DNA of 64,000 nt, from the NCBI GenBank assembly GCA_017307505.1, contig JAFKEE010000019.1:248001-312000 (forward strand), in the 5' to 3' direction. A program made the position numbers and the translations under genes. This DNA is from Acidobacteriota bacterium (GTDB taxonomy: Bacteria; Acidobacteriota; Terriglobia; Bryobacterales; Bryobacteraceae). Positions 1 to 64,000 of the stretch are shown here, piece after piece (within the stretch, counting starts at the first letter, position 1; each line of letters begins with the position of its first letter). Below the pieces are notes generated by a model. It had not been told where the DNA came from. It ran no database searches and saw nothing but the letters and a program-made list of their open reading frames with translations.

Positions 1-1601
1 TGGGTGAACTCGGCGTAGTTCTTCCCTGCTCCGCTTGCCAGATCCTGCGCGAAGGAGGTCAGGGAGTCGTAGTAGTAGGTGCCTTTCGCATTCGGCAGCA
101 TGTCGATCCAATCACGCGTTCTGGTGATGTCCGTCCCGAACATGAAGGTGTGAGCGCCGACGCTCATCCGGACGTTGTCCACGAACTGGTAACGGCGTTC
201 CCGCATGATGCCGCTGTCCTGGTTGCTTGCGCCGATGGTGCTTCCCAGCAGGTTGATGCCGATGCCTCCGGTGGAAAGCGAAGAGGCGGCAGGAAGGGTC
301 GCAATGCGATCCTGGAATACGCCCAGCCGCATTTCATTGGTGGAACTGGTGGTTGGAGCGCTGATCCACTCCAGCCGGGCATACTGCGTATCCTGTTTGG
401 TGCTGCCGTTGTCCAGCAGTCCGCCGTCGGTACTGACTGCCTGACCCTGCAGACCGAGGGGTGAGCGCGCCTGGGTCGCAAAGACAGAGAGGTTGAAGGT
501 ATTGCGATCGCTGCGCCGATAGTCCAGCCGCGCGAGTCCGGAGACGGTCCGCTCTGACCGCGGCACAAGCACATTCATCTGGTTCTGGATGAACTGGGTA
601 GCGGCCGCGCACTGGACTGCGGTGGCAGTGCAGGCGCTGGAATCCACTTGAGTCCCGGTGCTGTCGGTAAGGAGGGGATTCGTGATGCGGTTCAGCCGCT
701 GCCCGTGGCCGTCGGCCACTTCAAGATTGGTGAAGTAGAACAGCTTGGTGCGGGGCACGTTGCCCCCAAGGTTGAAGCCGAACTGATTGCGCTTGCCGAA
801 GAGCTGGTTGCCCAGCGCATAGCGGTCAGTAGCATTCAAGCTGTTGTTGCTGAAGTACTCATACAGGCCGCCGTGGAGTTCATTGCTTCCGCCTCGGGTC
901 ACCACATTCACGGCGCCGCCTTTGCCGTGCCCGAACTCGACCGGAGCGGCGGCGGCGAGGACTTCCATGCCCTGAACCGCATCCTGCGAGACGGGTCCGG
1001 CTGCGATGGAGCGTCTGGCGGAGTAAGTGTTCGTTGTCAGAATGCCGTCGGTGAAATAGGCATTGCCGGCGGAATCCCCGCGGATGGCCGGTGCGTTCTG
1101 CGTCAGATCGTAGTTCGTTACGGGTGAAAGAAGGATCAGGCTATCCCAGCGGCGTTGCTGGGTGGGCAGAAGCCGCAACTGGCGCTGGCTTAGCGCCACG
1201 CCGACAGGCTGCAGAGAGTTGTCCAACTGGACGTCTGCCGGAGTATCTGCGGTAGTGGTGGCCTCGTCCTGCGGCCGCATGGAGATATCAAAAGACGAGG
1301 GCTTGCCGGCCAGCACTTCAAACTCTTTGCTGTCCCAGTCCAGGTAGCGCTGGTGTGTGGCGCGCAAGCGGTAGCCGGTGGCGGGCGGAAGGCCGGTGAT
1401 TTCGAACACACCATCGTCGGTGCTGAGGAAACTGCGGGTCACTCCCAGCGCGGGATTGTCCAGGCTGAGTTCGGCGTCCGGCATGCCGACTCCCTGCTGA
1501 TCGACCACTCGTCCACGGACTACGCCCGAGCCCACAACCGACTGGGCCCAAGCGCCGGCGGAGTATAGACACACGAATAGCATTAGTAGAATTCGATTCA
1601 T
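1..1601 (-). CDS. TonB-dependent receptor, CarboxypepD_reg-like (partial, cut by window edge)
   Basis: This outer-membrane receptor takes up a ligand with TonB energy; the substrate is unknown. I translated the minus strand by hand: it is open from 1601 to the window edge, so only about 533 N-terminal residues are present. The protein begins with a signal peptide (MNRILLMLFVCLYSAGAWAQ). A carboxypeptidase-regulatory-like beta sandwich follows (VRGRVVDQQGVGMPDAELSL..., about residues 25-110). Next comes a plug domain with AIRGDSAGNAYFTDGI and the NVVTRGGSNELHGGLYEY stretch typical of Oar-like receptors, and then the start of the barrel. I chose the ATG at 1601 rather than the one at 1607 because a GAGG lies 8 bases upstream of it. 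Oar-like receptors usually exceed 1000 residues, so at least half is missing. Confidence 0.88.
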   Translation of the reverse strand, partial: MNRILLMLFVCLYSAGAWAQSVVGSGVVRGRVVDQQGVGMPDAELSLDNPALGVTRSFLSTDDGVFEITGLPPATGYRLRATHQRYLDWDSKEFEVLAGKPSSFDISMRPQDEATTTADTPADVQLDNSLQPVGVALSQRQLRLLPTQQRRWDSLILLSPVTNYDLTQNAPAIRGDSAGNAYFTDGILTTNTYSARRSIAAGPVSQDAVQGMEVLAAAAPVEFGHGKGGAVNVVTRGGSNELHGGLYEYFSNNSLNATDRYALGNQLFGKRNQFGFNLGGNVPRTKLFYFTNLEVADGHGQRLNRITNPLLTDSTGTQVDSSACTATAVQCAAATQFIQNQMNVLVPRSERTVSGLARLDYRRSDRNTFNLSVFATQARSPLGLQGQAVSTDGGLLDNGSTKQDTQYARLEWISAPTTSSTNEMRLGVFQDRIATLPAASSLSTGGIGINLLGSTIGASNQDSGIMRERRYQFVDNVRMSVGAHTFMFGTDITRTRDWIDMLPNAKGTYYYDSLTSFAQDLASGAGKNYAEFT

Positions 1602-2038
1602 AAACATAACCTCGGAGATGACCTAGTCAACGTATAGAAGTACGCGGGAAACCGGTGGTTTCGTGAGAAAAATGCTATTTACAGTACTTTACATCCGCTT
1701 AGCAATGACGGGATTTGGCCCGGCAGCAGGCGCTATGCCAGGCGGAAATTCACGCTGATGCCTGTGAATCCAGGGGTTTGTGTGGAGCAGCAAGGGACTG
1801 GCGCCTCGACTGAGGCGCTGCAGAATGCTGCATTGAGATGCACTTTATGGAATGGATTGGAGGGTCATTCTTAACAAATTTGACCGCACTTAAATTGACT
1901 TGGTCCTCAAGTACAAGGTAATGGCGCTGGATCGATACCGCCGGAGGGGAGCATTGATTGCGCCAGGCCGTCGTTGAGTTGTCGAGCGAAGGGGATGGGG
2001 CAGAGCCTTGCGGGAATGGCGATGCAGGGACCAGCTCG
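1602..2038. other. Intergenic region without a recognisable gene
   Basis: About 440 bases lie between the receptor start and the end of the DUF1275 gene, both on the minus strand. The part next to 1601 is AT-richer and should hold the receptor promoter, but I see no convincing -35/-10 pair. A minus-strand open frame across 1750-2160 runs into the DUF1275 coding region and has no domain-like sequence. No hairpin followed by a T tract was seen. Confidence 0.6.
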
Positions 2039-2752
2039 TTAGCGGGAAGGGGCTGTGGCTGAGAAGAGGGCGGCGGCGAGGAGCGCGATCCCACCGGAAA
2101 CAGCCAGCGGTACGGCGAGTCCGAAACGAAGCAGCAAGGCGCCTGCGGCCGCCCCGGCAAACATGAGGCCTACGGAGGCGAGGCGTCGGGTGATCCGGAG
2201 ATTGCCGCCGCCGGCCAGAGATGAGTCGGCCGCGATTCCTGTCAGCGTCAGGGTCAGCACCGTCGTGGTGAGGTCTGGCACGGCCAGCCGCCGTACGGTC
2301 GCGTTACGCAAGCCCATGGCCAAGGCGGTGAGGGCGATCACAGCATAGACGCTGCTGACAGGATTTCCGGACGAGATGTCGAATCCGATGGCGGCCAGCG
2401 CCGCCGCCAGTAGGAGGCCTGCTTCCGTCAGTACGGCGGTGACGAGCCACTGCGGGATCGCATGAGAAGCCATGGCCTTCGCGAGCCGGCCTCCGGCGAG
2501 CCCGCCAAGCAGGAACATCCCCAGGGAGGCCAAAGAACGAAAGATCGAAAGTCCTGGCGCGCCAGCCGCCGCAAATCCCAGGAACACGATGTTGCCGGTC
2601 ATATTCGCGGTGAACACATGGCCGAGCCCAAGAAAGCTCACGGCATCAATGAGACCCGTGCTGAACGTAAGCAGCAGTAGTGCAGCCTGTACAGAGATCG
2701 AGTCTTCCTTGCCGGATTCGTGCGCGACTTGGGTCACCGATGAGGGGTTCAT
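2039..2752 (-). CDS. YoaK/DUF1275 family membrane protein
   Basis: This is a predicted inner-membrane protein of the YoaK (DUF1275) family, whose function is not settled. It is 237 residues from the chosen ATG, the usual family length. The N-terminal stretch LLLLTFSTGLIDAVSFLGLG, then VFTANMTGN, is the family signature. About six hydrophobic segments follow, with a conserved AMGLRNATVRRLAVPDLTTTV block near residue 150. An in-frame GTG at 2860 would add 36 arginine-rich residues unlike the family, so the ATG at 2752 is preferred although its ribosome-binding site is weak. It lies downstream of the eCIS operon on the same strand after a 273-base gap and is probably not part of it. Confidence 0.85.
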   Translation of the reverse strand: MNPSSVTQVAHESGKEDSISVQAALLLLTFSTGLIDAVSFLGLGHVFTANMTGNIVFLGFAAAGAPGLSIFRSLASLGMFLLGGLAGGRLAKAMASHAIPQWLVTAVLTEAGLLLAAALAAIGFDISSGNPVSSVYAVIALTALAMGLRNATVRRLAVPDLTTTVLTLTLTGIAADSSLAGGGNLRITRRLASVGLMFAGAAAGALLLRFGLAVPLAVSGGIALLAAALFSATAPSR

Positions 2753-2964
2753 ACGTTTAAGGGATCGCTGGTTAGTCTGGCGACACACGTACAGTGGACA
2801 CCTGGAGCTTCCCGGACGGAGGTGCGCCGGGAAGAGGCGAGTCCGGCACGCGAGGCCCACTGGCGTGCCGCCGGATGGTTCGCAGGCGGCGTCCGCCCGC
2901 GATGGCGCAAGTAAACAGGGTGCGGCCTACCGCCCTCATGATCCTGAGTGTGAAGCAAGCAGTC

Positions 2965-2998
2965 CGGATCCGGTACCCCCGATGGGGGGTATCCGATC
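2965..2998. promoter_or_regulatory. GC-rich palindrome resembling a CsoR-type operator or a hairpin
   Basis: The sequence contains TACCCCC-GATG-GGGGGTA, an inverted repeat with 7-base arms, flanked by near-symmetric GGATC elements. It lies between the eCIS fibre stop and the DUF1275 start. C-tract/G-tract palindromes of this shape are known as operators of CsoR/RcnR-type metal or sulfur sensors. The same sequence could form an RNA hairpin that ends the eCIS transcript, but no T tract follows on the minus strand. No CsoR-like gene is present in the window. Confidence 0.4.
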
Positions 2999-3025
2999 CG
3001 TGGTTACTGTGGGTTTGAAGCGACC

Positions 3026-6000
3026 CTAGACATTCACAACAACGACAGCGACTTTACCGGACTCGAAGGGGATACCGGCCGTTTGGCCTCCGACCTCCGC
3101 GCCGGTGGGATCCGCTACGCGGACGAAGATTGGGAGCTTGTCTTTCGCGAGATCGGGAAACTCGCCGGCGGGCAGGGTGAAGATGGCAGAGCCCTGATCG
3201 TTGAGGGAGAGGGGCGGCCGGCGCTCTCTCAGTTTGCCGGAAGCGTCATTGACGGAGACAGTGTATCCGCGGGTCGGCTTGCCATCCTTGCGCGCGACGT
3301 TGACCTGCAGGATGAAGGCGTTGGGATCGGTCCTGGAGACTTTGTCGGCGACCTCAAGCCGGTCCTTCGTGCTTTGCGAGATGGAGGCCTGGTAGAGCAG
3401 CCGGGCGCGGCGTTGCGGATCCTCTTCGGCCTTGGCGAGTTTGGCCAGCCGGGCGGCTCGTTTGCTCGGATCCTCCTGGCCTACCGCCTGGACGGTGAGC
3501 GGTGCATCGAGGGCGATGAAGCCGACTCCCGTGACAGGCGCAGGTTGGGCCGTGGGCGGGAAATTGACGGCGGCACACTTGAGCAGGGTGGCGAGCTGAG
3601 GCCGGATCAGGTTGAGATTGATCGCGGTCAAGGCTCCGCTGAAATCCAGGCAGTGGGTGGACTGGTTTCCTGTTGCTGTGAGAAGCTCGCCCTTGGCCCG
3701 GCAGGAGAAACGGAAGGTCTCCACCGGGCTTTCCACGAAGCGGTTATCCGTGATTCGGAGTGTCGTCGCCTCCAGCACCGCGTTGAACTGGATGCGGGCG
3801 TCCTTGGCGATCCGGACACGCAACTGATTCGCATGGAAACCGAGATCGTCCAGGGCCTGGATCCGCACCGACATGGCGGACTCGCCGTCTCCTACGCCTC
3901 CAGTGGGCAACAGCAGCGTGCACTGATTGTGGGCGAACAGAACTTCGCCGCCGACTAGCGGGTTGGCCTGGGCCTGTTCCTCGCCGGCCGGCACGTAGAC
4001 TGCGTAGTTCGACGAGAGGGACGCAAACCCCGCGGCTGAAGACTTGAATTCGTCGACTCCGGCGTTGTTGATATGTACCGTGGCGGCGAGCTTCAGTGCG
4101 CTCGCGTTTATACCAAGCCGTGTCAGGGTGTTTCCGGTGAACCGCATCCGGCCGAATCCGGCCGCATAGACGGTCGTGCCGAAATCGCTGCGTACCTGAT
4201 TGCCGCTGACATCGAGCGCGGGCCAGGAATCGATGAACTGGCCATCGCCGCTGGAGGGCGTCGCGTTGGCCACGTAGATTCCGAGTTGGACTCGCTTTTC
4301 GTTGTCGACACCGTTGCCTTCGATCCGATTGTTCCGGATGACGGCCCCGGCTGCGTTACCCAACAGGATGGCCGTGGTCTCGGCCACCGTATTGCCCACG
4401 ATGTCGTTGTCGAGGATGGAGACGTGGCCCACGTCCAGCAGCTCAATCAGGCCAGGCGCCACGATGGCGGCCCGGGCCGATTTTCCGCGTCCGCTGTTGA
4501 GGATTGCATTGCGTTCGATGCGCAGATCGCGCAGCTCCATATTCATGCCCGAGGAAGAGATCGCCGAGCCAGCAAGTCCCTGAAATCGATTGGAGTCTAT
4601 GACGACCTGCTGGATTGTGGAGAGCTTGCCGTCGTCCGACTTGTCCTGCTCCAGCGTGATGCCGCCCGCCAGGAAGGGTCCGAAAGAGTTGCGCCGGATC
4701 TCCAGGCCTTCGGTGAAGCCTGTGACGAAGAGGCCGCCATCGCCCTCGTGCGAGCCTTCGAGGCCAAGGAACTGGTTGTCGAGAAGCCGGACCTGAAGGC
4801 CGGCCACGGAAACACAGTTGGTCTTTGCCTTATCCAGGGAAACAAATGCATTCTCACGAATCTGGATCTCGCGCCCGTTGGCAACCAGGACGGCGGGCTG
4901 CTCGAGCAACTCCTCAAAGCGGATCCCACTGATGACGACACGATTGCGGTCCTTCAACAGGAACCCGCCCTGCGGCGCGCGAACGATGGTGGCCGGGCCA
5001 CAGCCACGGATGATGACCTTGTCGCGAACCAACGGCAGGAGCCCCGGCAGATCGTAGGTGCCCTGCTGGATGCAGATGATCGCCGTGGGCGTCTGCTCAC
5101 CCACCCAGGGCGGCAGATTCGTAATAGCCTCCACAATGGACTGGAACTGCCCGTGACTGGTCTTCCCGTCGCCCACGGTGAGGACGCAGCAGCAACCGCA
5201 ATCGCCGCCCTCCGGCAGATCGGTGAGCGGCGGGAACTCCGGCGCACAATCCACCACCTGCTTGGGCGTCTGGGCCGTACCGCTGGTCCAATCGATGAGA
5301 GCCAGGCAGCAGTAGTGGCGTTCAATGCCGCGGACCGGTTGCGGAGCATCCACCAGGGCCTGTGGTTCGACATCGCGCGTGGCGACGCGGGCGGACCAGA
5401 TCCAGTAGTCGAGCTCATGGAAGTATTGGACGCCGGTGGATCCGCCATTCTCGTCGAAGAACTTGATGCTCAGGCCGCTGCCATCGTCGAGAGGGTTCGC
5501 GGCGTTGAGGGCGATGGTCTTGGCGGCGGCATCCCAGCGGCGCAGGAACGGCGCGCTGGGCACCACGACCGCGGCGGAGAGCTTCACCGTGAACATTCCG
5601 TCCGGCTTTGCCACGGGGGCTTCGGTAATCTGGGCAACTGCGTTGCGGAAGCCGCCGAGTTCGGTCTCTTCACCGCAGAGTTCGACCCAATCTCCTTTGT
5701 GCAGCTGAATGACCTGGTCGTTGCCTAACGACTGAACCGTGATCTCCGTATTTGGCGGGATCTTCTGTTTGGCGTCCTCCATCACCCGCACAGTGAATGC
5801 GCCATTCTCAGTGGACCACTTGAAGGTGGCAACACCGGCTGTGCCCGGATCATGGATCTGAACGCGGTAGAGGCGATTCTCCGCTCCGCCGTAGCCGCCG
5901 GTTTGCGGCTCTTCGCACGGCTTGTTCACCGGCGGGGTGGAGAGCACGAAGAGCTGCAGTGTGCCGCGCGTCTTCACGGGCCGGTCGGCTTTGAGCTTCG

Positions 6001-6628
6001 TGCAAGCGGCCTCACAATCGGCCACGTTCCCGATGCCGGGATAGAGCTTGACCTGCGCGACGGTCCGGAGGCGGGTGCAGGTATCGGGGCCACCCAGCGC
6101 GCGCTCGCGCACCCACGAGGCATCCACAGGTGCGTCGGGAAAGTCAGCCGTGCGGTTGGAGGCGTCCCGCAGAGCCTCTTCATTCAGCGCCGTGATGTGA
6201 CGGTTCCAAACCTCCAGGTAGACCAGATCCCGGCGGGCTGTCGTGATCTTGGTGGGATCGAAGCCGAGCCACGACCCAGCTCCAAATGCAGCTTCCCATT
6301 CCGCCTTCTGCCATACGGGCCAATCGAGCTGATTGTTGAAATCGCGCTGTTTGGCGTTCTCCGCGAGCAGCCCCCCGGCATAGAACCTACCCTTGGAGAA
6401 CTCGATTTTCGGCCCGGCCGGCACGGTCACTTTGAAGCCGCCGACCGCTGGATCCTTGGGCCGGCCGCACTTGCCGATGACGTCGATGGTCTCCACGGCG
6501 AGGCGGCGCAGCAGGATCTCCACCATGTTGTTCCAATCGGCATCGAGGCCGACACGGCCCTGTTGCTGCAGAACGGCGGAATAGTGGTTCCGGGAATCGA
6601 ACGTCAATCGGCTGAAATCGCCATTCAT
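3026..6628 (-). CDS. eCIS tail-fibre-like protein: DUF6519, parallel beta-helix and Ig-like end
   Basis: This is the last and largest gene of the eCIS operon (1200 residues), probably a surface fibre or receptor-binding appendage on the baseplate. The N-terminal 450 residues match the DUF6519 type (NGDFSRLTFDSRNHYSAVLQ and QGRVGLDADWN at the very start). After a CGCCC cluster near residue 480 come hundreds of residues of short repeating hydrophobic steps rich in N and G (VIIRGCGPATI, VVISGIRFEEL, LEIRRNSFGPF), as in a right-handed parallel beta-helix of the NosD/pectate-lyase type. The last 110 residues look like an Ig-like domain. A GAGGAG lies 7 bases before the ATG. The fibre role is inferred from position and fold; a carbohydrate-active role is an alternative. 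Confidence 0.8.
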   Translation of the reverse strand: MNGDFSRLTFDSRNHYSAVLQQQGRVGLDADWNNMVEILLRRLAVETIDVIGKCGRPKDPAVGGFKVTVPAGPKIEFSKGRFYAGGLLAENAKQRDFNNQLDWPVWQKAEWEAAFGAGSWLGFDPTKITTARRDLVYLEVWNRHITALNEEALRDASNRTADFPDAPVDASWVRERALGGPDTCTRLRTVAQVKLYPGIGNVADCEAACTKLKADRPVKTRGTLQLFVLSTPPVNKPCEEPQTGGYGGAENRLYRVQIHDPGTAGVATFKWSTENGAFTVRVMEDAKQKIPPNTEITVQSLGNDQVIQLHKGDWVELCGEETELGGFRNAVAQITEAPVAKPDGMFTVKLSAAVVVPSAPFLRRWDAAAKTIALNAANPLDDGSGLSIKFFDENGGSTGVQYFHELDYWIWSARVATRDVEPQALVDAPQPVRGIERHYCCLALIDWTSGTAQTPKQVVDCAPEFPPLTDLPEGGDCGCCCVLTVGDGKTSHGQFQSIVEAITNLPPWVGEQTPTAIICIQQGTYDLPGLLPLVRDKVIIRGCGPATIVRAPQGGFLLKDRNRVVISGIRFEELLEQPAVLVANGREIQIRENAFVSLDKAKTNCVSVAGLQVRLLDNQFLGLEGSHEGDGGLFVTGFTEGLEIRRNSFGPFLAGGITLEQDKSDDGKLSTIQQVVIDSNRFQGLAGSAISSSGMNMELRDLRIERNAILNSGRGKSARAAIVAPGLIELLDVGHVSILDNDIVGNTVAETTAILLGNAAGAVIRNNRIEGNGVDNEKRVQLGIYVANATPSSGDGQFIDSWPALDVSGNQVRSDFGTTVYAAGFGRMRFTGNTLTRLGINASALKLAATVHINNAGVDEFKSSAAGFASLSSNYAVYVPAGEEQAQANPLVGGEVLFAHNQCTLLLPTGGVGDGESAMSVRIQALDDLGFHANQLRVRIAKDARIQFNAVLEATTLRITDNRFVESPVETFRFSCRAKGELLTATGNQSTHCLDFSGALTAINLNLIRPQLATLLKCAAVNFPPTAQPAPVTGVGFIALDAPLTVQAVGQEDPSKRAARLAKLAKAEEDPQRRARLLYQASISQSTKDRLEVADKVSRTDPNAFILQVNVARKDGKPTRGYTVSVNDASGKLRERRPPLSLNDQGSAIFTLPAGEFPDLAKDKLPIFVRVADPTGAEVGGQTAGIPFESGKVAVVVVNV

Positions 6629-6643
6629 GGTGAATCTCCTCGC

Positions 6644-8614
6644 TCAGGTCACAAAAACGATGGCCGGCTGCAGGCCGGCGGGCAGGTACTCAGACAGCCG
6701 CAGGGTGAGGTGCTCCAGGCGGCGCGGAGCTCCTAGCGATGCCCAGACTCCGATTTCGCGGCCGTCGGTTCCTCCGGCAGAGATAGCCGTTGGACAATCG
6801 AGCGCCAGTTGCGTGTATCCGGGCGCACTGAAAAGCGTGGTGGTAAAAACAGGTGGCGGGCTGGACGGAGCACATTCATAGCGCCGGGGCACATCCGAAC
6901 CGGGTCCGAAGTAAGAGAAGCGCACGCAGCCTTCCTGGCGCATGAGAACCTTGGTCGTGCCCCGAACGAGCGCCTCGCTCGCCTCCAGCTTGATGCAGCT
7001 GAAGTCGCCCAGGATGGTGGAGCGCAGCACGACTGCCGGAGGTCCCCCTGCCAGCGCGGGTTGCGCGAACGGCTGAGCGTCCACTATGGAGTCGCTGAGG
7101 GTGAAACAGTCCATTGCGTCAGGCAGCTTGAGCAGGCCGGTGATGCAGTGATCGAGGGCCAACTGAACGCCGTTGCCGGGTGACTCCACCTGCAGAGTGA
7201 CGCCGGCCGGGCGGGCGGTGACACCGTCCTCGCCGGTGCCGCCGCCGGGGTCGAGGGTACAGTCCTGGAAGCTCACGGTCTCTATGCCCTTCGGGATGAG
7301 CAGCGTGCGGCCGGCTCCCGTGAACAGGATGCCGCTGACTTCCAGGTGCTTCCCGGCGGTGGGTCCTACAAAGGCCTGCTGTGTGTTGGAAAGTACGATG
7401 GTGGGCCGCTGGCCGCTGGCGGCACGCACGATGAGGGTGGTGAACGTGCCTGGAAGAACCCAATTCTTCGGCTCGGCGTAGGTCCGGCTATCTGTGATCT
7501 CGACGATGCGAACGGCCGCGGTTGAGGCGGCGAGTTGAGCCAAGGCATCGCTTACGTTCTTCACGGCTCCGTTCTTGGAGACTTGAACGATTGCCGCGCC
7601 AGGGTTGCTGTAGCGGCGCTCATAGGCCCCGCCGCCTACATTGCCACTGAATCCGAAGTAGTAATCCACTGTGACTACGGTTCCGGCCTTCAACGGAATA
7701 TCGGAGCCCACGAGGATCCTGCCCAGCTTCACATCCACTGCGATCTTTGTGGTGTCCGGCGACACCCAGGCACACAGGTTCGCGGGGATTACGGGCCTGG
7801 CCGTGGGCACGCCGTTTTCGTAGATCGTGAAGCCCAGGGGGGTGTGGATGTAGGCAGCCGGGTCTTCCCGGAACCTCACGGGCGATATCGGAGCCATCAC
7901 GTTGTCTTCCCCTGTACGCGGCCAGTCCGCGCTGACTCCGCGCTCAAGCGGTTCGGGTGATTGGAAGAGAGGAAGGGGCTGCCCCAAGGCGTTGAAGTGA
8001 TAGGCTCCGGGCTTCGCCGCCACCGGCTTGGCCTCGACACCTCGCAGGGGGATGGCGCGCAACCGCCAGAGGAAGAAGCCGATCTTGCGAATGTTGTGCC
8101 AGCCCCGTTTCTGTGTTGAGGGTCGCAGATCGGCAGTGTGCTGGCAGCGATCGAAGGCGCCGCCGATTCGTGCCAGGGCCGAGCGGTCCCGCAGATCCAC
8201 AGTATTCAGGCAGTCCATCCGGAAGTGGATCATGCTCTGGTTCCACTGCAGCCGTTCAAAGAATTCGGCCACGCGGCAGGAGTAGCCGGTGACGTCGCCG
8301 GCCAGGGTTTCCAGTTGCGGGACGGTCCCCTTGCGGCGGCGGTAAGCGATGGTGCGGGCCACTTCACGGCGATTGTTCGCCGGGTCATCGTCAATGAGAT
8401 TCAGGGCAATGAGATCGGCCAGGTACGGTAGCAGCGCATCGTCGCAGGTCTCCGCGAAGAAGCTGTTCCAGAGCCGGGTGATGTCGTCGTAAACGATCTG
8501 GCCCTGTTTTTCAGCGGCGGAGAGCAGGGCTTCCAGCGGTTTGCCGCGTTCGTAGTCGGAACGACGCAGGTAATCGGGCAGCAGGCTGTAGAGATCGGTC
8601 GATCGCGGCGGCAT
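6644..8614 (-). CDS. eCIS phage-tail-protein-I-like baseplate protein with C-terminal beta-helix
   Basis: This 656-residue protein probably sits at the edge of the baseplate and joins it to the fibre. The N-terminal 150 residues (YSLLPDYLRRSD, FAETCDDALLPYLADLI, RREVARTIAYRRRKGTVPQLETLA) match the tail protein I type domain (TIGR02242) found in eCIS loci. From about residue 430 the sequence turns into beta-helix-like repeats (LEVSGILFTGAGRTLLI, ETVSFQDCTLDPGG) similar to those in the next gene. An open frame continues upstream to 8803 but overlaps the preceding gene and has no domain character, so the ATG at 8614 is chosen. It starts 2 bases after the upstream stop. Confidence 0.85.
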   Translation of the reverse strand: MPPRSTDLYSLLPDYLRRSDYERGKPLEALLSAAEKQGQIVYDDITRLWNSFFAETCDDALLPYLADLIALNLIDDDPANNRREVARTIAYRRRKGTVPQLETLAGDVTGYSCRVAEFFERLQWNQSMIHFRMDCLNTVDLRDRSALARIGGAFDRCQHTADLRPSTQKRGWHNIRKIGFFLWRLRAIPLRGVEAKPVAAKPGAYHFNALGQPLPLFQSPEPLERGVSADWPRTGEDNVMAPISPVRFREDPAAYIHTPLGFTIYENGVPTARPVIPANLCAWVSPDTTKIAVDVKLGRILVGSDIPLKAGTVVTVDYYFGFSGNVGGGAYERRYSNPGAAIVQVSKNGAVKNVSDALAQLAASTAAVRIVEITDSRTYAEPKNWVLPGTFTTLIVRAASGQRPTIVLSNTQQAFVGPTAGKHLEVSGILFTGAGRTLLIPKGIETVSFQDCTLDPGGGTGEDGVTARPAGVTLQVESPGNGVQLALDHCITGLLKLPDAMDCFTLSDSIVDAQPFAQPALAGGPPAVVLRSTILGDFSCIKLEASEALVRGTTKVLMRQEGCVRFSYFGPGSDVPRRYECAPSSPPPVFTTTLFSAPGYTQLALDCPTAISAGGTDGREIGVWASLGAPRRLEHLTLRLSEYLPAGLQPAIVFVT

Positions 8615-8616
8615 GG

Positions 8617-11088
8617 CTAGACCACCTCCACGTCGGCGATTCCGCCCTGGTAGATCACGTCGATGCTTGGGGTGGTGAGGGAACCGTCCAGCGACGGCCA
8701 GCCGATCTCGTCCGGGCCTACGAAGACCGCGTCCATCCTGTCCTCGCCAGGTGGGAAACCATGATTGGCAAGCGTGGTGGAGAAGCCGCGGAGGAAGACC
8801 CATTCGACCCCGGGGACGGATTGGAACTGCGCCAGGATGGCGCTTTGAAAGACGGTCTCGCCGAGGGGCATTCGATCAAAGCTGAGGAACCCGGCCGTGG
8901 TGCCGCAGGCTGCGTCCACCGCGGCCATCACTGCGGACTGTTTCCAACCCTCCATTACGTGCACAGTGACGCGCAAGACGAACGGGACCTTGGCGGCCTC
9001 TGAGATGGAGAGGGGCACATTGGGATCCCGGTGCAGATCAAGGTAGGCTCGGAGATCCTTGGACACCGCGTTCAGCGGGGCTCCTCCGGGCGGCGACACC
9101 GTCAGTTTGACGCCCCGCCTGGATCCGAAATCGGCCCACGACGCCTTCGCCTTGCCACCCCGGAAGTACTTCAGGGTGAGCGCATCATAGTCTTTCAGCG
9201 AGACTGCGCGGTCGAAGGTGACTACCGTCGCGGGGGCAGCCTGCCGGATGGAATCGCCGGTCTCCGGATCGGCTCCACCGGTGGCAGGCGCCGGATTCGT
9301 TACGGATTTCAGACCCGGGCGTGATTGCAGAATCGCCGTGATGGTGCCGGTTGGCGCGTTGCCTGCAGCGCCCAAGCCCTTGCGCATTGCGGCCCGTACA
9401 TTTTGCGAACCAGTCGGCACACGGCGGCCCGTACGGCCATCACCGAAGCGGACCTGCTCTTTGCCCGCATCATCGACGGCCGTCTGGAAGATCGCATCGG
9501 AGGGGCCGCGGGCATAGAAGCTGTCCACCTCGTGCCACTCCTGGTTGTTGACGTAGACGTGCAGAGTGCTGGCTGCCCCGGAAGCAGCCGCGGGGTCGTC
9601 GATATAGGACGTAGGCGCAACCGGCAGATTGAACACTTGCCATTCCTTGGAGGCGTCCCCACTGCCGAGGACCTTTTCTTCCTGTGTCTCGCCGTGAGTC
9701 GCCGGGACAACATTGCCGTAAATGATGGTGCTGGACACCGGGCAATCAAACTCGAGCTTCGGAGTGATGAGCATGGAATGGGGCGGGCCGTCCGCCTCCG
9801 TCATCACCTGCGTCACTTGAACGAGTTGGGTCTTTTCGCCGCATTTGATCAGCAGACGGGAGTTCTTCGACAGACCGGACACGTCCAGCAGATAGAGCTT
9901 CGTGGAGTTCTTGGAAACGGTCTCCGCCCGGTTGTTGGGGAAGAAGACCAGATCCTCACCGACCAGCTCAAACAACTGGTAGTGGCGGATGTCGGAGCAA
10001 CTGTCGAGGTTGCTGTCGAACGTCAGGGTGGTACAAGCCCCCGTGATTGGACCTCGGGAGGAACTCCCCTGGCTCACCGATTGCACGGTGCGCACATAGG
10101 AGAGGACGCCGCTGCCGTTGTCGTGGACGACCAGCATCCGGCTGCCGCTGGAGATGTTTTCGAAGGTGCCGTCCAGCGCAACCGTCTTTGCACTGGTGAA
10201 GCTGAAGTCCGTGTTGGAGACTGTGAAGACAGGCGGATTGCTGTTGTCGGGCACCAGATACTTGTCGGGCGAGGCCGCGCCGAAGAGGCGGAACTTGCGG
10301 CCCATGCGCGCCACTTTGAGGCTGCTGACGGCCTTGCCGCCCAGATTCCCCAGCCATTCGACGCGCTTGCCCAGGGTGGTGGGTGTCACCTTGGTTACGG
10401 TTGTCTCGTATCGCTCAGCCGGGCTCTCCTTGTAGAACAGCAGTTTGGTGCCGGGCGCCACGGCCGGGCCGCCGGAGTCCGACTTCATTTCGGCGGACTT
10501 CGTGAACGACGCCGCAACCGGCGCCCCCATGAGGAGGGGCTGATTCGCGGCCGTACTGATGGACAGGGCCTCGGATGTCTCGAACGTTGCGGGCTGACCG
10601 CCGTCGGGCGGTACGGATTGCAGTTTCGTCCCCGCAGGCACCGTGGTACGAGTATCCTTGTCGGCTGTGAAGGCGACATAGACGGTCGCGCTCTTCCCCC
10701 GCGCCGGTTTGTAACCCAGCAGCATGCCCTGGCGTGCGAGAGACTCGCGGAGTATGGCTGTCCGAGGAAAGGCCTCGTTGACGATTGCCTGCTGATAGAA
10801 CGTCAGCACATCGCAGACATACGCCCACAGGTCCAGCGTAGCCACACCAAAGTCGGTCTCGTCCCGGGTTGTCAGCTGGTAGCGGGCCGCGGGATTGATG
10901 GGATCCTGGCTCACCACCGGCCGCTCTACCAGCGCGTCCAGCATCGCCTGACGGAAGGTGCTGAATGTGCCGGCGCGATACCGGAGCGAGAGCTGGCCGG
11001 GAGGATTGCGAAGGGAGAGAGGAGTTGACGGCACGCGCGGATCGCAGGCCGTGCAGGGATCCTTCTCGAAGTAGTTGCAGCCGCTCAT
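8617..11088 (-). CDS. eCIS baseplate J-like protein (second copy)
   Basis: This 823-residue protein is the second of two consecutive putative baseplate assembly proteins of the TIGR02243 type, distant relatives of phage P2 J, T4 gp6 and Afp11. The family start is visible (FSTFRQAMLDAL, DLWAYVCDVLTFYQQAIVNEAF, RQGMLLGYKPARG). The C-terminal half has the J-type core (VRFGDGRTGRRVPTG, VTFDRAVSLKDYDALTLKYF and YLDLHRDPNVPL). The middle 250-300 residues are beta-rich and poorly conserved. The ATG overlaps the stop of the preceding gene in an ATGA arrangement. Such proteins usually form the wedge ring around the hub. Confidence 0.88.
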   Translation of the reverse strand: MSGCNYFEKDPCTACDPRVPSTPLSLRNPPGQLSLRYRAGTFSTFRQAMLDALVERPVVSQDPINPAARYQLTTRDETDFGVATLDLWAYVCDVLTFYQQAIVNEAFPRTAILRESLARQGMLLGYKPARGKSATVYVAFTADKDTRTTVPAGTKLQSVPPDGGQPATFETSEALSISTAANQPLLMGAPVAASFTKSAEMKSDSGGPAVAPGTKLLFYKESPAERYETTVTKVTPTTLGKRVEWLGNLGGKAVSSLKVARMGRKFRLFGAASPDKYLVPDNSNPPVFTVSNTDFSFTSAKTVALDGTFENISSGSRMLVVHDNGSGVLSYVRTVQSVSQGSSSRGPITGACTTLTFDSNLDSCSDIRHYQLFELVGEDLVFFPNNRAETVSKNSTKLYLLDVSGLSKNSRLLIKCGEKTQLVQVTQVMTEADGPPHSMLITPKLEFDCPVSSTIIYGNVVPATHGETQEEKVLGSGDASKEWQVFNLPVAPTSYIDDPAAASGAASTLHVYVNNQEWHEVDSFYARGPSDAIFQTAVDDAGKEQVRFGDGRTGRRVPTGSQNVRAAMRKGLGAAGNAPTGTITAILQSRPGLKSVTNPAPATGGADPETGDSIRQAAPATVVTFDRAVSLKDYDALTLKYFRGGKAKASWADFGSRRGVKLTVSPPGGAPLNAVSKDLRAYLDLHRDPNVPLSISEAAKVPFVLRVTVHVMEGWKQSAVMAAVDAACGTTAGFLSFDRMPLGETVFQSAILAQFQSVPGVEWVFLRGFSTTLANHGFPPGEDRMDAVFVGPDEIGWPSLDGSLTTPSIDVIYQGGIADVEVV

Positions 11089-13361
11089 TTGCCGCCCTCC
11101 GCGGTGAGAATCAGCAGCCCGTTGTCGGGCAGGCTGCGGTCGTTGTCCAGACGGAGCACCTCATGGGCTCCCGTATGCAGGACCCCGGCCGCGAGCTCCC
11201 CGTAGTCGATGCGGTTCAGGCGCTTGAACCTGGTGGCGTGCACCGCCGTTACGCCAGTTACGCGCTGCACGGCTGCGTAGAGCTGGCTGAGATACAGGGG
11301 CTGCGCAAAGGTGAAGTTGTCGGGATGGAAGAAGCCAAGCTGCCCATCCAGGCGATAACCGATGGAGAGAGCATCGGCAACAGCCCGCAATACGTCCCCG
11401 CGGAAATAGTCGGGCCGTATACAGACCGTCAGCCAGATCTCGAGCGGGACATAGACAGGGTCGCGGACTTCCAGATCGTAGCCGGCCTGACGCCAGCTAT
11501 TCAGTCGCGCGAGCACAGCCTGGCGCAACGCGGCCGGCACGCCTTCGCGCCCGACGGGATCCAGAGTCTCAAAGATCGTCAGCCAACTGCCTGTCCAGCG
11601 GAAATCCGCCACGGCGGCTGAGATGCCTCTCACTGTCGCGGCCGCCGCCGCATAATCGGCCTGCGTCACGGCACGGTATTGCACTCGCCTGAAGGCCTCC
11701 GGAGCGTCGCGGCGCACCTCAACGATCGACTGCGCATCGACTCCGCCCCAGGCGGGCAGGGGGTTGCGTACGGAAGCCATGCCGCCCAGCGGCGCCACAG
11801 GTAGAACGAGAGAATCGGCCCCAACGTTGCCCGATGTCCCATTGCCGACCCGATAAGTGACATCCAACACGGCTCCGTCCGGCAAGGGCTGCCCGAGACC
11901 GTGATCGCCAAAGCGGAGGACGCCGCGGCCCTGAAGATCGGTGTCGACCACGTACACCTGATCGTTGGATCCGGCATCCAGCAGTGACTCCTGCTGCCGC
12001 CAGGTCACGCCGTTCACATCCACCCGGGCCTGGGCACGACCCTTCGCCGGATCGGCCGAAGGCCAGGGGGCCAGCCAGGTGATGGGGCCCTCATGGAGGG
12101 TCAATCCCTGGAGGTTGTTCTCGATGACAGTCTTCCCGTGACTGGCTACCGCCAGGTTCCCACGCACAATGCTGGCGGCCACGGGCTGCCCGTTGATGGT
12201 GGCCTCTTCCAGGCAGAAGTCAACACGGAGTGCGTCCTCCTCACTCCAGAAGACCCGTGTCACATCCTGCTTCCCAACCGACTGGAGTGGATCCAGCAGG
12301 AACTGGATATCCGTGAGGACGACGACCTGGCGGCGCTGCGGGTCGGCCGCTTCCGGGGCGAGGTGGGACGGGCCGGAGACGGGGCCCAGGATCTCCTCCA
12401 ACAACAGGAACTGCCCCTTCTTCAGCGTGGTCAGTTTGCCCAGCAGGTCCATCGAAGTGGAGCCCTTGGAGAGGCAGCACTGACGGTTGCGCCAGGTGTG
12501 GATCGTGATTGCATTCTGCTCCACCTCGCAGGATGCGGCGGACTCGGTCTCGAAAACCTGGGCCCGCGCCGGGTCTGTTTCCCGTGTGCGAACCGCCCAA
12601 CCCTGCGGCACGACGATCGCCGGATTCACCTGGAACTGGAGATAGGTGCGAGCCGCCAGTCCCTCGTGCATGCGGAAGTCCACCATGCGTGCGTGGCGTT
12701 TCACGGAGACGCGCTGGCGCGCGGTGTGGAGATACGCTTCGTTCGCGACCGCGTCCTGGTAGTAGCTCAACTGGTCGCCGGCGTAGGCAAACAACTCCGC
12801 CAGTGTGACCGCCAGGTCGCCTTCGTTGGTCTCGTCGAAGCCTGGAACCCGCAGGGTGAGGAAGTCGAGCAAGGCCCGCCGGAAACTCTTGTAGTCCTTG
12901 GCCAGATAGTCGATGGCCGGATCGGGGGGCAGAGGTTCGGCCGGCGCATCCGCAGGCTGGCAGTCGAAGGGATTCGGACAGTCCACCTTGAAGCTGAATC
13001 GGCGGCAGCGGAAGATCGGGTCCAACTCACTGTTGTCGATCTCGAGGATGTACTCCGAGAAGTCGCCGTATCTGTCGAGCGTGAGCTCCAGCCGGTCGGC
13101 AAAAGCCTGCACGGACTGGACACGCACGTCAGTCACACGCACGCCACCGCTGACCCGGAACTTCTGCAGGTGAGCGTTGTCCAACTGGGCCGGGATCGCG
13201 TTGTTGAAGAAGTACACCACCAGGACGCGCTGCTCCAGCGGGTCACCGGGCGCGGTCTTGAAGACCTCGACGGCCCGGATTCCCTTTACGGGCGCGCCTG
13301 GAGCGGACAGTTCACTGCGCCTCTGATTGTCGTTGCAGATCTCTGGCGGGTAGCAGCTCAT
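11085..13361 (-). CDS. eCIS baseplate J-like protein (first copy)
   Basis: This 758-residue baseplate wedge protein is of the Afp11/gp6/J type. The family hallmark is clear near residues 155-230: DYLAKDYKSFRRALLDFL, then LAVTLAELFAYAGDQLSYYQ and AYLHTARQRVSVKRHARMVD. The C-terminal part carries RFGDHGLGQPLPDGAVLDV, FRRVQYRAVTQADYAAAA and the GYDLEVRDPVYVPLEIWLTV block shared with the next gene, so the pair is probably an ancient duplication that diverged into two wedge subunits. The ATG overlaps the gp25-like gene stop by four bases (ATGA), and its own stop overlaps the next start in the same way. Confidence 0.9.
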   Translation of the reverse strand: MSCYPPEICNDNQRRSELSAPGAPVKGIRAVEVFKTAPGDPLEQRVLVVYFFNNAIPAQLDNAHLQKFRVSGGVRVTDVRVQSVQAFADRLELTLDRYGDFSEYILEIDNSELDPIFRCRRFSFKVDCPNPFDCQPADAPAEPLPPDPAIDYLAKDYKSFRRALLDFLTLRVPGFDETNEGDLAVTLAELFAYAGDQLSYYQDAVANEAYLHTARQRVSVKRHARMVDFRMHEGLAARTYLQFQVNPAIVVPQGWAVRTRETDPARAQVFETESAASCEVEQNAITIHTWRNRQCCLSKGSTSMDLLGKLTTLKKGQFLLLEEILGPVSGPSHLAPEAADPQRRQVVVLTDIQFLLDPLQSVGKQDVTRVFWSEEDALRVDFCLEEATINGQPVAASIVRGNLAVASHGKTVIENNLQGLTLHEGPITWLAPWPSADPAKGRAQARVDVNGVTWRQQESLLDAGSNDQVYVVDTDLQGRGVLRFGDHGLGQPLPDGAVLDVTYRVGNGTSGNVGADSLVLPVAPLGGMASVRNPLPAWGGVDAQSIVEVRRDAPEAFRRVQYRAVTQADYAAAAATVRGISAAVADFRWTGSWLTIFETLDPVGREGVPAALRQAVLARLNSWRQAGYDLEVRDPVYVPLEIWLTVCIRPDYFRGDVLRAVADALSIGYRLDGQLGFFHPDNFTFAQPLYLSQLYAAVQRVTGVTAVHATRFKRLNRIDYGELAAGVLHTGAHEVLRLDNDRSLPDNGLLILTAEGGK

Positions 13362-13726
13362 GACTGTACAAACTCCACTCGGCCGGGCTCGCGAGTATCG
13401 CGGCGCGTATAGTTCAGCCGGACGTATAAGCGCGAATCCACAGCCTCGATTTCGATCTTCTCGACGACGATCCAGTCGGCCAGCCAGCGGTTCAACGCGG
13501 CGGCCGCCAGCGCTTCTGTCGCCGATGCCAGAAGTTCCCCGTTGGGGGCGAACAACAATTGCCGGAGGCCGCAGCCGAAATCGGGCAGATTCACCCGCTC
13601 TCCGGGCCGTGTAAAGAGCACGGCTTCAATCAGGTCGTTCACGTGCTCGTCGGTACTGACGACGGCCGTCCGCCCTCGCGGGTCGATCCGGAACGGCGAA
13701 CCATAGAATTTGCTGGGTTTCTTCAT
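13358..13726 (-). CDS. eCIS gp25/Afp9-like baseplate wedge protein
   Basis: This is a 122-residue protein of the gp25/IraD fold, which in T4, T6SS (TssE) and Afp links the baseplate wedge to the first sheath ring. The family motif is plain: HVNDLIEAVLFTRPGERVNLPDFGCGLRQLLF, with the conserved GER(V)x3-PDFG, and a C-terminal IEIEAVDSRLYVRLNY strand. Length fits the family. It is coupled on both sides through ATGA overlaps with the PAAR-like and the first J-like gene, which supports equimolar production of baseplate parts. Confidence 0.92.
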   Translation of the reverse strand: MKKPSKFYGSPFRIDPRGRTAVVSTDEHVNDLIEAVLFTRPGERVNLPDFGCGLRQLLFAPNGELLASATEALAAAALNRWLADWIVVEKIEIEAVDSRLYVRLNYTRRDTREPGRVEFVQS

Positions 13727-14058
13727 TCGCCACTCACCCTGGTCTGAGCACCGGTGATGATCACCGTGCCCTGTACAATCCCCTCAGCCGATTTGCACAA
13801 CCCACTGCTCGACTGCAGCAGCACGGGCTGTCCATCGGCCTTCACGCGCACCGCCTCACCGACCCATTGCACGCTCACACACGGCTGCGGCTTCGGACCG
13901 GGAGCAAACGCACACCCCGCCACAATGGTTGCGTCCCGCGCCAGCAGCGCCGGTGAGCCACTGAGCTTCACTTTCGTCTGCGACGGAATCACGGTGACCT
14001 GGCCACCGTGTGGACACATCATCATGCAGCCCTGTTGGAGAATTGGTGCCGCCATCAC
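13723..14058 (-). CDS. eCIS PAAR-like spike tip protein
   Basis: This 111-residue protein probably caps the spike and sharpens the tip that pierces the target membrane. It shows the pattern of PAAR-like proteins in eCIS loci: MCPHGGQVTVIPSQTKVKLSG at the N-terminus, a central VAGCAFAPGPKPQPCVSVQW, and a repeated short beta pattern (VKADGQPVLLQSSSGLC). Cysteine and histidine residues that could bind a metal are present (C11, C15, H17 and later cysteines). It sits between the OB-fold spike and gp25 genes and overlaps both by four bases. Afp10 is the functional counterpart in Afp, although sequence similarity to it cannot be judged here. Confidence 0.8.
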   Translation of the reverse strand: MMAAPILQQGCMMMCPHGGQVTVIPSQTKVKLSGSPALLARDATIVAGCAFAPGPKPQPCVSVQWVGEAVRVKADGQPVLLQSSSGLCKSAEGIVQGTVIITGAQTRVSGE

Positions 14059-14585
14059 ATCACCGTCAGTGCGCCGTCGTTGATCGACACCTGGCTGTCG
14101 GTCAACTCGATTTTCATGCCGCCCTTTTTGATCTCGATGCTCTGCTGGCTGATCGTCAGCGTTGCACCGCTTTTGTCTTCGATCGAGATCCTCTCGCTGC
14201 CTGAGGTATCATCCAGCGTGATCTTGTTGCCGCCTGCGGTATGGATCACCTTCACATCGGGCTCCGTCACCGAGGGCGCCTTGCCGGAAGGCCACCAGCA
14301 ACCGGCCCAGATCGGCCGGGATGGATCCCCTGCTTCGAACTCGATCCACACTGTCGCGTCCACCTCGGGCATCATCAGGAAGCCCGCGGCGTCTGCCGCA
14401 TACGGGACGCACGGGAGGGCCCAGCCGGTTTCCTGGTCATCGAACAACTCGGGCACCTTGGCCTTGAGCCGGCCGCTGGTGAGCGGATCGTTGTTATCGG
14501 TGACGACTCCTCGATACTTGCCGTAGAACCTCCGCGCCCTGTCCTGCACAAGCTCCGAGAGCACGCGTCCCATCGTGTCGCCCAT
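14055..14585 (-). CDS. eCIS gp5/VgrG-like OB-fold spike protein
   Basis: This 176-residue protein matches the phage baseplate assembly protein V / VgrG OB-fold (about residues 18-105: FYGKYRGVVTDNNDP, GRLKAKVPELF, GWALPCVPYA and VWIEFEAGDPSRPIWAGCWW). The tail of 70 residues has the alternating short-strand pattern of a needle (KVIHTAGGNKITLDD, ISIEDKSGATLTIS, SIEIKKGGMKIELTD). It should trimerise on the hub and carry the PAAR-like tip. In Afp8 and VgrG the hub and spike are one chain, whereas here they are two coupled genes: the upstream stop and this ATG share one base (TGATG). Confidence 0.9.
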   Translation of the reverse strand: MGDTMGRVLSELVQDRARRFYGKYRGVVTDNNDPLTSGRLKAKVPELFDDQETGWALPCVPYAADAAGFLMMPEVDATVWIEFEAGDPSRPIWAGCWWPSGKAPSVTEPDVKVIHTAGGNKITLDDTSGSERISIEDKSGATLTISQQSIEIKKGGMKIELTDSQVSINDGALTVM

Positions 14586-15676
14586 CAGTTCACCCCCAGC
14601 TTTCTGCGCAGTTCAAAGGTCTGGCAGTGCTGCTCCCGCGTGAGAGTGTGCTTCACTTTCCAGACCAGGTAGTCGCCGCTGAACGAACCCGCCGCGCCCT
14701 GAACGCGGACACGATGCCGCGGGAATAGCAGATCGCCATAGGACTGGGTGTCCAGTTCGCCCTTGCCCACCACAACCCACGAATTCCTCTCCAGCAACGC
14801 CGCGCATCGAGCCTGGAGATGTTCGCGCGTCTCCGAGCCCGAGCGCTGCAGACGCTCCACTTTGGCGAATCCGGGTGGCCCCAGGAGAGTTTTGTCGAAA
14901 GAAGAGAGGTTGTCACGGAGATCCACCCGTACCGGGTCGCCGAGCGCACGGCCATTAGCGTCGACGAAATTCGCGGTAACGGCCGTGGGACCTGTAAGGT
15001 CGTAATAGAACGAAGCGTTGCGGACATGATTGATAGGTCCCTGCTGGATCATGATGGGGCTGGGGATCTCGGGTGCACCGGCAAGGTTCAAAGGCTGAAA
15101 GAATCCCTGGTCCGTGCCGTTGACCGGCTCGACGTATACCTCGCAGTTGTTCTCGTCGGCCAGGCGCCGAATGAACTCGAGGTCGTTCTGCGCCTGCGCC
15201 GGCGGCTGCCCGTTGGGACTCGCTGCCCCGGTATTCGGTACTCCTGAACTGGGCGGCAGAATCTGACTGTCGTTGAACAGCAGGGAGACCGCGGCATTCA
15301 ACGTAAGGCCGGCCAGATTACGCCGCCGTTCACTGCGTTTCATTTTCTCGAGTGCATCCAACCCCACAATCTCCAGGGACGAGGAGCATGGATCCGCATT
15401 GAAGTTCATCTTGAATTCGGTCAGATATCCCCGGATCAGGCTGCGCTGGTTTGCTTCCAAACCAACGTCGATCGAGATGATGCTGCCTGGAGAAAAGCGC
15501 TGTTCGGCGAAGCTCGCCCAATCGCCCGCAGGATCCTGGCCCATGATCGTCTTCCAGCGGAAGATGCCCTGTTCCCGCACGCCAAGCTCCACCTCGATCG
15601 ACTGCAGCGTGAGCAGCAGTTGATCGTCAACGGGCGCCCCGTTGATCTTGATCGAGATGGTGCTGGGAACCGCCAT
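14585..15676 (-). CDS. eCIS gp27/gpD-like hub protein
   Basis: This 363-residue hub protein is of the late-control D / gp27 type and corresponds to the N-terminal half of Afp8 and VgrG. Supporting stretches are the N-terminal VPSTISIKINGAPVDD, the GYLTEFKMNF strand, SLEIVGLDALEKMKR, NDLEFIRRLADENNCEVYV (the D-type motif where the second beta-barrel begins) and the C-terminal GDYLVWKVKHTLTREQHCQTF. It would form the trimeric ring under the tube to which the OB spike attaches. It begins 4 bases after the LysM-like gene and is coupled to the spike gene. Confidence 0.88.
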   Translation of the reverse strand: MAVPSTISIKINGAPVDDQLLLTLQSIEVELGVREQGIFRWKTIMGQDPAGDWASFAEQRFSPGSIISIDVGLEANQRSLIRGYLTEFKMNFNADPCSSSLEIVGLDALEKMKRSERRRNLAGLTLNAAVSLLFNDSQILPPSSGVPNTGAASPNGQPPAQAQNDLEFIRRLADENNCEVYVEPVNGTDQGFFQPLNLAGAPEIPSPIMIQQGPINHVRNASFYYDLTGPTAVTANFVDANGRALGDPVRVDLRDNLSSFDKTLLGPPGFAKVERLQRSGSETREHLQARCAALLERNSWVVVGKGELDTQSYGDLLFPRHRVRVQGAAGSFSGDYLVWKVKHTLTREQHCQTFELRRKLGVN

Positions 15677-15679
15677 GGC

Positions 15680-15961
15680 TTATTCCGGCTGCGTGGGAAT
15701 CTCCACGGTCTTCCCGACTTCGTTGGTCAACTCGGCCGGATCCATCACTTCGTTCGCATCTGCGATGCGCCAGAACAGGTCGGCCCGGCGGTAGCACTCA
15801 TAGGCGAGAAGATCGACCCGGTCCTGCTGCAGAATGGTGCGTGTCACCACGCCCTCTACTTCCGGCAGGGGGCGCCCCTTGATGATGGTTACCGGCTGAC
15901 CCTGGGCATCCGGCACCGTGTAGGTGGGTACTTTTTCGTATCTGCTTCCGCGTTCAAACAT
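15680..15961 (-). CDS. eCIS LysM-like/gp53-like small baseplate protein
   Basis: This 93-residue protein has the pattern of small LysM-like baseplate proteins: YEKVPTYTVPDAQGQPVTIIKGRPL, then a TILQQDRVDLLAYECYRRADLFWRIADAN core, ending in EVGKTVEIPTQPE. The LLAYECY...LFWRIADAN part is the usual LysM-type helix-strand-helix found in gp53 and in the C-terminal part of Afp7. It probably locks wedge or hub components together rather than binding peptidoglycan. It lies 3 bases downstream of the tube-adaptor gene and 3 bases upstream of the hub gene. Confidence 0.8.
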   Translation of the reverse strand: MFERGSRYEKVPTYTVPDAQGQPVTIIKGRPLPEVEGVVTRTILQQDRVDLLAYECYRRADLFWRIADANEVMDPAELTNEVGKTVEIPTQPE

Positions 15962-15964
15962 GGT

Positions 15965-16597
15965 TTAAGGGAGAACTCCAGCCAGCAGGGATTGGACATT
16001 GTTGATCATCTGCATCCGCGCTACGACGCGCATCTGCTTTTCGGTGTAATCGTAGATGCCGCGGGCCACGTGGTCCCTCGGCAATCGCTTGAGCACTTCC
16101 AGGGAGAGGTCCACTTCGGCGCGGATCGGATTCAGCAACCGGTCGAACTCCTGTTCGCGGACGGTGAGCGCGGTCAACCGGACGGGCAGCACGCGGCCCG
16201 GCCCCCAGGCGAAGATTACCAGCGGCAACTCATCCGGGGGCGTGGTGAGCGAACCGGGCGCCCGCAGGACCGCGCTCAACGCCTGTTCTCCCTTCGCATA
16301 CAGCAGCATTTCCAGTGCGCCCAGGGCGGGCCGCACGCCCACCAGGGGCGTGATGGGATTGCCGTCCATCGCCATGTCGTCGCCGTTGAACTCGGCCTTG
16401 ATCGTGATGGTTTCGTTGGGGGGCCCATCGATGCGGAACGGCTCCGCCTGTGTGGGTTCCCCGCCGCCGCAAGGCGCCACGCGCCGCTGCGACAGACTGC
16501 GGCTCAGCTCCGCCGGGTTGTACTGAAAGACGATGATGTCGGGGATGGGTCCGATGAAGCCGCCGGCGAAACTGATGAGTGCTCCTTTGGTGACCAT
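15965..16597 (-). CDS. eCIS tube initiator/adaptor (Afp7-like CIS tube protein)
   Basis: This 210-residue protein resembles the N-terminal CIS-tube domain of Afp7/Pvc7, which joins hub and inner tube. It shows IIVFQYNPAELSRSLSQRR (the QYNP-E-xxR motif of the family), RIDGPPNETITIKAEFNGDD, a GVRPALGALEMLLY helix, FAWGPGRVLPVRLTALTVREQEFD and PIRAEVDLSLEVL. In Afp7 a LysM domain is fused at the C-terminus; here a LysM-like protein is encoded separately in the next gene. The ATG lies 10 bases after the DUF4157 gene, with an AGGGAGG-like site in front. Confidence 0.85.
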   Translation of the reverse strand: MVTKGALISFAGGFIGPIPDIIVFQYNPAELSRSLSQRRVAPCGGGEPTQAEPFRIDGPPNETITIKAEFNGDDMAMDGNPITPLVGVRPALGALEMLLYAKGEQALSAVLRAPGSLTTPPDELPLVIFAWGPGRVLPVRLTALTVREQEFDRLLNPIRAEVDLSLEVLKRLPRDHVARGIYDYTEKQMRVVARMQMINNVQSLLAGVLP

Positions 16598-16607
16598 GTC
16601 CCTCCCT

Positions 16608-19600
16608 CTATTTCGGCAGCAGATCCCGCATCACTCGGCGAACGTCCACCTGCGGCGCAATGAACTGAACCTGGTCCAGCGACAGGCGGAACGGCTCGCC
16701 AAAGGTGTAGCTCACCGGGAACCTGAGACCGATCCGGAAATCGCTGCCCCACTCAAACGCCGCCAGACGCCAGGTCTTCGAGTAGAGCTCGATCGTCGTC
16801 AGCAGCAGATCCGCTTCCACCCGCGCAAAGGCATCGAGCTGGAATCGAAGCTTCGGCTGCGCGTAGAGCTCCGCGGCGCCCGTCACGTTGAATTTGCCGC
16901 CTTGGTACGCCAGCGTGATGGGGACGAGTAGCGCCCCTTCGAGCCCGGCCGTACCCGTTGCCTGGATCCCGCCCAGCGCTTTCACAATCAACAGACTGGC
17001 TCCGATGCCGCCGCTGACAACCAGTGACAAACCCGCCGACGCAGGCACGTATAATTCACCCGAAGCCTGGAAGCTCGCTGGATTCGCCTCTTCGCTGGGT
17101 TCGAAGGCCGCCATGATGCGCGGCCGCCGGATCTGACCCGGACCGATTCCTGCCCGCGCATTCATCGACGCGGAGATGTTCGCGATGATGCCAACGCTGC
17201 GGCTGCCAAAAGAGATGCCAAAGATCGGAATGTCGATGGACACGCCGACCAACCGGCGGTTATAGGCATACTCGGGGAAGAGGACGATGGGATCGGGCAG
17301 GCGCAGTTCGCCCTGTACCCTCGTCGTGCCATCCTCCCGGATCTGCATGCCGATCATCGCGGCCAAGCCAGGCACGATCTGGTAGGAGAGCTCGCCGCCG
17401 CCGCTCAGCCGCGATTGCGGACTCAGGCGCGCAAACAGCCGGCCCGACAGCCGGCCACGCCGGTAATCGATACTGGCGTCACCCGAGAAGGCTCCCTGCG
17501 CATACCGCAGGGTGACGTTGCCGCCTTCGAACCCGGGAATCACAAAGCCAGCGGAGCCGGTGCCGGAGAGCGCCCCGTTCGCGTAGGCAATCTGGAGCCG
17601 GGGATCGCGCAGGCCAGGAATCGTCCCGGTGGCTGCGCCGGTAATCCCGTACTGGCCTTGAGAGTTCGCGGTAAAGGTCAGGTTCGCATCGCGCAAGCCG
17701 GGAATCCGCAGCACCACGTTGCCGGTGCCGGACAGCTGTCCGTCGCCGTTCACATCCACCACCAGCCGCGCGGACTGCACGCCAGGGAACCGTAGATTGT
17801 CCTTGCCGACCGTCAGCCGCGCGCCGAAGACCCGATTGCGCACCCAGGCCTCGCCTGTGGCCTCATCGATCCCGGGGATCCGCATGCTGATGTTGCCCTG
17901 CGCGTTGAAGCCGCGCGTATTCGAGAGGGACGCTGTGATCGACCCACTGGCCATACTTCCAAAGCGGAAGCCGAATCCGCCTGTCGCCGAGAACTCGCCT
18001 TGCGTCACCGCGATCCCGAGGTTGCAGTTCTCAATCGTCAGTCCCGGTACGGGCAGCGCCTGCCGGATCCTCTCGTTGGGGATCTGCGCATTCGCGAACA
18101 GGGACTGATCGCGGATCTCCATGTTGATCTCAGCGAATCGCAACAGAGGCAGCGTTGGGCGCAGCACGCCTCGCGCGTTCAGCTGCCCGGCCCCGATGGT
18201 GGGCGTCATCGCCGCTTCGCTCAGAAACGGAAACGTCAGGCGCAGATTGTCGCTGGCGGCAGCGGCGGCCGAGAGCACCAGGTTGTTGCCCGCGCCCACT
18301 GTCAGATCGAAATCCGGAATCGTCCGATTCTTCAGCGGCAGCCGGCGCACTCGATCGGAAATGTTGGCGCTGATCACCGGAGCCGGAGTCGTGGCGGTTA
18401 CGCGCTTCAGCTCCAAACCACCCACCGCGTACTGGTGATCGGGATTGATGGTGAAGGGGGCGGCGGTCTCGGTCCGGCGGCCATAGCCGATCACAATCGG
18501 ATTGCCGCCCGCATTCACATTCAGGGTCGAAGCGTAGTCGGCGCTCTGCGCGATGCCGCTCCACGGGTAAGGATTCGGATCCGCCGCCAGGCAGGGATCC
18601 GCACTCGGCGGATCGTCACTCTTCTCGACGGCACGCGAGAACTGGATGTACGAGCGCTCCAGGTTCGTCGGCGTATTGCCGAAGTAATGCTGGAACATCG
18701 GTGTGATCTGCTGCGAGTTCAGCGAACTGCCGGCCGTCTGGTTGCGGCCGCGGCTGAGGATGCGCAGATTGTTGGGATCGTCTCCACCGCCTACCTGCAG
18801 CTCGATAATGTGATCCGGCGAACACGTGTGCCGGTAGTCCGGGCTGGTGCTGTTCAACACCGTCTGGCCGGCCGCTCCGCGAGAGCGCGCCCAGCGGTCC
18901 CAAAGATGATCCGTATTGCCGACGCGACCGGAGTGCGTAGCCCGCAGGGCTCCGCGCCGGGCCGCATTGTCATAGGCCTGGGTGATGCGCGTGAAATCCG
19001 CTGCATCCTTGCATTTGGAACCGTAGACTTTCAACGGTTCTTCCGGGGGCAACACGATCCGCTCGCCGCCGGTGCTCCCAATGGCCTCGCGCAGTGTGGG
19101 CGTGGCGTATCTCTGGACGAGGGCTCCTGCGGTAGGCGCCGCGCTGATAGGGCCGGCGCTCATGCCGCTGGTCACCAGGTCCGCCACACGGTCCGCTTCC
19201 TGCTCCGCCGCGCTGTGGACTTCGCCGACTTCCATTCGAGGCTGGACCGTCGCCGCATGGCCGCCCTGCTGCACCGTGTGCGCCAGCTCGTGAGCCAGCA
19301 AGCGCTGCCCCGTTGGCGTCTGCGGAGCATACTGCCCGGACGCAAAGAAAATACTGTTGCCCACCGTGAACGCCTGCGCGCCGATCTGCCGGGCCAGCCC
19401 GTCCGCCTGGCCGTCGGCATGCACCCGCACCCCGGAGAAGTCGCGCCCACCGAAGCGTGGTTCCAACGACGCCCTCGTGGTGGCCGGCAGCGCCTGGCCT
19501 CCGCTGCTCATGGCCGACTGGATCTGGCTCGCCGCCGCCGGCGCCAATGTAGCCCGACCCGCCGCGCCGGGCGCAGCCTGCCTCTGGATGACCTGCTTCT

Positions 19601-19694
19601 CTTTCTCCTTGCAGGAATCGCACCCGCCGCCGCACTCGCACTTGCGCTGCAGGGTACCCGGTTTCACCGCGAGGAACTGGCTTTGCGGATTCAT
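16608..19694 (-). CDS. eCIS-associated DUF4157 protein with HELAH site and HNH-like motif (candidate payload)
   Basis: This 1028-residue protein belongs to the DUF4157 (eCIS core) class, often found as or fused to eCIS cargo. Residues 17-30 hold a cysteine cluster (C19, C21, C25, C28). Residues 75-145 form the DUF4157 domain, with FGGRDFSGVRVHAD and the zinc-peptidase-like site HELAH at 135-139. Residues 290-320 contain DHIIELQVGG and NQTAG, spaced like an HNH nuclease (H295, N309, N318). From about 500 to 850 the chain is made of short G-rich beta repeats (IPGLRD, IPGFEGG). The ATG at 19694 overlaps the ATPase stop (ATGA); the open frame further upstream lies inside that gene. Whether either catalytic site works, or whether the protein is structural, cannot be told from sequence. 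Confidence 0.8.
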   Translation of the reverse strand: MNPQSQFLAVKPGTLQRKCECGGGCDSCKEKEKQVIQRQAAPGAAGRATLAPAAASQIQSAMSSGGQALPATTRASLEPRFGGRDFSGVRVHADGQADGLARQIGAQAFTVGNSIFFASGQYAPQTPTGQRLLAHELAHTVQQGGHAATVQPRMEVGEVHSAAEQEADRVADLVTSGMSAGPISAAPTAGALVQRYATPTLREAIGSTGGERIVLPPEEPLKVYGSKCKDAADFTRITQAYDNAARRGALRATHSGRVGNTDHLWDRWARSRGAAGQTVLNSTSPDYRHTCSPDHIIELQVGGGDDPNNLRILSRGRNQTAGSSLNSQQITPMFQHYFGNTPTNLERSYIQFSRAVEKSDDPPSADPCLAADPNPYPWSGIAQSADYASTLNVNAGGNPIVIGYGRRTETAAPFTINPDHQYAVGGLELKRVTATTPAPVISANISDRVRRLPLKNRTIPDFDLTVGAGNNLVLSAAAAASDNLRLTFPFLSEAAMTPTIGAGQLNARGVLRPTLPLLRFAEINMEIRDQSLFANAQIPNERIRQALPVPGLTIENCNLGIAVTQGEFSATGGFGFRFGSMASGSITASLSNTRGFNAQGNISMRIPGIDEATGEAWVRNRVFGARLTVGKDNLRFPGVQSARLVVDVNGDGQLSGTGNVVLRIPGLRDANLTFTANSQGQYGITGAATGTIPGLRDPRLQIAYANGALSGTGSAGFVIPGFEGGNVTLRYAQGAFSGDASIDYRRGRLSGRLFARLSPQSRLSGGGELSYQIVPGLAAMIGMQIREDGTTRVQGELRLPDPIVLFPEYAYNRRLVGVSIDIPIFGISFGSRSVGIIANISASMNARAGIGPGQIRRPRIMAAFEPSEEANPASFQASGELYVPASAGLSLVVSGGIGASLLIVKALGGIQATGTAGLEGALLVPITLAYQGGKFNVTGAAELYAQPKLRFQLDAFARVEADLLLTTIELYSKTWRLAAFEWGSDFRIGLRFPVSYTFGEPFRLSLDQVQFIAPQVDVRRVMRDLLPK

Positions 19695-21589
19695 GCCGGA
19701 GCCCCCCGCCGCTCGATCTCGGACTCCGCAAATGTCGCCGGTTTCCCCAGCTTCTCCAACTCCCGCCGCGCGGCTTTGGCGATCATTGCAGCTGTCACCA
19801 CACCGCCATCCGCAGCCGCCATGTAGCTCGCCGCCAGCGCGATGTTCTTGATGCTCGCCCCCGTGACCGCCAGCCGGTCTGCCAGCGAGTCGAGATCCAC
19901 ACCTTGCATGCGAATCGCAGCCGGCAGGCTGGCCCGCCACAATTCCTTGCGCAACCCCCGATCGGGAGCCGGGAAGTCCACCACGAAGCGGAACCGGCGC
20001 AAGAAGGCCTCATCGATGGCATCACGCCGGTTGGTCGCCAGCAGGAGCACCGCGTGGTCAGCCTCTTCCACCAGTTGCAGCAAGTAGCTCACCTGAATGT
20101 TGGCGAACCGGTCGTGGCTGTCCTTCACTTCGGTGCGCTTGCCAAAAAATGCGTCTGCTTCGTCGAACAACAGCACGGAGCGAGACCGCTCGCACTCCTG
20201 CACCGCCTCGCGCAGGATCTTCTCCGTCTCGCCGATGTATTTGCTCACCGTGCGGGGAATGCTGATCCGGTACAATTCCCGACCGAGGTGCGCCGCGATT
20301 ACTTCGGCGGACATCGTCTTGCCTGTACCGCTGGGCCCCGCGAACAGGGCGCAGACGCCGCGGCCGCGGGGCATTTTTCGCCCGAAGCCGTAGGTCTCCA
20401 TCACCTTCTCGCGTTGCTCCACCTGCTGGCAGAGCTCGTGGAGCTTGCCCAGCGTCTCGGCAGGCAGAATCAGGTCAGACCATCCATTCACGAGCGTGAC
20501 GGGGTCGGCAAATTCCGCCATGCGATGCCGGGCATGCGACGCACACGCCTGCAGCGCGTCACTGTCGGCCAAGGCGCGGCCATGGGCCCAGGCGGCAGTG
20601 GCCGCTGTCTGGCGACACTCCAGAATTTCCGAAGGCGAGAGGTGATACTGCCGCGACAGGTACTCGGCCGCGCCTGCGAAATCCGCGGCCCAAAGCTGCC
20701 GTTGTTCCGGTGCCCCGGGCTGGGGCACTTCCACTTCCAGCCACTCCGCCCCTGAGACTTCCAGGGGTTTGCTGAGCTTCTCCTTGCGGACGAGAAACGT
20801 AATAGCCCCGGAATCCCGCAAAAGCCGGATCCAGGCTGCGTCGGGTTCGGCCGGCACCCGCAGCAGAAGAGCCGATTGGGTCAGCAATCCTTCGCGTGCC
20901 AAGGCCACGGCGGTGGACCCTGCCAGCATCGCCGCGTCGGCGCACAGCAGGGGCAACCCTATCCCCGCAACAGCCTGTGCTGCGAAGGCTTCGAGGTCGG
21001 CCGCCATAGAGCCGTACAGGTGGACAAATAACGGCCCATTCACAGCCGCCAACCTGGGTGCCAGCCAGTTGCCCGTCGCAGCCGGAGGGATGATGCGCAG
21101 CATCGGGGCGATGCGTTCATCGGGCAGCGTGCGGCCCAGCAAGGCGTCAGCCACGCGCCGGTCCACGCGCAGGCTGCGATCCGGCAGCGGCAGCCCCGCA
21201 TCTTCCAGGTGCAGGAGCTCAAATCGAAGCAGGTTTCCATCGGTTCGTAGCGAGTCCCGGGACGATAGCCACTCCTGCCGGTCGCGGCAGAACAGGCGCC
21301 AGGCCAGGCTCACCTGCGGCCAGCGGGAACTCACACCCTGCGCCTGCGCAATCAGGGTCCCGAAGGCTTCGTCGATCTCCGGTGCCGCCGCCAGCAGCAA
21401 CGCGTGGCGCTCGAAACTGTTCAGCCGGAACATCGCGCAGATCCGATGAAATGCGACGCCCGCCGGCTGCTGAGACAAGAACTCCAGCGCCTCACCCGCG
21501 GGCGCGGGCTCCCCCTCCAGCCGCTGCCGCAACCAGCCCAGCGCTGCATCCAGGAACGCTTCGTTGGTGTCGAGAAGCACTGCCATCAC
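19691..21589 (-). CDS. eCIS AAA+ ATPase (Afp15/Pvc15-like)
   Basis: This is a 632-residue cytoplasmic ATPase of the type present in almost all eCIS loci, thought to act in assembly or payload loading. The C-terminal half is a clear AAA+ domain: Walker A GPSGTGKT near residue 417, Walker B SVLLFDEADAFFGKRTEV, sensor 1 LLATNRRDAIDEAFLRRFRF with arginine fingers, and a sensor-2 helix region. The N-terminal 380 residues hold a divergent winged-helix/ATPase-like region as in Pvc15. It is coupled to the genes on either side (ATGA overlap with both DUF4255 and DUF4157 genes). Confidence 0.92.
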   Translation of the reverse strand: MMAVLLDTNEAFLDAALGWLRQRLEGEPAPAGEALEFLSQQPAGVAFHRICAMFRLNSFERHALLLAAAPEIDEAFGTLIAQAQGVSSRWPQVSLAWRLFCRDRQEWLSSRDSLRTDGNLLRFELLHLEDAGLPLPDRSLRVDRRVADALLGRTLPDERIAPMLRIIPPAATGNWLAPRLAAVNGPLFVHLYGSMAADLEAFAAQAVAGIGLPLLCADAAMLAGSTAVALAREGLLTQSALLLRVPAEPDAAWIRLLRDSGAITFLVRKEKLSKPLEVSGAEWLEVEVPQPGAPEQRQLWAADFAGAAEYLSRQYHLSPSEILECRQTAATAAWAHGRALADSDALQACASHARHRMAEFADPVTLVNGWSDLILPAETLGKLHELCQQVEQREKVMETYGFGRKMPRGRGVCALFAGPSGTGKTMSAEVIAAHLGRELYRISIPRTVSKYIGETEKILREAVQECERSRSVLLFDEADAFFGKRTEVKDSHDRFANIQVSYLLQLVEEADHAVLLLATNRRDAIDEAFLRRFRFVVDFPAPDRGLRKELWRASLPAAIRMQGVDLDSLADRLAVTGASIKNIALAASYMAAADGGVVTAAMIAKAARRELEKLGKPATFAESEIERRGAPA

Positions 21590-22878
21590 GTCACCGTAAA
21601 CACGAGATTCGGATTCGGCTCAGGAGCGCCGGTCGTCGCATTGGGCCGCCACGTCCGGCTCTCTACTCCGTTGGCCACGACGCGCACGGGCAGCGTCTGG
21701 CCCGTCTTCGGCAGGTTGGCCGCATTGGGGTCGGGTGTATTCAGCTTCACGGTCAACTTGGCGGGCAACGCCGTGAAGGTGATGTCCGCCTTCGGAATGA
21801 CATACGAACCGAAGAGCACCACGGGCACCAGCGGACTCCCGGTGCCAACAGCCGCCGGATCCGCACCCAGCAGCTTGCCCGTGATGTCCAAGGTCACTGA
21901 GCCGTCGAACTTGCCCGATGCCACGGTGATTGCGTCCACCCCCGGAGCCAGGTTCAACGTGAGCTGATTCGATGCCAGTTCGTGTCCCGTGAACGGCGAC
22001 ACGCGGGCCTCCACCTTCTTCGGTCCCGGCCGGAACTTCGTAGCGTCATTTGGAATCTGGAAGGTCAGCCCGGCTGGCGTTTTGGTGATCGTCATCAGCT
22101 CCGGCGCGGCGGGGAAGCCGGAGTTCACGCCATCGCTCACGTACACCGCAATGGTCGGATCGTTGAGCTTTTCCCCGGCCAGCCTGATGGTCTCCAGCGG
22201 CAGAACGGTCAAGGGGTCAAGACTCTCCAGGTAGGGCGCGGCGGAAGCCGACGGCGAGACGGCGATGACCGGCGTCAGTACAGGCAGGGCGGTCACCTTC
22301 GGCTTCGAAGGTTCGATCCGGATCACCGATACCTGATACGCCACGGACCGCTGGTAATCCTCCCGGAACGCGGTCCAGAGCTTGGTGATGTCATCAATAT
22401 CGAACTGCCGCGGCGTGATTCGCAGCGGCTCGTACTCGTTCTTGAGCCCCTCATCCAGCACCACTCCGCCGCCGTGCAACTTGGGAGTCTTCGACGTAAT
22501 AATTGGCTCGTCGTGCAGGACGCGCATCGCGTCCGCAAGGATCTCCTGTGCGTCGAGCTCCGGCAGGCTGTCGGCGGGCGTGCCCGATGGGGCGCCCGGA
22601 TCCGTCAGGTTGCCGCCGCTGTAGCTGGTGATGAGGTAGCCCAGCTCCAGCGCCAGTGGTGCGAAGCCGTCCGGCGCCGGAGGCTTGCGCGGGTCCTGCT
22701 CGTTGCGAAGATACGGAGTCTCTTTGACGTGGTAGAGGAAGATGTTCAGCCGCGGCGAAGCGGGGGTGGGCTTGGGCATGCCAAACGTAAAGACCACGTC
22801 CGCACGCCGCTCCATGCGGTCGGCGAGCAGCCGGGCCAGGGTCAATGTCACGCGTTGGATGCCGTTGATGCCCGCCAT
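21586..22878 (-). CDS. eCIS DUF4255/Pvc16-like tail terminator with extra C-terminal domains
   Basis: The N-terminal 190 residues match DUF4255 (Pvc16_N), the tail-terminator protein that caps the distal end of sheath and tube in Afp16/PVC particles. Supporting stretches are SPRLNIFLYHVKETPYLRN, PLALELGYLITSY, LGYLIT followed by DAQEILADAMRVLHD, and LTKLWTAFREDYQRSVAYQVSVIRI-type spacing. The protein is 430 residues, longer than the simple terminators: residues 215-430 look like two Ig/TIG-like beta domains (LPLETIRLAGEKLNDPTIAVYVSDG). The extension might decorate the terminal cap. It starts 3 bases after the proline-rich gene. Confidence 0.88.
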   Translation of the reverse strand: MAGINGIQRVTLTLARLLADRMERRADVVFTFGMPKPTPASPRLNIFLYHVKETPYLRNEQDPRKPPAPDGFAPLALELGYLITSYSGGNLTDPGAPSGTPADSLPELDAQEILADAMRVLHDEPIITSKTPKLHGGGVVLDEGLKNEYEPLRITPRQFDIDDITKLWTAFREDYQRSVAYQVSVIRIEPSKPKVTALPVLTPVIAVSPSASAAPYLESLDPLTVLPLETIRLAGEKLNDPTIAVYVSDGVNSGFPAAPELMTITKTPAGLTFQIPNDATKFRPGPKKVEARVSPFTGHELASNQLTLNLAPGVDAITVASGKFDGSVTLDITGKLLGADPAAVGTGSPLVPVVLFGSYVIPKADITFTALPAKLTVKLNTPDPNAANLPKTGQTLPVRVVANGVESRTWRPNATTGAPEPNPNLVFTVT

Positions 22879-22881
22879 GGT

Positions 22882-23652
22882 TTACCTCGACACGGTCCGG
22901 GCCAGGATGTAGTCTGCGAAGCCGCCAGGTGCGGGTGAGGCGACCGGTGCCGGTGGAGGCGCTGGAGGATTCTCCACTCGAACGGTGACTTGGTCGATGC
23001 GCACCTCCAGTTTTTCCGGAGGGCTGGCCGTCCGGGGCAACGCCACGCCGCGCACTCGCTCACGAACGATCCGTGTCACCGTCCTCTCCACTTCCCTGCG
23101 TGCTTCAGGAGGCAGTGGAACCGAGGCCTTTGGCAGCTCCACATGAACAGGTATTTGTGTGAAGTCCGTTCGGGCGGGAGCAACGGGCTGCGGCGCGGGC
23201 GTCATCTCGAGCGACGATCCCTCCTCCACTTCGACGCGGTCCTCCGGAGCCATCTGCTCCCTCGGCAACTCTGACCTTCGCTCCACTTCACGCACCACGG
23301 TCCGCTCTTCCACCCGATGCTTCTCCCTGATCTGGACGGACGAAACCACCCGCTCCGGCAGGGCCGCTGGAGGCTGCCCCGCAGTCACGATGCGCTGCAC
23401 GTAGACCTGCGGCGCCGGCTGAGCCAGTTGCGCGGACTGCGCCTCCTCGGGCGGCCGGCTGGCGACAGTGCGCTCTCTCGGAACTTCGGGGATTGAGGGT
23501 GTCCGGGTCTGCTCCGTCTGCTGCCCTAATCCGGGTGCCGGTGCGGCCGCCGGCCAGCGTGAAACGCGCCTTGCGGTTCCACGCAACTGCCCCGCCCTGC
23601 TCCCGAGCGGAGCCTGTGCGTGTCCGATTGCTTTGGCCAGGTATCCTTTCAC
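22882..23652 (-). CDS. Proline/glutamate-rich eCIS locus protein of unknown function
   Basis: I do not recognise this 256-residue protein. The first 20 residues could form a short amphipathic helix (MKGYLAKAIGHAQAPLG). The rest is low-complexity, rich in P, E, R and V, with charged blocks such as EKHRVEERTVVREVERR and PPEARREVERTVTRIVRERVRG, then KLEVRIDQVTVRVENPPAPP and a last hydrophobic GGFADYILARTVSR. It looks largely disordered with short amphipathic segments. Its place between the zinc-ribbon protein and the tail terminator, in a tightly packed operon, argues for a real role in particle assembly, such as a scaffold or linker. It is far too short and proline-rich to be an ordinary tape measure. 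Confidence 0.75.
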   Translation of the reverse strand: MKGYLAKAIGHAQAPLGSRAGQLRGTARRVSRWPAAAPAPGLGQQTEQTRTPSIPEVPRERTVASRPPEEAQSAQLAQPAPQVYVQRIVTAGQPPAALPERVVSSVQIREKHRVEERTVVREVERRSELPREQMAPEDRVEVEEGSSLEMTPAPQPVAPARTDFTQIPVHVELPKASVPLPPEARREVERTVTRIVRERVRGVALPRTASPPEKLEVRIDQVTVRVENPPAPPPAPVASPAPGGFADYILARTVSR

Positions 23653-23658
23653 GGCAGG

Positions 23659-24444
23659 TCACGCCTCCACAGGCTCTTCCACGTCACAGAAGTCCAGATA
23701 CACCGCACGACGCGACTCCGGGATGCTGAGGATTTCGTCCTCGCTCCAGTGATAGTTCCGCGCCAGGGTATGGACGTCCGCCATCAGCCGTCGCACCCGG
23801 CTTCGCAGCCAGCCTACCCACGACAGCTTTAGATCGAACTCGGCCTGCAGCATCTGCCCGCACCCCGCGCAGGGGCCAACCAGCACGATCTCGCCCAGCG
23901 GGTCGTGCGCCGCAAGCGCCTCCTCCACCACGTCCACCCACGGTGCAGCTTCCTCCCTCGAACTACCCAGACAGAGCGCTGCCACGTCCGTACTGTCCGC
24001 GGCCTTCTCCAACATCTCCGCGGAAGGCAGCCGGCAATTTCGCGTCCAGGCGCCAAGTTGCACCTCGACGCCCTCCACACGGGGCGGCAGCTCAATCATC
24101 GACAGATCCATTTCGAACTCAGACCCTTCCCCGCAAGCCTCACAATGCGCTTCCGCCCGGGCCGGGCCGCCCCCGTCCAGCAGCCACACCGCCCGGATCA
24201 TGGCGTGACGGTCCGCCAGCCCCAGCGAGTGCAGCTCGCTCCAGACGAGTTGCGGTGACGCGATGGCAAGCAGACTGGTCACGACATGCTCCAGCGGTTG
24301 TCCAAAATCGACGTTCCAGATTGCGCGGACGTTTGCGGCGATGCCTTGCACGCCCACCTGGCACGGACCGGTGTCCGGCCGCCCTGGCGAAGGCAGATCG
24401 ATCAGGGCCTCACTTTTCCGTGGGCTCGGTGACGTTGGTGTCAC
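23659..24444 (-). CDS. eCIS zinc-ribbon baseplate-assembly protein (T4 gp26/gp51-like family)
   Basis: This 261-residue protein resembles the T4_baseplate-type proteins of eCIS loci, which are thought to act in hub assembly. Two CxxC pairs (CEACGEG near residue 105 and CAGCGQ near residue 200) could form a split zinc ribbon. The end, DVHTLARNYHWSEDEILSIPESRR followed by VYLDF, is the family's C-terminal signature. The GTG at 24444 is chosen: it has a GAGGG 8 bases upstream and overlaps the tube gene by 35 bases. ATGs at 24504 and 24498 have no ribosome-binding site and would add arginine/serine-rich residues that look like out-of-frame tube sequence. Confidence 0.75.
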   Translation of the reverse strand: MTPTSPSPRKSEALIDLPSPGRPDTGPCQVGVQGIAANVRAIWNVDFGQPLEHVVTSLLAIASPQLVWSELHSLGLADRHAMIRAVWLLDGGGPARAEAHCEACGEGSEFEMDLSMIELPPRVEGVEVQLGAWTRNCRLPSAEMLEKAADSTDVAALCLGSSREEAAPWVDVVEEALAAHDPLGEIVLVGPCAGCGQMLQAEFDLKLSWVGWLRSRVRRLMADVHTLARNYHWSEDEILSIPESRRAVYLDFCDVEEPVEA

Positions 24445-24925
24445 GTTCCCAACCCTCGCACTCGATCTTGATCGACTCGATCGCCACGGCGTTCGCATTG
24501 GCATCGAGTTCCGGCAGGGCCTGGTATTCGCTCACCCAGCAGCGAAAGATGTTGTACGAAATCGCCTTCTGCCCTGCCTCGTTGAAGACGTCCAGGATCA
24601 GGTTCTTTCTGAAACTCTTCAATGCGATTTCAGCGCCGAAGGCCGCGCCGTGGAGGAATGCCAGATTCGCCCAGTTCTCGAAGTCGGTGTCGTGAGTCAC
24701 ACCCCGGGATAACGTGATGGCATCGTAGTCGGTGCGGCCCGGAGCCTTGTGCGGATTGTTGGGATCGCCGCCTTCTCTGTGCTTCACCACTTCGGTAGTT
24801 CGCTTCAGCGGAGTCATCTTGGACAGCCCCGCAATGTAATCGGCGCCGTCTTCGAACTTGAGGCGGAACTTGAAATTCTTATACGGGTCTCGGCGCGTTG
24901 CCTTGTTGACGACAAAGGATGGCAT
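24410..24925 (-). CDS. eCIS inner tube protein (gp19/Hcp-like)
   Basis: This is a 171-residue inner-tube subunit of the T4 gp19/Afp1/Hcp fold, which stacks as hexamers inside the sheath. It shows the standard family pattern: DPYKNFKFRLKFEDGADYIAGLSK, then TTEVVKHREGGDPNNPHKAPG and YDAITLSRGVTHDTDFENWAN, and the C-terminal YNIFRCWVSEYQALPELDANANAVAIESIKIECEGWERD-type stretch. Only one tube gene is present, whereas Afp and PVC carry two or three. It lies 22 bases downstream of the sheath gene, as in nearly all contractile systems. Confidence 0.95.
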   Translation of the reverse strand: MPSFVVNKATRRDPYKNFKFRLKFEDGADYIAGLSKMTPLKRTTEVVKHREGGDPNNPHKAPGRTDYDAITLSRGVTHDTDFENWANLAFLHGAAFGAEIALKSFRKNLILDVFNEAGQKAISYNIFRCWVSEYQALPELDANANAVAIESIKIECEGWERDTNVTEPTEK

Positions 24926-24947
24926 GGTGTCTCAACTCCTTCCCGAA

Positions 24948-26516
24948 CTAGACCGGGACCTTTCCGGCCATTTGGCTGATCTTGATGACGACGAACTCGA
25001 CAGGCTTGAGCGGAGCGAAGCCCACCAGAATGTTCACAATGCCCTTGTTGATGTCGTCCTGGGTCGTGGTTTCCGAGTCGCATTTCACGAAGTACGCTTC
25101 TTTGGGCGTCTGTCCCTGGAACGCACCCTGGCGGAACAGGGAGTTCATGAATGCGCCGAAGTTCAGCCGGATCTGGGCCCAGAGCGGTTCGTCGTTCGGC
25201 TCGAAGACAATCCACTTCGACGCCCGGAACAGGCTCTCTTCAATGAAGAGCGCTGTGCGCCGCACCGGGATGTACTTCCACTCCGAAGCCTGAGCGTCCG
25301 CGCCTGCCAGCGTCCGCGCCCCCCAGCATGTGTGGCCGAGGATCGGGAACGTCCTCAGGCAGTTGATCGCTATCGGATTCAGGTCGCCGTTTTCCAGGTC
25401 GGTCAGCGTATACTGCAGACCCTGGGCGCCCAGCAACTTCGCTTCCTCGCCCGCGGGTGCCTTCCACACACCTCGATTCGTATCGATGCGCGCGTAGACT
25501 CCAGCCATTGCCCCCGAGGGCGCGAACAGCCTCGGCCGGTTCTCCTTCAAGGGATCAGAGAACAGGATTCTCGGCCAGTAGATGACGGAGTTCTTGCTTC
25601 TGAAGGGATCCACGGCGGCTTTGCCCGTATCCACCGCAGCCTTGTCTTTCCAGCCTGCCGGCGGATCGTAGATCAGGATGGCGCGTTTGGTTTCCGCATA
25701 CACCACGGCCGCCGACCACACCGCGTTCCCGATATCCGGAGCGCCCGGCTTCTCGCCTTCGGAGTAAGGAGGAATCACCAGGATCGTGACAATCTCCGCA
25801 TCTTCCAGCGCGTACATGCCCTTCTTCGACGCCGGCCCGCCGCCCGGTGCCAGGTCCGTGTCGCCCAGCGGCCCTCCGTCGCTGGGAGTCCCGCTGTCGA
25901 TCGTATTGAAGTCCGCCACGGCGTTCGGCCGGTCCGGCGGCACCGTGCCCGTTACCGTCACCAGGTTTGACTCGTTGGCGACGACCGACTGCACGAATCG
26001 GGGCTTGTTCGGGTCGCCAGTTACATTGCGGTACTCCTCGCGAATCACGGTCACTTCGTTCGTGATCGGATCCGTGATCTTCAGCACCACAGTGAGGTTG
26101 TACTCATCTGCCTGCTGCGGGACGCGTGTGTTGTGGTCAACGGTAAAGAACAGGTCCTTCGACCAGGTGCCCGGCGTCTTCGCCGAAAGAAACAGGTTGC
26201 CGGTGGGAGTGGGCAGCTTGTAGGTCACGGCCGCGGCAGCAGCGGTTGCCGTGTCCACCACGCGCACCACATAGGCATCCGCGCCACCGTTCAGAAAGTA
26301 CTGCTGGACGGCGTACCCCAACTCGCTCATGCTCCACAGCCCGCCGAACGTTCGTTCGAAATCGGTGAAGTTGTGGATTCGGATCGGCTGGTTCAGCGGA
26401 CCGCGCTTGGCCCGTCCCACGAAGCCAGCCACGGCCGTCGGCACCGCGACAATCGTTCTTACGGGACTGGGGACTTCTTCGATATAGACGCCAGGATAGT
26501 TCAGAGTGCTCGGCAT
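24948..26516 (-). CDS. eCIS contractile sheath protein
   Basis: This is a 522-residue tail sheath subunit of the Afp2/Pvc2 class. The N-terminus is diagnostic: LNYPGVYIEEVPSPVRTIV, VPTAVAGFVGRAKRGP, then FTDFERTFGGLWSMSELGYAVQQYF and GGADAYVVRV. The C-terminal assembly domain carries WKYIPVRRTALFIEESLF, FEPNDEPLWAQIRLNFGAFM, LFRQGAFQGQTPKEAYFVKCD and INKGIVNILVGFAPLKPVEFVVIKI, the strands that interlock neighbouring sheath subunits. The middle 150 residues are an exposed insertion domain. Only a single sheath gene is found, unlike the three of Afp/PVC. Confidence 0.96.
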   Translation of the reverse strand: MPSTLNYPGVYIEEVPSPVRTIVAVPTAVAGFVGRAKRGPLNQPIRIHNFTDFERTFGGLWSMSELGYAVQQYFLNGGADAYVVRVVDTATAAAAAVTYKLPTPTGNLFLSAKTPGTWSKDLFFTVDHNTRVPQQADEYNLTVVLKITDPITNEVTVIREEYRNVTGDPNKPRFVQSVVANESNLVTVTGTVPPDRPNAVADFNTIDSGTPSDGGPLGDTDLAPGGGPASKKGMYALEDAEIVTILVIPPYSEGEKPGAPDIGNAVWSAAVVYAETKRAILIYDPPAGWKDKAAVDTGKAAVDPFRSKNSVIYWPRILFSDPLKENRPRLFAPSGAMAGVYARIDTNRGVWKAPAGEEAKLLGAQGLQYTLTDLENGDLNPIAINCLRTFPILGHTCWGARTLAGADAQASEWKYIPVRRTALFIEESLFRASKWIVFEPNDEPLWAQIRLNFGAFMNSLFRQGAFQGQTPKEAYFVKCDSETTTQDDINKGIVNILVGFAPLKPVEFVVIKISQMAGKVPV

Positions 26517-26543
26517 GATGGCTCCTTTCGCGGTTCAGTGCCC

Positions 26544-26918
26544 TCAACTCTTGCGGAGGACGAAAACATCCACCGTCACATCGGCGGTGGTGCCATTGGC
26601 AATCGAGATGGGACCCGCGGCCGCGCCGGCTTTCACTGCCAGGTCACCGCCCGATAGCACCTGCGGCTGCGTCAATTTGTAGGCGGAGCCTGCTGGGTCG
26701 AACTTGTATGTCAGCAGCGCGTCATACTTGCTCGACGACATGATCAGCAGCAGCAGCTTGTCCGCCGCGGCCGGCTGCAGGTCGACGCTCTTGTTCCCGG
26801 CCTTCGGTACGGTCACCGTGATGCGGTCGAGACCGTCGGCGCTGATCTGCCAGCTCACTCCGACATTGGGCCCGCCCGAAACCTGCACTCCTAGCGTGGC
26901 GTTCGCACTAATCGGCAT
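26544..26918 (-). CDS. Small beta-rich protein of the eCIS operon, unknown function
   Basis: I do not recognise this 124-residue protein. It is rich in alternating hydrophobic residues (GVSWQISADGLDRITVTVPK, DKLLLLIMSSSKYDALLTYKF, TADVTVDVFVLRKS), which suggests a single beta-sandwich domain, without signal peptide or membrane segment. The ATG at 26918 is preferred over 26924 because the GGAGG lies 9 bases before it and only 3 bases before the other. It overlaps the first gene of the operon by 11 bases and precedes the sheath gene by 27 bases. A cap or surface component of the particle is possible, but this is a guess from position. Confidence 0.75.
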   Translation of the reverse strand: MPISANATLGVQVSGGPNVGVSWQISADGLDRITVTVPKAGNKSVDLQPAAADKLLLLIMSSSKYDALLTYKFDPAGSAYKLTQPQVLSGGDLAVKAGAAAGPISIANGTTADVTVDVFVLRKS

Positions 26919-27180
26919 CGTCATCTCCCTCCAATTGGACTTCCGCGGAATAAGGGCCGGCGAGGTCCACCGGATACAGCTTCTGAAGCGGAACTATCAC
27001 TTTCGTCCGGTCGCTGAGTTCCACAACTCCAAATGCCTCCGACTGCACACCTGAACGCGTAATGCTCGACAACACACCCAGCAGCCGCTCCCCTTCTCCG
27101 AGGGTTTGCAGCAATTCGCGCGCCCCCGGCAGGTAGACATCCTGGATCTGAAATGCGACGTTCTCACCTTTGCGCGCCAC
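26908..27180 (-). CDS. Small acidic protein, first gene of the eCIS operon, unknown function
   Basis: This 90-residue protein begins with GTG, with AAAGGA about 9 bases upstream. It has no motif I can name. It is soluble, mixed alpha/beta, with a short core (LQTLGEGERLLGVLSSITRS, AFGVVELSDRTKVIVPLQKLYPVDL) and an acidic tail (EGDDDAD). The GxxEAFGVVELSDRTKVIVPL part resembles a small SH3-like barrel. As the first gene after the probable promoter it could be an early regulator or assembly factor. It overlaps the next gene, which supports it being a true coding sequence. Confidence 0.7.
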   Translation of the reverse strand: MARKGENVAFQIQDVYLPGARELLQTLGEGERLLGVLSSITRSGVQSEAFGVVELSDRTKVIVPLQKLYPVDLAGPYSAEVQLEGDDDAD

Positions 27181-27209
27181 AGGCCGGTGTCCTTTGTCCG
27201 TTCTGCTTT

Positions 27210-27226
27210 GGCAGGTGGAGGACCAC
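27210..27226 (-). promoter_or_regulatory. Candidate sigma-54 (-24/-12) promoter of the eCIS operon
   Basis: On the minus strand GTGGTCCTCCACCTGCC has GG and GC separated by 10 bases, the spacing needed for sigma-54, with TGG and TGC kept. The remainder fits TGGCAC-N5-TTGC only partly. Transcription would start near 27199, about 20 bases before the GTG of the first gene. The sigma-54 activator gene directly upstream makes such a promoter plausible, but a GG-N10-GC pair alone occurs often by chance. Confidence 0.3.
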
Positions 27227-27357
27227 TCCGGCCGCCTCAGTCCGTCCGCTTGTTTTGTTGGAGTTCGATTTGGGGCCAGGCGGTGGGGGAAGCCGGCGCC
27301 TGCATAAATCTGCAGTTCGGGACCAGACTTCCTGCAGGTTTTCTCAGCCCGTCCCCT

Positions 27358-28530
27358 TCAGGCGATCTGCGAAAGTCCCTTGGTTTGAGTCATGGGACGA
27401 GGCCCTGAATCCCGGCTGCCGGTGCTCTCCGCGCGATCCATACCTATGGACAGGTCCAGCTCATGCAGCTTCTGGTAAAGGCTCCGCTCGCTGATTCCCA
27501 GCTTGCCAGCCAGCGCTTTGCGCGTCATTCCCTTGGATCTCAGCGCTTCCTCCAGCAAGGCCCGCTCAAACGAACCCAGCGCTCCGTCCAGGGACATCAG
27601 TCCCTGCTGGATGCTCAGCCACGATTGGGCGACCGCGCTTTGGAGCACGTCCGCCGTCCGCCGCTCCGGTGGAGCCGTCCCCTGGCTCGTCCAGTCCTGC
27701 AAAGTCAGGCAGTCGCCCGTCGACTTCGCGAACAGCATGCGCTGGACGGCATGTTCCAGCTCCCGGATGTTGCCGGCAAACGGGTGTCTCTCCAGGCGGC
27801 GCAGCAGTTGCTCGTCCACCGCGGCAATTGGACCGTACAGTGCCTTATGCCGGGCCGCGAACTCCAGTATCAGGGCCTCCAGGTCGCAGTGGCGTTCTCT
27901 CAGGGGAGGGATCCGCAGATGAATGACATTCAGCCTGTAATACAGGTCGGCCCGGAATGCCCTTTCCCCCACCAGAGATTCCAGCGCGGTGTTCGCCGCC
28001 GCGATCACCCGCACGTCCACCGGCAGTTCCTCGTCGCTTCCGATTGGTCTCACCCGCCCGCGTTGAAGCACATCCAGCAGCTTGGCCTGGATATTGGGAG
28101 ACAGATCGTTCACATCGTCCAGAAAGATCGTTCCGCCGCGGGCGCTCAGGAACAGTCCGGACCGTGCGGCATGGGCGCCGGAATAAGCACCGCGCGCGTG
28201 GCCGAAGAGTTCCGACTCAGCCAGGCTCTCAGGAATCGCACCACACGCTACGGTTACAAACGGGCAGCGGCGCCGCTTCTCATCCAGTTCGTGGATGGCG
28301 CTGGCCAGAATCTGCTTGCCCGTGCCGGTCTCGCCTTCCACCAGCAGGGGTACATCGCTAATCCGCGCCGCCTTCCAGGCCTGGCGCAGCAGGGGCATCA
28401 TTTGCGGACCACAGGTGCTCACCAGCCCCATGCTCGCGAAGACCTCTCTCAGAGTCTCGTCATTGACTTGGGCAGGATTCACTGCGGTTCGATAGCCAGC
28501 TTGAGGTGCACTCATGGCATCGACTTCCAT
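27358..28530 (-). CDS. Sigma-54-dependent activator without receiver domain
   Basis: This 390-residue enhancer-binding protein probably switches on the eCIS operon, which starts 177 bases downstream on the same strand. The AAA+ domain spans about residues 38-275: Walker A GETGTGKQ (66-73), the sigma-54 contact loop as GAYSGA (114-119) instead of GAFTGA, Walker B FLDD (136-139) where FLDE is usual, and [22 protein letters not shown] Fis-type helix-turn-helix lies near residues 325-360 ([30 protein letters not shown]). There is no receiver, GAF or PAS domain, only about 35 residues before the AAA+ part, so activity may be set by its amount or by a partner. The ATG at 28530 has GGGGGA 5 bases upstream. 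Confidence 0.92.
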
Positions 28531-28537
28531 TCCATTC

Positions 28538-28554
28538 CCCCATCCCAGATGGGG
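28538..28554 (-). promoter_or_regulatory. Small palindrome covering the ribosome-binding site of the sigma-54 activator
   Basis: CCCCATC-TGG-GATGGGG (minus strand) has perfect 7-base arms and a 3-base centre. The second arm holds the G-rich Shine-Dalgarno sequence of the activator gene. As RNA it could hide the ribosome-binding site; as DNA it could be a repressor site. There is no direct evidence for either. Confidence 0.4.
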
Positions 28555-28742
28555 ACTCCGATCAGACTAGAGTGAATCCTAGCGCACTTTCGTTTCGGTT
28601 TCTCCAAATTTTCAGCAGCAGTTTCTGGTACCCGCTAGAACCATTGGCCAATCCGGTACCTGCTTCCGCGTAGTACCATATCCGCTCTTTCCTAACCCCA
28701 CCTCATCTTGTTTGTTTGCACCGGATAGGGTTTCCTGGATAC

Positions 28743-29036
28743 ATGGTGCTTAGACAGGAACGCCGTACCTCGGCGCGCCAGACCGAGGATTGCAGTATCT
28801 ATTTCTTCGGCGAAGGCTCGCGTGGCAGCTGGCAACTTCGTGGTGTGGTTTCCGATGTATCCGGCCAAGGCCTGGCGTTCCGGTCCCAACACAAATGGCA
28901 GGTGGGAACTATCCTCTGGTGCGCCGTGCCCTCCAAGGCGATCTACACACGGGCCATGGTCTGCCACTGCACCGGCCAGCCCTGGCATCGCAGGACGGGC
29001 GTCCGCTTCCTCGCCGCCCCGCTGCCCGAAGAATAA
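28743..29036 (+). CDS. PilZ domain protein
   Basis: This 97-residue single-domain PilZ protein is a likely cyclic di-GMP receptor. The binding motifs are in place: RQERRTSAR near the start (the RxxxR element) and DVSGQGLAF (the D/NxSxxG element), followed by GTILWCAVPSKAIYTRAMV and TGVRFLAAPL, the strands that close the barrel. A TTG at 28716 would add nine residues; the ATG at 28743 is preferred. It is transcribed divergently from the sigma-54 activator across a 212-base gap, so the two may share control, but no functional tie is shown. Confidence 0.8.
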   Translation: MVLRQERRTSARQTEDCSIYFFGEGSRGSWQLRGVVSDVSGQGLAFRSQHKWQVGTILWCAVPSKAIYTRAMVCHCTGQPWHRRTGVRFLAAPLPEE

Positions 29037-29081
29037 CGAACCTCAATCTTTTCAGTCTTTGAGATCCGTTATTACAAAACT

Positions 29082-29109
29082 CTGACAATTCCGCTCTTGC
29101 TGGTATAGG
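29082..29109 (+). promoter_or_regulatory. Candidate sigma-70 promoter of the nitronate monooxygenase gene
   Basis: CTGACA (29082-29087) and TATAGG (29104-29109) are separated by 16 bases. Transcription would start around 29116, leaving a leader of about 8 bases before the ATG at 29124. That agrees with the lack of a visible ribosome-binding site there. Confidence 0.45.
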
Positions 29110-29123
29110 ATGATGCTCTATAG

Positions 29124-30575
29124 ATGGGCAACTCTTCCAGTTTTACCCTCCCCAAGATCATCCAGGGTGGGATGGGTGTCGGTGTTTCCAATTGGCGGCT
29201 CGCCCGCACGGTTTCCAGCCTAGGTCAACTCGGTGTCGTCTCCGGCACAGCCCTTGACCGGGTATTGATCCGCCGGTTGCAGGACGGAGATCCGGGCGGC
29301 CACATGCGCCAGGCGCTGGATGCGTTCCCGTTCCCCGAGATTGCCGAGTCGATCTGGGCGAAGTACTACATCGAAGGCGGCAAGGACGAAAAGGCTGCCT
29401 ACCGGAATGCCCCGCTCCACGACAAGGTGATGCCTCGCGAAGTGGCCGAGTTGTGTGTCGCCGCCAACTTCGTGGAGATCTTCCTGGCCAAGGTCGGCCA
29501 CTCCAATCCCGTCGGAATCAATTATTTGGAGAAGATCCAGCCGCCGCATCTGGCCTCCATTTACGGAGCCATGCTGGCCGGCGTGGACTACGTCCTGATG
29601 GGCGCCGGAATCCCCATGAAGATCCCCGGCGTGCTCGACCGCTTCGTGAACCACGAGTCGGCCACCTATCCTCTCTATGTAGCCGGAGCTCAACCCGGCG
29701 ACGACACCACCATGGTGTTCGATCCCCAGGAGTTCCGCGCCCACGCCCTGCCGCCGTTGAAGCGGCCCATGTTCCTGGCCATTATCGCCTCGAATACCCT
29801 GGCCGTCACCCTGGTCAAGAAGGCCAACGGCAAGGTGGACGGTTTTGTCATCGAAGGCCCCACAGCCGGCGGCCACAATGCCCCGCCCCGCGGAAAACTC
29901 CTTCTGAATGAGCGGAATGAGCCCGTCTACGGCGAGCGCGACAAGGTCGATCTGCCCAAAATGTGTGAGTTGGGCCTGCCTTTCTGGCTGGCTGGGGGCT
30001 ATGGCTCCCCTGAGATGTTGGCTGAAGCGCTGGATGCCGGCGCCGCCGGTGTCCAGGTCGGCACGGCATTCGCCTACTCCGAAGAATCCGGGCTCCGCGA
30101 CGATTACAAGCAGCAGGTTCTGGAACTGGTGCGCAACGGCGAAGCCACGGTCTTTACCGACCGGCTGGCATCACCCACCGGATTCCCGTTCAAAGTAGTC
30201 CAGACAGAAGGCACGGTTTCCGACGCCGCCGTCTACGACGCCCGTCCGCGCATCTGCGACCTGGGCTACCTGCGCGAAGCCTACCGCACCCCGGAGGGTG
30301 AGATCGACTTCCGCTGCGCGTCGGAACCCGTCTCCATCTTCGTAGCCAAGGGCGGCGACATCGCGGAGACCGAGGGGCGCAAATGTGTCTGCAATGCCCT
30401 GATGGCCACGGTCGGCCAACCGCAGATCCGCAACGGCAAGTACCTGGAAGCCGGCGTGATCACCAGCGGCGACGATCTTCCTGAAATTAAACGGTTTATG
30501 CGCGATGACGGCAGCCGCTACCATGCCTCGGATGTCGTCACCGTAATGCTGAGCAAAGTTCAGGAACTGGTCTAG
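29124..30575 (+). CDS. Nitronate monooxygenase/2-nitropropane dioxygenase-like FMN protein
   Basis: This is a 483-residue protein of the nitronate monooxygenase superfamily, an FMN-binding TIM barrel. The family features are PKIIQGGMGVGVSNWRLA at the start, the substrate/FMN stretch DGFVIEGPTAGGHNAPPRG (with the conserved GGH), PFWLAGGYGSPEMLAEALDAGAAGVQVGTAF as the phosphate-binding part, and ASPTGFPFKV. It is longer than bacterial nitronate monooxygenases (about 320-380) because of insertions and a C-terminal 100-residue extension with several cysteines (CDLGY, RKCVCNAL). It belongs to a long subgroup whose substrate is unknown to me. Its stop is one base from the stop of the convergent response regulator. 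Confidence 0.82.
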   Translation: MGNSSSFTLPKIIQGGMGVGVSNWRLARTVSSLGQLGVVSGTALDRVLIRRLQDGDPGGHMRQALDAFPFPEIAESIWAKYYIEGGKDEKAAYRNAPLHDKVMPREVAELCVAANFVEIFLAKVGHSNPVGINYLEKIQPPHLASIYGAMLAGVDYVLMGAGIPMKIPGVLDRFVNHESATYPLYVAGAQPGDDTTMVFDPQEFRAHALPPLKRPMFLAIIASNTLAVTLVKKANGKVDGFVIEGPTAGGHNAPPRGKLLLNERNEPVYGERDKVDLPKMCELGLPFWLAGGYGSPEMLAEALDAGAAGVQVGTAFAYSEESGLRDDYKQQVLELVRNGEATVFTDRLASPTGFPFKVVQTEGTVSDAAVYDARPRICDLGYLREAYRTPEGEIDFRCASEPVSIFVAKGGDIAETEGRKCVCNALMATVGQPQIRNGKYLEAGVITSGDDLPEIKRFMRDDGSRYHASDVVTVMLSKVQELV

Positions 30576-30576
30576 A

Positions 30577-31329
30577 TTACTTGGAGGCAGGGGGATCGGC
30601 CACAAACCGGTACCCCACGCCACGCACCGTCAGCAGATGCTGCGGCCGGGTGGGCACGTCCTCAATGTAGCGGCGCAGCCGGACAATGAAGTTGTCGATG
30701 GCGCGTGTATCGGTATCCTCACGCAGGCCCCACACCTCTTCCAGCATCGTTTTGCGCGATACGGGAGCGCCCTCGTGCTGGATCAGGTGGCGCAGCAGAT
30801 TCGCCTCCATCAGAGTCAGCGGGAATGCTTCGCCGCGTACCACCAGCTCCAGCCGGTCGAAGTTAACTGACTTTTCTCCAAAGGTGTAGGTGTCCTTCGG
30901 CTCGGCAGCCGAGGTGGCAGCGCTCGACAAAGACGATTGGAGCCATTCCTTGCGCCGCAACAATCCTCGCAGCCGGGCAATGAGGATCCCCAAATCGAAC
31001 GGCTTCGTCAGGTAATCGTCCGCACCCGCCGAAAACCCGCGCAGCACGTCATCCGGATGCCCGCGGGCCGTCAGCATCAGGGTGGGGATAAACTGTCCGC
31101 TTTGACGGAGTTCCGAGATGACCGTGAAACCGTCCTTGCCCGGTAGCATCACATCCAGCACGACCACATCGAAAGCGTCCGACTGTGGTGTCGGATTCTG
31201 AGGTACCAGCAAAGCCAGGGCGGCTTCGCCATTGTCGACTACGTCCACCTGGTAGCCTTCCGCCTCCAGATTGAAGCGCAGCCCTTCGGCCAGGTGCTGC
31301 TCGTCCTCGACAACAAGAATACGGCTCAT
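30577..31329 (-). CDS. OmpR-family response regulator
   Basis: This is a 250-residue transcription regulator with an N-terminal receiver domain (RILVVEDEQHLAEGLRFNLE, phospho-acceptor in VVVLDVMLPGKDG, switch residues in LMLTARG, DYLTKPFDLGIL). The C-terminal winged helix is of the OmpR/PhoB type (LTLMEANLLRHLIQHEGAPVSR, then DNFIVRLRRYIED and VRGVGYRF). A polyserine/alanine linker of about 20 residues joins the domains. The ATG overlaps the stop of the histidine kinase gene by four bases, so the two form a pair. The genes it controls are not evident from the neighbours. Confidence 0.93.
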   Translation of the reverse strand: MSRILVVEDEQHLAEGLRFNLEAEGYQVDVVDNGEAALALLVPQNPTPQSDAFDVVVLDVMLPGKDGFTVISELRQSGQFIPTLMLTARGHPDDVLRGFSAGADDYLTKPFDLGILIARLRGLLRRKEWLQSSLSSAATSAAEPKDTYTFGEKSVNFDRLELVVRGEAFPLTLMEANLLRHLIQHEGAPVSRKTMLEEVWGLREDTDTRAIDNFIVRLRRYIEDVPTRPQHLLTVRGVGYRFVADPPASK

Positions 31330-32252
31330 AACGCAATGGGAAGTTGGAGTATAAAGGTGCTGCCGCGGCCCGGACCCTCACTTTCGGCCCAGACCCGGCC
31401 CCCGTGGCGCTTGGCCACCGAGCGCACAATAAACAGACCCAAACCTGTGCCTTTCACCCGCGCCGCCACCGGACCCGGCACCCGGTAGAACCGCTTGAAG
31501 ATCGACTTGAGTTCCGACTTCGCGATGCCCGGGCCATGATCGATCACGCGCACCACCGCGAACTTCTCGTCGGAACGCGTCGTTTCCACCGTGACATCGA
31601 CCTCTTTGCCGGAGTATTTCACCGCGTTGTCGATGAGGTTGGAAATGGCGGCCCTCACCTCATCCGGATCCCCCATCACCTGCAAGGGCGAGCTTGGGAC
31701 GTGCTTCAGGGCCTCGATGGGCACCCGGTGCACCGTCCGCGCCCGGTTCAAGCATTCCGTCACCATGGCGTCCAGGTCGATGGGCAATACAGTCAACCGT
31801 TTGCCGGAGGCGCCGATGCGGCCGGCGCGCAGCACCTGCTCCACCGTGCTCAGCAGCCGGTCGCTGTCCTCCAACATGATGCGGTAGAACTCGTGGCGCT
31901 TCGCGTCGTCCACCTGACGTGTTTGTAAAGTCTCTAAATACAATCGGATAGAGGCAACTGGCGTCTTCAGTTCGTGGGTGACGGCATTGATGAATGCATC
32001 ATGCTGTTCGTTCCGGCGGATCTCTCGGACCAGGAAGATTGTGTTCAACACCACGCCGCTGATGATGAGCGCCAGAAGGACGACACCCAGAGCCAGAAGA
32101 AGACCGGTGCGCCAGCTGAGCAGAACCCAGCCGACGTAAAGCAGAACCGTAACGGCAATCAGGCCGACGCCCAGGGCGATGAAGAAGGCGATCGACTTGC
32201 GGCGTCCGGCGACAACCATACCTCTAGGGTATGCCAGAGCGAAGGAGGTCAT
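31326..32252 (-). CDS. Sensor histidine kinase
   Basis: This 308-residue membrane histidine kinase is the partner of the overlapping response regulator. Two adjacent membrane segments (IAFFIALGVGLIAVTVLLYV and GLLLALGVVLLALIISGVVL) are joined by only a short loop, so there is no real external sensor domain; it may sense the membrane itself or a partner protein. The H-box FINAVTHELKTPVASIRLYLE, N-box RAAISNLIDNAVKYS, DHGPGIA, F-box IFKRFYRV and G-box GTGLGLFIVRSVAKRHGG are all present. The start is uncertain: the ATG at 32219 has an AGAGG only one base away, and the ATG at 32252 has no clear site. Confidence 0.92.
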   Translation of the reverse strand: MTSFALAYPRGMVVAGRRKSIAFFIALGVGLIAVTVLLYVGWVLLSWRTGLLLALGVVLLALIISGVVLNTIFLVREIRRNEQHDAFINAVTHELKTPVASIRLYLETLQTRQVDDAKRHEFYRIMLEDSDRLLSTVEQVLRAGRIGASGKRLTVLPIDLDAMVTECLNRARTVHRVPIEALKHVPSSPLQVMGDPDEVRAAISNLIDNAVKYSGKEVDVTVETTRSDEKFAVVRVIDHGPGIAKSELKSIFKRFYRVPGPVAARVKGTGLGLFIVRSVAKRHGGRVWAESEGPGRGSTFILQLPIAL

Positions 32253-32275
32253 GAGGATGTTTCAGGGGAAATGGA

Positions 32276-32317
32276 ATCGCCCCGCTGCCAGCCTGTTCAG
32301 CCGGGCAGCGGGGCGAT
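32276..32317 (-). terminator. Strong hairpin downstream of the desaturase gene
   Basis: Arms ATCGCCCCGCTGCC and GGCAGCGGGGCGAT are perfectly complementary over 14 bases, with a 14-base loop, starting 16 bases after the desaturase stop. On the minus strand the hairpin is followed by a mixed TTCCATTTCC rather than a pure T run, so termination may be partial and some read-through into the histidine kinase is possible. Confidence 0.6.
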
Positions 32318-32333
32318 GGGGAACTGCTTGATA

Positions 32334-33188
32334 CTAGGCGGCTTCGCGGTCAGCGACAGCCGAAGAGATGGAAGCGACGCGGATGGCCTTGGCGATGCCC
32401 AAAGCCTTGAGAACCTTGATCTGGATCCAGGAGGGATCGAACTCGTACCAGGCCAGGCCATGCCGGGCGGAGGTCGGATGGGCGTGGTGGTTGTTGTGCC
32501 AACCTTCGCCGAACGTCATCAGCGCGACCCACCAGTTATTGCGGGAATCGTCGCGCGTATTGAACCGGCGGCCGCCCCACATGTGCGTGGCGGAGTTCAC
32601 CAGCCAGGTGGCGTGCAGGCCGACGATGACGCGCAGGCAGATGCCCCACAGCATCAGCGGTACCCCGCCCGTCGCCAGCAGGATCAAGCCCAGGGCTACC
32701 ATCGGGACCCAGTGCCAGTTGTTCAGCCAGACGTAGAACTTGTGTTTCGCCAGATCCGGAGCATACTTCGCCATCATCTTTGTATTGTTGTGGTTGGCTT
32801 CACCGAAGATGATCCAGCCGACGTGCGCCCACCAGGCGCCGTCGCGGGGCGAATGGGGGTCGCCGGGCTGATCGGACTTCTGATGGTGAATGCGATGCGT
32901 GGCCACCCAGAAAATGGGGCCGCCCTCCAGGGTGAGAGCACCGCAAACCGCGAAGAAGTACTCCAGGAACAACGGCACCTTATACGACCGGTGCGTGTGG
33001 AGGCGATGATAACCCATGCTGATGCCAAGGCCGATCGCCAGGTAGTAGAGACCGGCGGCCACCAGCAGGTTGCGCCAGCTAAACATAAACAGGGCCGCCA
33101 CGGCCCCAATGTGGAAGAGCACCAGCACGACGATGGTGATCCAGTTCATACGTCGGCGGTTCGTCAGAGTGACAAGGTCAGCAGTCAT
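32334..33188 (-). CDS. Acyl-CoA/fatty acid desaturase
   Basis: This 284-residue integral-membrane di-iron desaturase probably introduces a double bond (delta-9 type) into acyl chains and so tunes membrane fluidity. The three histidine boxes of the family are intact: HRLHTHRSYK, HRIHHQKSD and HNNHHAHPTSARHG. Four to five hydrophobic segments surround them (ITIVVLVLFHIGAVAALFMF, LLVAAGLYYLAIGLGI, VALGLILLATGGVPLMLWG). Length is slightly shorter than typical bacterial members. It is preceded by a 115-base gap after the chemosensory operon and followed by a strong hairpin, so it is likely a single-gene unit. Confidence 0.93.
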   Translation of the reverse strand: MTADLVTLTNRRRMNWITIVVLVLFHIGAVAALFMFSWRNLLVAAGLYYLAIGLGISMGYHRLHTHRSYKVPLFLEYFFAVCGALTLEGGPIFWVATHRIHHQKSDQPGDPHSPRDGAWWAHVGWIIFGEANHNNTKMMAKYAPDLAKHKFYVWLNNWHWVPMVALGLILLATGGVPLMLWGICLRVIVGLHATWLVNSATHMWGGRRFNTRDDSRNNWWVALMTFGEGWHNNHHAHPTSARHGLAWYEFDPSWIQIKVLKALGIAKAIRVASISSAVADREAA

Positions 33189-33303
33189 GGGATTGTTCAG
33201 GAATGGATTGCCCAGTGAGAAATCTCTGATCCCAAACTAACAGGGGTTTGTCTACAGTTCTGTAAGAGTTGTGTAATAGCAAGGCCCCGAAGTATTACAA
33301 AAA

Positions 33304-34113
33304 CTACAGGAGCGCATCGAAGTCCGGGATGACCAGCAAGCGGTTCGTCCAGCGGAAAACACCCCGGATCGCTTCGGTCCGCAGGCCCGCGTCCTCCGGA
33401 TGAATGGCCGTCGACTGGCTGGGATTCACGCGCTGCAGCGTGGCCGATGCCGTGAAGGCGACGGGTTCGTGCCGGCCTGTCCCGCGCACGATCACCAAGC
33501 GCTCCTCGGCCGCGCCCAACTGCGGCTCCAGGCCGAAGCAGCGGGCCAGGTCCACTAACTGGGCAGTCTGCCCGCGCCAGGCGAGCACGCCGCGCAACCA
33601 TCCGCCTTCCACGTGCAGGGGGATCCAGGGCATCGGTTCGGACACATCAAGGACCTGCTCCAGCGGAATACCCACCACCACTTCCGGACGCAACGCGCTC
33701 GATGGCGCAAGCCGCAGGCTGGTTACCAGCAACTGAGGCTCATCCACCACCGGCGCCAGCCGCGCCGGTGCGGCACGCACCACCGGCGCAGGTTGTATTT
33801 GAATGGGATGGACCGCGGCCAGAAAACTCGTCTTCACCAGGGGCACCGAGGCTCCATCGATCTCGACCACCCCGAGCAGACCCTGACCGGCTCGCGCCAG
33901 CCGGTCCGGCGGCTCGCAGATCGCAGAGCGCTCAATCTCGGTCACACCACCTACCCGATCCACCGCAATCCGCTCCCCGCTGGCCCGATCGACCAGCAGT
34001 GTCCGATACAGCGCTGACCGATCACGCTCAATGGCGGCGATCTCTTCCACCCCGACGGCGAACGACTGCCCGTGCCGGTCGCACATCAACACCTGCAGAA
34101 CCTGTTGCGGCAT
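33304..34113 (-). CDS. CheW-like protein at the end of the chemosensory operon
   Basis: This 269-residue protein contains two divergent CheW-like halves. Residues 1-85 hold LMCDRHGQSFAVGVEEIAAIERD and GLLGVVEIDGASVPLV. Residues 130-255 hold VVVGIPLEQVLDVSEP, WLRGVLAWRGQTAQLVDLARCFGLE and VIVRGTGRHEPVAFTA. It may link a receptor to the hybrid CheA or act as a locus-specific coupler, but its CheW motifs are weak. The ATG at 34113 shares one base with the CheA stop (TGATG); longer open sequence upstream lies inside cheA and is not a real extension. Confidence 0.75.
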   Translation of the reverse strand: MPQQVLQVLMCDRHGQSFAVGVEEIAAIERDRSALYRTLLVDRASGERIAVDRVGGVTEIERSAICEPPDRLARAGQGLLGVVEIDGASVPLVKTSFLAAVHPIQIQPAPVVRAAPARLAPVVDEPQLLVTSLRLAPSSALRPEVVVGIPLEQVLDVSEPMPWIPLHVEGGWLRGVLAWRGQTAQLVDLARCFGLEPQLGAAEERLVIVRGTGRHEPVAFTASATLQRVNPSQSTAIHPEDAGLRTEAIRGVFRWTNRLLVIPDFDALL

Positions 34114-36800
34114 CAGGCTACCCTCGTCGTGTTCGATCCCGTCTCCGCGCTGTTCCTCAGAATGGAGAGCAGCATCTCTTCCTGATACGGCTTCACCAGA
34201 TAGTGAGTCGCCCCCAGCGAGAGCGCCTTCGACCGGTGCTTTTCGCCGGCGCGGGAGGTCAGCATCACGATGGGCGTCTTGCGGTAGTCCGCCTGCGACC
34301 GCAGCGTGGCCGTGAGTTCGAACCCATCCATGCGCGGCATTTCGATATCCATCAGGATCACGTCCGGCTTGTGGTCGATATGCTGCAGCATCTCCAGCGC
34401 TTCCAGGCCGTCCTTGGCCTGCAGGGGTGTCCACCCGTTGTTCTTGACGAGATTGGCCACTACGCGCCGCACGCTCAGCGAATCGTCGACAATCATCACG
34501 TTCAACGGCCGGCGCTGGACGGCAACCGCCTTGGCTGCTCCGGCGCGCGCTTTCTGGCTCTGCTGGAACGCCGGCGACAACGCCACAGGATTCAGGATCA
34601 GCACTACACTGCCGTCACCGGTCAGCGTCGCGCCGCCGATGCTGGCCGAACGCCGCATGACACCGGACAGCGGTTTCACCATGACTTCCCGCGCGCCCGA
34701 AATGCGATCTACCGCGAGAGCGAACTCCTCATTGCCAGACCGCAGCACCAGCAACGGCTGCCTGGACGACGGCTCAGACTTAGCCCGGGGCAGATTCAGA
34801 GCTTCCGACAAGTACAGCAGCGGAAGCAGGCTGGATCCGAGCCGGACCACCGGCTTGTGGCTGACATATTCCAATTGGGACGGTTCCAGCCGGGCCACCT
34901 GCGAGATGGCGGCCAGGGGCAGCGCGTAGGTCTCCTGCTGGTCTTCCACGAAGAGCACCTTCGTGATGGCCAGCGTCGTGGGCATGCGCACGGTGAAAAC
35001 TGCACCGGAGCCCACGGGCGACTCCAGCGAAACACTACCCTTCAAGGCCTCCACCGCGCTCTTCACCACATCCAGGCCCACGCCGCGCCCGGAGATCTCA
35101 CTGACGGTCGCCGAGGTGCTGAACCCCGGCTCAAAGATCAGCGAGAATAACTGCTGGCGCGTAGCCTGCGCCGCCTCGCTTTCCGTGAGGAAGCCGTGGC
35201 TCGCGGCGGTCTCCCGGATCTTTTCGGGATCGACACCGGCGCCGTCGTCACTGAGGCGGATCACTACCTCAGTGCCCTCCTGGGTAGCCCGCAGCCGGAC
35301 ACGGCCCTGTTCCGGCTTCCCGGCCGCACGCCGCACCTCAGGCAGTTCGATGCCGTGATCGACAGCATTGCGCAGCAGGTGATCCAGAGGAGCGGCCAAC
35401 TGCTCCACCACGCTCTTGTCGAGCTCGGCGGTCATGCCTTCCACTTCCAACTCTGCCAGCTTCCCGCTCTTCTGGGAAGCGACGCGGACCGTGCGGTGCA
35501 GCCGGTTGGCGAGCAGGTTCAACGGCACCATGCGCAGCCGCACCAGCTTGTCCTGCACTTCACTGGTCAGCCGCCCCTGCATGCTGAGATAGCTGTCGAA
35601 AGACCCGATGAGCTGCTTCAATTGCGACGTGGCCGTGGCCAGATCGCTGGTCGTCTCTGTCAGTTCTCGGGACAACAGGTGGAGCTGGGTGTAGCGATCG
35701 AACTCCAGGGCATCAAACTCAGCCGCCGAATCCCCCTTCGCCATAGGCGACGCAAGGCGGTTGCCGGACGGCAACTCCAGGTGTTGCGAATCGAACTGTG
35801 CGGTCAGCCGGCGGATGCGCTGCAGGCTGAGGCCGAGTTCTTCCACCTCCCGCGCATACGAGGCCAGGTGGCGCTCGAAGCCCGAGCGGTTCACGAACAG
35901 TTCGCCTACCAGACGAACCAGGTCATCCAGGCGCTCCAGCGGAGCACGCACCATGCGGCTGGAATCCACCGTCTCCGTTTCCACCACGGGAGCCGGCGCG
36001 GCATCCATCGGGAACCCCACCGGGGGCTCTGCCTCCGCCTGTCCGGGCTCCTCCAGATCGGCCACCGCCAGGTCGTACACCTGCAGCAATTCCCGAATCT
36101 GGTGCGAGAGCGCCCCTACGCGGCCTTTCTGCCGCACCAGGTCGCTGAGCGTGTCGTAGGTCGCCACCAGCAGCTCATGCCGGTCCGGCGAGTACTCGAG
36201 CCGGCCTTCGTACAGCAGGTCGAGCAGATCCTCCATGCGGTGCGCCAGGCGGCTGAACGTCTCCAGTCCGACCATGGCGGCTGCACCCTTGATGGTATGG
36301 ATCGACCGGCGGATTTCGCGCAGCACCGGACCACGGTCCGACGCCCTGGCACTCAGTTCGCGGAACTGGACGCCGGTGTTCTGCAGATGCTCGTCCGCTT
36401 CCTCCAGGAAGCCGGAAAGCAGATCGGCGGGGATGCGGTCGAAATTTGGCTCGGGCAGCTCCATCGGCGCTTCCGGCTCGGGGATCTCCGCCAGGAGCTG
36501 GGCCATGCGCCGCACACCCTGGGACATGGGCTCAAGTGCCGCAGGATCCAGGGGCTGTTCGTCCAGCATCACTGGATCCAGCAGCGTCTCCACCACGCGG
36601 GCGGCTTCGCCCAGTTCGCTCATGCCGATCACGCGGCTGGCACCGCTCACGCAGTGCGACAGCCGGTGCAACTCCTCGGCGGCTTTCTGGTCGCCGGGGA
36701 TCGCCCGCAGGGAAGTCAGGCAACGGTCCATGCCGGGCAGGTAGCTGCGCGCTTCCTCCAGGAAGCCGCGCAGAACCTCGGGATCGAGCGCATTGCTCAT
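34113..36800 (-). CDS. Hybrid CheA-type histidine kinase with two Hpt domains and a receiver domain (ChpA/PilL-like)
   Basis: This 895-residue cytoplasmic kinase is the core of the chemosensory cluster. The first Hpt-like domain (about 5-105) has LHRLSHCVSGASRVIGM, and the second (about 118-215) has the standard IHTIKGAAAMVGLETFSRL. The dimerisation and ATPase domains follow, with N-box LDHLLRNAVDHGIE, SDDGAGVDPEKI and GRGVGLDVVKSAVEALKG. Then come a CheW domain (TKVLFVEDQQETYALPLAAI) and a C-terminal receiver (VMIVDDSLSVRR, DVILMDIEMPRMDG, MLTSRAG, YLVKPY). Several Hpt domains plus a receiver are typical of the Pil-Chp kinases that govern twitching motility and surface sensing. No CheR or CheB is encoded nearby. 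Confidence 0.92.
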   Translation of the reverse strand: MSNALDPEVLRGFLEEARSYLPGMDRCLTSLRAIPGDQKAAEELHRLSHCVSGASRVIGMSELGEAARVVETLLDPVMLDEQPLDPAALEPMSQGVRRMAQLLAEIPEPEAPMELPEPNFDRIPADLLSGFLEEADEHLQNTGVQFRELSARASDRGPVLREIRRSIHTIKGAAAMVGLETFSRLAHRMEDLLDLLYEGRLEYSPDRHELLVATYDTLSDLVRQKGRVGALSHQIRELLQVYDLAVADLEEPGQAEAEPPVGFPMDAAPAPVVETETVDSSRMVRAPLERLDDLVRLVGELFVNRSGFERHLASYAREVEELGLSLQRIRRLTAQFDSQHLELPSGNRLASPMAKGDSAAEFDALEFDRYTQLHLLSRELTETTSDLATATSQLKQLIGSFDSYLSMQGRLTSEVQDKLVRLRMVPLNLLANRLHRTVRVASQKSGKLAELEVEGMTAELDKSVVEQLAAPLDHLLRNAVDHGIELPEVRRAAGKPEQGRVRLRATQEGTEVVIRLSDDGAGVDPEKIRETAASHGFLTESEAAQATRQQLFSLIFEPGFSTSATVSEISGRGVGLDVVKSAVEALKGSVSLESPVGSGAVFTVRMPTTLAITKVLFVEDQQETYALPLAAISQVARLEPSQLEYVSHKPVVRLGSSLLPLLYLSEALNLPRAKSEPSSRQPLLVLRSGNEEFALAVDRISGAREVMVKPLSGVMRRSASIGGATLTGDGSVVLILNPVALSPAFQQSQKARAGAAKAVAVQRRPLNVMIVDDSLSVRRVVANLVKNNGWTPLQAKDGLEALEMLQHIDHKPDVILMDIEMPRMDGFELTATLRSQADYRKTPIVMLTSRAGEKHRSKALSLGATHYLVKPYQEEMLLSILRNSAETGSNTTRVA

Positions 36801-36829
36801 AGCTCGCTCCTTGTCACTTCCTCCCCCGC

Positions 36830-39013
36830 CTAGGCGGCGAGAGGAGTCCTGGACTCACTCGCCGGCAGCTTGAAGCGGCTGACCGAGCGGTTGAGCTCTT
36901 CGGCCAGGGCCGCCAGTTGACGAATCGAAGACGCGGCCTGCTTCGCGCCATCGGCTGTCTGTTGCGTCACGTCGGAGATGCCCGTCACGTTGCGGGCCAC
37001 CGACTCCGAGCCCACGGCCTGCTGCTGGGCAGCCTGCGAGATCTGCGAGACCAGGTCCGCGATATGCTTGGACACCGATTCGATCTGCGACAGCCGCTGG
37101 CCGGCTTCGTTGGCGAGCTGCGATCCGCCCACCACTTCGCGGGTCGTCTCTTCCATGGCCGAGATGGCCTCGGTCATGTCGCCCTGGACCGACTTGATCA
37201 GCGCCCCGATGCGTTTCGTCGCTTCCGTCGCGCGTTCCGCCAGCCGCTCCACTTCGTCCGCAACCACCGCGAAGCCCTTGCCCGCCTCGCCCGCCATGGC
37301 CGCCTGGATCGACGCGTTCAACGCCAGGATGCTGGTGCGGTCGGCGATGTCGCCGATGAGTTCGACGATCTCGCCGATCTCCTGCGAGCTCTCGCCCAGC
37401 CGCTTGATTCGTTTCGAAGTCTCCTGCACCTGGCCGCGGATCGCGTTCATCCCTTCGATGGTCTTACGCACCGACTGCGCGCCCTGCTGTGCGCTGCCCA
37501 GCGCCTCCTGGGCAACCACTGCCGCGCTCGAGGCCGTCTGGGAAACCTGCTGGATGCTGCCCGCCATCTGTTCAATGGCCGACGAGGCCTGGATGATCTG
37601 CACCGATTGCTCTTCGCTGCCGCGGGCCAACACCTCGGCCGTGGTCTGCACCTGGCTGGCCGAGTTGTTGACCGCGAAGGTGGTCTTCTGCACCGTCGAG
37701 ATGATGGTGCGCAGCTCGGCCATCATGTAGTTGAACGAGTCGGCGATGGCGCCTGTGATGTCGGCCGTGACTTCCGCCTCTTTTCGCAGGTCGCCTTCCG
37801 CCACGCCGCTTACCTCATCCAGCAACCTTGAGATGCTCTGCTGAATCTGGTCGCGCTCTTCGCGGGACTGCATCAGGCTCAGCGTGTTGTCCAGCGTGCT
37901 GTTCAGGCCCACGGCGATACTGCCCAGTTCGTCGCTGGAGAGCACATCGGCGCGCGCCCGGAAGTCGCCGGCATCAATCTGCTTCAACACGCCCATGATG
38001 TTCCTCACCTGGCCCGTGATGCCGCGCTGGATGCGCAAAGTCGCAAACGCCGCCAGCAGCAGAATGCAGATCACAAAACCCAGCTGCACCCATTTCTGAC
38101 TGTTCAACTCCGCGATGCGCGCCTCCACCAGGCCGGCGATCGCGGAACTGCTGGCGTCCCACACGGCGAAGTAGGCCGCAATGGCCTTCGAACCGTCTTC
38201 GTAATAGGTCTTCGCGCTCACGGACGGGATGCCTTCAATGAACTGGAAGCGGGTCAGCTTCGAATAGTAGCCCGCGGATTCACGGGCCGCGCGTACCTTC
38301 GGCTCCAGCAACTCCGTCATGGCTTTGTCTTTCGACATCGCCATCGTTGCGTTGCGTTCCACGATGGCGCTGGTGTTCTCAATCTGCCGCGACAGGAAAA
38401 TCATCTGCGCCGTATCTTCCGCCGACAGCCGTCCCTTGCTGGCGCTGCCCGCACCCTGTGCGCGCAGCTCCTCCAGAGCTTCGGCCGTCTGCACCACCTG
38501 AACCAGCAGGTTGTCGGCGAGGTAGAAGGACTCCACATCGGGATCCATCGTCAGGCCGCTGTTGTCGCCGATCTGCCGGATCAGCGTCAGCGTGCTCTGA
38601 ATGGCCGCGGTGTGCAGCGAGAAGGCATCCTTGGGCGCCATGGTCAGGACGCGCTCCTTCAGGATGTTCCACGTCGCCGTGATCTGGTCCCACTGCTTGC
38701 CGTACTCTTTCTGCCTGCCTGCATCAGCCGCGATCTCTTGCATATCGCTGGCCACATTGCCCTGCAGTTTGACCAGTTCGTTCTGAACCGACAGGTCTCC
38801 GTTGAGATAGACATTTGTCAGCGCGCGGTGTTGCGCGAGGTGTTCCAGCAGCCGCCGGGCCGGCTGGAGCGATTCGAGTCCGGCGATTTCGGCGCGCGAC
38901 TTCGCAATCTGCTCATTGCGGCTGGTGATGAACAGGAACATCAATACGACGATAGGCGTGGCACCCAGCAGGGCCAGGACCATCAGCTTCTGCGAGATCT
39001 TCAGATTCTTCAT
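36830..39013 (-). CDS. Methyl-accepting chemotaxis protein (PilJ-like position)
   Basis: This is a 727-residue chemoreceptor. Membrane segment 1 is at residues 10-28 ([20 protein letters not shown]). A large alpha-helical sensor domain of about 270 residues resembles the nitrate/nitrite-sensing type, and a second membrane segment lies near 305-325. HAMP-like units follow ([19 protein letters not shown] and [19 protein letters not shown]). The signalling tip [21 protein letters not shown], then [32 protein letters not shown], is complete. No C-terminal CheR/CheB-binding pentapeptide is present (it ends SRTPLAA), in keeping with the absence of those enzymes in the cluster. Confidence 0.92.
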
Positions 39014-39085
39014 GGCGACCGAACTCTCCTTACCTCTCCAGACCGTTCCACTCCCGCTCCGGCCCGCGGCCGGAGCCGATCATGA

Positions 39086-40285
39086 TCAATAGGCCGCCGG
39101 CTGCTCGCGCAGCTCCGAGGCGGCAAATACCCTGTCCAGGTCCAACACACTCAACAGCCGCCCCTTGTGCGATCCGATCCCCTCCAGGAACGGAGTCGTG
39201 CGGCCATCCAGCCAGTGCGGGGTACGATGCAGCTCTTCCCTGGCCAGCATCGCCACGCCCTGCAGCGCGTCCACCACCAGCGCCACCGGGGAATCGTCCG
39301 GCGAGGGCCGCACCACGAGGATGCGGGCATCGTGCGGCCGCCCGGTGCTTTCGAGCTCCAACAGCATGGACAGGTCGACCAGCGGCAGCACGGCGCCGCG
39401 CAGGTTCGCCACGCCCAGGACGAATGCGGGCAGCCCGGGTACCGTCGTCAACTTCGGAAGCCGCTCCGTCTCCATCACCCGCGTGAGCGGGACAGCATAG
39501 CTCTCGCCGGCCAACTGGAAAGCCAGGAACCGTTCCGTCACGCGGCCGGCGCCGGGCGGCGGTTCGGCCTGGCGCGGCTGGGTGCTTTCCGCAAGTTCGC
39601 GCTTCATGGTGCCCAGCAGCAGGCGCAACGCGCCGTCATCGCGCTGGCCTTCGGCTTCGGGTGGAGGCAATGCGTGGTTGACAGCCTCAGCCGCGGTTTC
39701 CTCAGCCGCTGGTTCCGCCTCTTCCGGATGCACCGCCGCCGGGACTGTGGAGCTGCGCAGCGCCGGAAGTTCAGGGTGCAGGTCCGCCAGGAAGCTCACA
39801 GCCAACTCGTCGCGCGCCGCTTCCAGCGCCTGCGGCTCGGTCACCAGCAGGTCCGCTACCGGGCCGGCCGGCTCAGCCGGTGGCGGCTCCTCACCGCGCA
39901 AGACATCCTCGCCGGGCAAAACAATGGAGAGCGACTCCAAATCCACAAAGGGTTCAGGCTCGTGTTCAGGCGTCCGCTCCGCCTCTCGCGGCTCGGCGCC
40001 AGCCGCCACCGCCTCCGGCTCAACGATCAGCGGCTGCCCGGTCCCTTCTGGCGCCGGGAAGGGATCTTCGAGCAGCAGGCGGTCCATCAGGGCCGAGACC
40101 GAAACTGTGTCCTCTTCGACGGCCGCGGGCTGCGCTCCGGCGAGCATCTCCGCTTCCGGCAGTTCCACATCCTGCCAGTTGCCCAACAACTCCGCCAGTA
40201 GGCCATCCATAGGCAGAGCTCCGCCTTCGGCCAAAGACTGGTCGTCGAATCCAAGAAAGAGGTCGTCGCGCTCGGAGTCGCTCAT
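39086..40285 (-). CDS. CheW-domain protein with long acidic N-terminal extension
   Basis: This 399-residue protein has its CheW domain in the last 150 residues (TERFLAFQLAGESYAVPLTRVMETERLPKLTTVPG-type start, then FVLGVANLRGAVLPLVDLSMLL and VVDALQGVAMLAREELHR). The first 230 residues are acidic, proline- and alanine-rich and probably disordered, perhaps acting as a flexible tether. It would couple the receptor to the CheA-type kinase, as PilI does in Pil-Chp. It lies between the CheY-like and the receptor genes with short gaps of about 20 and 70 bases. Confidence 0.85.
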   Translation of the reverse strand: MSDSERDDLFLGFDDQSLAEGGALPMDGLLAELLGNWQDVELPEAEMLAGAQPAAVEEDTVSVSALMDRLLLEDPFPAPEGTGQPLIVEPEAVAAGAEPREAERTPEHEPEPFVDLESLSIVLPGEDVLRGEEPPPAEPAGPVADLLVTEPQALEAARDELAVSFLADLHPELPALRSSTVPAAVHPEEAEPAAEETAAEAVNHALPPPEAEGQRDDGALRLLLGTMKRELAESTQPRQAEPPPGAGRVTERFLAFQLAGESYAVPLTRVMETERLPKLTTVPGLPAFVLGVANLRGAVLPLVDLSMLLELESTGRPHDARILVVRPSPDDSPVALVVDALQGVAMLAREELHRTPHWLDGRTTPFLEGIGSHKGRLLSVLDLDRVFAASELREQPAAY

Positions 40286-40306
40286 GGTGCGTACCTCGCC
40301 TGGAGA

Positions 40307-40669
40307 CTAGAGAGCGCGCTCCACCGCGGCCAGCAGATCGGCCGGTTCAAAGGGCTTCGTCACATACCCGTCGGCGCCCTGCTTCAGACCCCAGTAGCGA
40401 TCCGAGTCCTGCGACTTGCTGCTGACCATGATGATCTTGATCGTCCTGGTCTCGCCCGCAGCCTTCAGTTGCCGGCACACCTGATAGCCGTTCTTCTTGG
40501 GCAGCACCACATCCAGCAGAATGACGTCCGGGTGATAGGCCTGCGCATGGTGCAGCGCCTCCTCCCCGTCTGCCGCCGTGAGGATCTCGTAGCCACGACC
40601 CTCAATGGCCGATTGCATCAGTTTCAGATGAGCGGGACTGTCGTCCACCACAAGAATGGTTCTTGCCAT
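40307..40669 (-). CDS. CheY/PilH-like single-domain response regulator
   Basis: This 120-residue protein consists only of a receiver domain: ILVVDDSPAHLKLMQSAIE, phospho-acceptor aspartate in DVILLDVVLPKKNGYQVC, switch serine in MVSSKSQ, and GYVTKPFEPADLLAAVERAL. The LPKKNGYQVC version is frequent in PilH/PilG-type regulators. It probably receives phosphate from the hybrid CheA or acts as a phosphate sink. It lies 28 bases downstream of the TPR/receiver protein. Confidence 0.92.
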   Translation of the reverse strand: MARTILVVDDSPAHLKLMQSAIEGRGYEILTAADGEEALHHAQAYHPDVILLDVVLPKKNGYQVCRQLKAAGETRTIKIIMVSSKSQDSDRYWGLKQGADGYVTKPFEPADLLAAVERAL

Positions 40670-40697
40670 AATCCTTCCCTCGCTTGAGCGGCAGCCC

Positions 40698-41789
40698 CTA
40701 GGACCGCAGCTTCAAATGTTTTTCCACTGCCTTGACGAGCGCCTCTTCCTGGAACGGTTTTGTCAGGTAATCGGTCGCCCCGGCCAGTTTGCCCTTCACC
40801 TTGTCGAAGAACCCGTCCTTGCCCGAGAGCATGACCACGGGGATCGGCTTGGTATACGCGTTCTGCTTGATCGTCTTGCAGACCTGGTAGCCATCCATGC
40901 GCGGCATCGTGATGTCGAGCAAGATCAGGTCGGGGCGCTGCTCATCCAGTTTGGCCAGCGCCTGCATTCCATCCATGGCTGTGAGCACCCGGTATCCATA
41001 GCGCTCCAGCGTCACTGCCACAATCTTCCGGACTGTTGTGCTGTCGTCCACAGCCAGAATCAGGCGGCGGTTGCGCAACTTTTCCAGCGCCTGTTTCACC
41101 GTCGACTCACCCGGCTGCAGCTGGCAGGCCTTCTCCAGGTGAGGCAGCGCCTCGGCGGAGTGGTTCAGATTCAGATACGCCCGCGCCAGGTTCAGATGCC
41201 CCTCGAAGGTCGGCTTGCTGCGCATCTCCTTCAGCAGACGCTGGATGGCCTCGCTGAGCAGGTTCTCGTCCACGTCGCGGCTGGCCGCCAGGTCGTCCAG
41301 GCTCTCCAGCGTCAGCAGGGCGCCGCAGCGGTCGCAGCGCTCGATGGGATGAGTCGATTCGGCCGTGCAGAGCGGGCAGTGCCACACCCTGGGAGCGGCC
41401 GCCGGAACAGGCGCCGTCGGTTTGGGCGCAAGGGCCGTCTGTGTCTGGGTGCTGCCCGAAGGGGCAGTCCCCTCCGGTTGCCGTTTCTGGCCCAGCGCCG
41501 CCTCAGCCCGCTGCTGCCGCAGGGCCGCTTCGCGCAGCCTCTGCAGCGCCAGGGCGTTCAGGGCGTGATGGTTGTTGGGGTTGATGTCCAGGACCTTGAC
41601 CAGGGCCCGGTGCGCCTCATCCGGCGTTTCTGCCAGGGCTGCATTCCATAGCCACGCCTCTTCGTTTTCCGGATCGGTCTCCACCAATTCGCGGAACAAC
41701 CGGCGCGCCATACCCTTGTGGCCCAGTTTTGCAGCGGCTACGGCTTCCCGCAGTCGCACATGCTTATTCGCTAGTTCCGCTTCCGCCAT
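40698..41789 (-). CDS. TPR, zinc-ribbon and receiver-domain protein (PilG-like position)
   Basis: This 363-residue first gene of the chemosensory operon combines three parts. TPR-like helices lie at about residues 5-85 (AVAAAKLGHKGMARRLFRELVETDPENEEAWLW, AHRALVKVLDINPNNHHALNALAL in outline). A four-cysteine zinc ribbon sits near residue 137 (CPLCTAESTHPIERCDRCGA) with further TPR-like helices behind it. The receiver occupies 240-360 (RRLILAVDDSTTVRKIVAVTLE, DLILLDITMPRMDGYQVC, MLSGKDG, DYLTKPFQEEALVKAVE). The arrangement suggests an output regulator that binds partner proteins through TPR and zinc ribbon. This fusion is unusual compared with classical PilG. Confidence 0.85.
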   Translation of the reverse strand: MAEAELANKHVRLREAVAAAKLGHKGMARRLFRELVETDPENEEAWLWNAALAETPDEAHRALVKVLDINPNNHHALNALALQRLREAALRQQRAEAALGQKRQPEGTAPSGSTQTQTALAPKPTAPVPAAAPRVWHCPLCTAESTHPIERCDRCGALLTLESLDDLAASRDVDENLLSEAIQRLLKEMRSKPTFEGHLNLARAYLNLNHSAEALPHLEKACQLQPGESTVKQALEKLRNRRLILAVDDSTTVRKIVAVTLERYGYRVLTAMDGMQALAKLDEQRPDLILLDITMPRMDGYQVCKTIKQNAYTKPIPVVMLSGKDGFFDKVKGKLAGATDYLTKPFQEEALVKAVEKHLKLRS

Positions 41790-42234
41790 GATTCTTCCAG
41801 CTCAAGTTCGTACAAAGTAAACCCGTGACCCCGGGTCCCGACCGCGGAGGCAGTACGTGCGTCACAAATCAGAGATTTCCCCACTCATTCGGATTTGACC
41901 TGACCACATCTGCTTCTCTGGCCATTGGCACCCGGCTCCAGCCTCTGCGGGCCGATTGTCATCCGGGCATCCAACTCGATTTGGTCCCCCCGTCGCTCAC
42001 AATTCCTCGCGGAAAGGATCCGATGTTCCAGATAGATTTGAAGGTTTATTCTGTGGGATTCACCGTGGGAATGACAGCAAGCGGAGCACCGATGTGGGGC
42101 GGGCAGTGCTACCTAGCACTACTAAGTGAATTCCCGGCCGCTCTGGGCCGCGCGTCCTACAAGTCATACAAAAAAACCGGCTGGCCCGAAAGCCAACCGG
42201 TTTTTTCTTGATCCGAAACTAATTAAATACTCGA
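41790..42234. other. Intergenic region holding a terminator, no convincing gene
   Basis: About 445 bases separate the chemosensory operon start from the DUF4097 gene stop. The stretch near 41790-41830 should contain the chemosensory promoter, but I cannot name its boxes. A plus-strand open frame of up to 128 codons ends inside the terminator hairpin; the only start with a ribosome-binding site (ATG 42023, AAAGGA upstream) would give 62 residues with no known domain. I treat it as non-coding. Confidence 0.6.
42170..42206. terminator. Bidirectional rho-independent terminator
   Basis: AAAAAACCGGCTGGC and GCCAACCGGTTTTTT pair over 15 bases with a single G-T pair and a 6-base loop. An A run on one side and a T run on the other make it work in both directions. 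It lies about 30 bases beyond the stop of the DUF4097 gene and would end the ECF operon. Confidence 0.88.
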
Positions 42235-43674
42235 CTATTGATTGTCGGCCCGCGCTGGCGGGGCTACAGCCGGAGGCTTGGGGGGCTTGGGCGGAGCGGG
42301 CATCTCCTGGGCGGAAACTTCACCAAGGCCCATCTTTCTGAGCGTCACTTCACCGCGTGAGGTGGCCAGTTTGATCTCCGGACCCGTGCCCAGCGTACCG
42401 CGCAATTTCGCGCCGCGATCCTCGCTGGTTTCCTTCAACCTGTCATCGAAATCATTGGTGATTTCGCCGCGCTGGGTGGAAGCATCGAGGGTGAAGCGGC
42501 CATCCTTGGGCAGCGCCACTTCAATGGCGCCAGTACGGACCTTCACGTCCAACTTGGCCAGCGGCAGCTTCGACTGCAGAATCTGCACATCGCCATTGTC
42601 AATGTTCAGTTCGATGCTTTCGGACACATCAGTGAGCCGGACATCCTTCGTTTTGGCCCGCACCGTCATGGGGCCCACGACATTGTTCGCCGTGAGCGTG
42701 GTGAGGCTCAGCTGCAACTCTCCGGGAATCCGTTCCATCCGGAAATCCGTCACGGCGCTCTCGAACCGCACGGTCTTGGCCAGCTTGCGCATCGTCGTCT
42801 CACCGGAGTACGCCCCGTTGATCGTCACCTGCCCGGCGATGTTCTCGAGTTCGACATCGCGGCCGCGGCCCTTCAATTCCAGGTCGCCCTTCAGGTCGAC
42901 GGCGCGGATGATATCGCTCTTGCGCGTATCCACCTTCACCCGTCCGCCAATGTTCTGGAGCCTGACGCCCGCGTTGTCGCTGTTGATGGAGACGTCGCCG
43001 GTGACGTCGGAGATTTCGAAATCGCCGTAGCGGCCGCGAGTCTCAATCGAAGCGCCTTTGGGCACCGTGATTTCGAGATCGGTGGACACCCGCTGCCCGT
43101 CGGCACGATCCTGGTTCGCCGAGATCGTCACGGTGCTGCCGGCGGCGCTGCACTGCACTTTGGTGAGCGAATCCGCCTTGTCGGCTTCCGTGCGGCTCAG
43201 CGCCCTGACCGTTTTGCGGCCCGAGACGGTGACCTGTTCACTGTCACTGGCGATGATGCGCGTGTTGCCTCGAACGTTGTCGACCACGATGCGCGGGGTC
43301 TTGCCGGCCTTTACATCCTGGGAAGCAACAGAATAGTCGAAACTCTCGCCGAAGACCTCAACCCCGCCGATGGGGAAGCGGCCAAAGCCGTTCCGGGTGA
43401 ACTGCTGCACGCCCCAGACCGACGACCCGACCATCGACAGGATGATGACCAGGGCCCACTCCCCACCCGAGATGCCGGCGGCCGGCAGCTTGACGCCGCG
43501 GAAATAGGTAACCAGGATCTCCACCAGCCGTAAACCGCCCCAGGCGATCAGCAGGAACGGCCAGTAGCTCATAAAGAGCTCGAACAGGGGCAGATCCGGC
43601 CGGATGTTCTTGAGCAGGAAGACGACGCCGATCACAATCAGGACCAGCGGACCAACCAACGAACCTCTTCTCAT
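42235..43674 (-). CDS. LiaF-type membrane protein with DUF4097 beta-repeat domain
   Basis: This 479-residue protein has an N-terminal LiaI/LiaF-like membrane module of about four hydrophobic segments (GPLVLIVIGVVFLLKNIRPDL, LFMSYWPFLLIAWGGLRLVEIL, WALVIILSMVGSSVWGVQQF). After it comes a long stack of short beta repeats of the DUF4097 type (VDNVRGNTRIIASDSEQVTV, DFEISDVTGDVSINSDNAGV, DVELENIAGQVTINGAYSGE). Such proteins occur with envelope-stress systems in many phyla. The ATG at 43674 has a GGGAGG 9 bases upstream; an upstream in-frame start at 43719 would overlap the previous gene. A strong terminator follows. Confidence 0.85.
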   Translation of the reverse strand: MRRGSLVGPLVLIVIGVVFLLKNIRPDLPLFELFMSYWPFLLIAWGGLRLVEILVTYFRGVKLPAAGISGGEWALVIILSMVGSSVWGVQQFTRNGFGRFPIGGVEVFGESFDYSVASQDVKAGKTPRIVVDNVRGNTRIIASDSEQVTVSGRKTVRALSRTEADKADSLTKVQCSAAGSTVTISANQDRADGQRVSTDLEITVPKGASIETRGRYGDFEISDVTGDVSINSDNAGVRLQNIGGRVKVDTRKSDIIRAVDLKGDLELKGRGRDVELENIAGQVTINGAYSGETTMRKLAKTVRFESAVTDFRMERIPGELQLSLTTLTANNVVGPMTVRAKTKDVRLTDVSESIELNIDNGDVQILQSKLPLAKLDVKVRTGAIEVALPKDGRFTLDASTQRGEITNDFDDRLKETSEDRGAKLRGTLGTGPEIKLATSRGEVTLRKMGLGEVSAQEMPAPPKPPKPPAVAPPARADNQ

Positions 43675-43693
43675 GGCCTTGTCCTCCCTTCCT

Positions 43694-43918
43694 TTACAGC
43701 TGCCCGTCCGGGCCCGCATACGGGCCGCTGGTCGAGGCTGAGCTGGCGCTCAACGCCATCCGCTCGAACAACTTCATCAAACCCAGCAGGATCAACAGGA
43801 CCGGCCAGGTCTTCGTGAAACTGATGTCCTGAAACCGGTGCAACGCCATCAGGCTGCCCAGCGCGATCAGCAGGATGGGCCCGCGTACGGCGCGAACTAA
43901 CGTGTAGGAAGTGTTCAC
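43694..43918 (-). CDS. Small LiaI/DUF5668-like membrane protein
   Basis: This 74-residue protein consists mainly of two hydrophobic helices (VRAVRGPILLIALGSLMALH, and TKTWPVLLILLGLMKLFERM) with the R-x2-GPI/WPVLLILLG pattern of LiaI-LiaF-like units. The GTG at 43918 overlaps the upstream stop (GTGA) and has a GGAGGTGT just before it. Open sequence further upstream lies in the preceding gene. It probably acts in the membrane with its two neighbours. Confidence 0.75.
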   Translation of the reverse strand: MNTSYTLVRAVRGPILLIALGSLMALHRFQDISFTKTWPVLLILLGLMKLFERMALSASSASTSGPYAGPDGQL

Positions 43919-44643
43919 AATACACCTCCTGGACCAGTCGGCGGATTCACATTCGGGGTATAGGGTTCCACCGGGGGTTCCTGCGGCGGCGGACCGCTCA
44001 TGCGCGCGTACAGCATCCAGACGCCGGCCAGAATCAGCAGCGCCGGCCAATACCGCAGCACCACACGCAACCGCAGCAGTTCCAGGTTATTCAACAGGAA
44101 CAACACACCCAAACCGATGAGAGCCACCGGCACCACCGGTACTGAGCCCGGAGTGTTGCGGATCTGCACCAGCGACGAGAACTCATCCACCGGTTCGCCC
44201 AGCATCCGCCGGCGCGCCGTATGGTACGCCTCAAACGCCATGTAGAACCAGAACACCGAGGTCAGCATCACGAAGAGCGGTTCCAGGCCGCCGGCCGCGT
44301 CCGTCGAGTTGATGCTGATCATCAGCCCAAGCACCAGGACGTGCACCAGGCCCTTGGCGTATTGGCCATTGTAAATGGCGCCCACGCCAGGGATCAGGCC
44401 CAACAGGAATGCAAGCCCAGGCGATACTCCTGGATTCGGGACTGCCCGCGCCGCGCCATATGGCGACGAGTAGGGGTTGGCCGCCTGCGCTTGAGGCGGG
44501 GCCTGTTCCTGGGCTTCCTGTGGCAGATGGTCTTCACAGTAGACCGTGCCATGTGCCACTTTTGCCGTGTCTTCGGTTAACGGCTTTCCGCATGAACGGC
44601 AATACGCCGTCACGGGTTTCACATTCTCGCTAGGAGCCGTCAT
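43915..44643 (-). CDS. Zinc-finger, TM2-like and LiaI-like membrane protein
   Basis: This is a 242-residue protein with three parts. The N-terminal 45 residues hold a B-box/zinc-ribbon-like motif (CRSCGKPLTEDTA and VYCEDH). After a Q/A/P-rich linker there are membrane helices of a TM2-like type (GLAFLLGLIPGVGAIYNGQYAKGLVHVLVLG, where GAIYNGQYAKG is the conserved loop). Two further helices have the LiaI pattern (VPVALIGLGVLFLLNNLELL, LRYWPALLILAGVWMLY). It is coupled to both neighbours by overlaps and likely forms part of the envelope-sensing set with the ECF factor. Confidence 0.8.
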   Translation of the reverse strand: MTAPSENVKPVTAYCRSCGKPLTEDTAKVAHGTVYCEDHLPQEAQEQAPPQAQAANPYSSPYGAARAVPNPGVSPGLAFLLGLIPGVGAIYNGQYAKGLVHVLVLGLMISINSTDAAGGLEPLFVMLTSVFWFYMAFEAYHTARRRMLGEPVDEFSSLVQIRNTPGSVPVVPVALIGLGVLFLLNNLELLRLRVVLRYWPALLILAGVWMLYARMSGPPPQEPPVEPYTPNVNPPTGPGGVL

Positions 44644-45302
44644 TGTCTCGCCCTCCCGTCCTGCTTCTTCCCTTGCTGTTCCCCCTGGGGCTTCGTCTCG
44701 ATCGGCCCTTCCATCGACGATGAATCAGTCTTGCCTGGCGCGGCCACAGCAGCGCCTCCACCCTTTTTCGTCGCCTGGGAATCGTCGGTCTCGTTCCAGT
44801 CCCGCAATGTCTGCTGTACCTCGTACACGAGCCGCAGACTCTCGTAGTACTTCTTGGCGCGGTCCCAGGAATGGTAAGCCTTGTCTTCCAAGGTCGACCA
44901 GATCCTGGCAGGTTCCAGATCCGACGGCTTCAACTGCCTGATCGGGATGCCCGCGAACCGCCCAAGCATCGAAAAACTAAGAATCGTCATCGCCATCCCC
45001 ATGGCGAATTTCGGTTGGAGCACCGGCTCCAGCAACCGTGCGATCCAGTTCTTCGTGCCCGCTTTCTTCACCGGAGCGGCTTTCCCGTTCCGGACCTCGA
45101 ACAAAATCGTGTTGATCAGGGCCGGCGGCGGTTCCACGTCCGCCGCCTTTTCCATGAACTCTACCGCCGCGCGCGAATCCGCGACCAACTCCCGGCAGGC
45201 TTCGCAGGTGGAGAGGTGCAGTTCCACCGTCGCCTTCTCGGGCGCCGCCAAAACGCCGTCGACGTAGTCGCAAAGCAAGGCCTCGAGATCGATGCACTTC
45301 AT
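44640..45302 (-). CDS. Anti-sigma factor with zinc-binding ZAS motif
   Basis: This 220-residue protein begins with a cytoplasmic zinc-binding anti-sigma domain: CIDLEALLCDYVDGVL, then HLSTCEACREL, the Hx3Cx2C signature. A single membrane segment lies near residue 100 (FAMGMAMTILSFSMLGRFAG). The C-terminal part is polar and ends in lysine- and glutamine-rich low complexity. It should hold the ECF sigma factor inactive until an envelope signal arrives. The ATG overlaps the sigma factor stop by four bases, typical of such pairs. Confidence 0.9.
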   Translation of the reverse strand: MKCIDLEALLCDYVDGVLAAPEKATVELHLSTCEACRELVADSRAAVEFMEKAADVEPPPALINTILFEVRNGKAAPVKKAGTKNWIARLLEPVLQPKFAMGMAMTILSFSMLGRFAGIPIRQLKPSDLEPARIWSTLEDKAYHSWDRAKKYYESLRLVYEVQQTLRDWNETDDSQATKKGGGAAVAAPGKTDSSSMEGPIETKPQGEQQGKKQDGRARQ

Positions 45303-45979
45303 ACGACCACCTTCTGCCGTCGCAGGATGCGGGCCAGTTCCGCCCGTCCGCGGTTCAATCGCGATTTCACCGTTCCCTCCGGCACCCCCAGAATCTCGGC
45401 AACTTCGCGGTACTCCAATTCCTGCAAGTCGCGCAGAATCACAGTCTCTCGCAACTCCGGCGACAGCTTCGCCAGGGCCGACTGCAACGCCTCGCTCGCC
45501 TCGCGTCCGGCCAGGATCGCATCCGTCCGCGATTCCAGGGCCGTCTTCTCTTCCAGCATGGGCAACTGCTCTTCAATGGAATCCGTCGCCCGCTCCATCT
45601 TGGTGCGCCGGTAGTGGTCGATCAGCAGATTGCGCGTCAGCCGCGTCAGCCATACTGCGAACGAACCCTCACCAGCCCGAAAGCTCTTTACCGACTTGAA
45701 AACACGGAGAAAAACATCCTGTGTCAGGTCCTGCGCTTCGCTGTCTTTCCCAGTGAAGCGGTAGCAGATTGCATACACACGCCGCGTATGCGCCTTGACC
45801 AGGTCTTCCCAGGCACCCTCGTCACCTTGCAGGCAACGATCCACGAGTTGTGCGTCGAGATCGAGATCACTCACGGTGGGGCGGCCCCAGGCGCTCCCCA
45901 AGCCGGAACCTGGGACCATCGCCAGCGGTGTCGCGCTGGTGCCGATCCCGGGAGCTATTGCTTGAGGTGCCGCAGCCAT
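45299..45979 (-). CDS. ECF RNA polymerase sigma factor
   Basis: This is a 226-residue group 4 sigma factor. Region 2 spans about residues 45-115 (LVDRCLQGDEGAWEDLVKAH, YRFTGKDSEAQDLTQDVFLRVFKSVKSF, FAVWLTRLTRNLLIDHYRR), and region 4 lies near 165-215 (LAKLSPELRETVILRDLQELEYREVAEILGVPEGTVKSRLNRGRAELA). Sigma region 3 is absent, as expected. The first 35 residues are unusually alanine- and proline-rich; GTG at PTVSDLDLD offers a possible shorter start. It heads an operon with its anti-sigma factor and three membrane proteins. A GGAAC element lies in the upstream region, but I cannot find a matching -10. Confidence 0.92.
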   Translation of the reverse strand: MAAAPQAIAPGIGTSATPLAMVPGSGLGSAWGRPTVSDLDLDAQLVDRCLQGDEGAWEDLVKAHTRRVYAICYRFTGKDSEAQDLTQDVFLRVFKSVKSFRAGEGSFAVWLTRLTRNLLIDHYRRTKMERATDSIEEQLPMLEEKTALESRTDAILAGREASEALQSALAKLSPELRETVILRDLQELEYREVAEILGVPEGTVKSRLNRGRAELARILRRQKVVV

Positions 45980-46159
45980 GCCTTCTTCCCTTTCTCACGG
46001 AAGCTACAACGGAAAACGGAGCCTTCACTAAACTTAGGACTAGTTCCGCGCCGGTAAGTCCGTCCGTTGCCTTCCAGTTTGAGAAACGAGGATTTATCAT
46101 GAGAAGTTCGCTCAATCTGCAGGAGCCGGCTGTCGGATCTCTTATTCTAGTTCAATTCT

Positions 46160-47296
46160 TTGCAGCCAGAACCTCCAGCAGCGCCCGAATCCCCCACGTG
46201 GGGGAGAAGCGAGGATGACATTCCGAGTAACCAAGCGGCACCCCCCGCTGCGGCGGCAGGACACTGGCGGTTTGGCGTCTGGATTATGGTGGCGGCCGCT
46301 CTCGCCGGCTGCGTGTTTCTGATTCTGCGCGCGGCCGATAACGGCTTTGACTCCAAGGTTTTCCTGGCCACAATGGGGCGCGCCGACTGGCGCTGGCTGC
46401 TGGCCGGCTGGGTCCTCGCCGTCGGCAGCTACTATGGCCGCGTCCTGCGCTGGATGGTCATGCTCAGACCCATCGCTCCGGCGGCCCGCCGGATGGACAT
46501 CTTCACCGCCACAGCCATTGGATTTTCGGCCGTTGTTCTCCTTGGCCGCCCTGGCGAGTTTGTTCGCCCTTACCTGATCGCCCGCGCCGCCCAGGTTTCC
46601 ATCCCCTCTCAACTGGCGGCCTGGCTGCTCGAACGCATCTACGACACCCTCATCGTCCTCGCGATCTTTGGCTACGCCCTGGCGGCTGTGGTCCAGTCCG
46701 GCCAGAAGGTCAGTCCAAAGATTCAGTGGGTGCTTCAGACGGGCGGCTGGTTCACTGGCATCACCTGCACGCTGTGCATGGCAGTACTCGTCGGGCTGCA
46801 GTACTACTCCGACCGGTTGGAAGACCGGCTCAAAGCGGCCCTGACTATCCTAAAGGAACATCACCAGGAGCGGATCCTGCCGGTCATCTCCGCCGCCATG
46901 GACGGGCTGCGATCCACACGCAACGCCAAATCCATGGCGTTGCTTTACGGCTACTCCGCCCTGGAGTGGCTTATCATTTATCTCTGCTACCATGCACTGT
47001 TCCTCGCCTTTCCTTCCACGGCGAGTCTGGGCGTCACCAGCACTCTGGTCTATATCGGGTTTGTAGCCTTTGGCGGCTTCGTCCAGATTCCAGGTATCGG
47101 CGGAGGGGTCCAACTTGTCGCGGTCCTCGTCTTAACCGAGTTTTTCCACATCGGGATCGAGCAGGCCACCGGCATCGCCGTTGTCACCTGGGCCATTACC
47201 CTCATCGGCATTGTGCCGCTGGGCGTCATACTGGCCTTCCGGGAAGGATTGAGCTGGCGGAAGTTGCGCGAAGTGGAGCGGGAGGCGTCTCTATGA
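46160..47296 (+). CDS. Flippase-like/lysylphosphatidylglycerol synthase-type membrane protein
   Basis: This protein of about 378 residues has 7-8 membrane segments and belongs to the UPF0104/AglD-MprF transmembrane family (FSAVVLLGRPGEFVRPYLIARAAQVS is the family hallmark, and GFVQIPGIGGGVQLVAVLVL is a second). Members are thought to move lipids or lipid-linked sugars across the membrane. The start is uncertain: TTG at 46160 has no ribosome-binding site, and the ATG at the GAGGATGAC sequence near 46216 is out of frame. The gene ends in an ATGA overlap with nrdR. The upstream ECF operon is divergent. Confidence 0.82.
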   Translation: MQPEPPAAPESPTWGRSEDDIPSNQAAPPAAAAGHWRFGVWIMVAAALAGCVFLILRAADNGFDSKVFLATMGRADWRWLLAGWVLAVGSYYGRVLRWMVMLRPIAPAARRMDIFTATAIGFSAVVLLGRPGEFVRPYLIARAAQVSIPSQLAAWLLERIYDTLIVLAIFGYALAAVVQSGQKVSPKIQWVLQTGGWFTGITCTLCMAVLVGLQYYSDRLEDRLKAALTILKEHHQERILPVISAAMDGLRSTRNAKSMALLYGYSALEWLIIYLCYHALFLAFPSTASLGVTSTLVYIGFVAFGGFVQIPGIGGGVQLVAVLVLTEFFHIGIEQATGIAVVTWAITLIGIVPLGVILAFREGLSWRKLREVEREASL

Positions 47297-47754
47297 ACTG
47301 CCCGTTTTGCGGTTTCAAGGAAGACCGCGTCATTGATAGCCGCGAGAGTAAAGAGGGCGACGTCATCCGCCGGCGCCGGGAGTGCCTGCAATGCGTACGC
47401 CGCTTTACTACATATGAAAGAATTGATGAAGTGCCTTACATGGTCGTCAAAAAGGACGGCCGGCGCGAGAAGTTCGACCGCCAGAAGGTCCTCGGTGGCC
47501 TGCTGAAGGCGTGCGAGAAGCGTCCAATAAGTATGACGAAACTGGCCGAACTCGTCGATGAGGTGGAAGGAAGGCTGGCAGACAAAGGCGAGCGGGAGAT
47601 CTCTACTACGGAAATAGGAGAACTCCTGATGAAGCAGTTGATCCAGCTGGACAAGATCGCTTACGTACGATTTGCGTCAGTATACCGGGATTTCCAGGAC
47701 GTGGAGGCTTTCCTCAGTGAATTGAAGGACTTGATGCGTCAGAAGCGTGGCTGA
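47293..47754 (+). CDS. nrdR: Transcriptional repressor NrdR
   Basis: This is a 153-residue ATP-cone and zinc-ribbon repressor of ribonucleotide reductase genes. The zinc ribbon MNCPFCGFKEDRVIDSR and CLQCVRRFTTYERID is complete with four cysteines. The ATP-cone follows (VVKKDGRREKFDRQKVLGGLLKAC, KRPIS, LMKQLIQLDKIAYVRFASVYRDF). Length equals that of known NrdR proteins. It is coupled to the flippase-like gene through ATGA; the longer open frame upstream lies inside that gene. No ribonucleotide reductase gene is in the window. Confidence 0.97.
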   Translation: MNCPFCGFKEDRVIDSRESKEGDVIRRRRECLQCVRRFTTYERIDEVPYMVVKKDGRREKFDRQKVLGGLLKACEKRPISMTKLAELVDEVEGRLADKGEREISTTEIGELLMKQLIQLDKIAYVRFASVYRDFQDVEAFLSELKDLMRQKRG

Positions 47755-48172
47755 ACAACTACACATGGAACGCCTGCCGCAACCCCTTTTGTGACAAGGC
47801 CTGTAACTATTTGCAGTCTCGAGCATCCTATCAATAGGAACTTAACAAGCGGTTGAAACCATGCTATCCTTGTTCGGAGCGTCTAGCCGTCCCAAACCAA
47901 CTTCCAATTTCGTGGATGCCCGGTCGGTCTGTCTGCGGGCCCGGTCATTGGGAGGTCTGCCACCGAACGAACTTTGAGCACCCTCGGCTTTCGGCAAGGA
48001 GTCCGAACAGGCTATTGCTATCGCTTGACTTTATGGAATCTTCTTTGTCGTGTATCAGCCCCGTGGCTCAGTTTCGAACCCCGTTTGCTTACGCCCCAAT
48101 TCACCGGTTCGCCGGGCCTCAGGCTGTTGAAGGAATGTGCTTTTGAGGTCTGAACCTGGAGGCTTGCCACAA
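47755..48172. other. Long leader/intergenic region upstream of rpoD
   Basis: About 418 bases lie between nrdR and the rpoD start. It carries the candidate promoter described at 47842. A second TTGACT occurs near 48025 without a good -10 at proper distance. No open frame with coding character is seen on either strand. The predicted transcript would have a leader of some 300 bases, in which I cannot identify a known riboswitch. Confidence 0.5.
47842..47870 (+). promoter_or_regulatory. Candidate sigma-70 promoter for rpoD
   Basis: TTAACA (47842-47847) and TATCCT (47865-47870) are separated by exactly 17 bases. The -35 box differs from consensus in one base and the -10 box in two. Transcription would begin near 47877, about 296 bases upstream of the preferred rpoD start. 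Confidence 0.5.
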
Positions 48173-49699
<1,527 letters not shown>

Positions 49700-49748
49700 C
49701 GCTTTTTATCCATTGGCGCCCGCCTCTATTCCAGCCGGCGACGCAACA

Positions 49749-49779
49749 CCGGAGCCCCTCCAAGGGCTCCGGTTTTTCT
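49749..49779 (+). terminator. Rho-independent terminator after rpoD
   Basis: CCGGAGCCC and GGGCTCCGG form a perfect 9-base stem with a 6-base loop (CTCCAA), followed by TTTTTCTTT. It begins 50 bases after the rpoD stop. Confidence 0.92.
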
Positions 49780-49849
49780 TTCTGCCACCTATACGCACTG
49801 CCTGAGCACATTGCCCCCGCTCGAGGCATCCCAGGAAAAAACTCTAAGC

Positions 49850-49867
49850 GTACCTTGAACTTGGTAC
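49850..49867. promoter_or_regulatory. Palindrome in front of the ABC transporter operon
   Basis: GTACC-TTGAACTT-GGTAC has 5-base arms and an 8-base centre, 38 bases before the ATG of the ATPase gene. It could be an operator for a dimeric regulator; GntR/YtrA-type regulators often control such transporters, but no regulator gene is adjacent. Confidence 0.3.
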
Positions 49868-49904
49868 TAACCTATTACGGGGCTGCCGGAGTCTAACGTA
49901 AGAC

Positions 49905-50678
49905 ATGCTGGAAGCACGCAACTTAGCGAAGCACTATTCTGGCGTTCCAGCCGTCGAGGGCATCTCGTTCAGCATCGCCCGCGGAGAGATCCTGGGCTAC
50001 CTTGGGCCCAACGGTTCCGGCAAGAGCACGACGGTGAAAATGATCACCGGCCTGCTCCAGCCCTCCCACGGGCAGATCCTGCTGGACGGAATCCCGCTCG
50101 ACACCGACCCCGTTGCCTATAAGCAGCGCCTCGGCTATGTCCCTGAAGAACCGCAACTTTACTCATTTCTCTCGGGCCGTGAATACCTTCAGCTGGCCGG
50201 CCGCCTGCGGGAGTTGCCCCAGCCCACCCTAGACCGGCGCATCGATTCTCTCCTGGAACTCTTCGGCCTCTCCTCGGCCCGCTACTCTGCCCTCGCCTCT
50301 TACTCCAAGGGCATGCGGCAGAAGATTCTGCTGGCAGCAGCCCTGCTCCACAATCCCGACCTCATCGTCCTGGACGAACCGTTCTCCGGACTGGATGTCA
50401 CTACTTCTCAGGTCCTGAAAGCGCTCCTGAAAGACCTGGCCCAGGCGGGAAAGATCATTCTTTATTCCTCGCACGTGCTGGAGGTGGTCGAGCGCGTAGC
50501 CACCCGAGTCATCATCCTCCACAAAGGCCGCATCGTCGCCGACGGCAGTGTGGCCGACCTGCGCTCGATGATGACGCTCCCCTCCCTGGAACAAATCTTC
50601 ACCCAACTCGTCCAACAGGACGACTCAGGCCGCACCGCCAGCGCTATTCTCGACACCATCACGGATCGCCAAGACTAG
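49905..50678 (+). CDS. ABC transporter ATP-binding protein
   Basis: This is a 257-residue ATPase of the DRA/YhaQ/CcmA-like export type. Walker A GPNGSGKST, Q-loop YVPEEPQLYSFLSGREYL, signature SYSKGMRQKIL (SKGMRQ in place of LSGGQ, as is common in this subclass), Walker B LIVLDEPFSGLD and the switch histidine in YSSHVLEVVE are present. It pairs with the permease gene starting 12 bases later. The cargo is unknown; exporters of this type often move peptides, drugs or lipids. Confidence 0.94.
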   Translation: MLEARNLAKHYSGVPAVEGISFSIARGEILGYLGPNGSGKSTTVKMITGLLQPSHGQILLDGIPLDTDPVAYKQRLGYVPEEPQLYSFLSGREYLQLAGRLRELPQPTLDRRIDSLLELFGLSSARYSALASYSKGMRQKILLAAALLHNPDLIVLDEPFSGLDVTTSQVLKALLKDLAQAGKIILYSSHVLEVVERVATRVIILHKGRIVADGSVADLRSMMTLPSLEQIFTQLVQQDDSGRTASAILDTITDRQD

Positions 50679-50690
50679 AAGAATCTGCCG

Positions 50691-52349
50691 ATGTATAAGA
50701 TCCTCTACCGGCACTTTCTGGCGCAGTTCTTCGAGAACGACCTGGTCGCCCCTCAGGGCGAGCTCCGTTCGAGCGTCACCGGTATGCTTGGGTTTATCGC
50801 CATGCCGGGGCTGCTTCTGCCGCTCTGGATGATGGGCAAGTACTCCTCCCTCATCGCTTTCATCCGCATGGAGCGCTTTGTTGACCGCGACGGAGCCACG
50901 TGGTCCGACAAGATTATCTACCTCACGCTGGCTCTGGTGATCCCCGCGCTCGCCATGCTCCTCAAGTGGGACTCCATCTTCCCCACCCGGCTCGACCACG
51001 CCATTCTCGCGCCCATGCCGCTTCGTCTCTCCCGGATCCTGCTGGCGAAAGCAGCGGCCCTGGGTTCGTTCGTGGCGCTCTTCGCCCTGGCGGTCAATGC
51101 TGGCGCGACCATCCTTTTTCCTTTGGTCGTGCTGGGCGATACGGGGACCCTCTGGGATGCCGTTCGCTATATCGGTGCGCATTTCCTGGCCACCATGGCT
51201 CTGTCGCTCTGCGCCTGCACCTTCCTGATCGCCCTGCAGGGTATCGGCCTGACTACCCTGGGATTGGAACGCTTCCGGGGCATCTCCGCCACCATCCAGT
51301 TCACCATCCTGACGGCGCTGCTCACCCTGTTCCTGCTCTGCCCGTCACTTAGCAACCTCGCGAAGAAGCTGCATGCCCTGCCGCAGGCCGAGTGGCTGCC
51401 GCCGTTCTGGTTCCTGGGACTCTACGAAGTACTGTTGGGCAAGGCCGACCCGGCTTATACCGCGCTGGCAGGCATCGCCCTGAAAGCACTGGCCATTTGC
51501 TGCGCCACGGCCGTGGCCACTTACGCCTTGAGTTACCGCCGCCACTTCCGGCGCATTCCCGAAACACTGGAACGAGGGTCGTCTTTCGCGGCGCCCGTTT
51601 GGGACCGGCTCGAAAGTCTCGCCGGCCGCTTCATCAAGGATCGCCGCCGGTTGGGCCTGCTGCTCTTCGTCCTCCAAACCTTCATCCGCAGCCACACCCA
51701 CCGGCTCCTCTTCGGCGTCTTCCTCGCTCTGGCCAACGCCGTGATTCTGAACGATGTCCTTACTATGCTGCTCACCACCAGCCGGGAGACCGACATCGTC
51801 CTCTCGGCGCCGCTGATCGTCAGCTTCTTCCTGCTCACGGGCTTCCGGTTCCTCTACGAGATCCCGGCCGATCTTCCGGCGCACTGGCTGTTTCGCATCG
51901 CCGCCCCCGCCCGTCCGGTCACCTTCTATGTGTTGATGCTCGTGTTCGTGATCCTGCTCACCACACCCATCAACTTCCTGTTGTTGCCGCTCAGCGATGC
52001 CCTGCTCCACTCAGGCTTCTGCGCGCTGCTCGCCATCGTCCTGGGTGAAGCCCTGTTCATCGGCTACCACAAGATCCCGTTCACCTGTACCTTCGGCGCG
52101 GCCAAGTGGAATGTCACCTACTCGCTCTTTATCTGGTTTCTGATCTTCATCTTTTACACCTGGGTGGCGATCCGCGTGGAACTGCACCTCGGAGCCAGCC
52201 CGGTGGTCTTCGGCGTCTGCTACGCCCTGCTGGCCGCAGTGGTGTACTGGCTCCATCGCTACCGGAACCAGCAGTGGAACGAAGATCCCACGCTGCGCTT
52301 CTACGATGGACAGGCTCCGGCCGTCCAGACACTCGACCTCAACGGCTGA
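50691..52349 (+). CDS. ABC transporter permease
   Basis: This is a 552-residue integral-membrane protein with about 12 hydrophobic segments (GFIAMPGLLLPLWMMG, IIYLTLALVIPALAMLLKW, LLFGVFLALANAVILNDVL, FYVLMLVFVILLTTPINFLLL, SLFIWFLIFIFYTWVAIRV). A cytoplasmic stretch after residue 285 (YRRHFRRIPETLERG) lies between two halves. It has no recognisable family-specific motif beyond the general ABC-2 exporter look. Position directly after the ATPase gene makes it the channel part of the same transporter. Confidence 0.82.
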   Translation: MYKILYRHFLAQFFENDLVAPQGELRSSVTGMLGFIAMPGLLLPLWMMGKYSSLIAFIRMERFVDRDGATWSDKIIYLTLALVIPALAMLLKWDSIFPTRLDHAILAPMPLRLSRILLAKAAALGSFVALFALAVNAGATILFPLVVLGDTGTLWDAVRYIGAHFLATMALSLCACTFLIALQGIGLTTLGLERFRGISATIQFTILTALLTLFLLCPSLSNLAKKLHALPQAEWLPPFWFLGLYEVLLGKADPAYTALAGIALKALAICCATAVATYALSYRRHFRRIPETLERGSSFAAPVWDRLESLAGRFIKDRRRLGLLLFVLQTFIRSHTHRLLFGVFLALANAVILNDVLTMLLTTSRETDIVLSAPLIVSFFLLTGFRFLYEIPADLPAHWLFRIAAPARPVTFYVLMLVFVILLTTPINFLLLPLSDALLHSGFCALLAIVLGEALFIGYHKIPFTCTFGAAKWNVTYSLFIWFLIFIFYTWVAIRVELHLGASPVVFGVCYALLAAVVYWLHRYRNQQWNEDPTLRFYDGQAPAVQTLDLNG

Positions 52350-52512
52350 TCTGCTCGGCCCGGTCACCGCCGGATCGGCCCGGCTGGCTCTCCGGGCGGG
52401 ACCGAGGCTCGACAGCAGCGCCACGAAGCTTCCATGCTTCGCTTGTAGTAATTCATCGGACTTTGCTTGGTTGCCAGTGGATGCGTGCCTGCGGTACAAC
52501 GTAGGGGCACAG

Positions 52513-53925
52513 ATGTCAGACCCAGCCCAGTCGATTTCGGTCAAGCGCGCGCAGGTGGACTTCCACAACTTCGCGTCGCTGGGGGAACCGGAGCGGGCGC
52601 TGGCCGCCTATGCCGATGAAAACTTTCGGCGGGGCTCTGTTCTGAAAGCAAACCGGGACTTTATCCCTTCCCTCTCGCCGTTCCTGGAGGTGGGCGCCAA
52701 CGCCGGGCACACCTCTTATATGCTGGCCAATGACTTCCAGGCCGACGGCTTCGCGCTGGACATCTCGGCCGACGCCCTGCGCCACGGCCAGTTTCTGAAG
52801 ACCGCCTGGAACCTGCAGCGCTCCCCGATTCTGACCGCCGGCGACGCCACGCATCTCCCGTTTCGCGACAACTCGCTGGCGTTTGTCATGTCTTTTCAGA
52901 CGCTTTCCCAGTTTCTGGACATCGAGAGCGTGATTCGCGAGGTGCACCGTGTGCTGGCTCCGGGCGGAGTCTATTACTTTGCCGAGGAGCCGGTTCGCCG
53001 CAAACTGACGTTGCGTGTGTACCGGGCGCCTTACCCGGAACGGATGAAGCCGTTCGAGAAGCATCTGTATGACAGCGGCCTCCTGGACTTCATGGCCATG
53101 GACGTCATCGGCGCTGACCAGGAAGAGTCTTTTGGGATCCGGCAGAACCACCGCTTCGGCCTGCGTGAATGGTCCGGGCTGCTGCATAAGTATTTCGAGG
53201 AGTGCCGGTTCGTGACGTTCCCGCGGCAACGCGGCTGGGCCAACCAGATGGTGCAGTGGATGTTGCGCCGGGTGCCTGGCAACGCGGATGCCCGCGTCGC
53301 CGACTGTCTTGGAGCCACGCTCGCCGCCTTCTGCCGCAAGCCTGGGCGGCTGCCCCAGGAGCTCCCGCTCACGGAAGCGCTGGCCTGTCCCGACTGTGGC
53401 GCCGACCTTCCATTCCAGACCACGGAGTCGATGTCCTGCCCAAACTGCTCTTACCGGGCGGGCAACGAGTCCAACGTCTACAACCTGCTGAGCACCTCGC
53501 TGAAGGCCGAGCTGTATCCCGGTAACCGCGCGGATACGCTGGACTTTTCCAAACCAGGCCACGAAGAGGGCCTGGTCGAGGGCTTCTTTGAACTGGAAGG
53601 GGAGTTCGGCAGCAAGTATCGCTGGATTGGCGCACGCGCGGTGGTCAAACTCGTCCGTATGCGGCCCGGCGCCCCGCTGCTGCGAGTTCAAGGTTACGCT
53701 CCTGGCGTGGCGAAGGTGGAGTTGCGGGCGAACGGCCAATCGGTCGGTCAGTGGAAACTGGACCGGCCGGGCCTCTTCATCCTGGAGGCCCCGCTGGCCG
53801 AAGCGCCAGAGTACCAGGTCGAGATTCTGGGCTCGCCGACCATCAACGAGCCAAACCAGAAGCCGGGCGAAGGCCGTGTCCTGACCGTCAACCTGTCCCT
53901 CATCAAACTACTGCCTCGCGAGTAA
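52513..53925 (+). CDS. Class I SAM methyltransferase with C-terminal zinc ribbon
   Basis: This is a 470-residue protein. The N-terminal 230 residues are an SAM-dependent methyltransferase of the type 11 fold: FLEVGANAGHTSYMLA is the SAM-binding loop, then DGFALDISADALRHG, GDATHLPFRDNSLAFVMSFQTLSQF and VLAPGGVYYFAEEP. A zinc ribbon lies near residues 297-317 (CPDCGADLPF...CPNCSY), followed by a beta-rich domain of about 140 residues. The SAM motif reads EVGAN rather than DxGxG. The substrate is unknown; the setting after an ABC exporter and the ribbon suggest modification of a small molecule or cell-surface polymer. Open sequence before the ATG at 52513 overlaps the permease gene. Confidence 0.82.
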   Translation: MSDPAQSISVKRAQVDFHNFASLGEPERALAAYADENFRRGSVLKANRDFIPSLSPFLEVGANAGHTSYMLANDFQADGFALDISADALRHGQFLKTAWNLQRSPILTAGDATHLPFRDNSLAFVMSFQTLSQFLDIESVIREVHRVLAPGGVYYFAEEPVRRKLTLRVYRAPYPERMKPFEKHLYDSGLLDFMAMDVIGADQEESFGIRQNHRFGLREWSGLLHKYFEECRFVTFPRQRGWANQMVQWMLRRVPGNADARVADCLGATLAAFCRKPGRLPQELPLTEALACPDCGADLPFQTTESMSCPNCSYRAGNESNVYNLLSTSLKAELYPGNRADTLDFSKPGHEEGLVEGFFELEGEFGSKYRWIGARAVVKLVRMRPGAPLLRVQGYAPGVAKVELRANGQSVGQWKLDRPGLFILEAPLAEAPEYQVEILGSPTINEPNQKPGEGRVLTVNLSLIKLLPRE

Positions 53926-53954
53926 GAAAAACGAAAAAATCGTACGCACACCTC

Positions 53955-53992
53955 TTGTCTTCTTCCGTATTTCCACTATAGTAGAATTATAG
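53955..53992 (+). promoter_or_regulatory. Candidate arsM promoter with overlapping inverted repeat
   Basis: TTGTCT (53955-53960) and TATAGT (53977-53982) are separated by 16 bases. The -10 box sits inside CTATA-GTAGAAT-TATAG (53976-53992), an inverted repeat that a dimeric repressor such as ArsR could use to block transcription. No arsR gene is in the window. Confidence 0.45.
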
Positions 53993-54055
53993 AAGCAAGA
54001 GAGAGCAATGCCGTGGCAACTCCCGTCACCCCATTGCCGGAAACAGGAGATTCCT

Positions 54056-54883
54056 ATGAGCACGACAGATGTAAAACAAGCGGTACAGGATCGATATGGG
54101 AAGGCCGCCCTGCGCGTAGTGGAAGGCGAAGGCGCCTCCTGCTGCTGCGGATCGAAGAAGGCCGTGGCCCTGGGTGCGAATGACCCCATCACCGCCAACC
54201 TCTACTCGGAAGACCAGGCCGCCCAGATCCCAGAAGCCGCCGTGCTTGCTTCGCTGGGCTGCGGCAACCCCACGGCGCTGGCCGAACTCCACGAAGGCGA
54301 GACGGTACTGGATCTTGGCTCCGGCGGCGGCATCGATGTGCTGCTTTCCGCCCGCCGCGTGGGCCCCACCGGAAAGGCCTACGGCCTCGACATGACGGAA
54401 GAGATGCTGGCGCTGGCCAACTCGAACAAAGCGAAATCCGGCCTGGAGAACGTCGAGTTCCTGAAGGGCGAGATTGAGCGGATCCCCCTGCCGGACAACT
54501 CGGTGGACGTCATCATTTCCAACTGCGTCATCAATCTTTCTGCCGACAAGGACATGGTGCTGAGTGAGGCTTTCCGGGTGCTGAAGCCGGGCGGCCACTT
54601 CGCGGTCTCCGACGTGGTGACCCGTGGGGAAATCCCGGCTGACGTCCGGCGCAGTGTCGAACTCTGGGTGGGCTGCATCGCCGGAGCCCTCGATGAGCAG
54701 GACTATCATGCCAGGCTGGCCAAAGCGGGCTTCGAAAACATCAGTTTCGAGCCTACCCGCATTTACAAAGTGGAGCAGGCTCGCGAGTTCCTCGATGGCC
54801 AGGGCATCGACGTGGAAGCCATCGCACCGCTGGTCGATGAGAAGTTCATGAGTGCCTTTATCCGAGCCACGAAGCCTGCCTAG
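54056..54883 (+). CDS. arsM: Arsenite methyltransferase ArsM
   Basis: This 275-residue SAM-dependent enzyme methylates arsenite and so detoxifies it. The SAM-binding loop is [20 protein letters not shown], followed by [36 protein letters not shown] and [11 protein letters not shown]. The arsenite-binding cysteines of the family are there: a CCC cluster near residue 31 ([11 protein letters not shown]), C in NCVINLS and C in WVGCIAGAL. The ATG at 54056 has AGGAG 7-8 bases upstream. No other ars genes are adjacent, and the gene has its own likely promoter. Confidence 0.94.
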
Positions 54884-54920
54884 ACTGTAGTCCTGATCCA
54901 GGGCGGCCCGATCGCGGTAG

Positions 54921-54926
54921 TACAAT
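54921..54926 (+). promoter_or_regulatory. Candidate -10 box giving a leaderless ggt transcript
   Basis: TACAAT ends 8 bases before the ATG at 54935. At the usual 6-8 base distance transcription would start at or next to the A of the ATG, so the mRNA would be leaderless. No Shine-Dalgarno sequence is seen before this start, and no clear -35 box is seen. Confidence 0.35.
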
Positions 54927-54934
54927 TGGGTTTC

Positions 54935-56713
54935 ATGCGAAATCCGCGAGTTTTCGCCGCCCTGGCGCTGGTCTGCGCCTTGACGATCCCGGCCCCAGCA
55001 CGGGACCCGGTGCGTACCCGCAAGGCCATGGTGGTTTCGCAGGAGCCCAATGCCACGGACGCGGGCGTGGCGGTGCTCAAGGCGGGCGGCAACGCCGTCG
55101 ACGCCGCCATTACTGTCGCCATGACGCTCGCCGTCACGCATCCGCGGGCCGGCAATCTGGGCGGCGGGGGCTTCATGCTGATCCGGCTGGCCAACGGCAC
55201 CAGCACGTTCATCGACTTCCGGGAGCGCGCTCCGCTCAGCGCCACGCGCATGATGTACCTGGACAAGGACGGCAAGCGCACCAAGGACAGCCAGGTGGGC
55301 TGGCGCGCCGCGGGCGTCCCGGGCACCGTAAGCGGTCTCGAATACGCCCACAAAAAGTACGGCTCCAAGCCCTGGGCCACCTTGCTCAAACCCGCCATCG
55401 ACTTCGCCACACAGGGCGTCACCCTCACTTACGCCGAAGCCCGCAATCTCTGCAACAACCGCGAGGTGATGGAGCCGTTCGCCGAATCGAAGCGGATCTT
55501 CCTCAAAGGCGGAGCCTGCTTCGAGCCCGGCGAGAAGCTCGTCCAACCCGAACTCGCCCAGGTGATCTCGCGGATCGCCAAAGCCGGCGCGAAGGATTTC
55601 TACGAGGGCGAGACCGCCCGCATCTTCGCCGAAGAGTCGAAGAAGGCCGGCGGCGAGATCACGCTGGAAGACCTGAAGGCTTACAGGACCCACGAGCGCA
55701 AGCCGCTGATCGGCGAATACAAGGGCTACCAGATCATCACAGCTCCGCCGCCCTCTTCCGGCGGGCTGGTGATGTTCCAGATGCTGGGCATGCTCGACGG
55801 TACTGGCTATGAGAAGGCGGGGGCCGGATCCGCCAGCGCTACCCACTACATGGCCGAGGCCATGCGCCGCGCCTATGCGGACCGCGCCCGCTATGTCGGC
55901 GACCCCGACTTCGTCAAAATCCCCGTGAGCGGCCTGATCAACGGCACCTATACGAAGAAGCTCTGGGCCAACGTGCAGCCGGACAAGGCCACGCCCAGCA
56001 GTGCGATCCAGGCCGGCAACCCCGTTCCTTTTGAATCCTCGGAGACCACGCACTTCAACGTGATCGATGAGAAAGGCAACGCCGTCGCGCTGACGTATAC
56101 GATCAACGGCCTCTACGGCAACGGGGTCACCGTCCCGCGCCTGGGCTTCCTGCTCAACAACGAGATGGACGACTTCACCACCAAGCCGGGCGAGGCGAAC
56201 ATGTTCGGCACAGTGGAAGGCGAGGCCAACGCGATTCAGCCGCGCAAGGCTCCGCTCTCGTCCATGACGCCCACCATCGTGGCGAAGGACAACCAGCCGT
56301 ACCTGCTGCTGGGCGCGCCCGGCGGCTCCCGCATCCCCACGGCGGTGACGCAGGTGCTGCTGTATGTCCTCGACTTCGGCATGGACGTGCAGCAGGCCAT
56401 CGACCAGCCGCGCTTCCACCACCAGTGGCTGCCGGACACGCTCTATCTGGAGCCCGGATTTTCGCCGGACACCCGCTCCGCTCTGGAGAAGATGGGCTAC
56501 CAGGTGGCGGGCACGTCGGGCGTGGCGAGTGTCGAGGCGATTATGGTCGAACGACCGAAAGCCGCGGCGGCCCCGCGCGGCGGAGTGGTGGCCGATGGCG
56601 CCACCGCGGTCCGCTCAGGCGCGGGCAGCAATTCGGATACCTGGATGTCGCGCATCACCTGGATCGCCGGTGCGCAGAATGGACGCTCCTCCGGCAAAGC
56701 AGCCGGTTACTGA
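54935..56713 (+). CDS. ggt: Gamma-glutamyltranspeptidase
   Basis: This is a 592-residue periplasmic enzyme that cleaves gamma-glutamyl bonds, such as those of glutathione. It begins with a signal peptide (MRNPRVFAALALVCALTIPAPA). The heavy-subunit features GLRNLGGGGFM-type GNLGGGGFMLIRL and FIDFRERAP are present. Autocleavage should occur before the catalytic threonine in ESSETTHFNVIDEKGNAVA; the light subunit continues with TINGLYGNGV, GFLLNNEMDDF, PLSSMTPTIV and LGAPGGSRIPTAVTQVLL, all family motifs. The last 50 residues are alanine-rich. An in-frame TTG three codons upstream is possible but the ATG is preferred. Confidence 0.96.
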   Translation: MRNPRVFAALALVCALTIPAPARDPVRTRKAMVVSQEPNATDAGVAVLKAGGNAVDAAITVAMTLAVTHPRAGNLGGGGFMLIRLANGTSTFIDFRERAPLSATRMMYLDKDGKRTKDSQVGWRAAGVPGTVSGLEYAHKKYGSKPWATLLKPAIDFATQGVTLTYAEARNLCNNREVMEPFAESKRIFLKGGACFEPGEKLVQPELAQVISRIAKAGAKDFYEGETARIFAEESKKAGGEITLEDLKAYRTHERKPLIGEYKGYQIITAPPPSSGGLVMFQMLGMLDGTGYEKAGAGSASATHYMAEAMRRAYADRARYVGDPDFVKIPVSGLINGTYTKKLWANVQPDKATPSSAIQAGNPVPFESSETTHFNVIDEKGNAVALTYTINGLYGNGVTVPRLGFLLNNEMDDFTTKPGEANMFGTVEGEANAIQPRKAPLSSMTPTIVAKDNQPYLLLGAPGGSRIPTAVTQVLLYVLDFGMDVQQAIDQPRFHHQWLPDTLYLEPGFSPDTRSALEKMGYQVAGTSGVASVEAIMVERPKAAAAPRGGVVADGATAVRSGAGSNSDTWMSRITWIAGAQNGRSSGKAAGY

Positions 56714-56719
56714 ACCCGT

Positions 56720-57550
56720 ATGGAACACGCACTCTCCACCCACCTACTCGTCAACCACCGGCTCAACACGGTCTGGCTCGACCGGATATGGAATGCCGGC
56801 ATTCCGAAGGTGGAGATCTTCTGCGCCCGGCAGCATTTCGACTACCGCGACCAGTCGCAGGTGAACGAACTCGGCTACTGGTTCCGCGATGCCCAACTGC
56901 AGTGCCATTCGCTGCACGCGCCGATGTACAACGACGACTGCTGGGGCCGCAGTGGGCCGTCCTCCGTCGTCACGCTGACCGATACCTCCAAGCCGCGCCG
57001 CCTGCAATCCGTCGACGAGATCAAGCGCGCCATTGAGGTGGCCGAAAAGTTCCCGTTCAAGTACCTCATCCAGCACCTGGGCGTCTCGGGTGAGGAGTAT
57101 AGCGACGAGAAGCTGGATGCCGCCTTCACCGCGCTGGAGGACCTGCAACTCTTCGCCAAGCACCGCGGTGTGGAGATCCTCATCGAGAACATCCCCAACC
57201 GCCTGAGCAGCGCCGAACGCCTGCTCTACTTCAGCGGCATCACCCATCTCGACCTGAAATTCTGCCTGGACCTGGGTCACGCCAACCTGATGGAAGGCAT
57301 TGAGCCCACCTTCGCCCTGCTGCAGGACCGGCTGCGGTCCACGCACGTCCACGACAACGACGGCAAGGATGACATTCATCTCTTCCCGCTGCTGGCCGAG
57401 GGCGGCACCATTCCCTGGAAGCAGACCATGGATCTGCTGCGCACCCGGGAGTCGCAGTACCCGCTCCTGCTGGAGGTCAAGGACTCACCCGCCTTCGCCA
57501 ACCCCATCGATGCGGCCCGGCAGGCCTTTGACCGATTGGAGAACCTTTGA
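56720..57550 (+). CDS. Xylose-isomerase-like TIM-barrel protein (sugar phosphate isomerase/epimerase family)
   Basis: This is a 276-residue protein of the AP endonuclease 2 / sugar isomerase superfamily. Barrel strands and metal ligands are suggested by [61 protein letters not shown] and [16 protein letters not shown], where E, H and D residues would hold the metal, and LLLEVKD. The exact substrate cannot be told. It overlaps asnS by one base (TGATG), so it is expressed with the housekeeping genes that follow. Confidence 0.82.
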
Positions 57551-58863
57551 TGTCTGACTACCGTCGAATCACCATTGCCAGCGCGGGCCAGCATACCGGC
57601 GAACCCGTCGAAATCGCCGGCTGGCTCTACAACCTGCGCAAATCGGGGAAGATCATCTTTCCGATCATCCGCGATGGCAGCGGGACCATCCAGTGTGTGG
57701 GCGTGAAAGCCCAACTGCCGGAAGATGTCTTCGAGGCCCTGAAGAACCTCACGCAGGAATCCTCCGTGATCATCCGGGGCAAGATGCGCGCCGAAGCGCG
57801 CGCCCAGGGCGGCTATGAGATGGACATCGAGGGCGCCGAGATCGTCCAGCGCGTGAGTGAGGAGCATCCCTACCCCATCACGCCCAAGGAGCACGGCGTC
57901 GAGTTTCTCTTCGACCAGCGCCACCTGCACCTGCGCAGCCGCCGCCAGCACGCCATCCTCAAGATCCGCCACGAGATCATCAAGGCGGTCCGCGACTACT
58001 TCGACTCCAACGGTTTCACCCTGGTCGATTGCCCCATCTTCACGCCGGCCGCCTGCGAAGGTACGACGACGCTGTTCGAAGTCGACTACTTCGAGGACGA
58101 GAAGGTCTACCTCACGCAATCCGGCCAGCTCTACAACGAAGCGACGGCCGCCGCCTTCGGCAAGACCTACTGCTTCGGCCCGACCTTCCGCGCCGAGAAG
58201 TCGAAGACCCGCCGCCACCTCACCGAGTTCTGGATGGTGGAGCCTGAAATGGCTTACGCCGACCTGGAAGACGTGAAGCGCGTCGCCGAAGAATTGATCG
58301 TCTTCATGGTGGGCCGAGTCCTGGAGAACCGGAAGACGGAGCTCGCCACGCTGGAGCGCGACATCACCAAGCTGGAAGCCATCAAATCGCCATTCCCGCG
58401 CATCAGCTACGACGAAGCGGTGGAGATCCTCAAGCGCAAGGGCAGTGAGATCGAGTGGGGCGGCGACTTCGGCGGGACCGACGAAACGCTGCTCAGCGAA
58501 GAGTTCGACCGTCCGGTGATGGTGGACCGCTACCCCGCGGCGGTGAAGGCGTTCTACTTCCAACCCGCGCCGGAACGGCCCGAAGTCGCGCTCGGCGTCG
58601 ATGTCCTGGCCAGCGAAGGATACGGCGAAGTCATCGGCGGCGGCCAGCGTGTCCACGACTACGACCTGCTGGTGCAGCGCATCAAGGATCACAACCTGCC
58701 GCCCGAAGCCTTCCAGTGGTATCTGGACCTGCGCCGCTTCGGCAGCGTGCCGCACGGCGGCTTCGGCATGGGCATTGAACGCGCCGTGTCCTGGATCTGC
58801 GGCCTGGAACACATCCGCGAAACCATCGCCTTCCCGCGCATGCTGTACCGGACACGGCCGTAG
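57550..58863 (+). CDS. asnS: Asparaginyl-tRNA synthetase
   Basis: This is a 437-residue class IIb synthetase that charges tRNA-Asn. The OB-fold anticodon domain ([30 protein letters not shown] in outline) is followed by the catalytic core with motif 2 ([21 protein letters not shown] and MVEPEMAY) and motif 3 ([23 protein letters not shown]) plus the terminal PRMLYRTRP. The AsnS versus AspS assignment rests on the short length and the lack of the AspS insertion domain. An upstream TTG would add one residue only. Confidence 0.95.
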
Positions 58864-58869
58864 GAGCCT

Positions 58870-59781
58870 ATGGCGCAAACCATCGCGATTCTCGGAGCTC
58901 CCCTGGACCTCGGCGCCGGCCGCCGCGGCGTGGACATGGGCCCCTCGGCCCTGCGCGTGGCAAACCTGAATGCGAAGCTCGTTTCTCTCGGCTACAAGGT
59001 GGAGGATCTGGGCAACGTGTTCGCGAGCCAGCAGGAGAGCTCCCGGATTGGCGCCGCCCACGCCCGCTATCTGAAGCCGATCGCCGAAACCTGCGTCGAA
59101 CTGGCGCACAAGGTGGAGCGCGCGGCGGGACAGGGCAAGTTTCCGCTGGTGCTGGGCGGCGATCACTCGGTTGCCGTCGGCACCGTCAGCGGCATGGCCC
59201 AGCATTACCGGAAGAAGAAGCAGAAGTTGGGCGTCATCTGGCTGGATGCGCACACGGACATGAATACGCCGGACTCGTCGCCCAGCGGCAACGTTCACGG
59301 CATGCCCCTGGCGTGTCTGGTCGGCTTCGGCCCCAAACCGCTGACGCACCTCTACGGCTACGCACCCAAGGTGGACCCGAAGAACGTCGTGCTGGTGGGG
59401 ATCCGCGATGTCGACCTCACGGAACGGCCCATCGTGAAGCAGAGCGGCGTGCGTGTTTTCACCATGCGCGATATCGACGAGCGCGGACTGCGTTCGGTGA
59501 TGGAAGAGGCGGTGATGGTCGCCTCGGAAGGCACAGCCGGCATCCATATCTCACTGGACATGGACGGCGTGGATCCCGATGAAGCGCCCGGCGTCGGCAC
59601 GCCCGTGCGCGGCGGCTTCTCCTATCGCGAGGCCCACCTGGCCATGGAGATCCTGTGTGATTCGCGGCGCGTGCGATCCATGGAAGTGGTGGAAGTGAAC
59701 CCGGTGCTCGACACAGCGAACCGAACCGCCCTTCTGGGCGTCGAACTGGTGATGTCGGCCATGGGCAAGAGGATCCTCTGA
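58870..59781 (+). CDS. rocF: Arginase
   Basis: This is a 303-residue Mn-dependent ureohydrolase that splits arginine into ornithine and urea. All metal-binding motifs are there: GGDHSVAVGTVSG, WLDAHTDMNTPDSSPSGNVHGMPLA and SLDMDGVDPDEAPGVGTPV. The start (IAILGAPLDLGAGRRGVDMGPSALRVANL) is that of bacterial arginases, and the SPSGNVHGM loop separates arginase from agmatinase. It lies 6 bases after asnS and 10 bases before ddl, so it is probably in the same transcript. Confidence 0.95.
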   Translation: MAQTIAILGAPLDLGAGRRGVDMGPSALRVANLNAKLVSLGYKVEDLGNVFASQQESSRIGAAHARYLKPIAETCVELAHKVERAAGQGKFPLVLGGDHSVAVGTVSGMAQHYRKKKQKLGVIWLDAHTDMNTPDSSPSGNVHGMPLACLVGFGPKPLTHLYGYAPKVDPKNVVLVGIRDVDLTERPIVKQSGVRVFTMRDIDERGLRSVMEEAVMVASEGTAGIHISLDMDGVDPDEAPGVGTPVRGGFSYREAHLAMEILCDSRRVRSMEVVEVNPVLDTANRTALLGVELVMSAMGKRIL

Positions 59782-59791
59782 CAAGGTATTT

Positions 59792-60796
59792 ATGAGCAAA
59801 CTCCGCGTCGCAGTTGTGTACGGCGGCCGCAGCGGCGAGCACGAAGTCTCCATCCGCTCGGCCCAGGCCATCATGGCCGCCCTGAACACCGAAAACTACG
59901 AAGTCATCCCCTACCTCATCGGCAAGGATGGCAAGTGGGATCCCAAGCCGATTCTGCCCGAGCCTGGCGCCAACGACGGCATCGACGTCGTCTTTCCTGT
60001 CCTGCATGGCACGTTCGGCGAGGACGGCACCATCCAGGGCCTGTTCGAGATGGCCGACCTGCCGTATGTCGGGCCCGGGGTCTTCGGCTCGGCCGCCTCG
60101 ATGGACAAGGAACACTTCAAACGCCTCAGCGTGGAGCGCGGCCTGCCCGTCGTCGAATATGCGATCGTCCACACCGGCAATCCGCACAAGACTATCGACT
60201 GGGATACGACGCTCAATCAGATCGTCGAACGCTTCGGTCTGCCGGTCTTTGTGAAGCCCTGCAACCTGGGTTCCTCGGTGGGCGTTGCCAAGGCGCATAC
60301 CGTCGAAGAACTGCAGGCGGCGATCGTGGATGCGGGGCGTTACGACCTGAAGGTGATTGTCGAGCGCGCCATCGTGGGCCAGGAAGTGGAGTGTGCCGTC
60401 CTGGGCAACTACCGCCCGCAGGCATCCACACCCTGCGAGATCCTGCCGTCGAAGGAGTTCTACGACTACGACGACAAGTACCTGCTGGACCAGGCGAAGA
60501 CGGTCATCCCGCCCAATCTGAGCGAAGAGAAGATCGAGGAGGTCCAGCGCCTCGCCATCGAATGCTTCCAGGCCATGGACTGCAGCGGCATGGCGCGCGT
60601 CGACTTCCTGATCGAGAAAGCCACCGGCAACATCTACATCAACGAGATCAATACCATCCCCGGGTTCACCTCGATCAGCATGTACCCGAAGATGTGGGAG
60701 CATGCCGGCTGCCCGTTCGACATGCTGGTGGGCATGCTCCTCAGCCTTGCGCTGGAACGTCACAGCCTGCGCCAGGCTCTGCGCTACGAACGATGA
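59792..60796 (+). CDS. ddl: D-alanine--D-alanine ligase
   Basis: This is a 334-residue ATP-grasp enzyme that makes the D-Ala-D-Ala end of the peptidoglycan precursor. The start VVYGGRSGEHEVSIRSAQA, VFPVLHGTFGEDGTIQGL, PYVGPGVFGSAASMDKEHFKRL, FVKPCNLGSSVGVAKAH, DYDDKYL and the metal site FLIEKATGNIYINEINTIPGFT match Ddl throughout. The protein ends in the usual SLALERHS helix. Its stop overlaps the start of the S41 peptidase gene (ATGA). Confidence 0.97.
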   Translation: MSKLRVAVVYGGRSGEHEVSIRSAQAIMAALNTENYEVIPYLIGKDGKWDPKPILPEPGANDGIDVVFPVLHGTFGEDGTIQGLFEMADLPYVGPGVFGSAASMDKEHFKRLSVERGLPVVEYAIVHTGNPHKTIDWDTTLNQIVERFGLPVFVKPCNLGSSVGVAKAHTVEELQAAIVDAGRYDLKVIVERAIVGQEVECAVLGNYRPQASTPCEILPSKEFYDYDDKYLLDQAKTVIPPNLSEEKIEEVQRLAIECFQAMDCSGMARVDFLIEKATGNIYINEINTIPGFTSISMYPKMWEHAGCPFDMLVGMLLSLALERHSLRQALRYER

Positions 60797-62292
60797 GGAC
60801 TCTGGCCGTACTTCTGCTGGCGGCCGCGCTACCGCTGGCCGCACAGCCCAAACCGCCCGCCAATCCGAACCGGCCCCTGCCCAATACGGAGGAACTGGAA
60901 CGCGAGCTGAAGCGGGTGCTCGATGTGTATCTCATCGCCAGTGAGAATGCAGCCGATCCCGTAAGCGCGGACACCGCTTTCTACGGCGGAGCCATTCCCG
61001 GCATGCTGCGCCGCCTGGATCCGCACTCGATCTTCTTCGACAAAGAGCAGTTCCAGCAACTGCAGGAGATGGAGCGCAGTGTCACCAAAGGCTTCGGCAG
61101 CGTCGTGAGTGTGCTGCCCGGCCGTGTGATCGTGTTGCAGACCCTGCCCGGCACTCCATCGCAGAAAGCCGGCCTGGCGCCGGGGGATGAGATCGTCGGC
61201 GTCAACAACATCCCGTTTGCAAATCTCGATCTCGATCAACTGGTGCAGGTGCTGTCCATGACACGCCAGCAGCAGGCGCAGATCGCGGTGCGGCGGCAGG
61301 GGACAGCGCGCCTGATGTTCTTCACGCTAACGCCCGAAGAGCTGCAGTCGCCCAGCGTCGACCGCTCGTTCCTGCTGGAGCCCGGCGTCGGCTATGTCCG
61401 CGCCACCAGCTTCGACACGAACACCGCGACGCTGATCCAGGAAGCCATTGAAAGCCTCGGCGGCGCCAAGCTGAAGGGCCTGGTGCTCGACCTGCGGGAA
61501 AATCCCGGCGGCGTCCTGCAGGCCGGCCTCGCTACGGCAGCGCTGTTCCTCAAACCAGGCACACGAATTCTGAGCGCGCGCGGCCGCAGCACGGAGACCG
61601 AGAACATCGAGGTCCCCAAGGAAGCGAAGCCGTACGAATTCAAGCTGGCCGTGCTCGTGAATGCCAAGACCGCCAGCGCGTCGGAGATCGTGGCCGGCGC
61701 GATCCAGGACAACGATCGCGGCATGGTGATCGGAGAGACCTCGTTCGGCAAGGGACTGGTGCAGCGCGTCTTCCCGCTCAGCGACAACGCGGGCCTGGCG
61801 CTGACCACCGCGTTCTACTACACGCCCAGCGGACGCAGCATCCAAAAGCCGCTGAAGGATAACGAATTGGCCGCAGCCACGGCGACCACCCGGCCCGAGT
61901 TCAAGACGGCCGGCGGACGCACGGTGCGCGGCGGCGGCGGGATCGAACCCGACTTCGTGGTCTTACCCGAGCGGCCGGGCCGCTTCCGCTATGTCCTGGA
62001 AACCTCGGCGGCCTTTGCCGGGTATGCCACGGAGTGGCTGGCAGGGCATCGCGCGGACGCCAGCCGCGAGATGGAGATCACCGGGCCCATGCTGGACGAG
62101 TTCCAGCTCTGGCTGTCAAAGCGGAACATCCGGCCCGGGCTGGCCGAATGGTCGGCCGAGCGCGAGTATATCCGCCGGCGGCTGAAGCAGGAGATTCTCA
62201 ACCAGTCGATCAGCGTTGCTTCCGGCGACGAGATCGAGCTTCGGAACGATCCTGTGGTTCGGCGGGCTCTGGCAGGCTTTCAGGAGCCCTGA
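60793..62292 (+). CDS. S41-family C-terminal processing peptidase with PDZ domain
   Basis: This 499-residue exported protease has a signal peptide (MRTLAVLLLAAALPLAAQ). A PDZ domain (GRVIVLQTLPGTPSQKAGLAPGDEIVGVNNI in outline) precedes the S41 catalytic domain: GLVLDLRENPGGVLQAGL, then the catalytic serine in AKTASASEIVAGAIQD and the lysine in GETSFGKGLVQRVF. A C-terminal helical segment of about 100 residues resembles the DUF-type tail of CtpA-like proteins. The ATG overlaps the ddl stop; open sequence further upstream lies in ddl. The last 83 bases overlap the convergent membrane-protein gene. Confidence 0.93.
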   Translation: MRTLAVLLLAAALPLAAQPKPPANPNRPLPNTEELERELKRVLDVYLIASENAADPVSADTAFYGGAIPGMLRRLDPHSIFFDKEQFQQLQEMERSVTKGFGSVVSVLPGRVIVLQTLPGTPSQKAGLAPGDEIVGVNNIPFANLDLDQLVQVLSMTRQQQAQIAVRRQGTARLMFFTLTPEELQSPSVDRSFLLEPGVGYVRATSFDTNTATLIQEAIESLGGAKLKGLVLDLRENPGGVLQAGLATAALFLKPGTRILSARGRSTETENIEVPKEAKPYEFKLAVLVNAKTASASEIVAGAIQDNDRGMVIGETSFGKGLVQRVFPLSDNAGLALTTAFYYTPSGRSIQKPLKDNELAAATATTRPEFKTAGGRTVRGGGGIEPDFVVLPERPGRFRYVLETSAAFAGYATEWLAGHRADASREMEITGPMLDEFQLWLSKRNIRPGLAEWSAEREYIRRRLKQEILNQSISVASGDEIELRNDPVVRRALAGFQEP

Positions 62293-63601
62293 CCAGCAGC
62301 ACGCCCGCGAACAGCAGCGGCGCAATCACCTGAACCATCTTGCGGTCGAGCGCCGTGTCGATCTGCCAGCCGATGGTGGGTGGGGTGATCCAGAGTACGA
62401 TCAGGTCGGCCAGCACGAGCAGGGCTGGCACAATGAGCGGCCACCAGGGTCCGCGCGGCGACCTCAGTTTCAGCACGAACGCCAGCGCCGCGAACAGCAG
62501 CACCGGATGGGCCGGAAATTCGCCGAGCTGGATGAGTGAATCCAGGAAGTTGCGCAGCACCACACCGCCGCGTCCGAGGTCCGCCAGCAGGCCGAAGGAG
62601 AGTCCGGCCGTTTTCGGGGCCAGGAACAGAGGGAAGCCGATCGCGAGCAGCAAAGCGGGCAGAGACCCGCCCAGCCAGGCAGCGGCCTTCCCGCGCGCCT
62701 GCCAGACCAGCGTGCCTGCCAGCAGCACGAAGAATACGGCGCCTTCGTTCTTGGCCGATGCGGCCAGGGCGGCCAGCAGGCCACTCAAGGCTAGCGCGCC
62801 AGGATCCCAGTTCTTCCGCTCGGCCAGAGCCGCGACAATCAACGAAGCCAGGATCAGGCAACCTACCGGCGTGTCGGCGTATTGACCCGGCGCCTGCCGC
62901 CACAGCGGTGTCGAGGCGAGCAGGATCACGCCACCCAGCCAGCCCAAAGCCGGGGCCCGCAACAAGGCCAGAGCGAATCCGGCCAATAGCGGAATGGCCA
63001 CACTGAACAGCAATGAGGCAAAGATGGGCACGCAGGGATCACCCAGCACTCCGCCATACACCCAGCCGCGCGCGACCACCGAGGGCCAAAGCAAGGGGGC
63101 ATCGGCATTCGCCAATCCGTTCTCCGGGGTAATGGCCAGCCGCCAGGTCGAGGCGTCCGTCAGAAACTTCGCTCTCAGGTTCCAACTCGACCAGGCATCC
63201 CAGTTGCCCTGGGGATTGCCGTTTGTGAAAGCAAAGAAGGCAGCCACGAATAGCAGCAGGCCGACTCCGAACGCGAGGGCGGGCAGCCAGGTCCATTTGA
63301 ACGCGGGGGGCTCCGGTGCCTCATCCGGTTCGTTCCCTGCGTTCCGGCGCAGCACCCAACCCACGATGCCGCACACGGCCAGCAATCCGTCCGCGGTGTG
63401 GACGGCTGCCGGCGCGCCCAAGCCGGCCCAGAGCAGCGCAAACGACAAGGCAGCTGTCGCGGCCAGCCCCACAGGCAGCGCCAGGAGGGTTTCGAGGATC
63501 CAGGCCATCCAACGGGGCCGCAGTCCGCCGCAGGCCTGCGACGCACGCACCCACGGCCAGCCAATGGCCCAGGCCAGCAGCAAGGCGGCAATACCCATCA
63601 T
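62210..63601 (-). CDS. Polytopic membrane protein, GT-C glycosyltransferase-like
   Basis: This 463-residue protein has 11-12 hydrophobic segments (MMGIAALLLAWAIGWPWV, ALPVGLAATAALSFALLWAGL, FGVGLLLFVAAFFAF, VPIFASLLFSVAIPLLAGFAL). A loop with NWDAWSSWNLRAKFL near residue 150 looks like the first external loop of GT-C glycosyltransferases, where acidic residues do the chemistry; the family assignment is tentative. The ATG at 63601 follows the upstream stop by one base. Its C-terminal 27 codons overlap the S41 gene on the other strand. Confidence 0.72.
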   Translation of the reverse strand: MMGIAALLLAWAIGWPWVRASQACGGLRPRWMAWILETLLALPVGLAATAALSFALLWAGLGAPAAVHTADGLLAVCGIVGWVLRRNAGNEPDEAPEPPAFKWTWLPALAFGVGLLLFVAAFFAFTNGNPQGNWDAWSSWNLRAKFLTDASTWRLAITPENGLANADAPLLWPSVVARGWVYGGVLGDPCVPIFASLLFSVAIPLLAGFALALLRAPALGWLGGVILLASTPLWRQAPGQYADTPVGCLILASLIVAALAERKNWDPGALALSGLLAALAASAKNEGAVFFVLLAGTLVWQARGKAAAWLGGSLPALLLAIGFPLFLAPKTAGLSFGLLADLGRGGVVLRNFLDSLIQLGEFPAHPVLLFAALAFVLKLRSPRGPWWPLIVPALLVLADLIVLWITPPTIGWQIDTALDRKMVQVIAPLLFAGVLLVRAPESLPEPAEPQDRSEARSRRRKQR

Positions 63602-63602
63602 G

Positions 63603-64000
63603 CTAGCGGCCCTCCCGCCGGTAGAGGCCCACGGAGTTGCCCAGATTCTCGACCAGCACCATGCCTCGATCGCGGCCCGCCGCCGCAAGGTTCGCGTCAT
63701 TCGCGGAAAGGGCGCCGATCCACCAGACCGGCTTCACCTTGGCCGTCCAGGGCACGAGCACACGCGGTGCAATCGCATATTGCGTGTAGGCAAACGCGGC
63801 CTGTTCCGCCAGGTCGCCCGCGGGCAGGTCGGAGAAATAACCCACCTTTTCGGTGACAGGGATGCGGGCCAGTACCGGCTGGAGTCTTTCCTGCTGGGCC
63901 ATCACATGGAAGGGATCGCGAAACTGCGAAGCATACTGGTCAGACAGGCCGTACTGCTGTAGTGCGCCGAAGAGCGCCACCACAGCCACCGCGGCCACTC
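63603..64000 (-). CDS. Unknown membrane-associated protein, 5' end cut by window edge
   Basis: The minus-strand frame is open up to the window end, so only the C-terminal 131 or so residues are visible. It begins within a hydrophobic stretch (VAVVALFGALQQYG), followed by a soluble part (DPFHVMAQQERLQPVLARIPVTEKVGYFSDLPAGDLAEQ in outline) and ends GNSVGLYRREGR. It may be the end of a membrane protein with a periplasmic tail. It lies one base upstream of the GT-C-like gene and is probably co-transcribed with it. Confidence 0.6.
   Translation of the reverse strand, partial: VAAVAVVALFGALQQYGLSDQYASQFRDPFHVMAQQERLQPVLARIPVTEKVGYFSDLPAGDLAEQAAFAYTQYAIAPRVLVPWTAKVKPVWWIGALSANDANLAAAGRDRGMVLVENLGNSVGLYRREGR

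What the first reader, a model, noticed from the sequence alone, without database searches (positions are those of the whole stretch)
3026..27180. A compact 19-gene eCIS locus with single sheath and single tube genes
The sheath, tube, hub, spike, PAAR-like tip, gp25, two J-type baseplate proteins, AAA+ ATPase and DUF4255 terminator are all recognisable from motifs, and the genes are fused by 1-4 base overlaps into one transcription unit. Afp/PVC loci have three sheath and two to three tube genes; here there is one of each. No lysis, integrase, capsid or terminase genes flank it, which argues against a prophage. It ends in two large beta-helix proteins not found in classical Afp.
Basis: partly seen in the sequence, partly recalled or inferred. 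Interest (0 to 1): 0.85.

Follow-up and report, generated by a model that had tools for sequence, protein, structure and literature searches.

The report
Phage-tail-like injector carrying nuclease-like cargo
A bacterium carries a complete set of genes for a syringe-like injector derived from a phage tail; the injector is of a known, widespread type, but the protein it probably fires and the switch that may turn it on look undescribed.

Summary
In detail: 19 minus-strand genes at 3026-27180 encode a contractile injection system with one sheath and one gp19 tube. No capsid, portal, terminase or integrase gene appeared among the flanking genes scanned. The implied novelty does not hold: of the 80 best named relatives, 76 also show one sheath and one tube in the stretch held. 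The locus fits the 'tme-like' group of Streptomyces davawensis (PMC11126660); DUF6519 with beta-helix is a catalogued fibre type (PMC12923769). Verdict: new member of a known kind. Toxicity, firing and regulation are inferred.

The parts
27358..28530 (-). sigma-54 activator (enhancer-binding protein) with HTH_8; no receiver domain found
   Evidence: Sigma54_activat E 1.1e-57, HTH_8 E 1.2e-6; homologues in the held stretch of 17 of 90 loci
27300..27315 (-). 16-bp inverted repeat CTGCA-N6-TGCAG, candidate activator site
   Evidence: only match in the 64-kb window, 0.07 expected, pattern chosen after seeing it; the looser CTGC-N8-GCAG has 8 matches in the window, 2.84 expected, two in the same gap of G005 and one in L124
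27210..27225 (-). weak candidate sigma-54 promoter (TGG-N10-TGCC)
   Evidence: TGG and TGCCAA identical in G005 within a diverged gap; not the window's best site by the ad hoc score
26908..27180 (-). 90-aa protein, unknown
   Evidence: no Pfam or NCBIfam match; homologues in 2 of 90 loci
26544..26924 (-). 126-aa protein, predicted all-beta with one helix
   Evidence: homologues in 14 of 90 loci; AlphaFold2 mean pLDDT 85.7; no convincing PDB sequence relative
24948..26516 (-). sheath
   Evidence: PF17482 E 1.4e-10; best PDB match 8bky, E 5.1e-74
24410..24925 (-). tube
   Evidence: Phage_T4_gp19 E 1.4e-37; TIGR02241 E 2.4e-38
23659..24354 (-). CxxC protein, possible tail-assembly/baseplate-type protein; start codon uncertain
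   Evidence: weak DUF6760 and T4_baseplate matches, E 0.18 and 0.25; homologues in 84 of 90 loci
22882..23652 (-). Pro-rich, probably disordered protein; candidate ruler
   Evidence: 58 of 63 equivalent gaps in named relatives hold an open frame with an IGRxEV-like motif near its end; the window copy fails that pattern
21586..22878 (-). DUF4255 / Pvc16 cap protein
   Evidence: PF14065 E 2.5e-30
19691..21586 (-). AAA+ ATPase (Afp15 type)
   Evidence: AAA E 6.5e-27 and WHD E 1.4e-25
16608..19694 (-). cargo candidate, 1028 aa: eCIS_core (res 69-146), HNH-like motif (from res 294), beta-rich module (about res 497-1028)
   Evidence: PF13699 E 2.1e-30
15965..16597 (-). CIS_tube / Afp7-like tube initiator
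   Evidence: PF19266 E 0.0094, below cut-off; homologues in 36 of 90 loci
15680..15961 (-). 93-aa protein (the label LysM in my scripts is recalled; no library match)
   Evidence: no Pfam match; homologues in 28 of 90 loci
14585..15676 (-). hub
   Evidence: weak VgrG_rel match E 1.1e-5, far below cut-off; position
14055..14585 (-). spike
   Evidence: Phage_base_V E 4.2e-25
13723..14055 (-). PAAR-like tip
   Evidence: DUF4280 E 3.8e-5, 24.7 bits against a cut-off of 26.3
13358..13726 (-). gp25 baseplate protein
   Evidence: PF04965 E 1.7e-14
11085..13361 (-). baseplate J-type protein 1
   Evidence: TIGR02243 E 2.1e-70
8617..11088 (-). baseplate J-type protein 2
   Evidence: TIGR02243 E 1.7e-65
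6644..8614 (-). Tail_P2_I protein with a long C-terminal part
3026..6628 (-). DUF6519 (eBAP5-type) fibre with beta-helix
   Evidence: DUF6519 E 5.8e-34, Beta_helix E 2e-10

Best explanation
The locus encodes a contractile injector of the 'tme-like' CIS group. Shown by sequence: one sheath and one gp19 tube, a spike separate from its hub, a PAAR-like tip, a gp25/J baseplate, a DUF4255 cap, an AAA+ ATPase and a DUF6519 fibre. Inferred: the 1028-aa DUF4157 protein is the cargo, held near tube initiator and spike as shown for Tme in S. davawensis, pushed out by sheath contraction, and acting as a nuclease through its HNH-like motif, with the beta-rich C-terminal module as a common carrier (packing or membrane passage). 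Inferred: the neighbouring sigma-54 activator switches the operon on. Whether particles are released or act inside the producer is left open.
For: Gene content and order. The order sheath-tube-CxxC-Pvc16-ATPase-DUF4157-CIS_tube-93aa-hub-spike-PAAR-gp25-J recurs in relatives as far as their stretches were held, and in a Streptomyces locus with a 2280-aa DUF4157 protein. DUF4157 genes fill the slot between ATPase and CIS_tube in 22 of the 27 named loci where both neighbours were held; 5 slots have none. Tme, a DUF4157 protein just upstream of the baseplate genes, co-purified with spike and tube initiator and its C-terminal domain is an endonuclease (PMC11126660, passages and sections 6 and 12). 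In 9 aligned sequences, chosen by the motif DHxxExQ, a further G, N, N and G are invariant. Promoter signal in activator-linked loci.
Against: The cargo lacks Tme's hallmarks: one hydrophobic stretch against six in the Streptomyces relative, no RGH motif. No library names the HNH-like part; the profile's PDB matches are aconitases (E 0.08, taken as chance), others, and a Cas9 stretch (E 0.69), none significant. The D, H, E and Q of the motif are invariant by selection, and window and G005 are near-duplicates. The structure model is poor (mean pLDDT 51.6, the HNH part below 50), and no fold search ran. Window and G005 lack a consensus sigma-54 site. No immunity gene was looked for. The S. davawensis sequence was not in the tree.
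Confidence: 0.8

Rival explanations
1. Remnant of a contractile prophage or an R-type tailocin.
For: The structural parts are tail-like; phage sheaths match, at up to 38% identity over the C-terminal part in the 15 rows listed of 235 records. In both trees one phage sheath is no farther than some CIS sheaths.
Against: ATPase, DUF4255 cap and DUF4157 are eCIS marks (PMC8213781 passages); no capsid, terminase, portal or integrase among the flanking genes scanned, which are not every open frame.
Confidence: 0.03
2. Same machine, but kept inside the cell (cytoplasmic self-killing as in S. coelicolor, or membrane-anchored as in haloarchaea) and not released. This is not exclusive of the best explanation, which leaves release open, so the odds do not add to one.
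For: The closest solved sheath is the S. coelicolor one; clade IId systems were imaged inside cells (section 23 of PMC12998442).
Against: A DUF6519 fibre gene is present, whereas a conventional fibre gene is absent in S. coelicolor (PMC10066040 passages). A crude hydrophobicity scan of the operon gave isolated single stretches only, no clear anchor; the rest of the genome was not searched for one.
Confidence: 0.35
3. The 1028-aa protein is a tape measure or tube-filling structural part, and the HNH-like motif is incidental.
For: It sits immediately upstream of the baseplate genes, the Tme position, and Tme is related to tape measures; mostly-strand model.
Against: DUF4157 marks effectors; the N, N and G residues kept beyond the selecting motif; relatives vary that part while keeping the beta module. 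The Pro-rich gene 22882-23652 is another ruler candidate. Neither was tested.
Confidence: 0.15

Closest known systems
Tme-type CIS of Streptomyces davawensis (PMC11126660; passages, sections 6 and 12)
   Same: DUF4157 protein just upstream of tube initiator, spike and tip; sheath clade with Proteobacteria, Chloroflexota and Actinobacteria; synteny as described
   Different: Tme is about 2247 aa with predicted membrane helices, coiled coil and an EndA-type C-terminus; here 1028 aa, HNH-like motif in the middle, beta-rich C-terminus. No direct sequence comparison was possible.
CISSc of S. coelicolor (clade IId, PMC10066040; passages)
   Same: sheath cis2 is the closest solved sheath, E 5.1e-74; no typical tape measure gene
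   Different: two tube homologues (cis1a, cis1b); sheath outside the window's 93-member group; no conventional fibre gene
Haloarchaeal CIS/T6SS (clade IIa, PMC11566945; passages)
   Same: cis2 sheath; DUF4157 proteins within and beside the cluster, some toxic
   Different: membrane-bound, with an associated membrane protein; sheath distance 2.3
Afp / PVC
   Same: homologous core parts
   Different: three sheath genes; Afp baseplate-V gene of 529 aa, where here hub and spike are two genes
eBAP5 / DUF6519 fibres (PMC12923769; passages)
   Same: DUF6519 N-terminus, beta-helix further on, gene downstream of J and Tail_P2_I
   Different: no difference seen at this level

Membership tests
eCIS | sheath, tube, spike, baseplate, ATPase, DUF4255 in one cluster | tested here: met
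eCIS | no phage structural genes within about 10 kb | tested here: met
   selected flanking genes scanned, not every open frame (beyond the window); two weak phage-labelled matches in a chemoreceptor and a sigma factor taken as chance
eCIS | no T6SS membrane complex (TssM) nearby | not tested
   no TssM search was made; none among the genes scanned
Tme-like CIS group | DUF4157 near the N-terminus of the cargo gene | tested here: met
   residues 69-146, E 2.1e-30; HELAH at 135
Tme-like CIS group | cargo gene immediately upstream of tube initiator and baseplate genes; conserved synteny | tested here: met
Tme-like CIS group | sheath clade apart from CISSc, with Proteobacteria, Chloroflexota and Actinobacteria | tested here: inconclusive
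   93-member group with such members, support 0.966 in FastTree, same members in an unfinished IQ-TREE run without support; S. davawensis not included, and sampling was by similarity to the window
Tme effector itself | largest ORF of the cluster | tested here: not met
   1028 aa; DUF6519 protein is 1200 aa
Tme effector itself | multiple membrane helices | tested here: not met
   one hydrophobic stretch by a simple scan
Tme effector itself | EndA-type DRGH motif | tested here: not met
   neither DRGH nor RGH in the window cargo
Tme effector itself | remote homology to phage tape measures | not tested
   PHROGs was not run on the cargo
HNH nuclease | D-H ... N ... N motif (recalled) | tested here: met
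HNH nuclease | significant match to a curated HNH family or fold | tested here: not met
   no Pfam or NCBIfam match; PDB profile search not significant; fold search did not run
Afp/PVC | three sheath genes | tested here: not met
   one
Membrane-anchored T6SS-like CIS | membrane anchor protein | tested here: inconclusive
   no clear anchor in the operon by hydrophobicity; rest of genome not searched
sigma-54 regulated operon | activator gene, upstream sites and -24/-12 promoter | tested here: inconclusive
   activator and inverted repeat present; promoter weak in the window, strong in 11 of 18 activator-linked loci

The most novel reading that the evidence does not exclude
The window holds one case of an undescribed class of CIS cargo: a roughly 470-residue beta-rich carrier module, shared across phyla and found chiefly in CIS loci, joined to exchangeable nuclease-like parts. 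In addition, a subset of this CIS group is a sigma-54 regulon with its own dedicated activator, so expression is tied to a specific signal; and the Pro-rich protein with conserved ends is the missing tape measure.
Probability: 0.35. Interest if true: 0.65.

Novelty: new member of a known kind. Interest (0 to 1): 0.4.

Why it matters
The injector is ordinary for its group. The cargo module would give a sequence handle for finding effectors of a very large CIS group whose payloads are mostly unannotated, and the activator link would name a switch for part of that group, making expression in culture testable.

Tried and rejected
Prophage or tailocin: rejected on gene content, flanks and tree, with the caveats given. 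Novelty from single sheath/tube: rejected. Beta-module relatives in viral contigs: 11 pattern matches, none confirmed. Sigma-54 consensus over the whole window: 22 matches against 32.4 expected, no signal by itself. PDB profile searches with the HNH-like part, beta module (one designed protein, E 0.03) and 126-aa protein: nothing convincing. One weak beta-module match (G265, E 6e-4) was not found again in its 12-kb stretch, which holds no recognised eCIS gene. An IQ-TREE run timed out; its tree has no support values, holds the same 93-member group, and places one phage sheath (GiJojo) among CIS sheaths, so the deep order is unreliable.

Weaknesses of my controls. The sigma-54 score is ad hoc, with weights set by me from a recalled consensus after I had seen the hits; it takes the best site in up to 900 bp, over three thresholds, with 20 shuffles. 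At the lowest threshold (13.5) the figures are 14 of 18 against 2.5 expected, and 12 of 70 against 9.6. I have no control for how often an activator gene lies near any operon; one of the 17 activator loci (G036) is a several-sheath locus outside the group, and window and G005 are near-duplicates. The inverted-repeat and IGRxEV patterns were also chosen after looking; an earlier pattern for the Pro-rich protein (DY[LIV] near the end) fitted 26 of 63, and the 58 of 63 count looked at three frames per gap while the background counted single ORFs.
Full report
WHAT IS THERE. The window lies in a 9.39-Mb genome. On the minus strand, 3026-27180 holds 19 genes: 90 aa, 126 aa, sheath, tube, a CxxC protein, a Pro-rich protein, DUF4255 cap, AAA+ ATPase, 1028-aa DUF4157 protein, CIS_tube, a 93-aa protein, hub, spike, PAAR-like tip, gp25, two J proteins, Tail_P2_I protein and DUF6519/beta-helix protein. 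A sigma-54 activator gene precedes them at 27358-28530.

NOT A PROPHAGE. The flanking genes scanned with a match are chemotaxis and two-component genes, a desaturase, a nitronate-monooxygenase-like protein and a DUF4097 protein on the right; on the left a DUF1275 protein, then, mostly beyond the window, an outer-membrane barrel, a porin, sugar- and alcohol-metabolism enzymes and a second sigma-54 activator. Weak phage-labelled matches: phiKZ_IP in a chemoreceptor (below cut-off), a tape-measure PHROG in a sigma factor (E 0.0007), and PHROGs of unknown function on kinases and regulators. The sheath matches 235 of 50,697 phage records, all under 60% identity, 6 of them covering at least 80% of the query.

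HOW COMMON IT IS. 30 of 101 related genomes, own included, have a sheath match; many of these are weak or in several-sheath loci. 76 of these 80 held stretches have one sheath and one tube; two have one sheath and no tube hit, one has two and one has three sheaths. In a sheath C-terminal tree of 118 sequences the window sits in a 93-member group (FastTree support 0.966) apart from the S. coelicolor, Deinococcus, haloarchaeal, Nostoc-plasmid, Afp/PVC, Parabacteroides and phage sheaths. An unfinished IQ-TREE run gives the same 93 members. The group was sampled by similarity to the window, so its apartness is partly built in.

WHICH KNOWN GROUP. PMC11126660 (passages, sections 6 and 12) describes CIS from distant phyla, apart from CISSc, with a long DUF4157 effector gene, Tme, just upstream of the baseplate genes. 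Streptomyces sp. IMTB 2501 (L126, L165) has that pattern, with a 2280-aa DUF4157 protein, six hydrophobic stretches and the window's gene order, though no DRGH motif near its end. I could not compare with S. davawensis directly. The window's cargo shares slot and DUF4157 with Tme but not its length, membrane stretches or EndA motif.

THE CARGO. Residues 69-146 are eCIS_core. The motif starting at residue 294 (DHIIELQVGG...NNL...RNQTAG) fits the recalled HNH signature. The pattern DHxxExQxGG occurs in 5 of 87 DUF4157-profile ORFs and in none of the other 10,788 ORFs of the set. No library recognises it. The C-terminal part (residues 561-1028) has no Pfam or NCBIfam match above threshold (a GldM_3rd match at E 0.08 is below cut-off). 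Relatives of it: 6 of 297 phylum genomes, own included, two of them weak; 3 of 4 genomes reached through loci, two of which were already known; 4 plasmid records, three of them Cereibacter. Of 10 full proteins examined besides the window, 8 lie beside three or more recognised eCIS genes and 2 (L140, L143) beside an ATPase hit only. Seven of the 10 carry DHxxExQ (G005, L105, L127, L140, L141, L144, L147). L142 has a different middle part; L146 has no DUF4157 that I could see and an RGH-containing C-terminal part; L143 has neither motif (by eye). A three-sequence AlphaFold2 model shows consecutive strands, with one short helix, from about cargo residue 497 to 997, block pLDDT about 40-82, the HNH part unmodelled. 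No description of this module was found, within these limits: the listings (1 paper; 9 papers), and passages of PMC11297309, PMC8213781, PMC13277306 and PMC11126660.

THE SWITCH. Activator homologues, of a large family, lie in the held stretch of 17 of 90 loci, 16 of the 17 within 2.4 kb of the sheath and 15 on its strand. By an ad hoc score, 11 of 18 activator loci (window included) have a near-consensus sigma-54 site within 900 bp upstream of the sheath, against 0.4 expected (maximum 2 in 20 shuffles), 0 of 70 loci without the activator, and 0 of 18 on the reverse strand. Against it: window and G005 are among the 7 that miss. Their gap instead shares a weak TGG-N10-TGCC core and CTGC-N8-GCAG inverted repeats, also seen in L124, a pattern that is not rare in the window (8 matches, 2.84 expected). 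Searches listed no paper that ties sigma-54 to an eCIS, but only 10 of 65 and 15 of 1,007 papers were listed; sigma-54 control of T6SS, a relative, is known (passages of PMC12316311).

OTHER PARTS. DUF6519 is the eBAP5 fibre anchor, often with beta-helix tips (passages of PMC12923769). The 126-aa protein is a confident all-beta model with homologues in 14 of 90 loci. In 63 gaps between the CxxC gene and the cap gene of named loci, 58 hold an open frame (232-1135 residues) with an IGRxEV-like motif near its end, against 86 of 2,653 other unassigned ORFs, some of which may be the same gene; the window's copy fails the pattern. Phage tails keep the tape measure in about this position (recalled), so it is a ruler candidate.

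HOW IT PROBABLY WORKS. Activator on; baseplate, tube and sheath assemble on the hub; the DUF4157 protein is loaded next to tube initiator and spike; the fibre binds a target; the sheath contracts; the cargo is pushed out and acts on nucleic acid. The parts are shown by sequence; every step of this sequence of events is inferred from characterised relatives.

VERDICT. A well-formed member of a known group; the single-sheath claim is ordinary. The cargo module and the sigma-54 link are the parts worth following.

Noticed in passing
window 22882-23652: Pro-rich, probably disordered gene product; open frames in the same place in relatives run from 232 to 1135 residues with conserved short end motifs; candidate tape measure.
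   Followed up: partly
window 26544-26924: 126-aa predicted all-beta protein directly upstream of the sheath, homologues in 14 of 90 loci; function unknown.
   Followed up: partly
L060, L059, L057, L054 upstream of the sigma-54 sites: Repeats of the type TGGGT...ACCCA, by eye, suggesting that different activators use different upstream sites.
   Followed up: no
L146 (Cereibacter azotoformans plasmid pORIO4): Beta-module protein without visible DUF4157, with an RGH-containing C-terminal part, beside CIS genes.
   Followed up: partly
L082 (Hormoscilla sp. GUM202): Three sheath hits in one locus of this otherwise mostly single-sheath group.
   Followed up: no
window 33304-41789: Chemosensory cluster (CheW, CheA-type kinase, MCP, response regulator) near the injector genes.
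   Followed up: no
L166 2865-3911 (about 13 kb left of the window start): A second sigma-54 activator gene in the same genome region.
   Followed up: no
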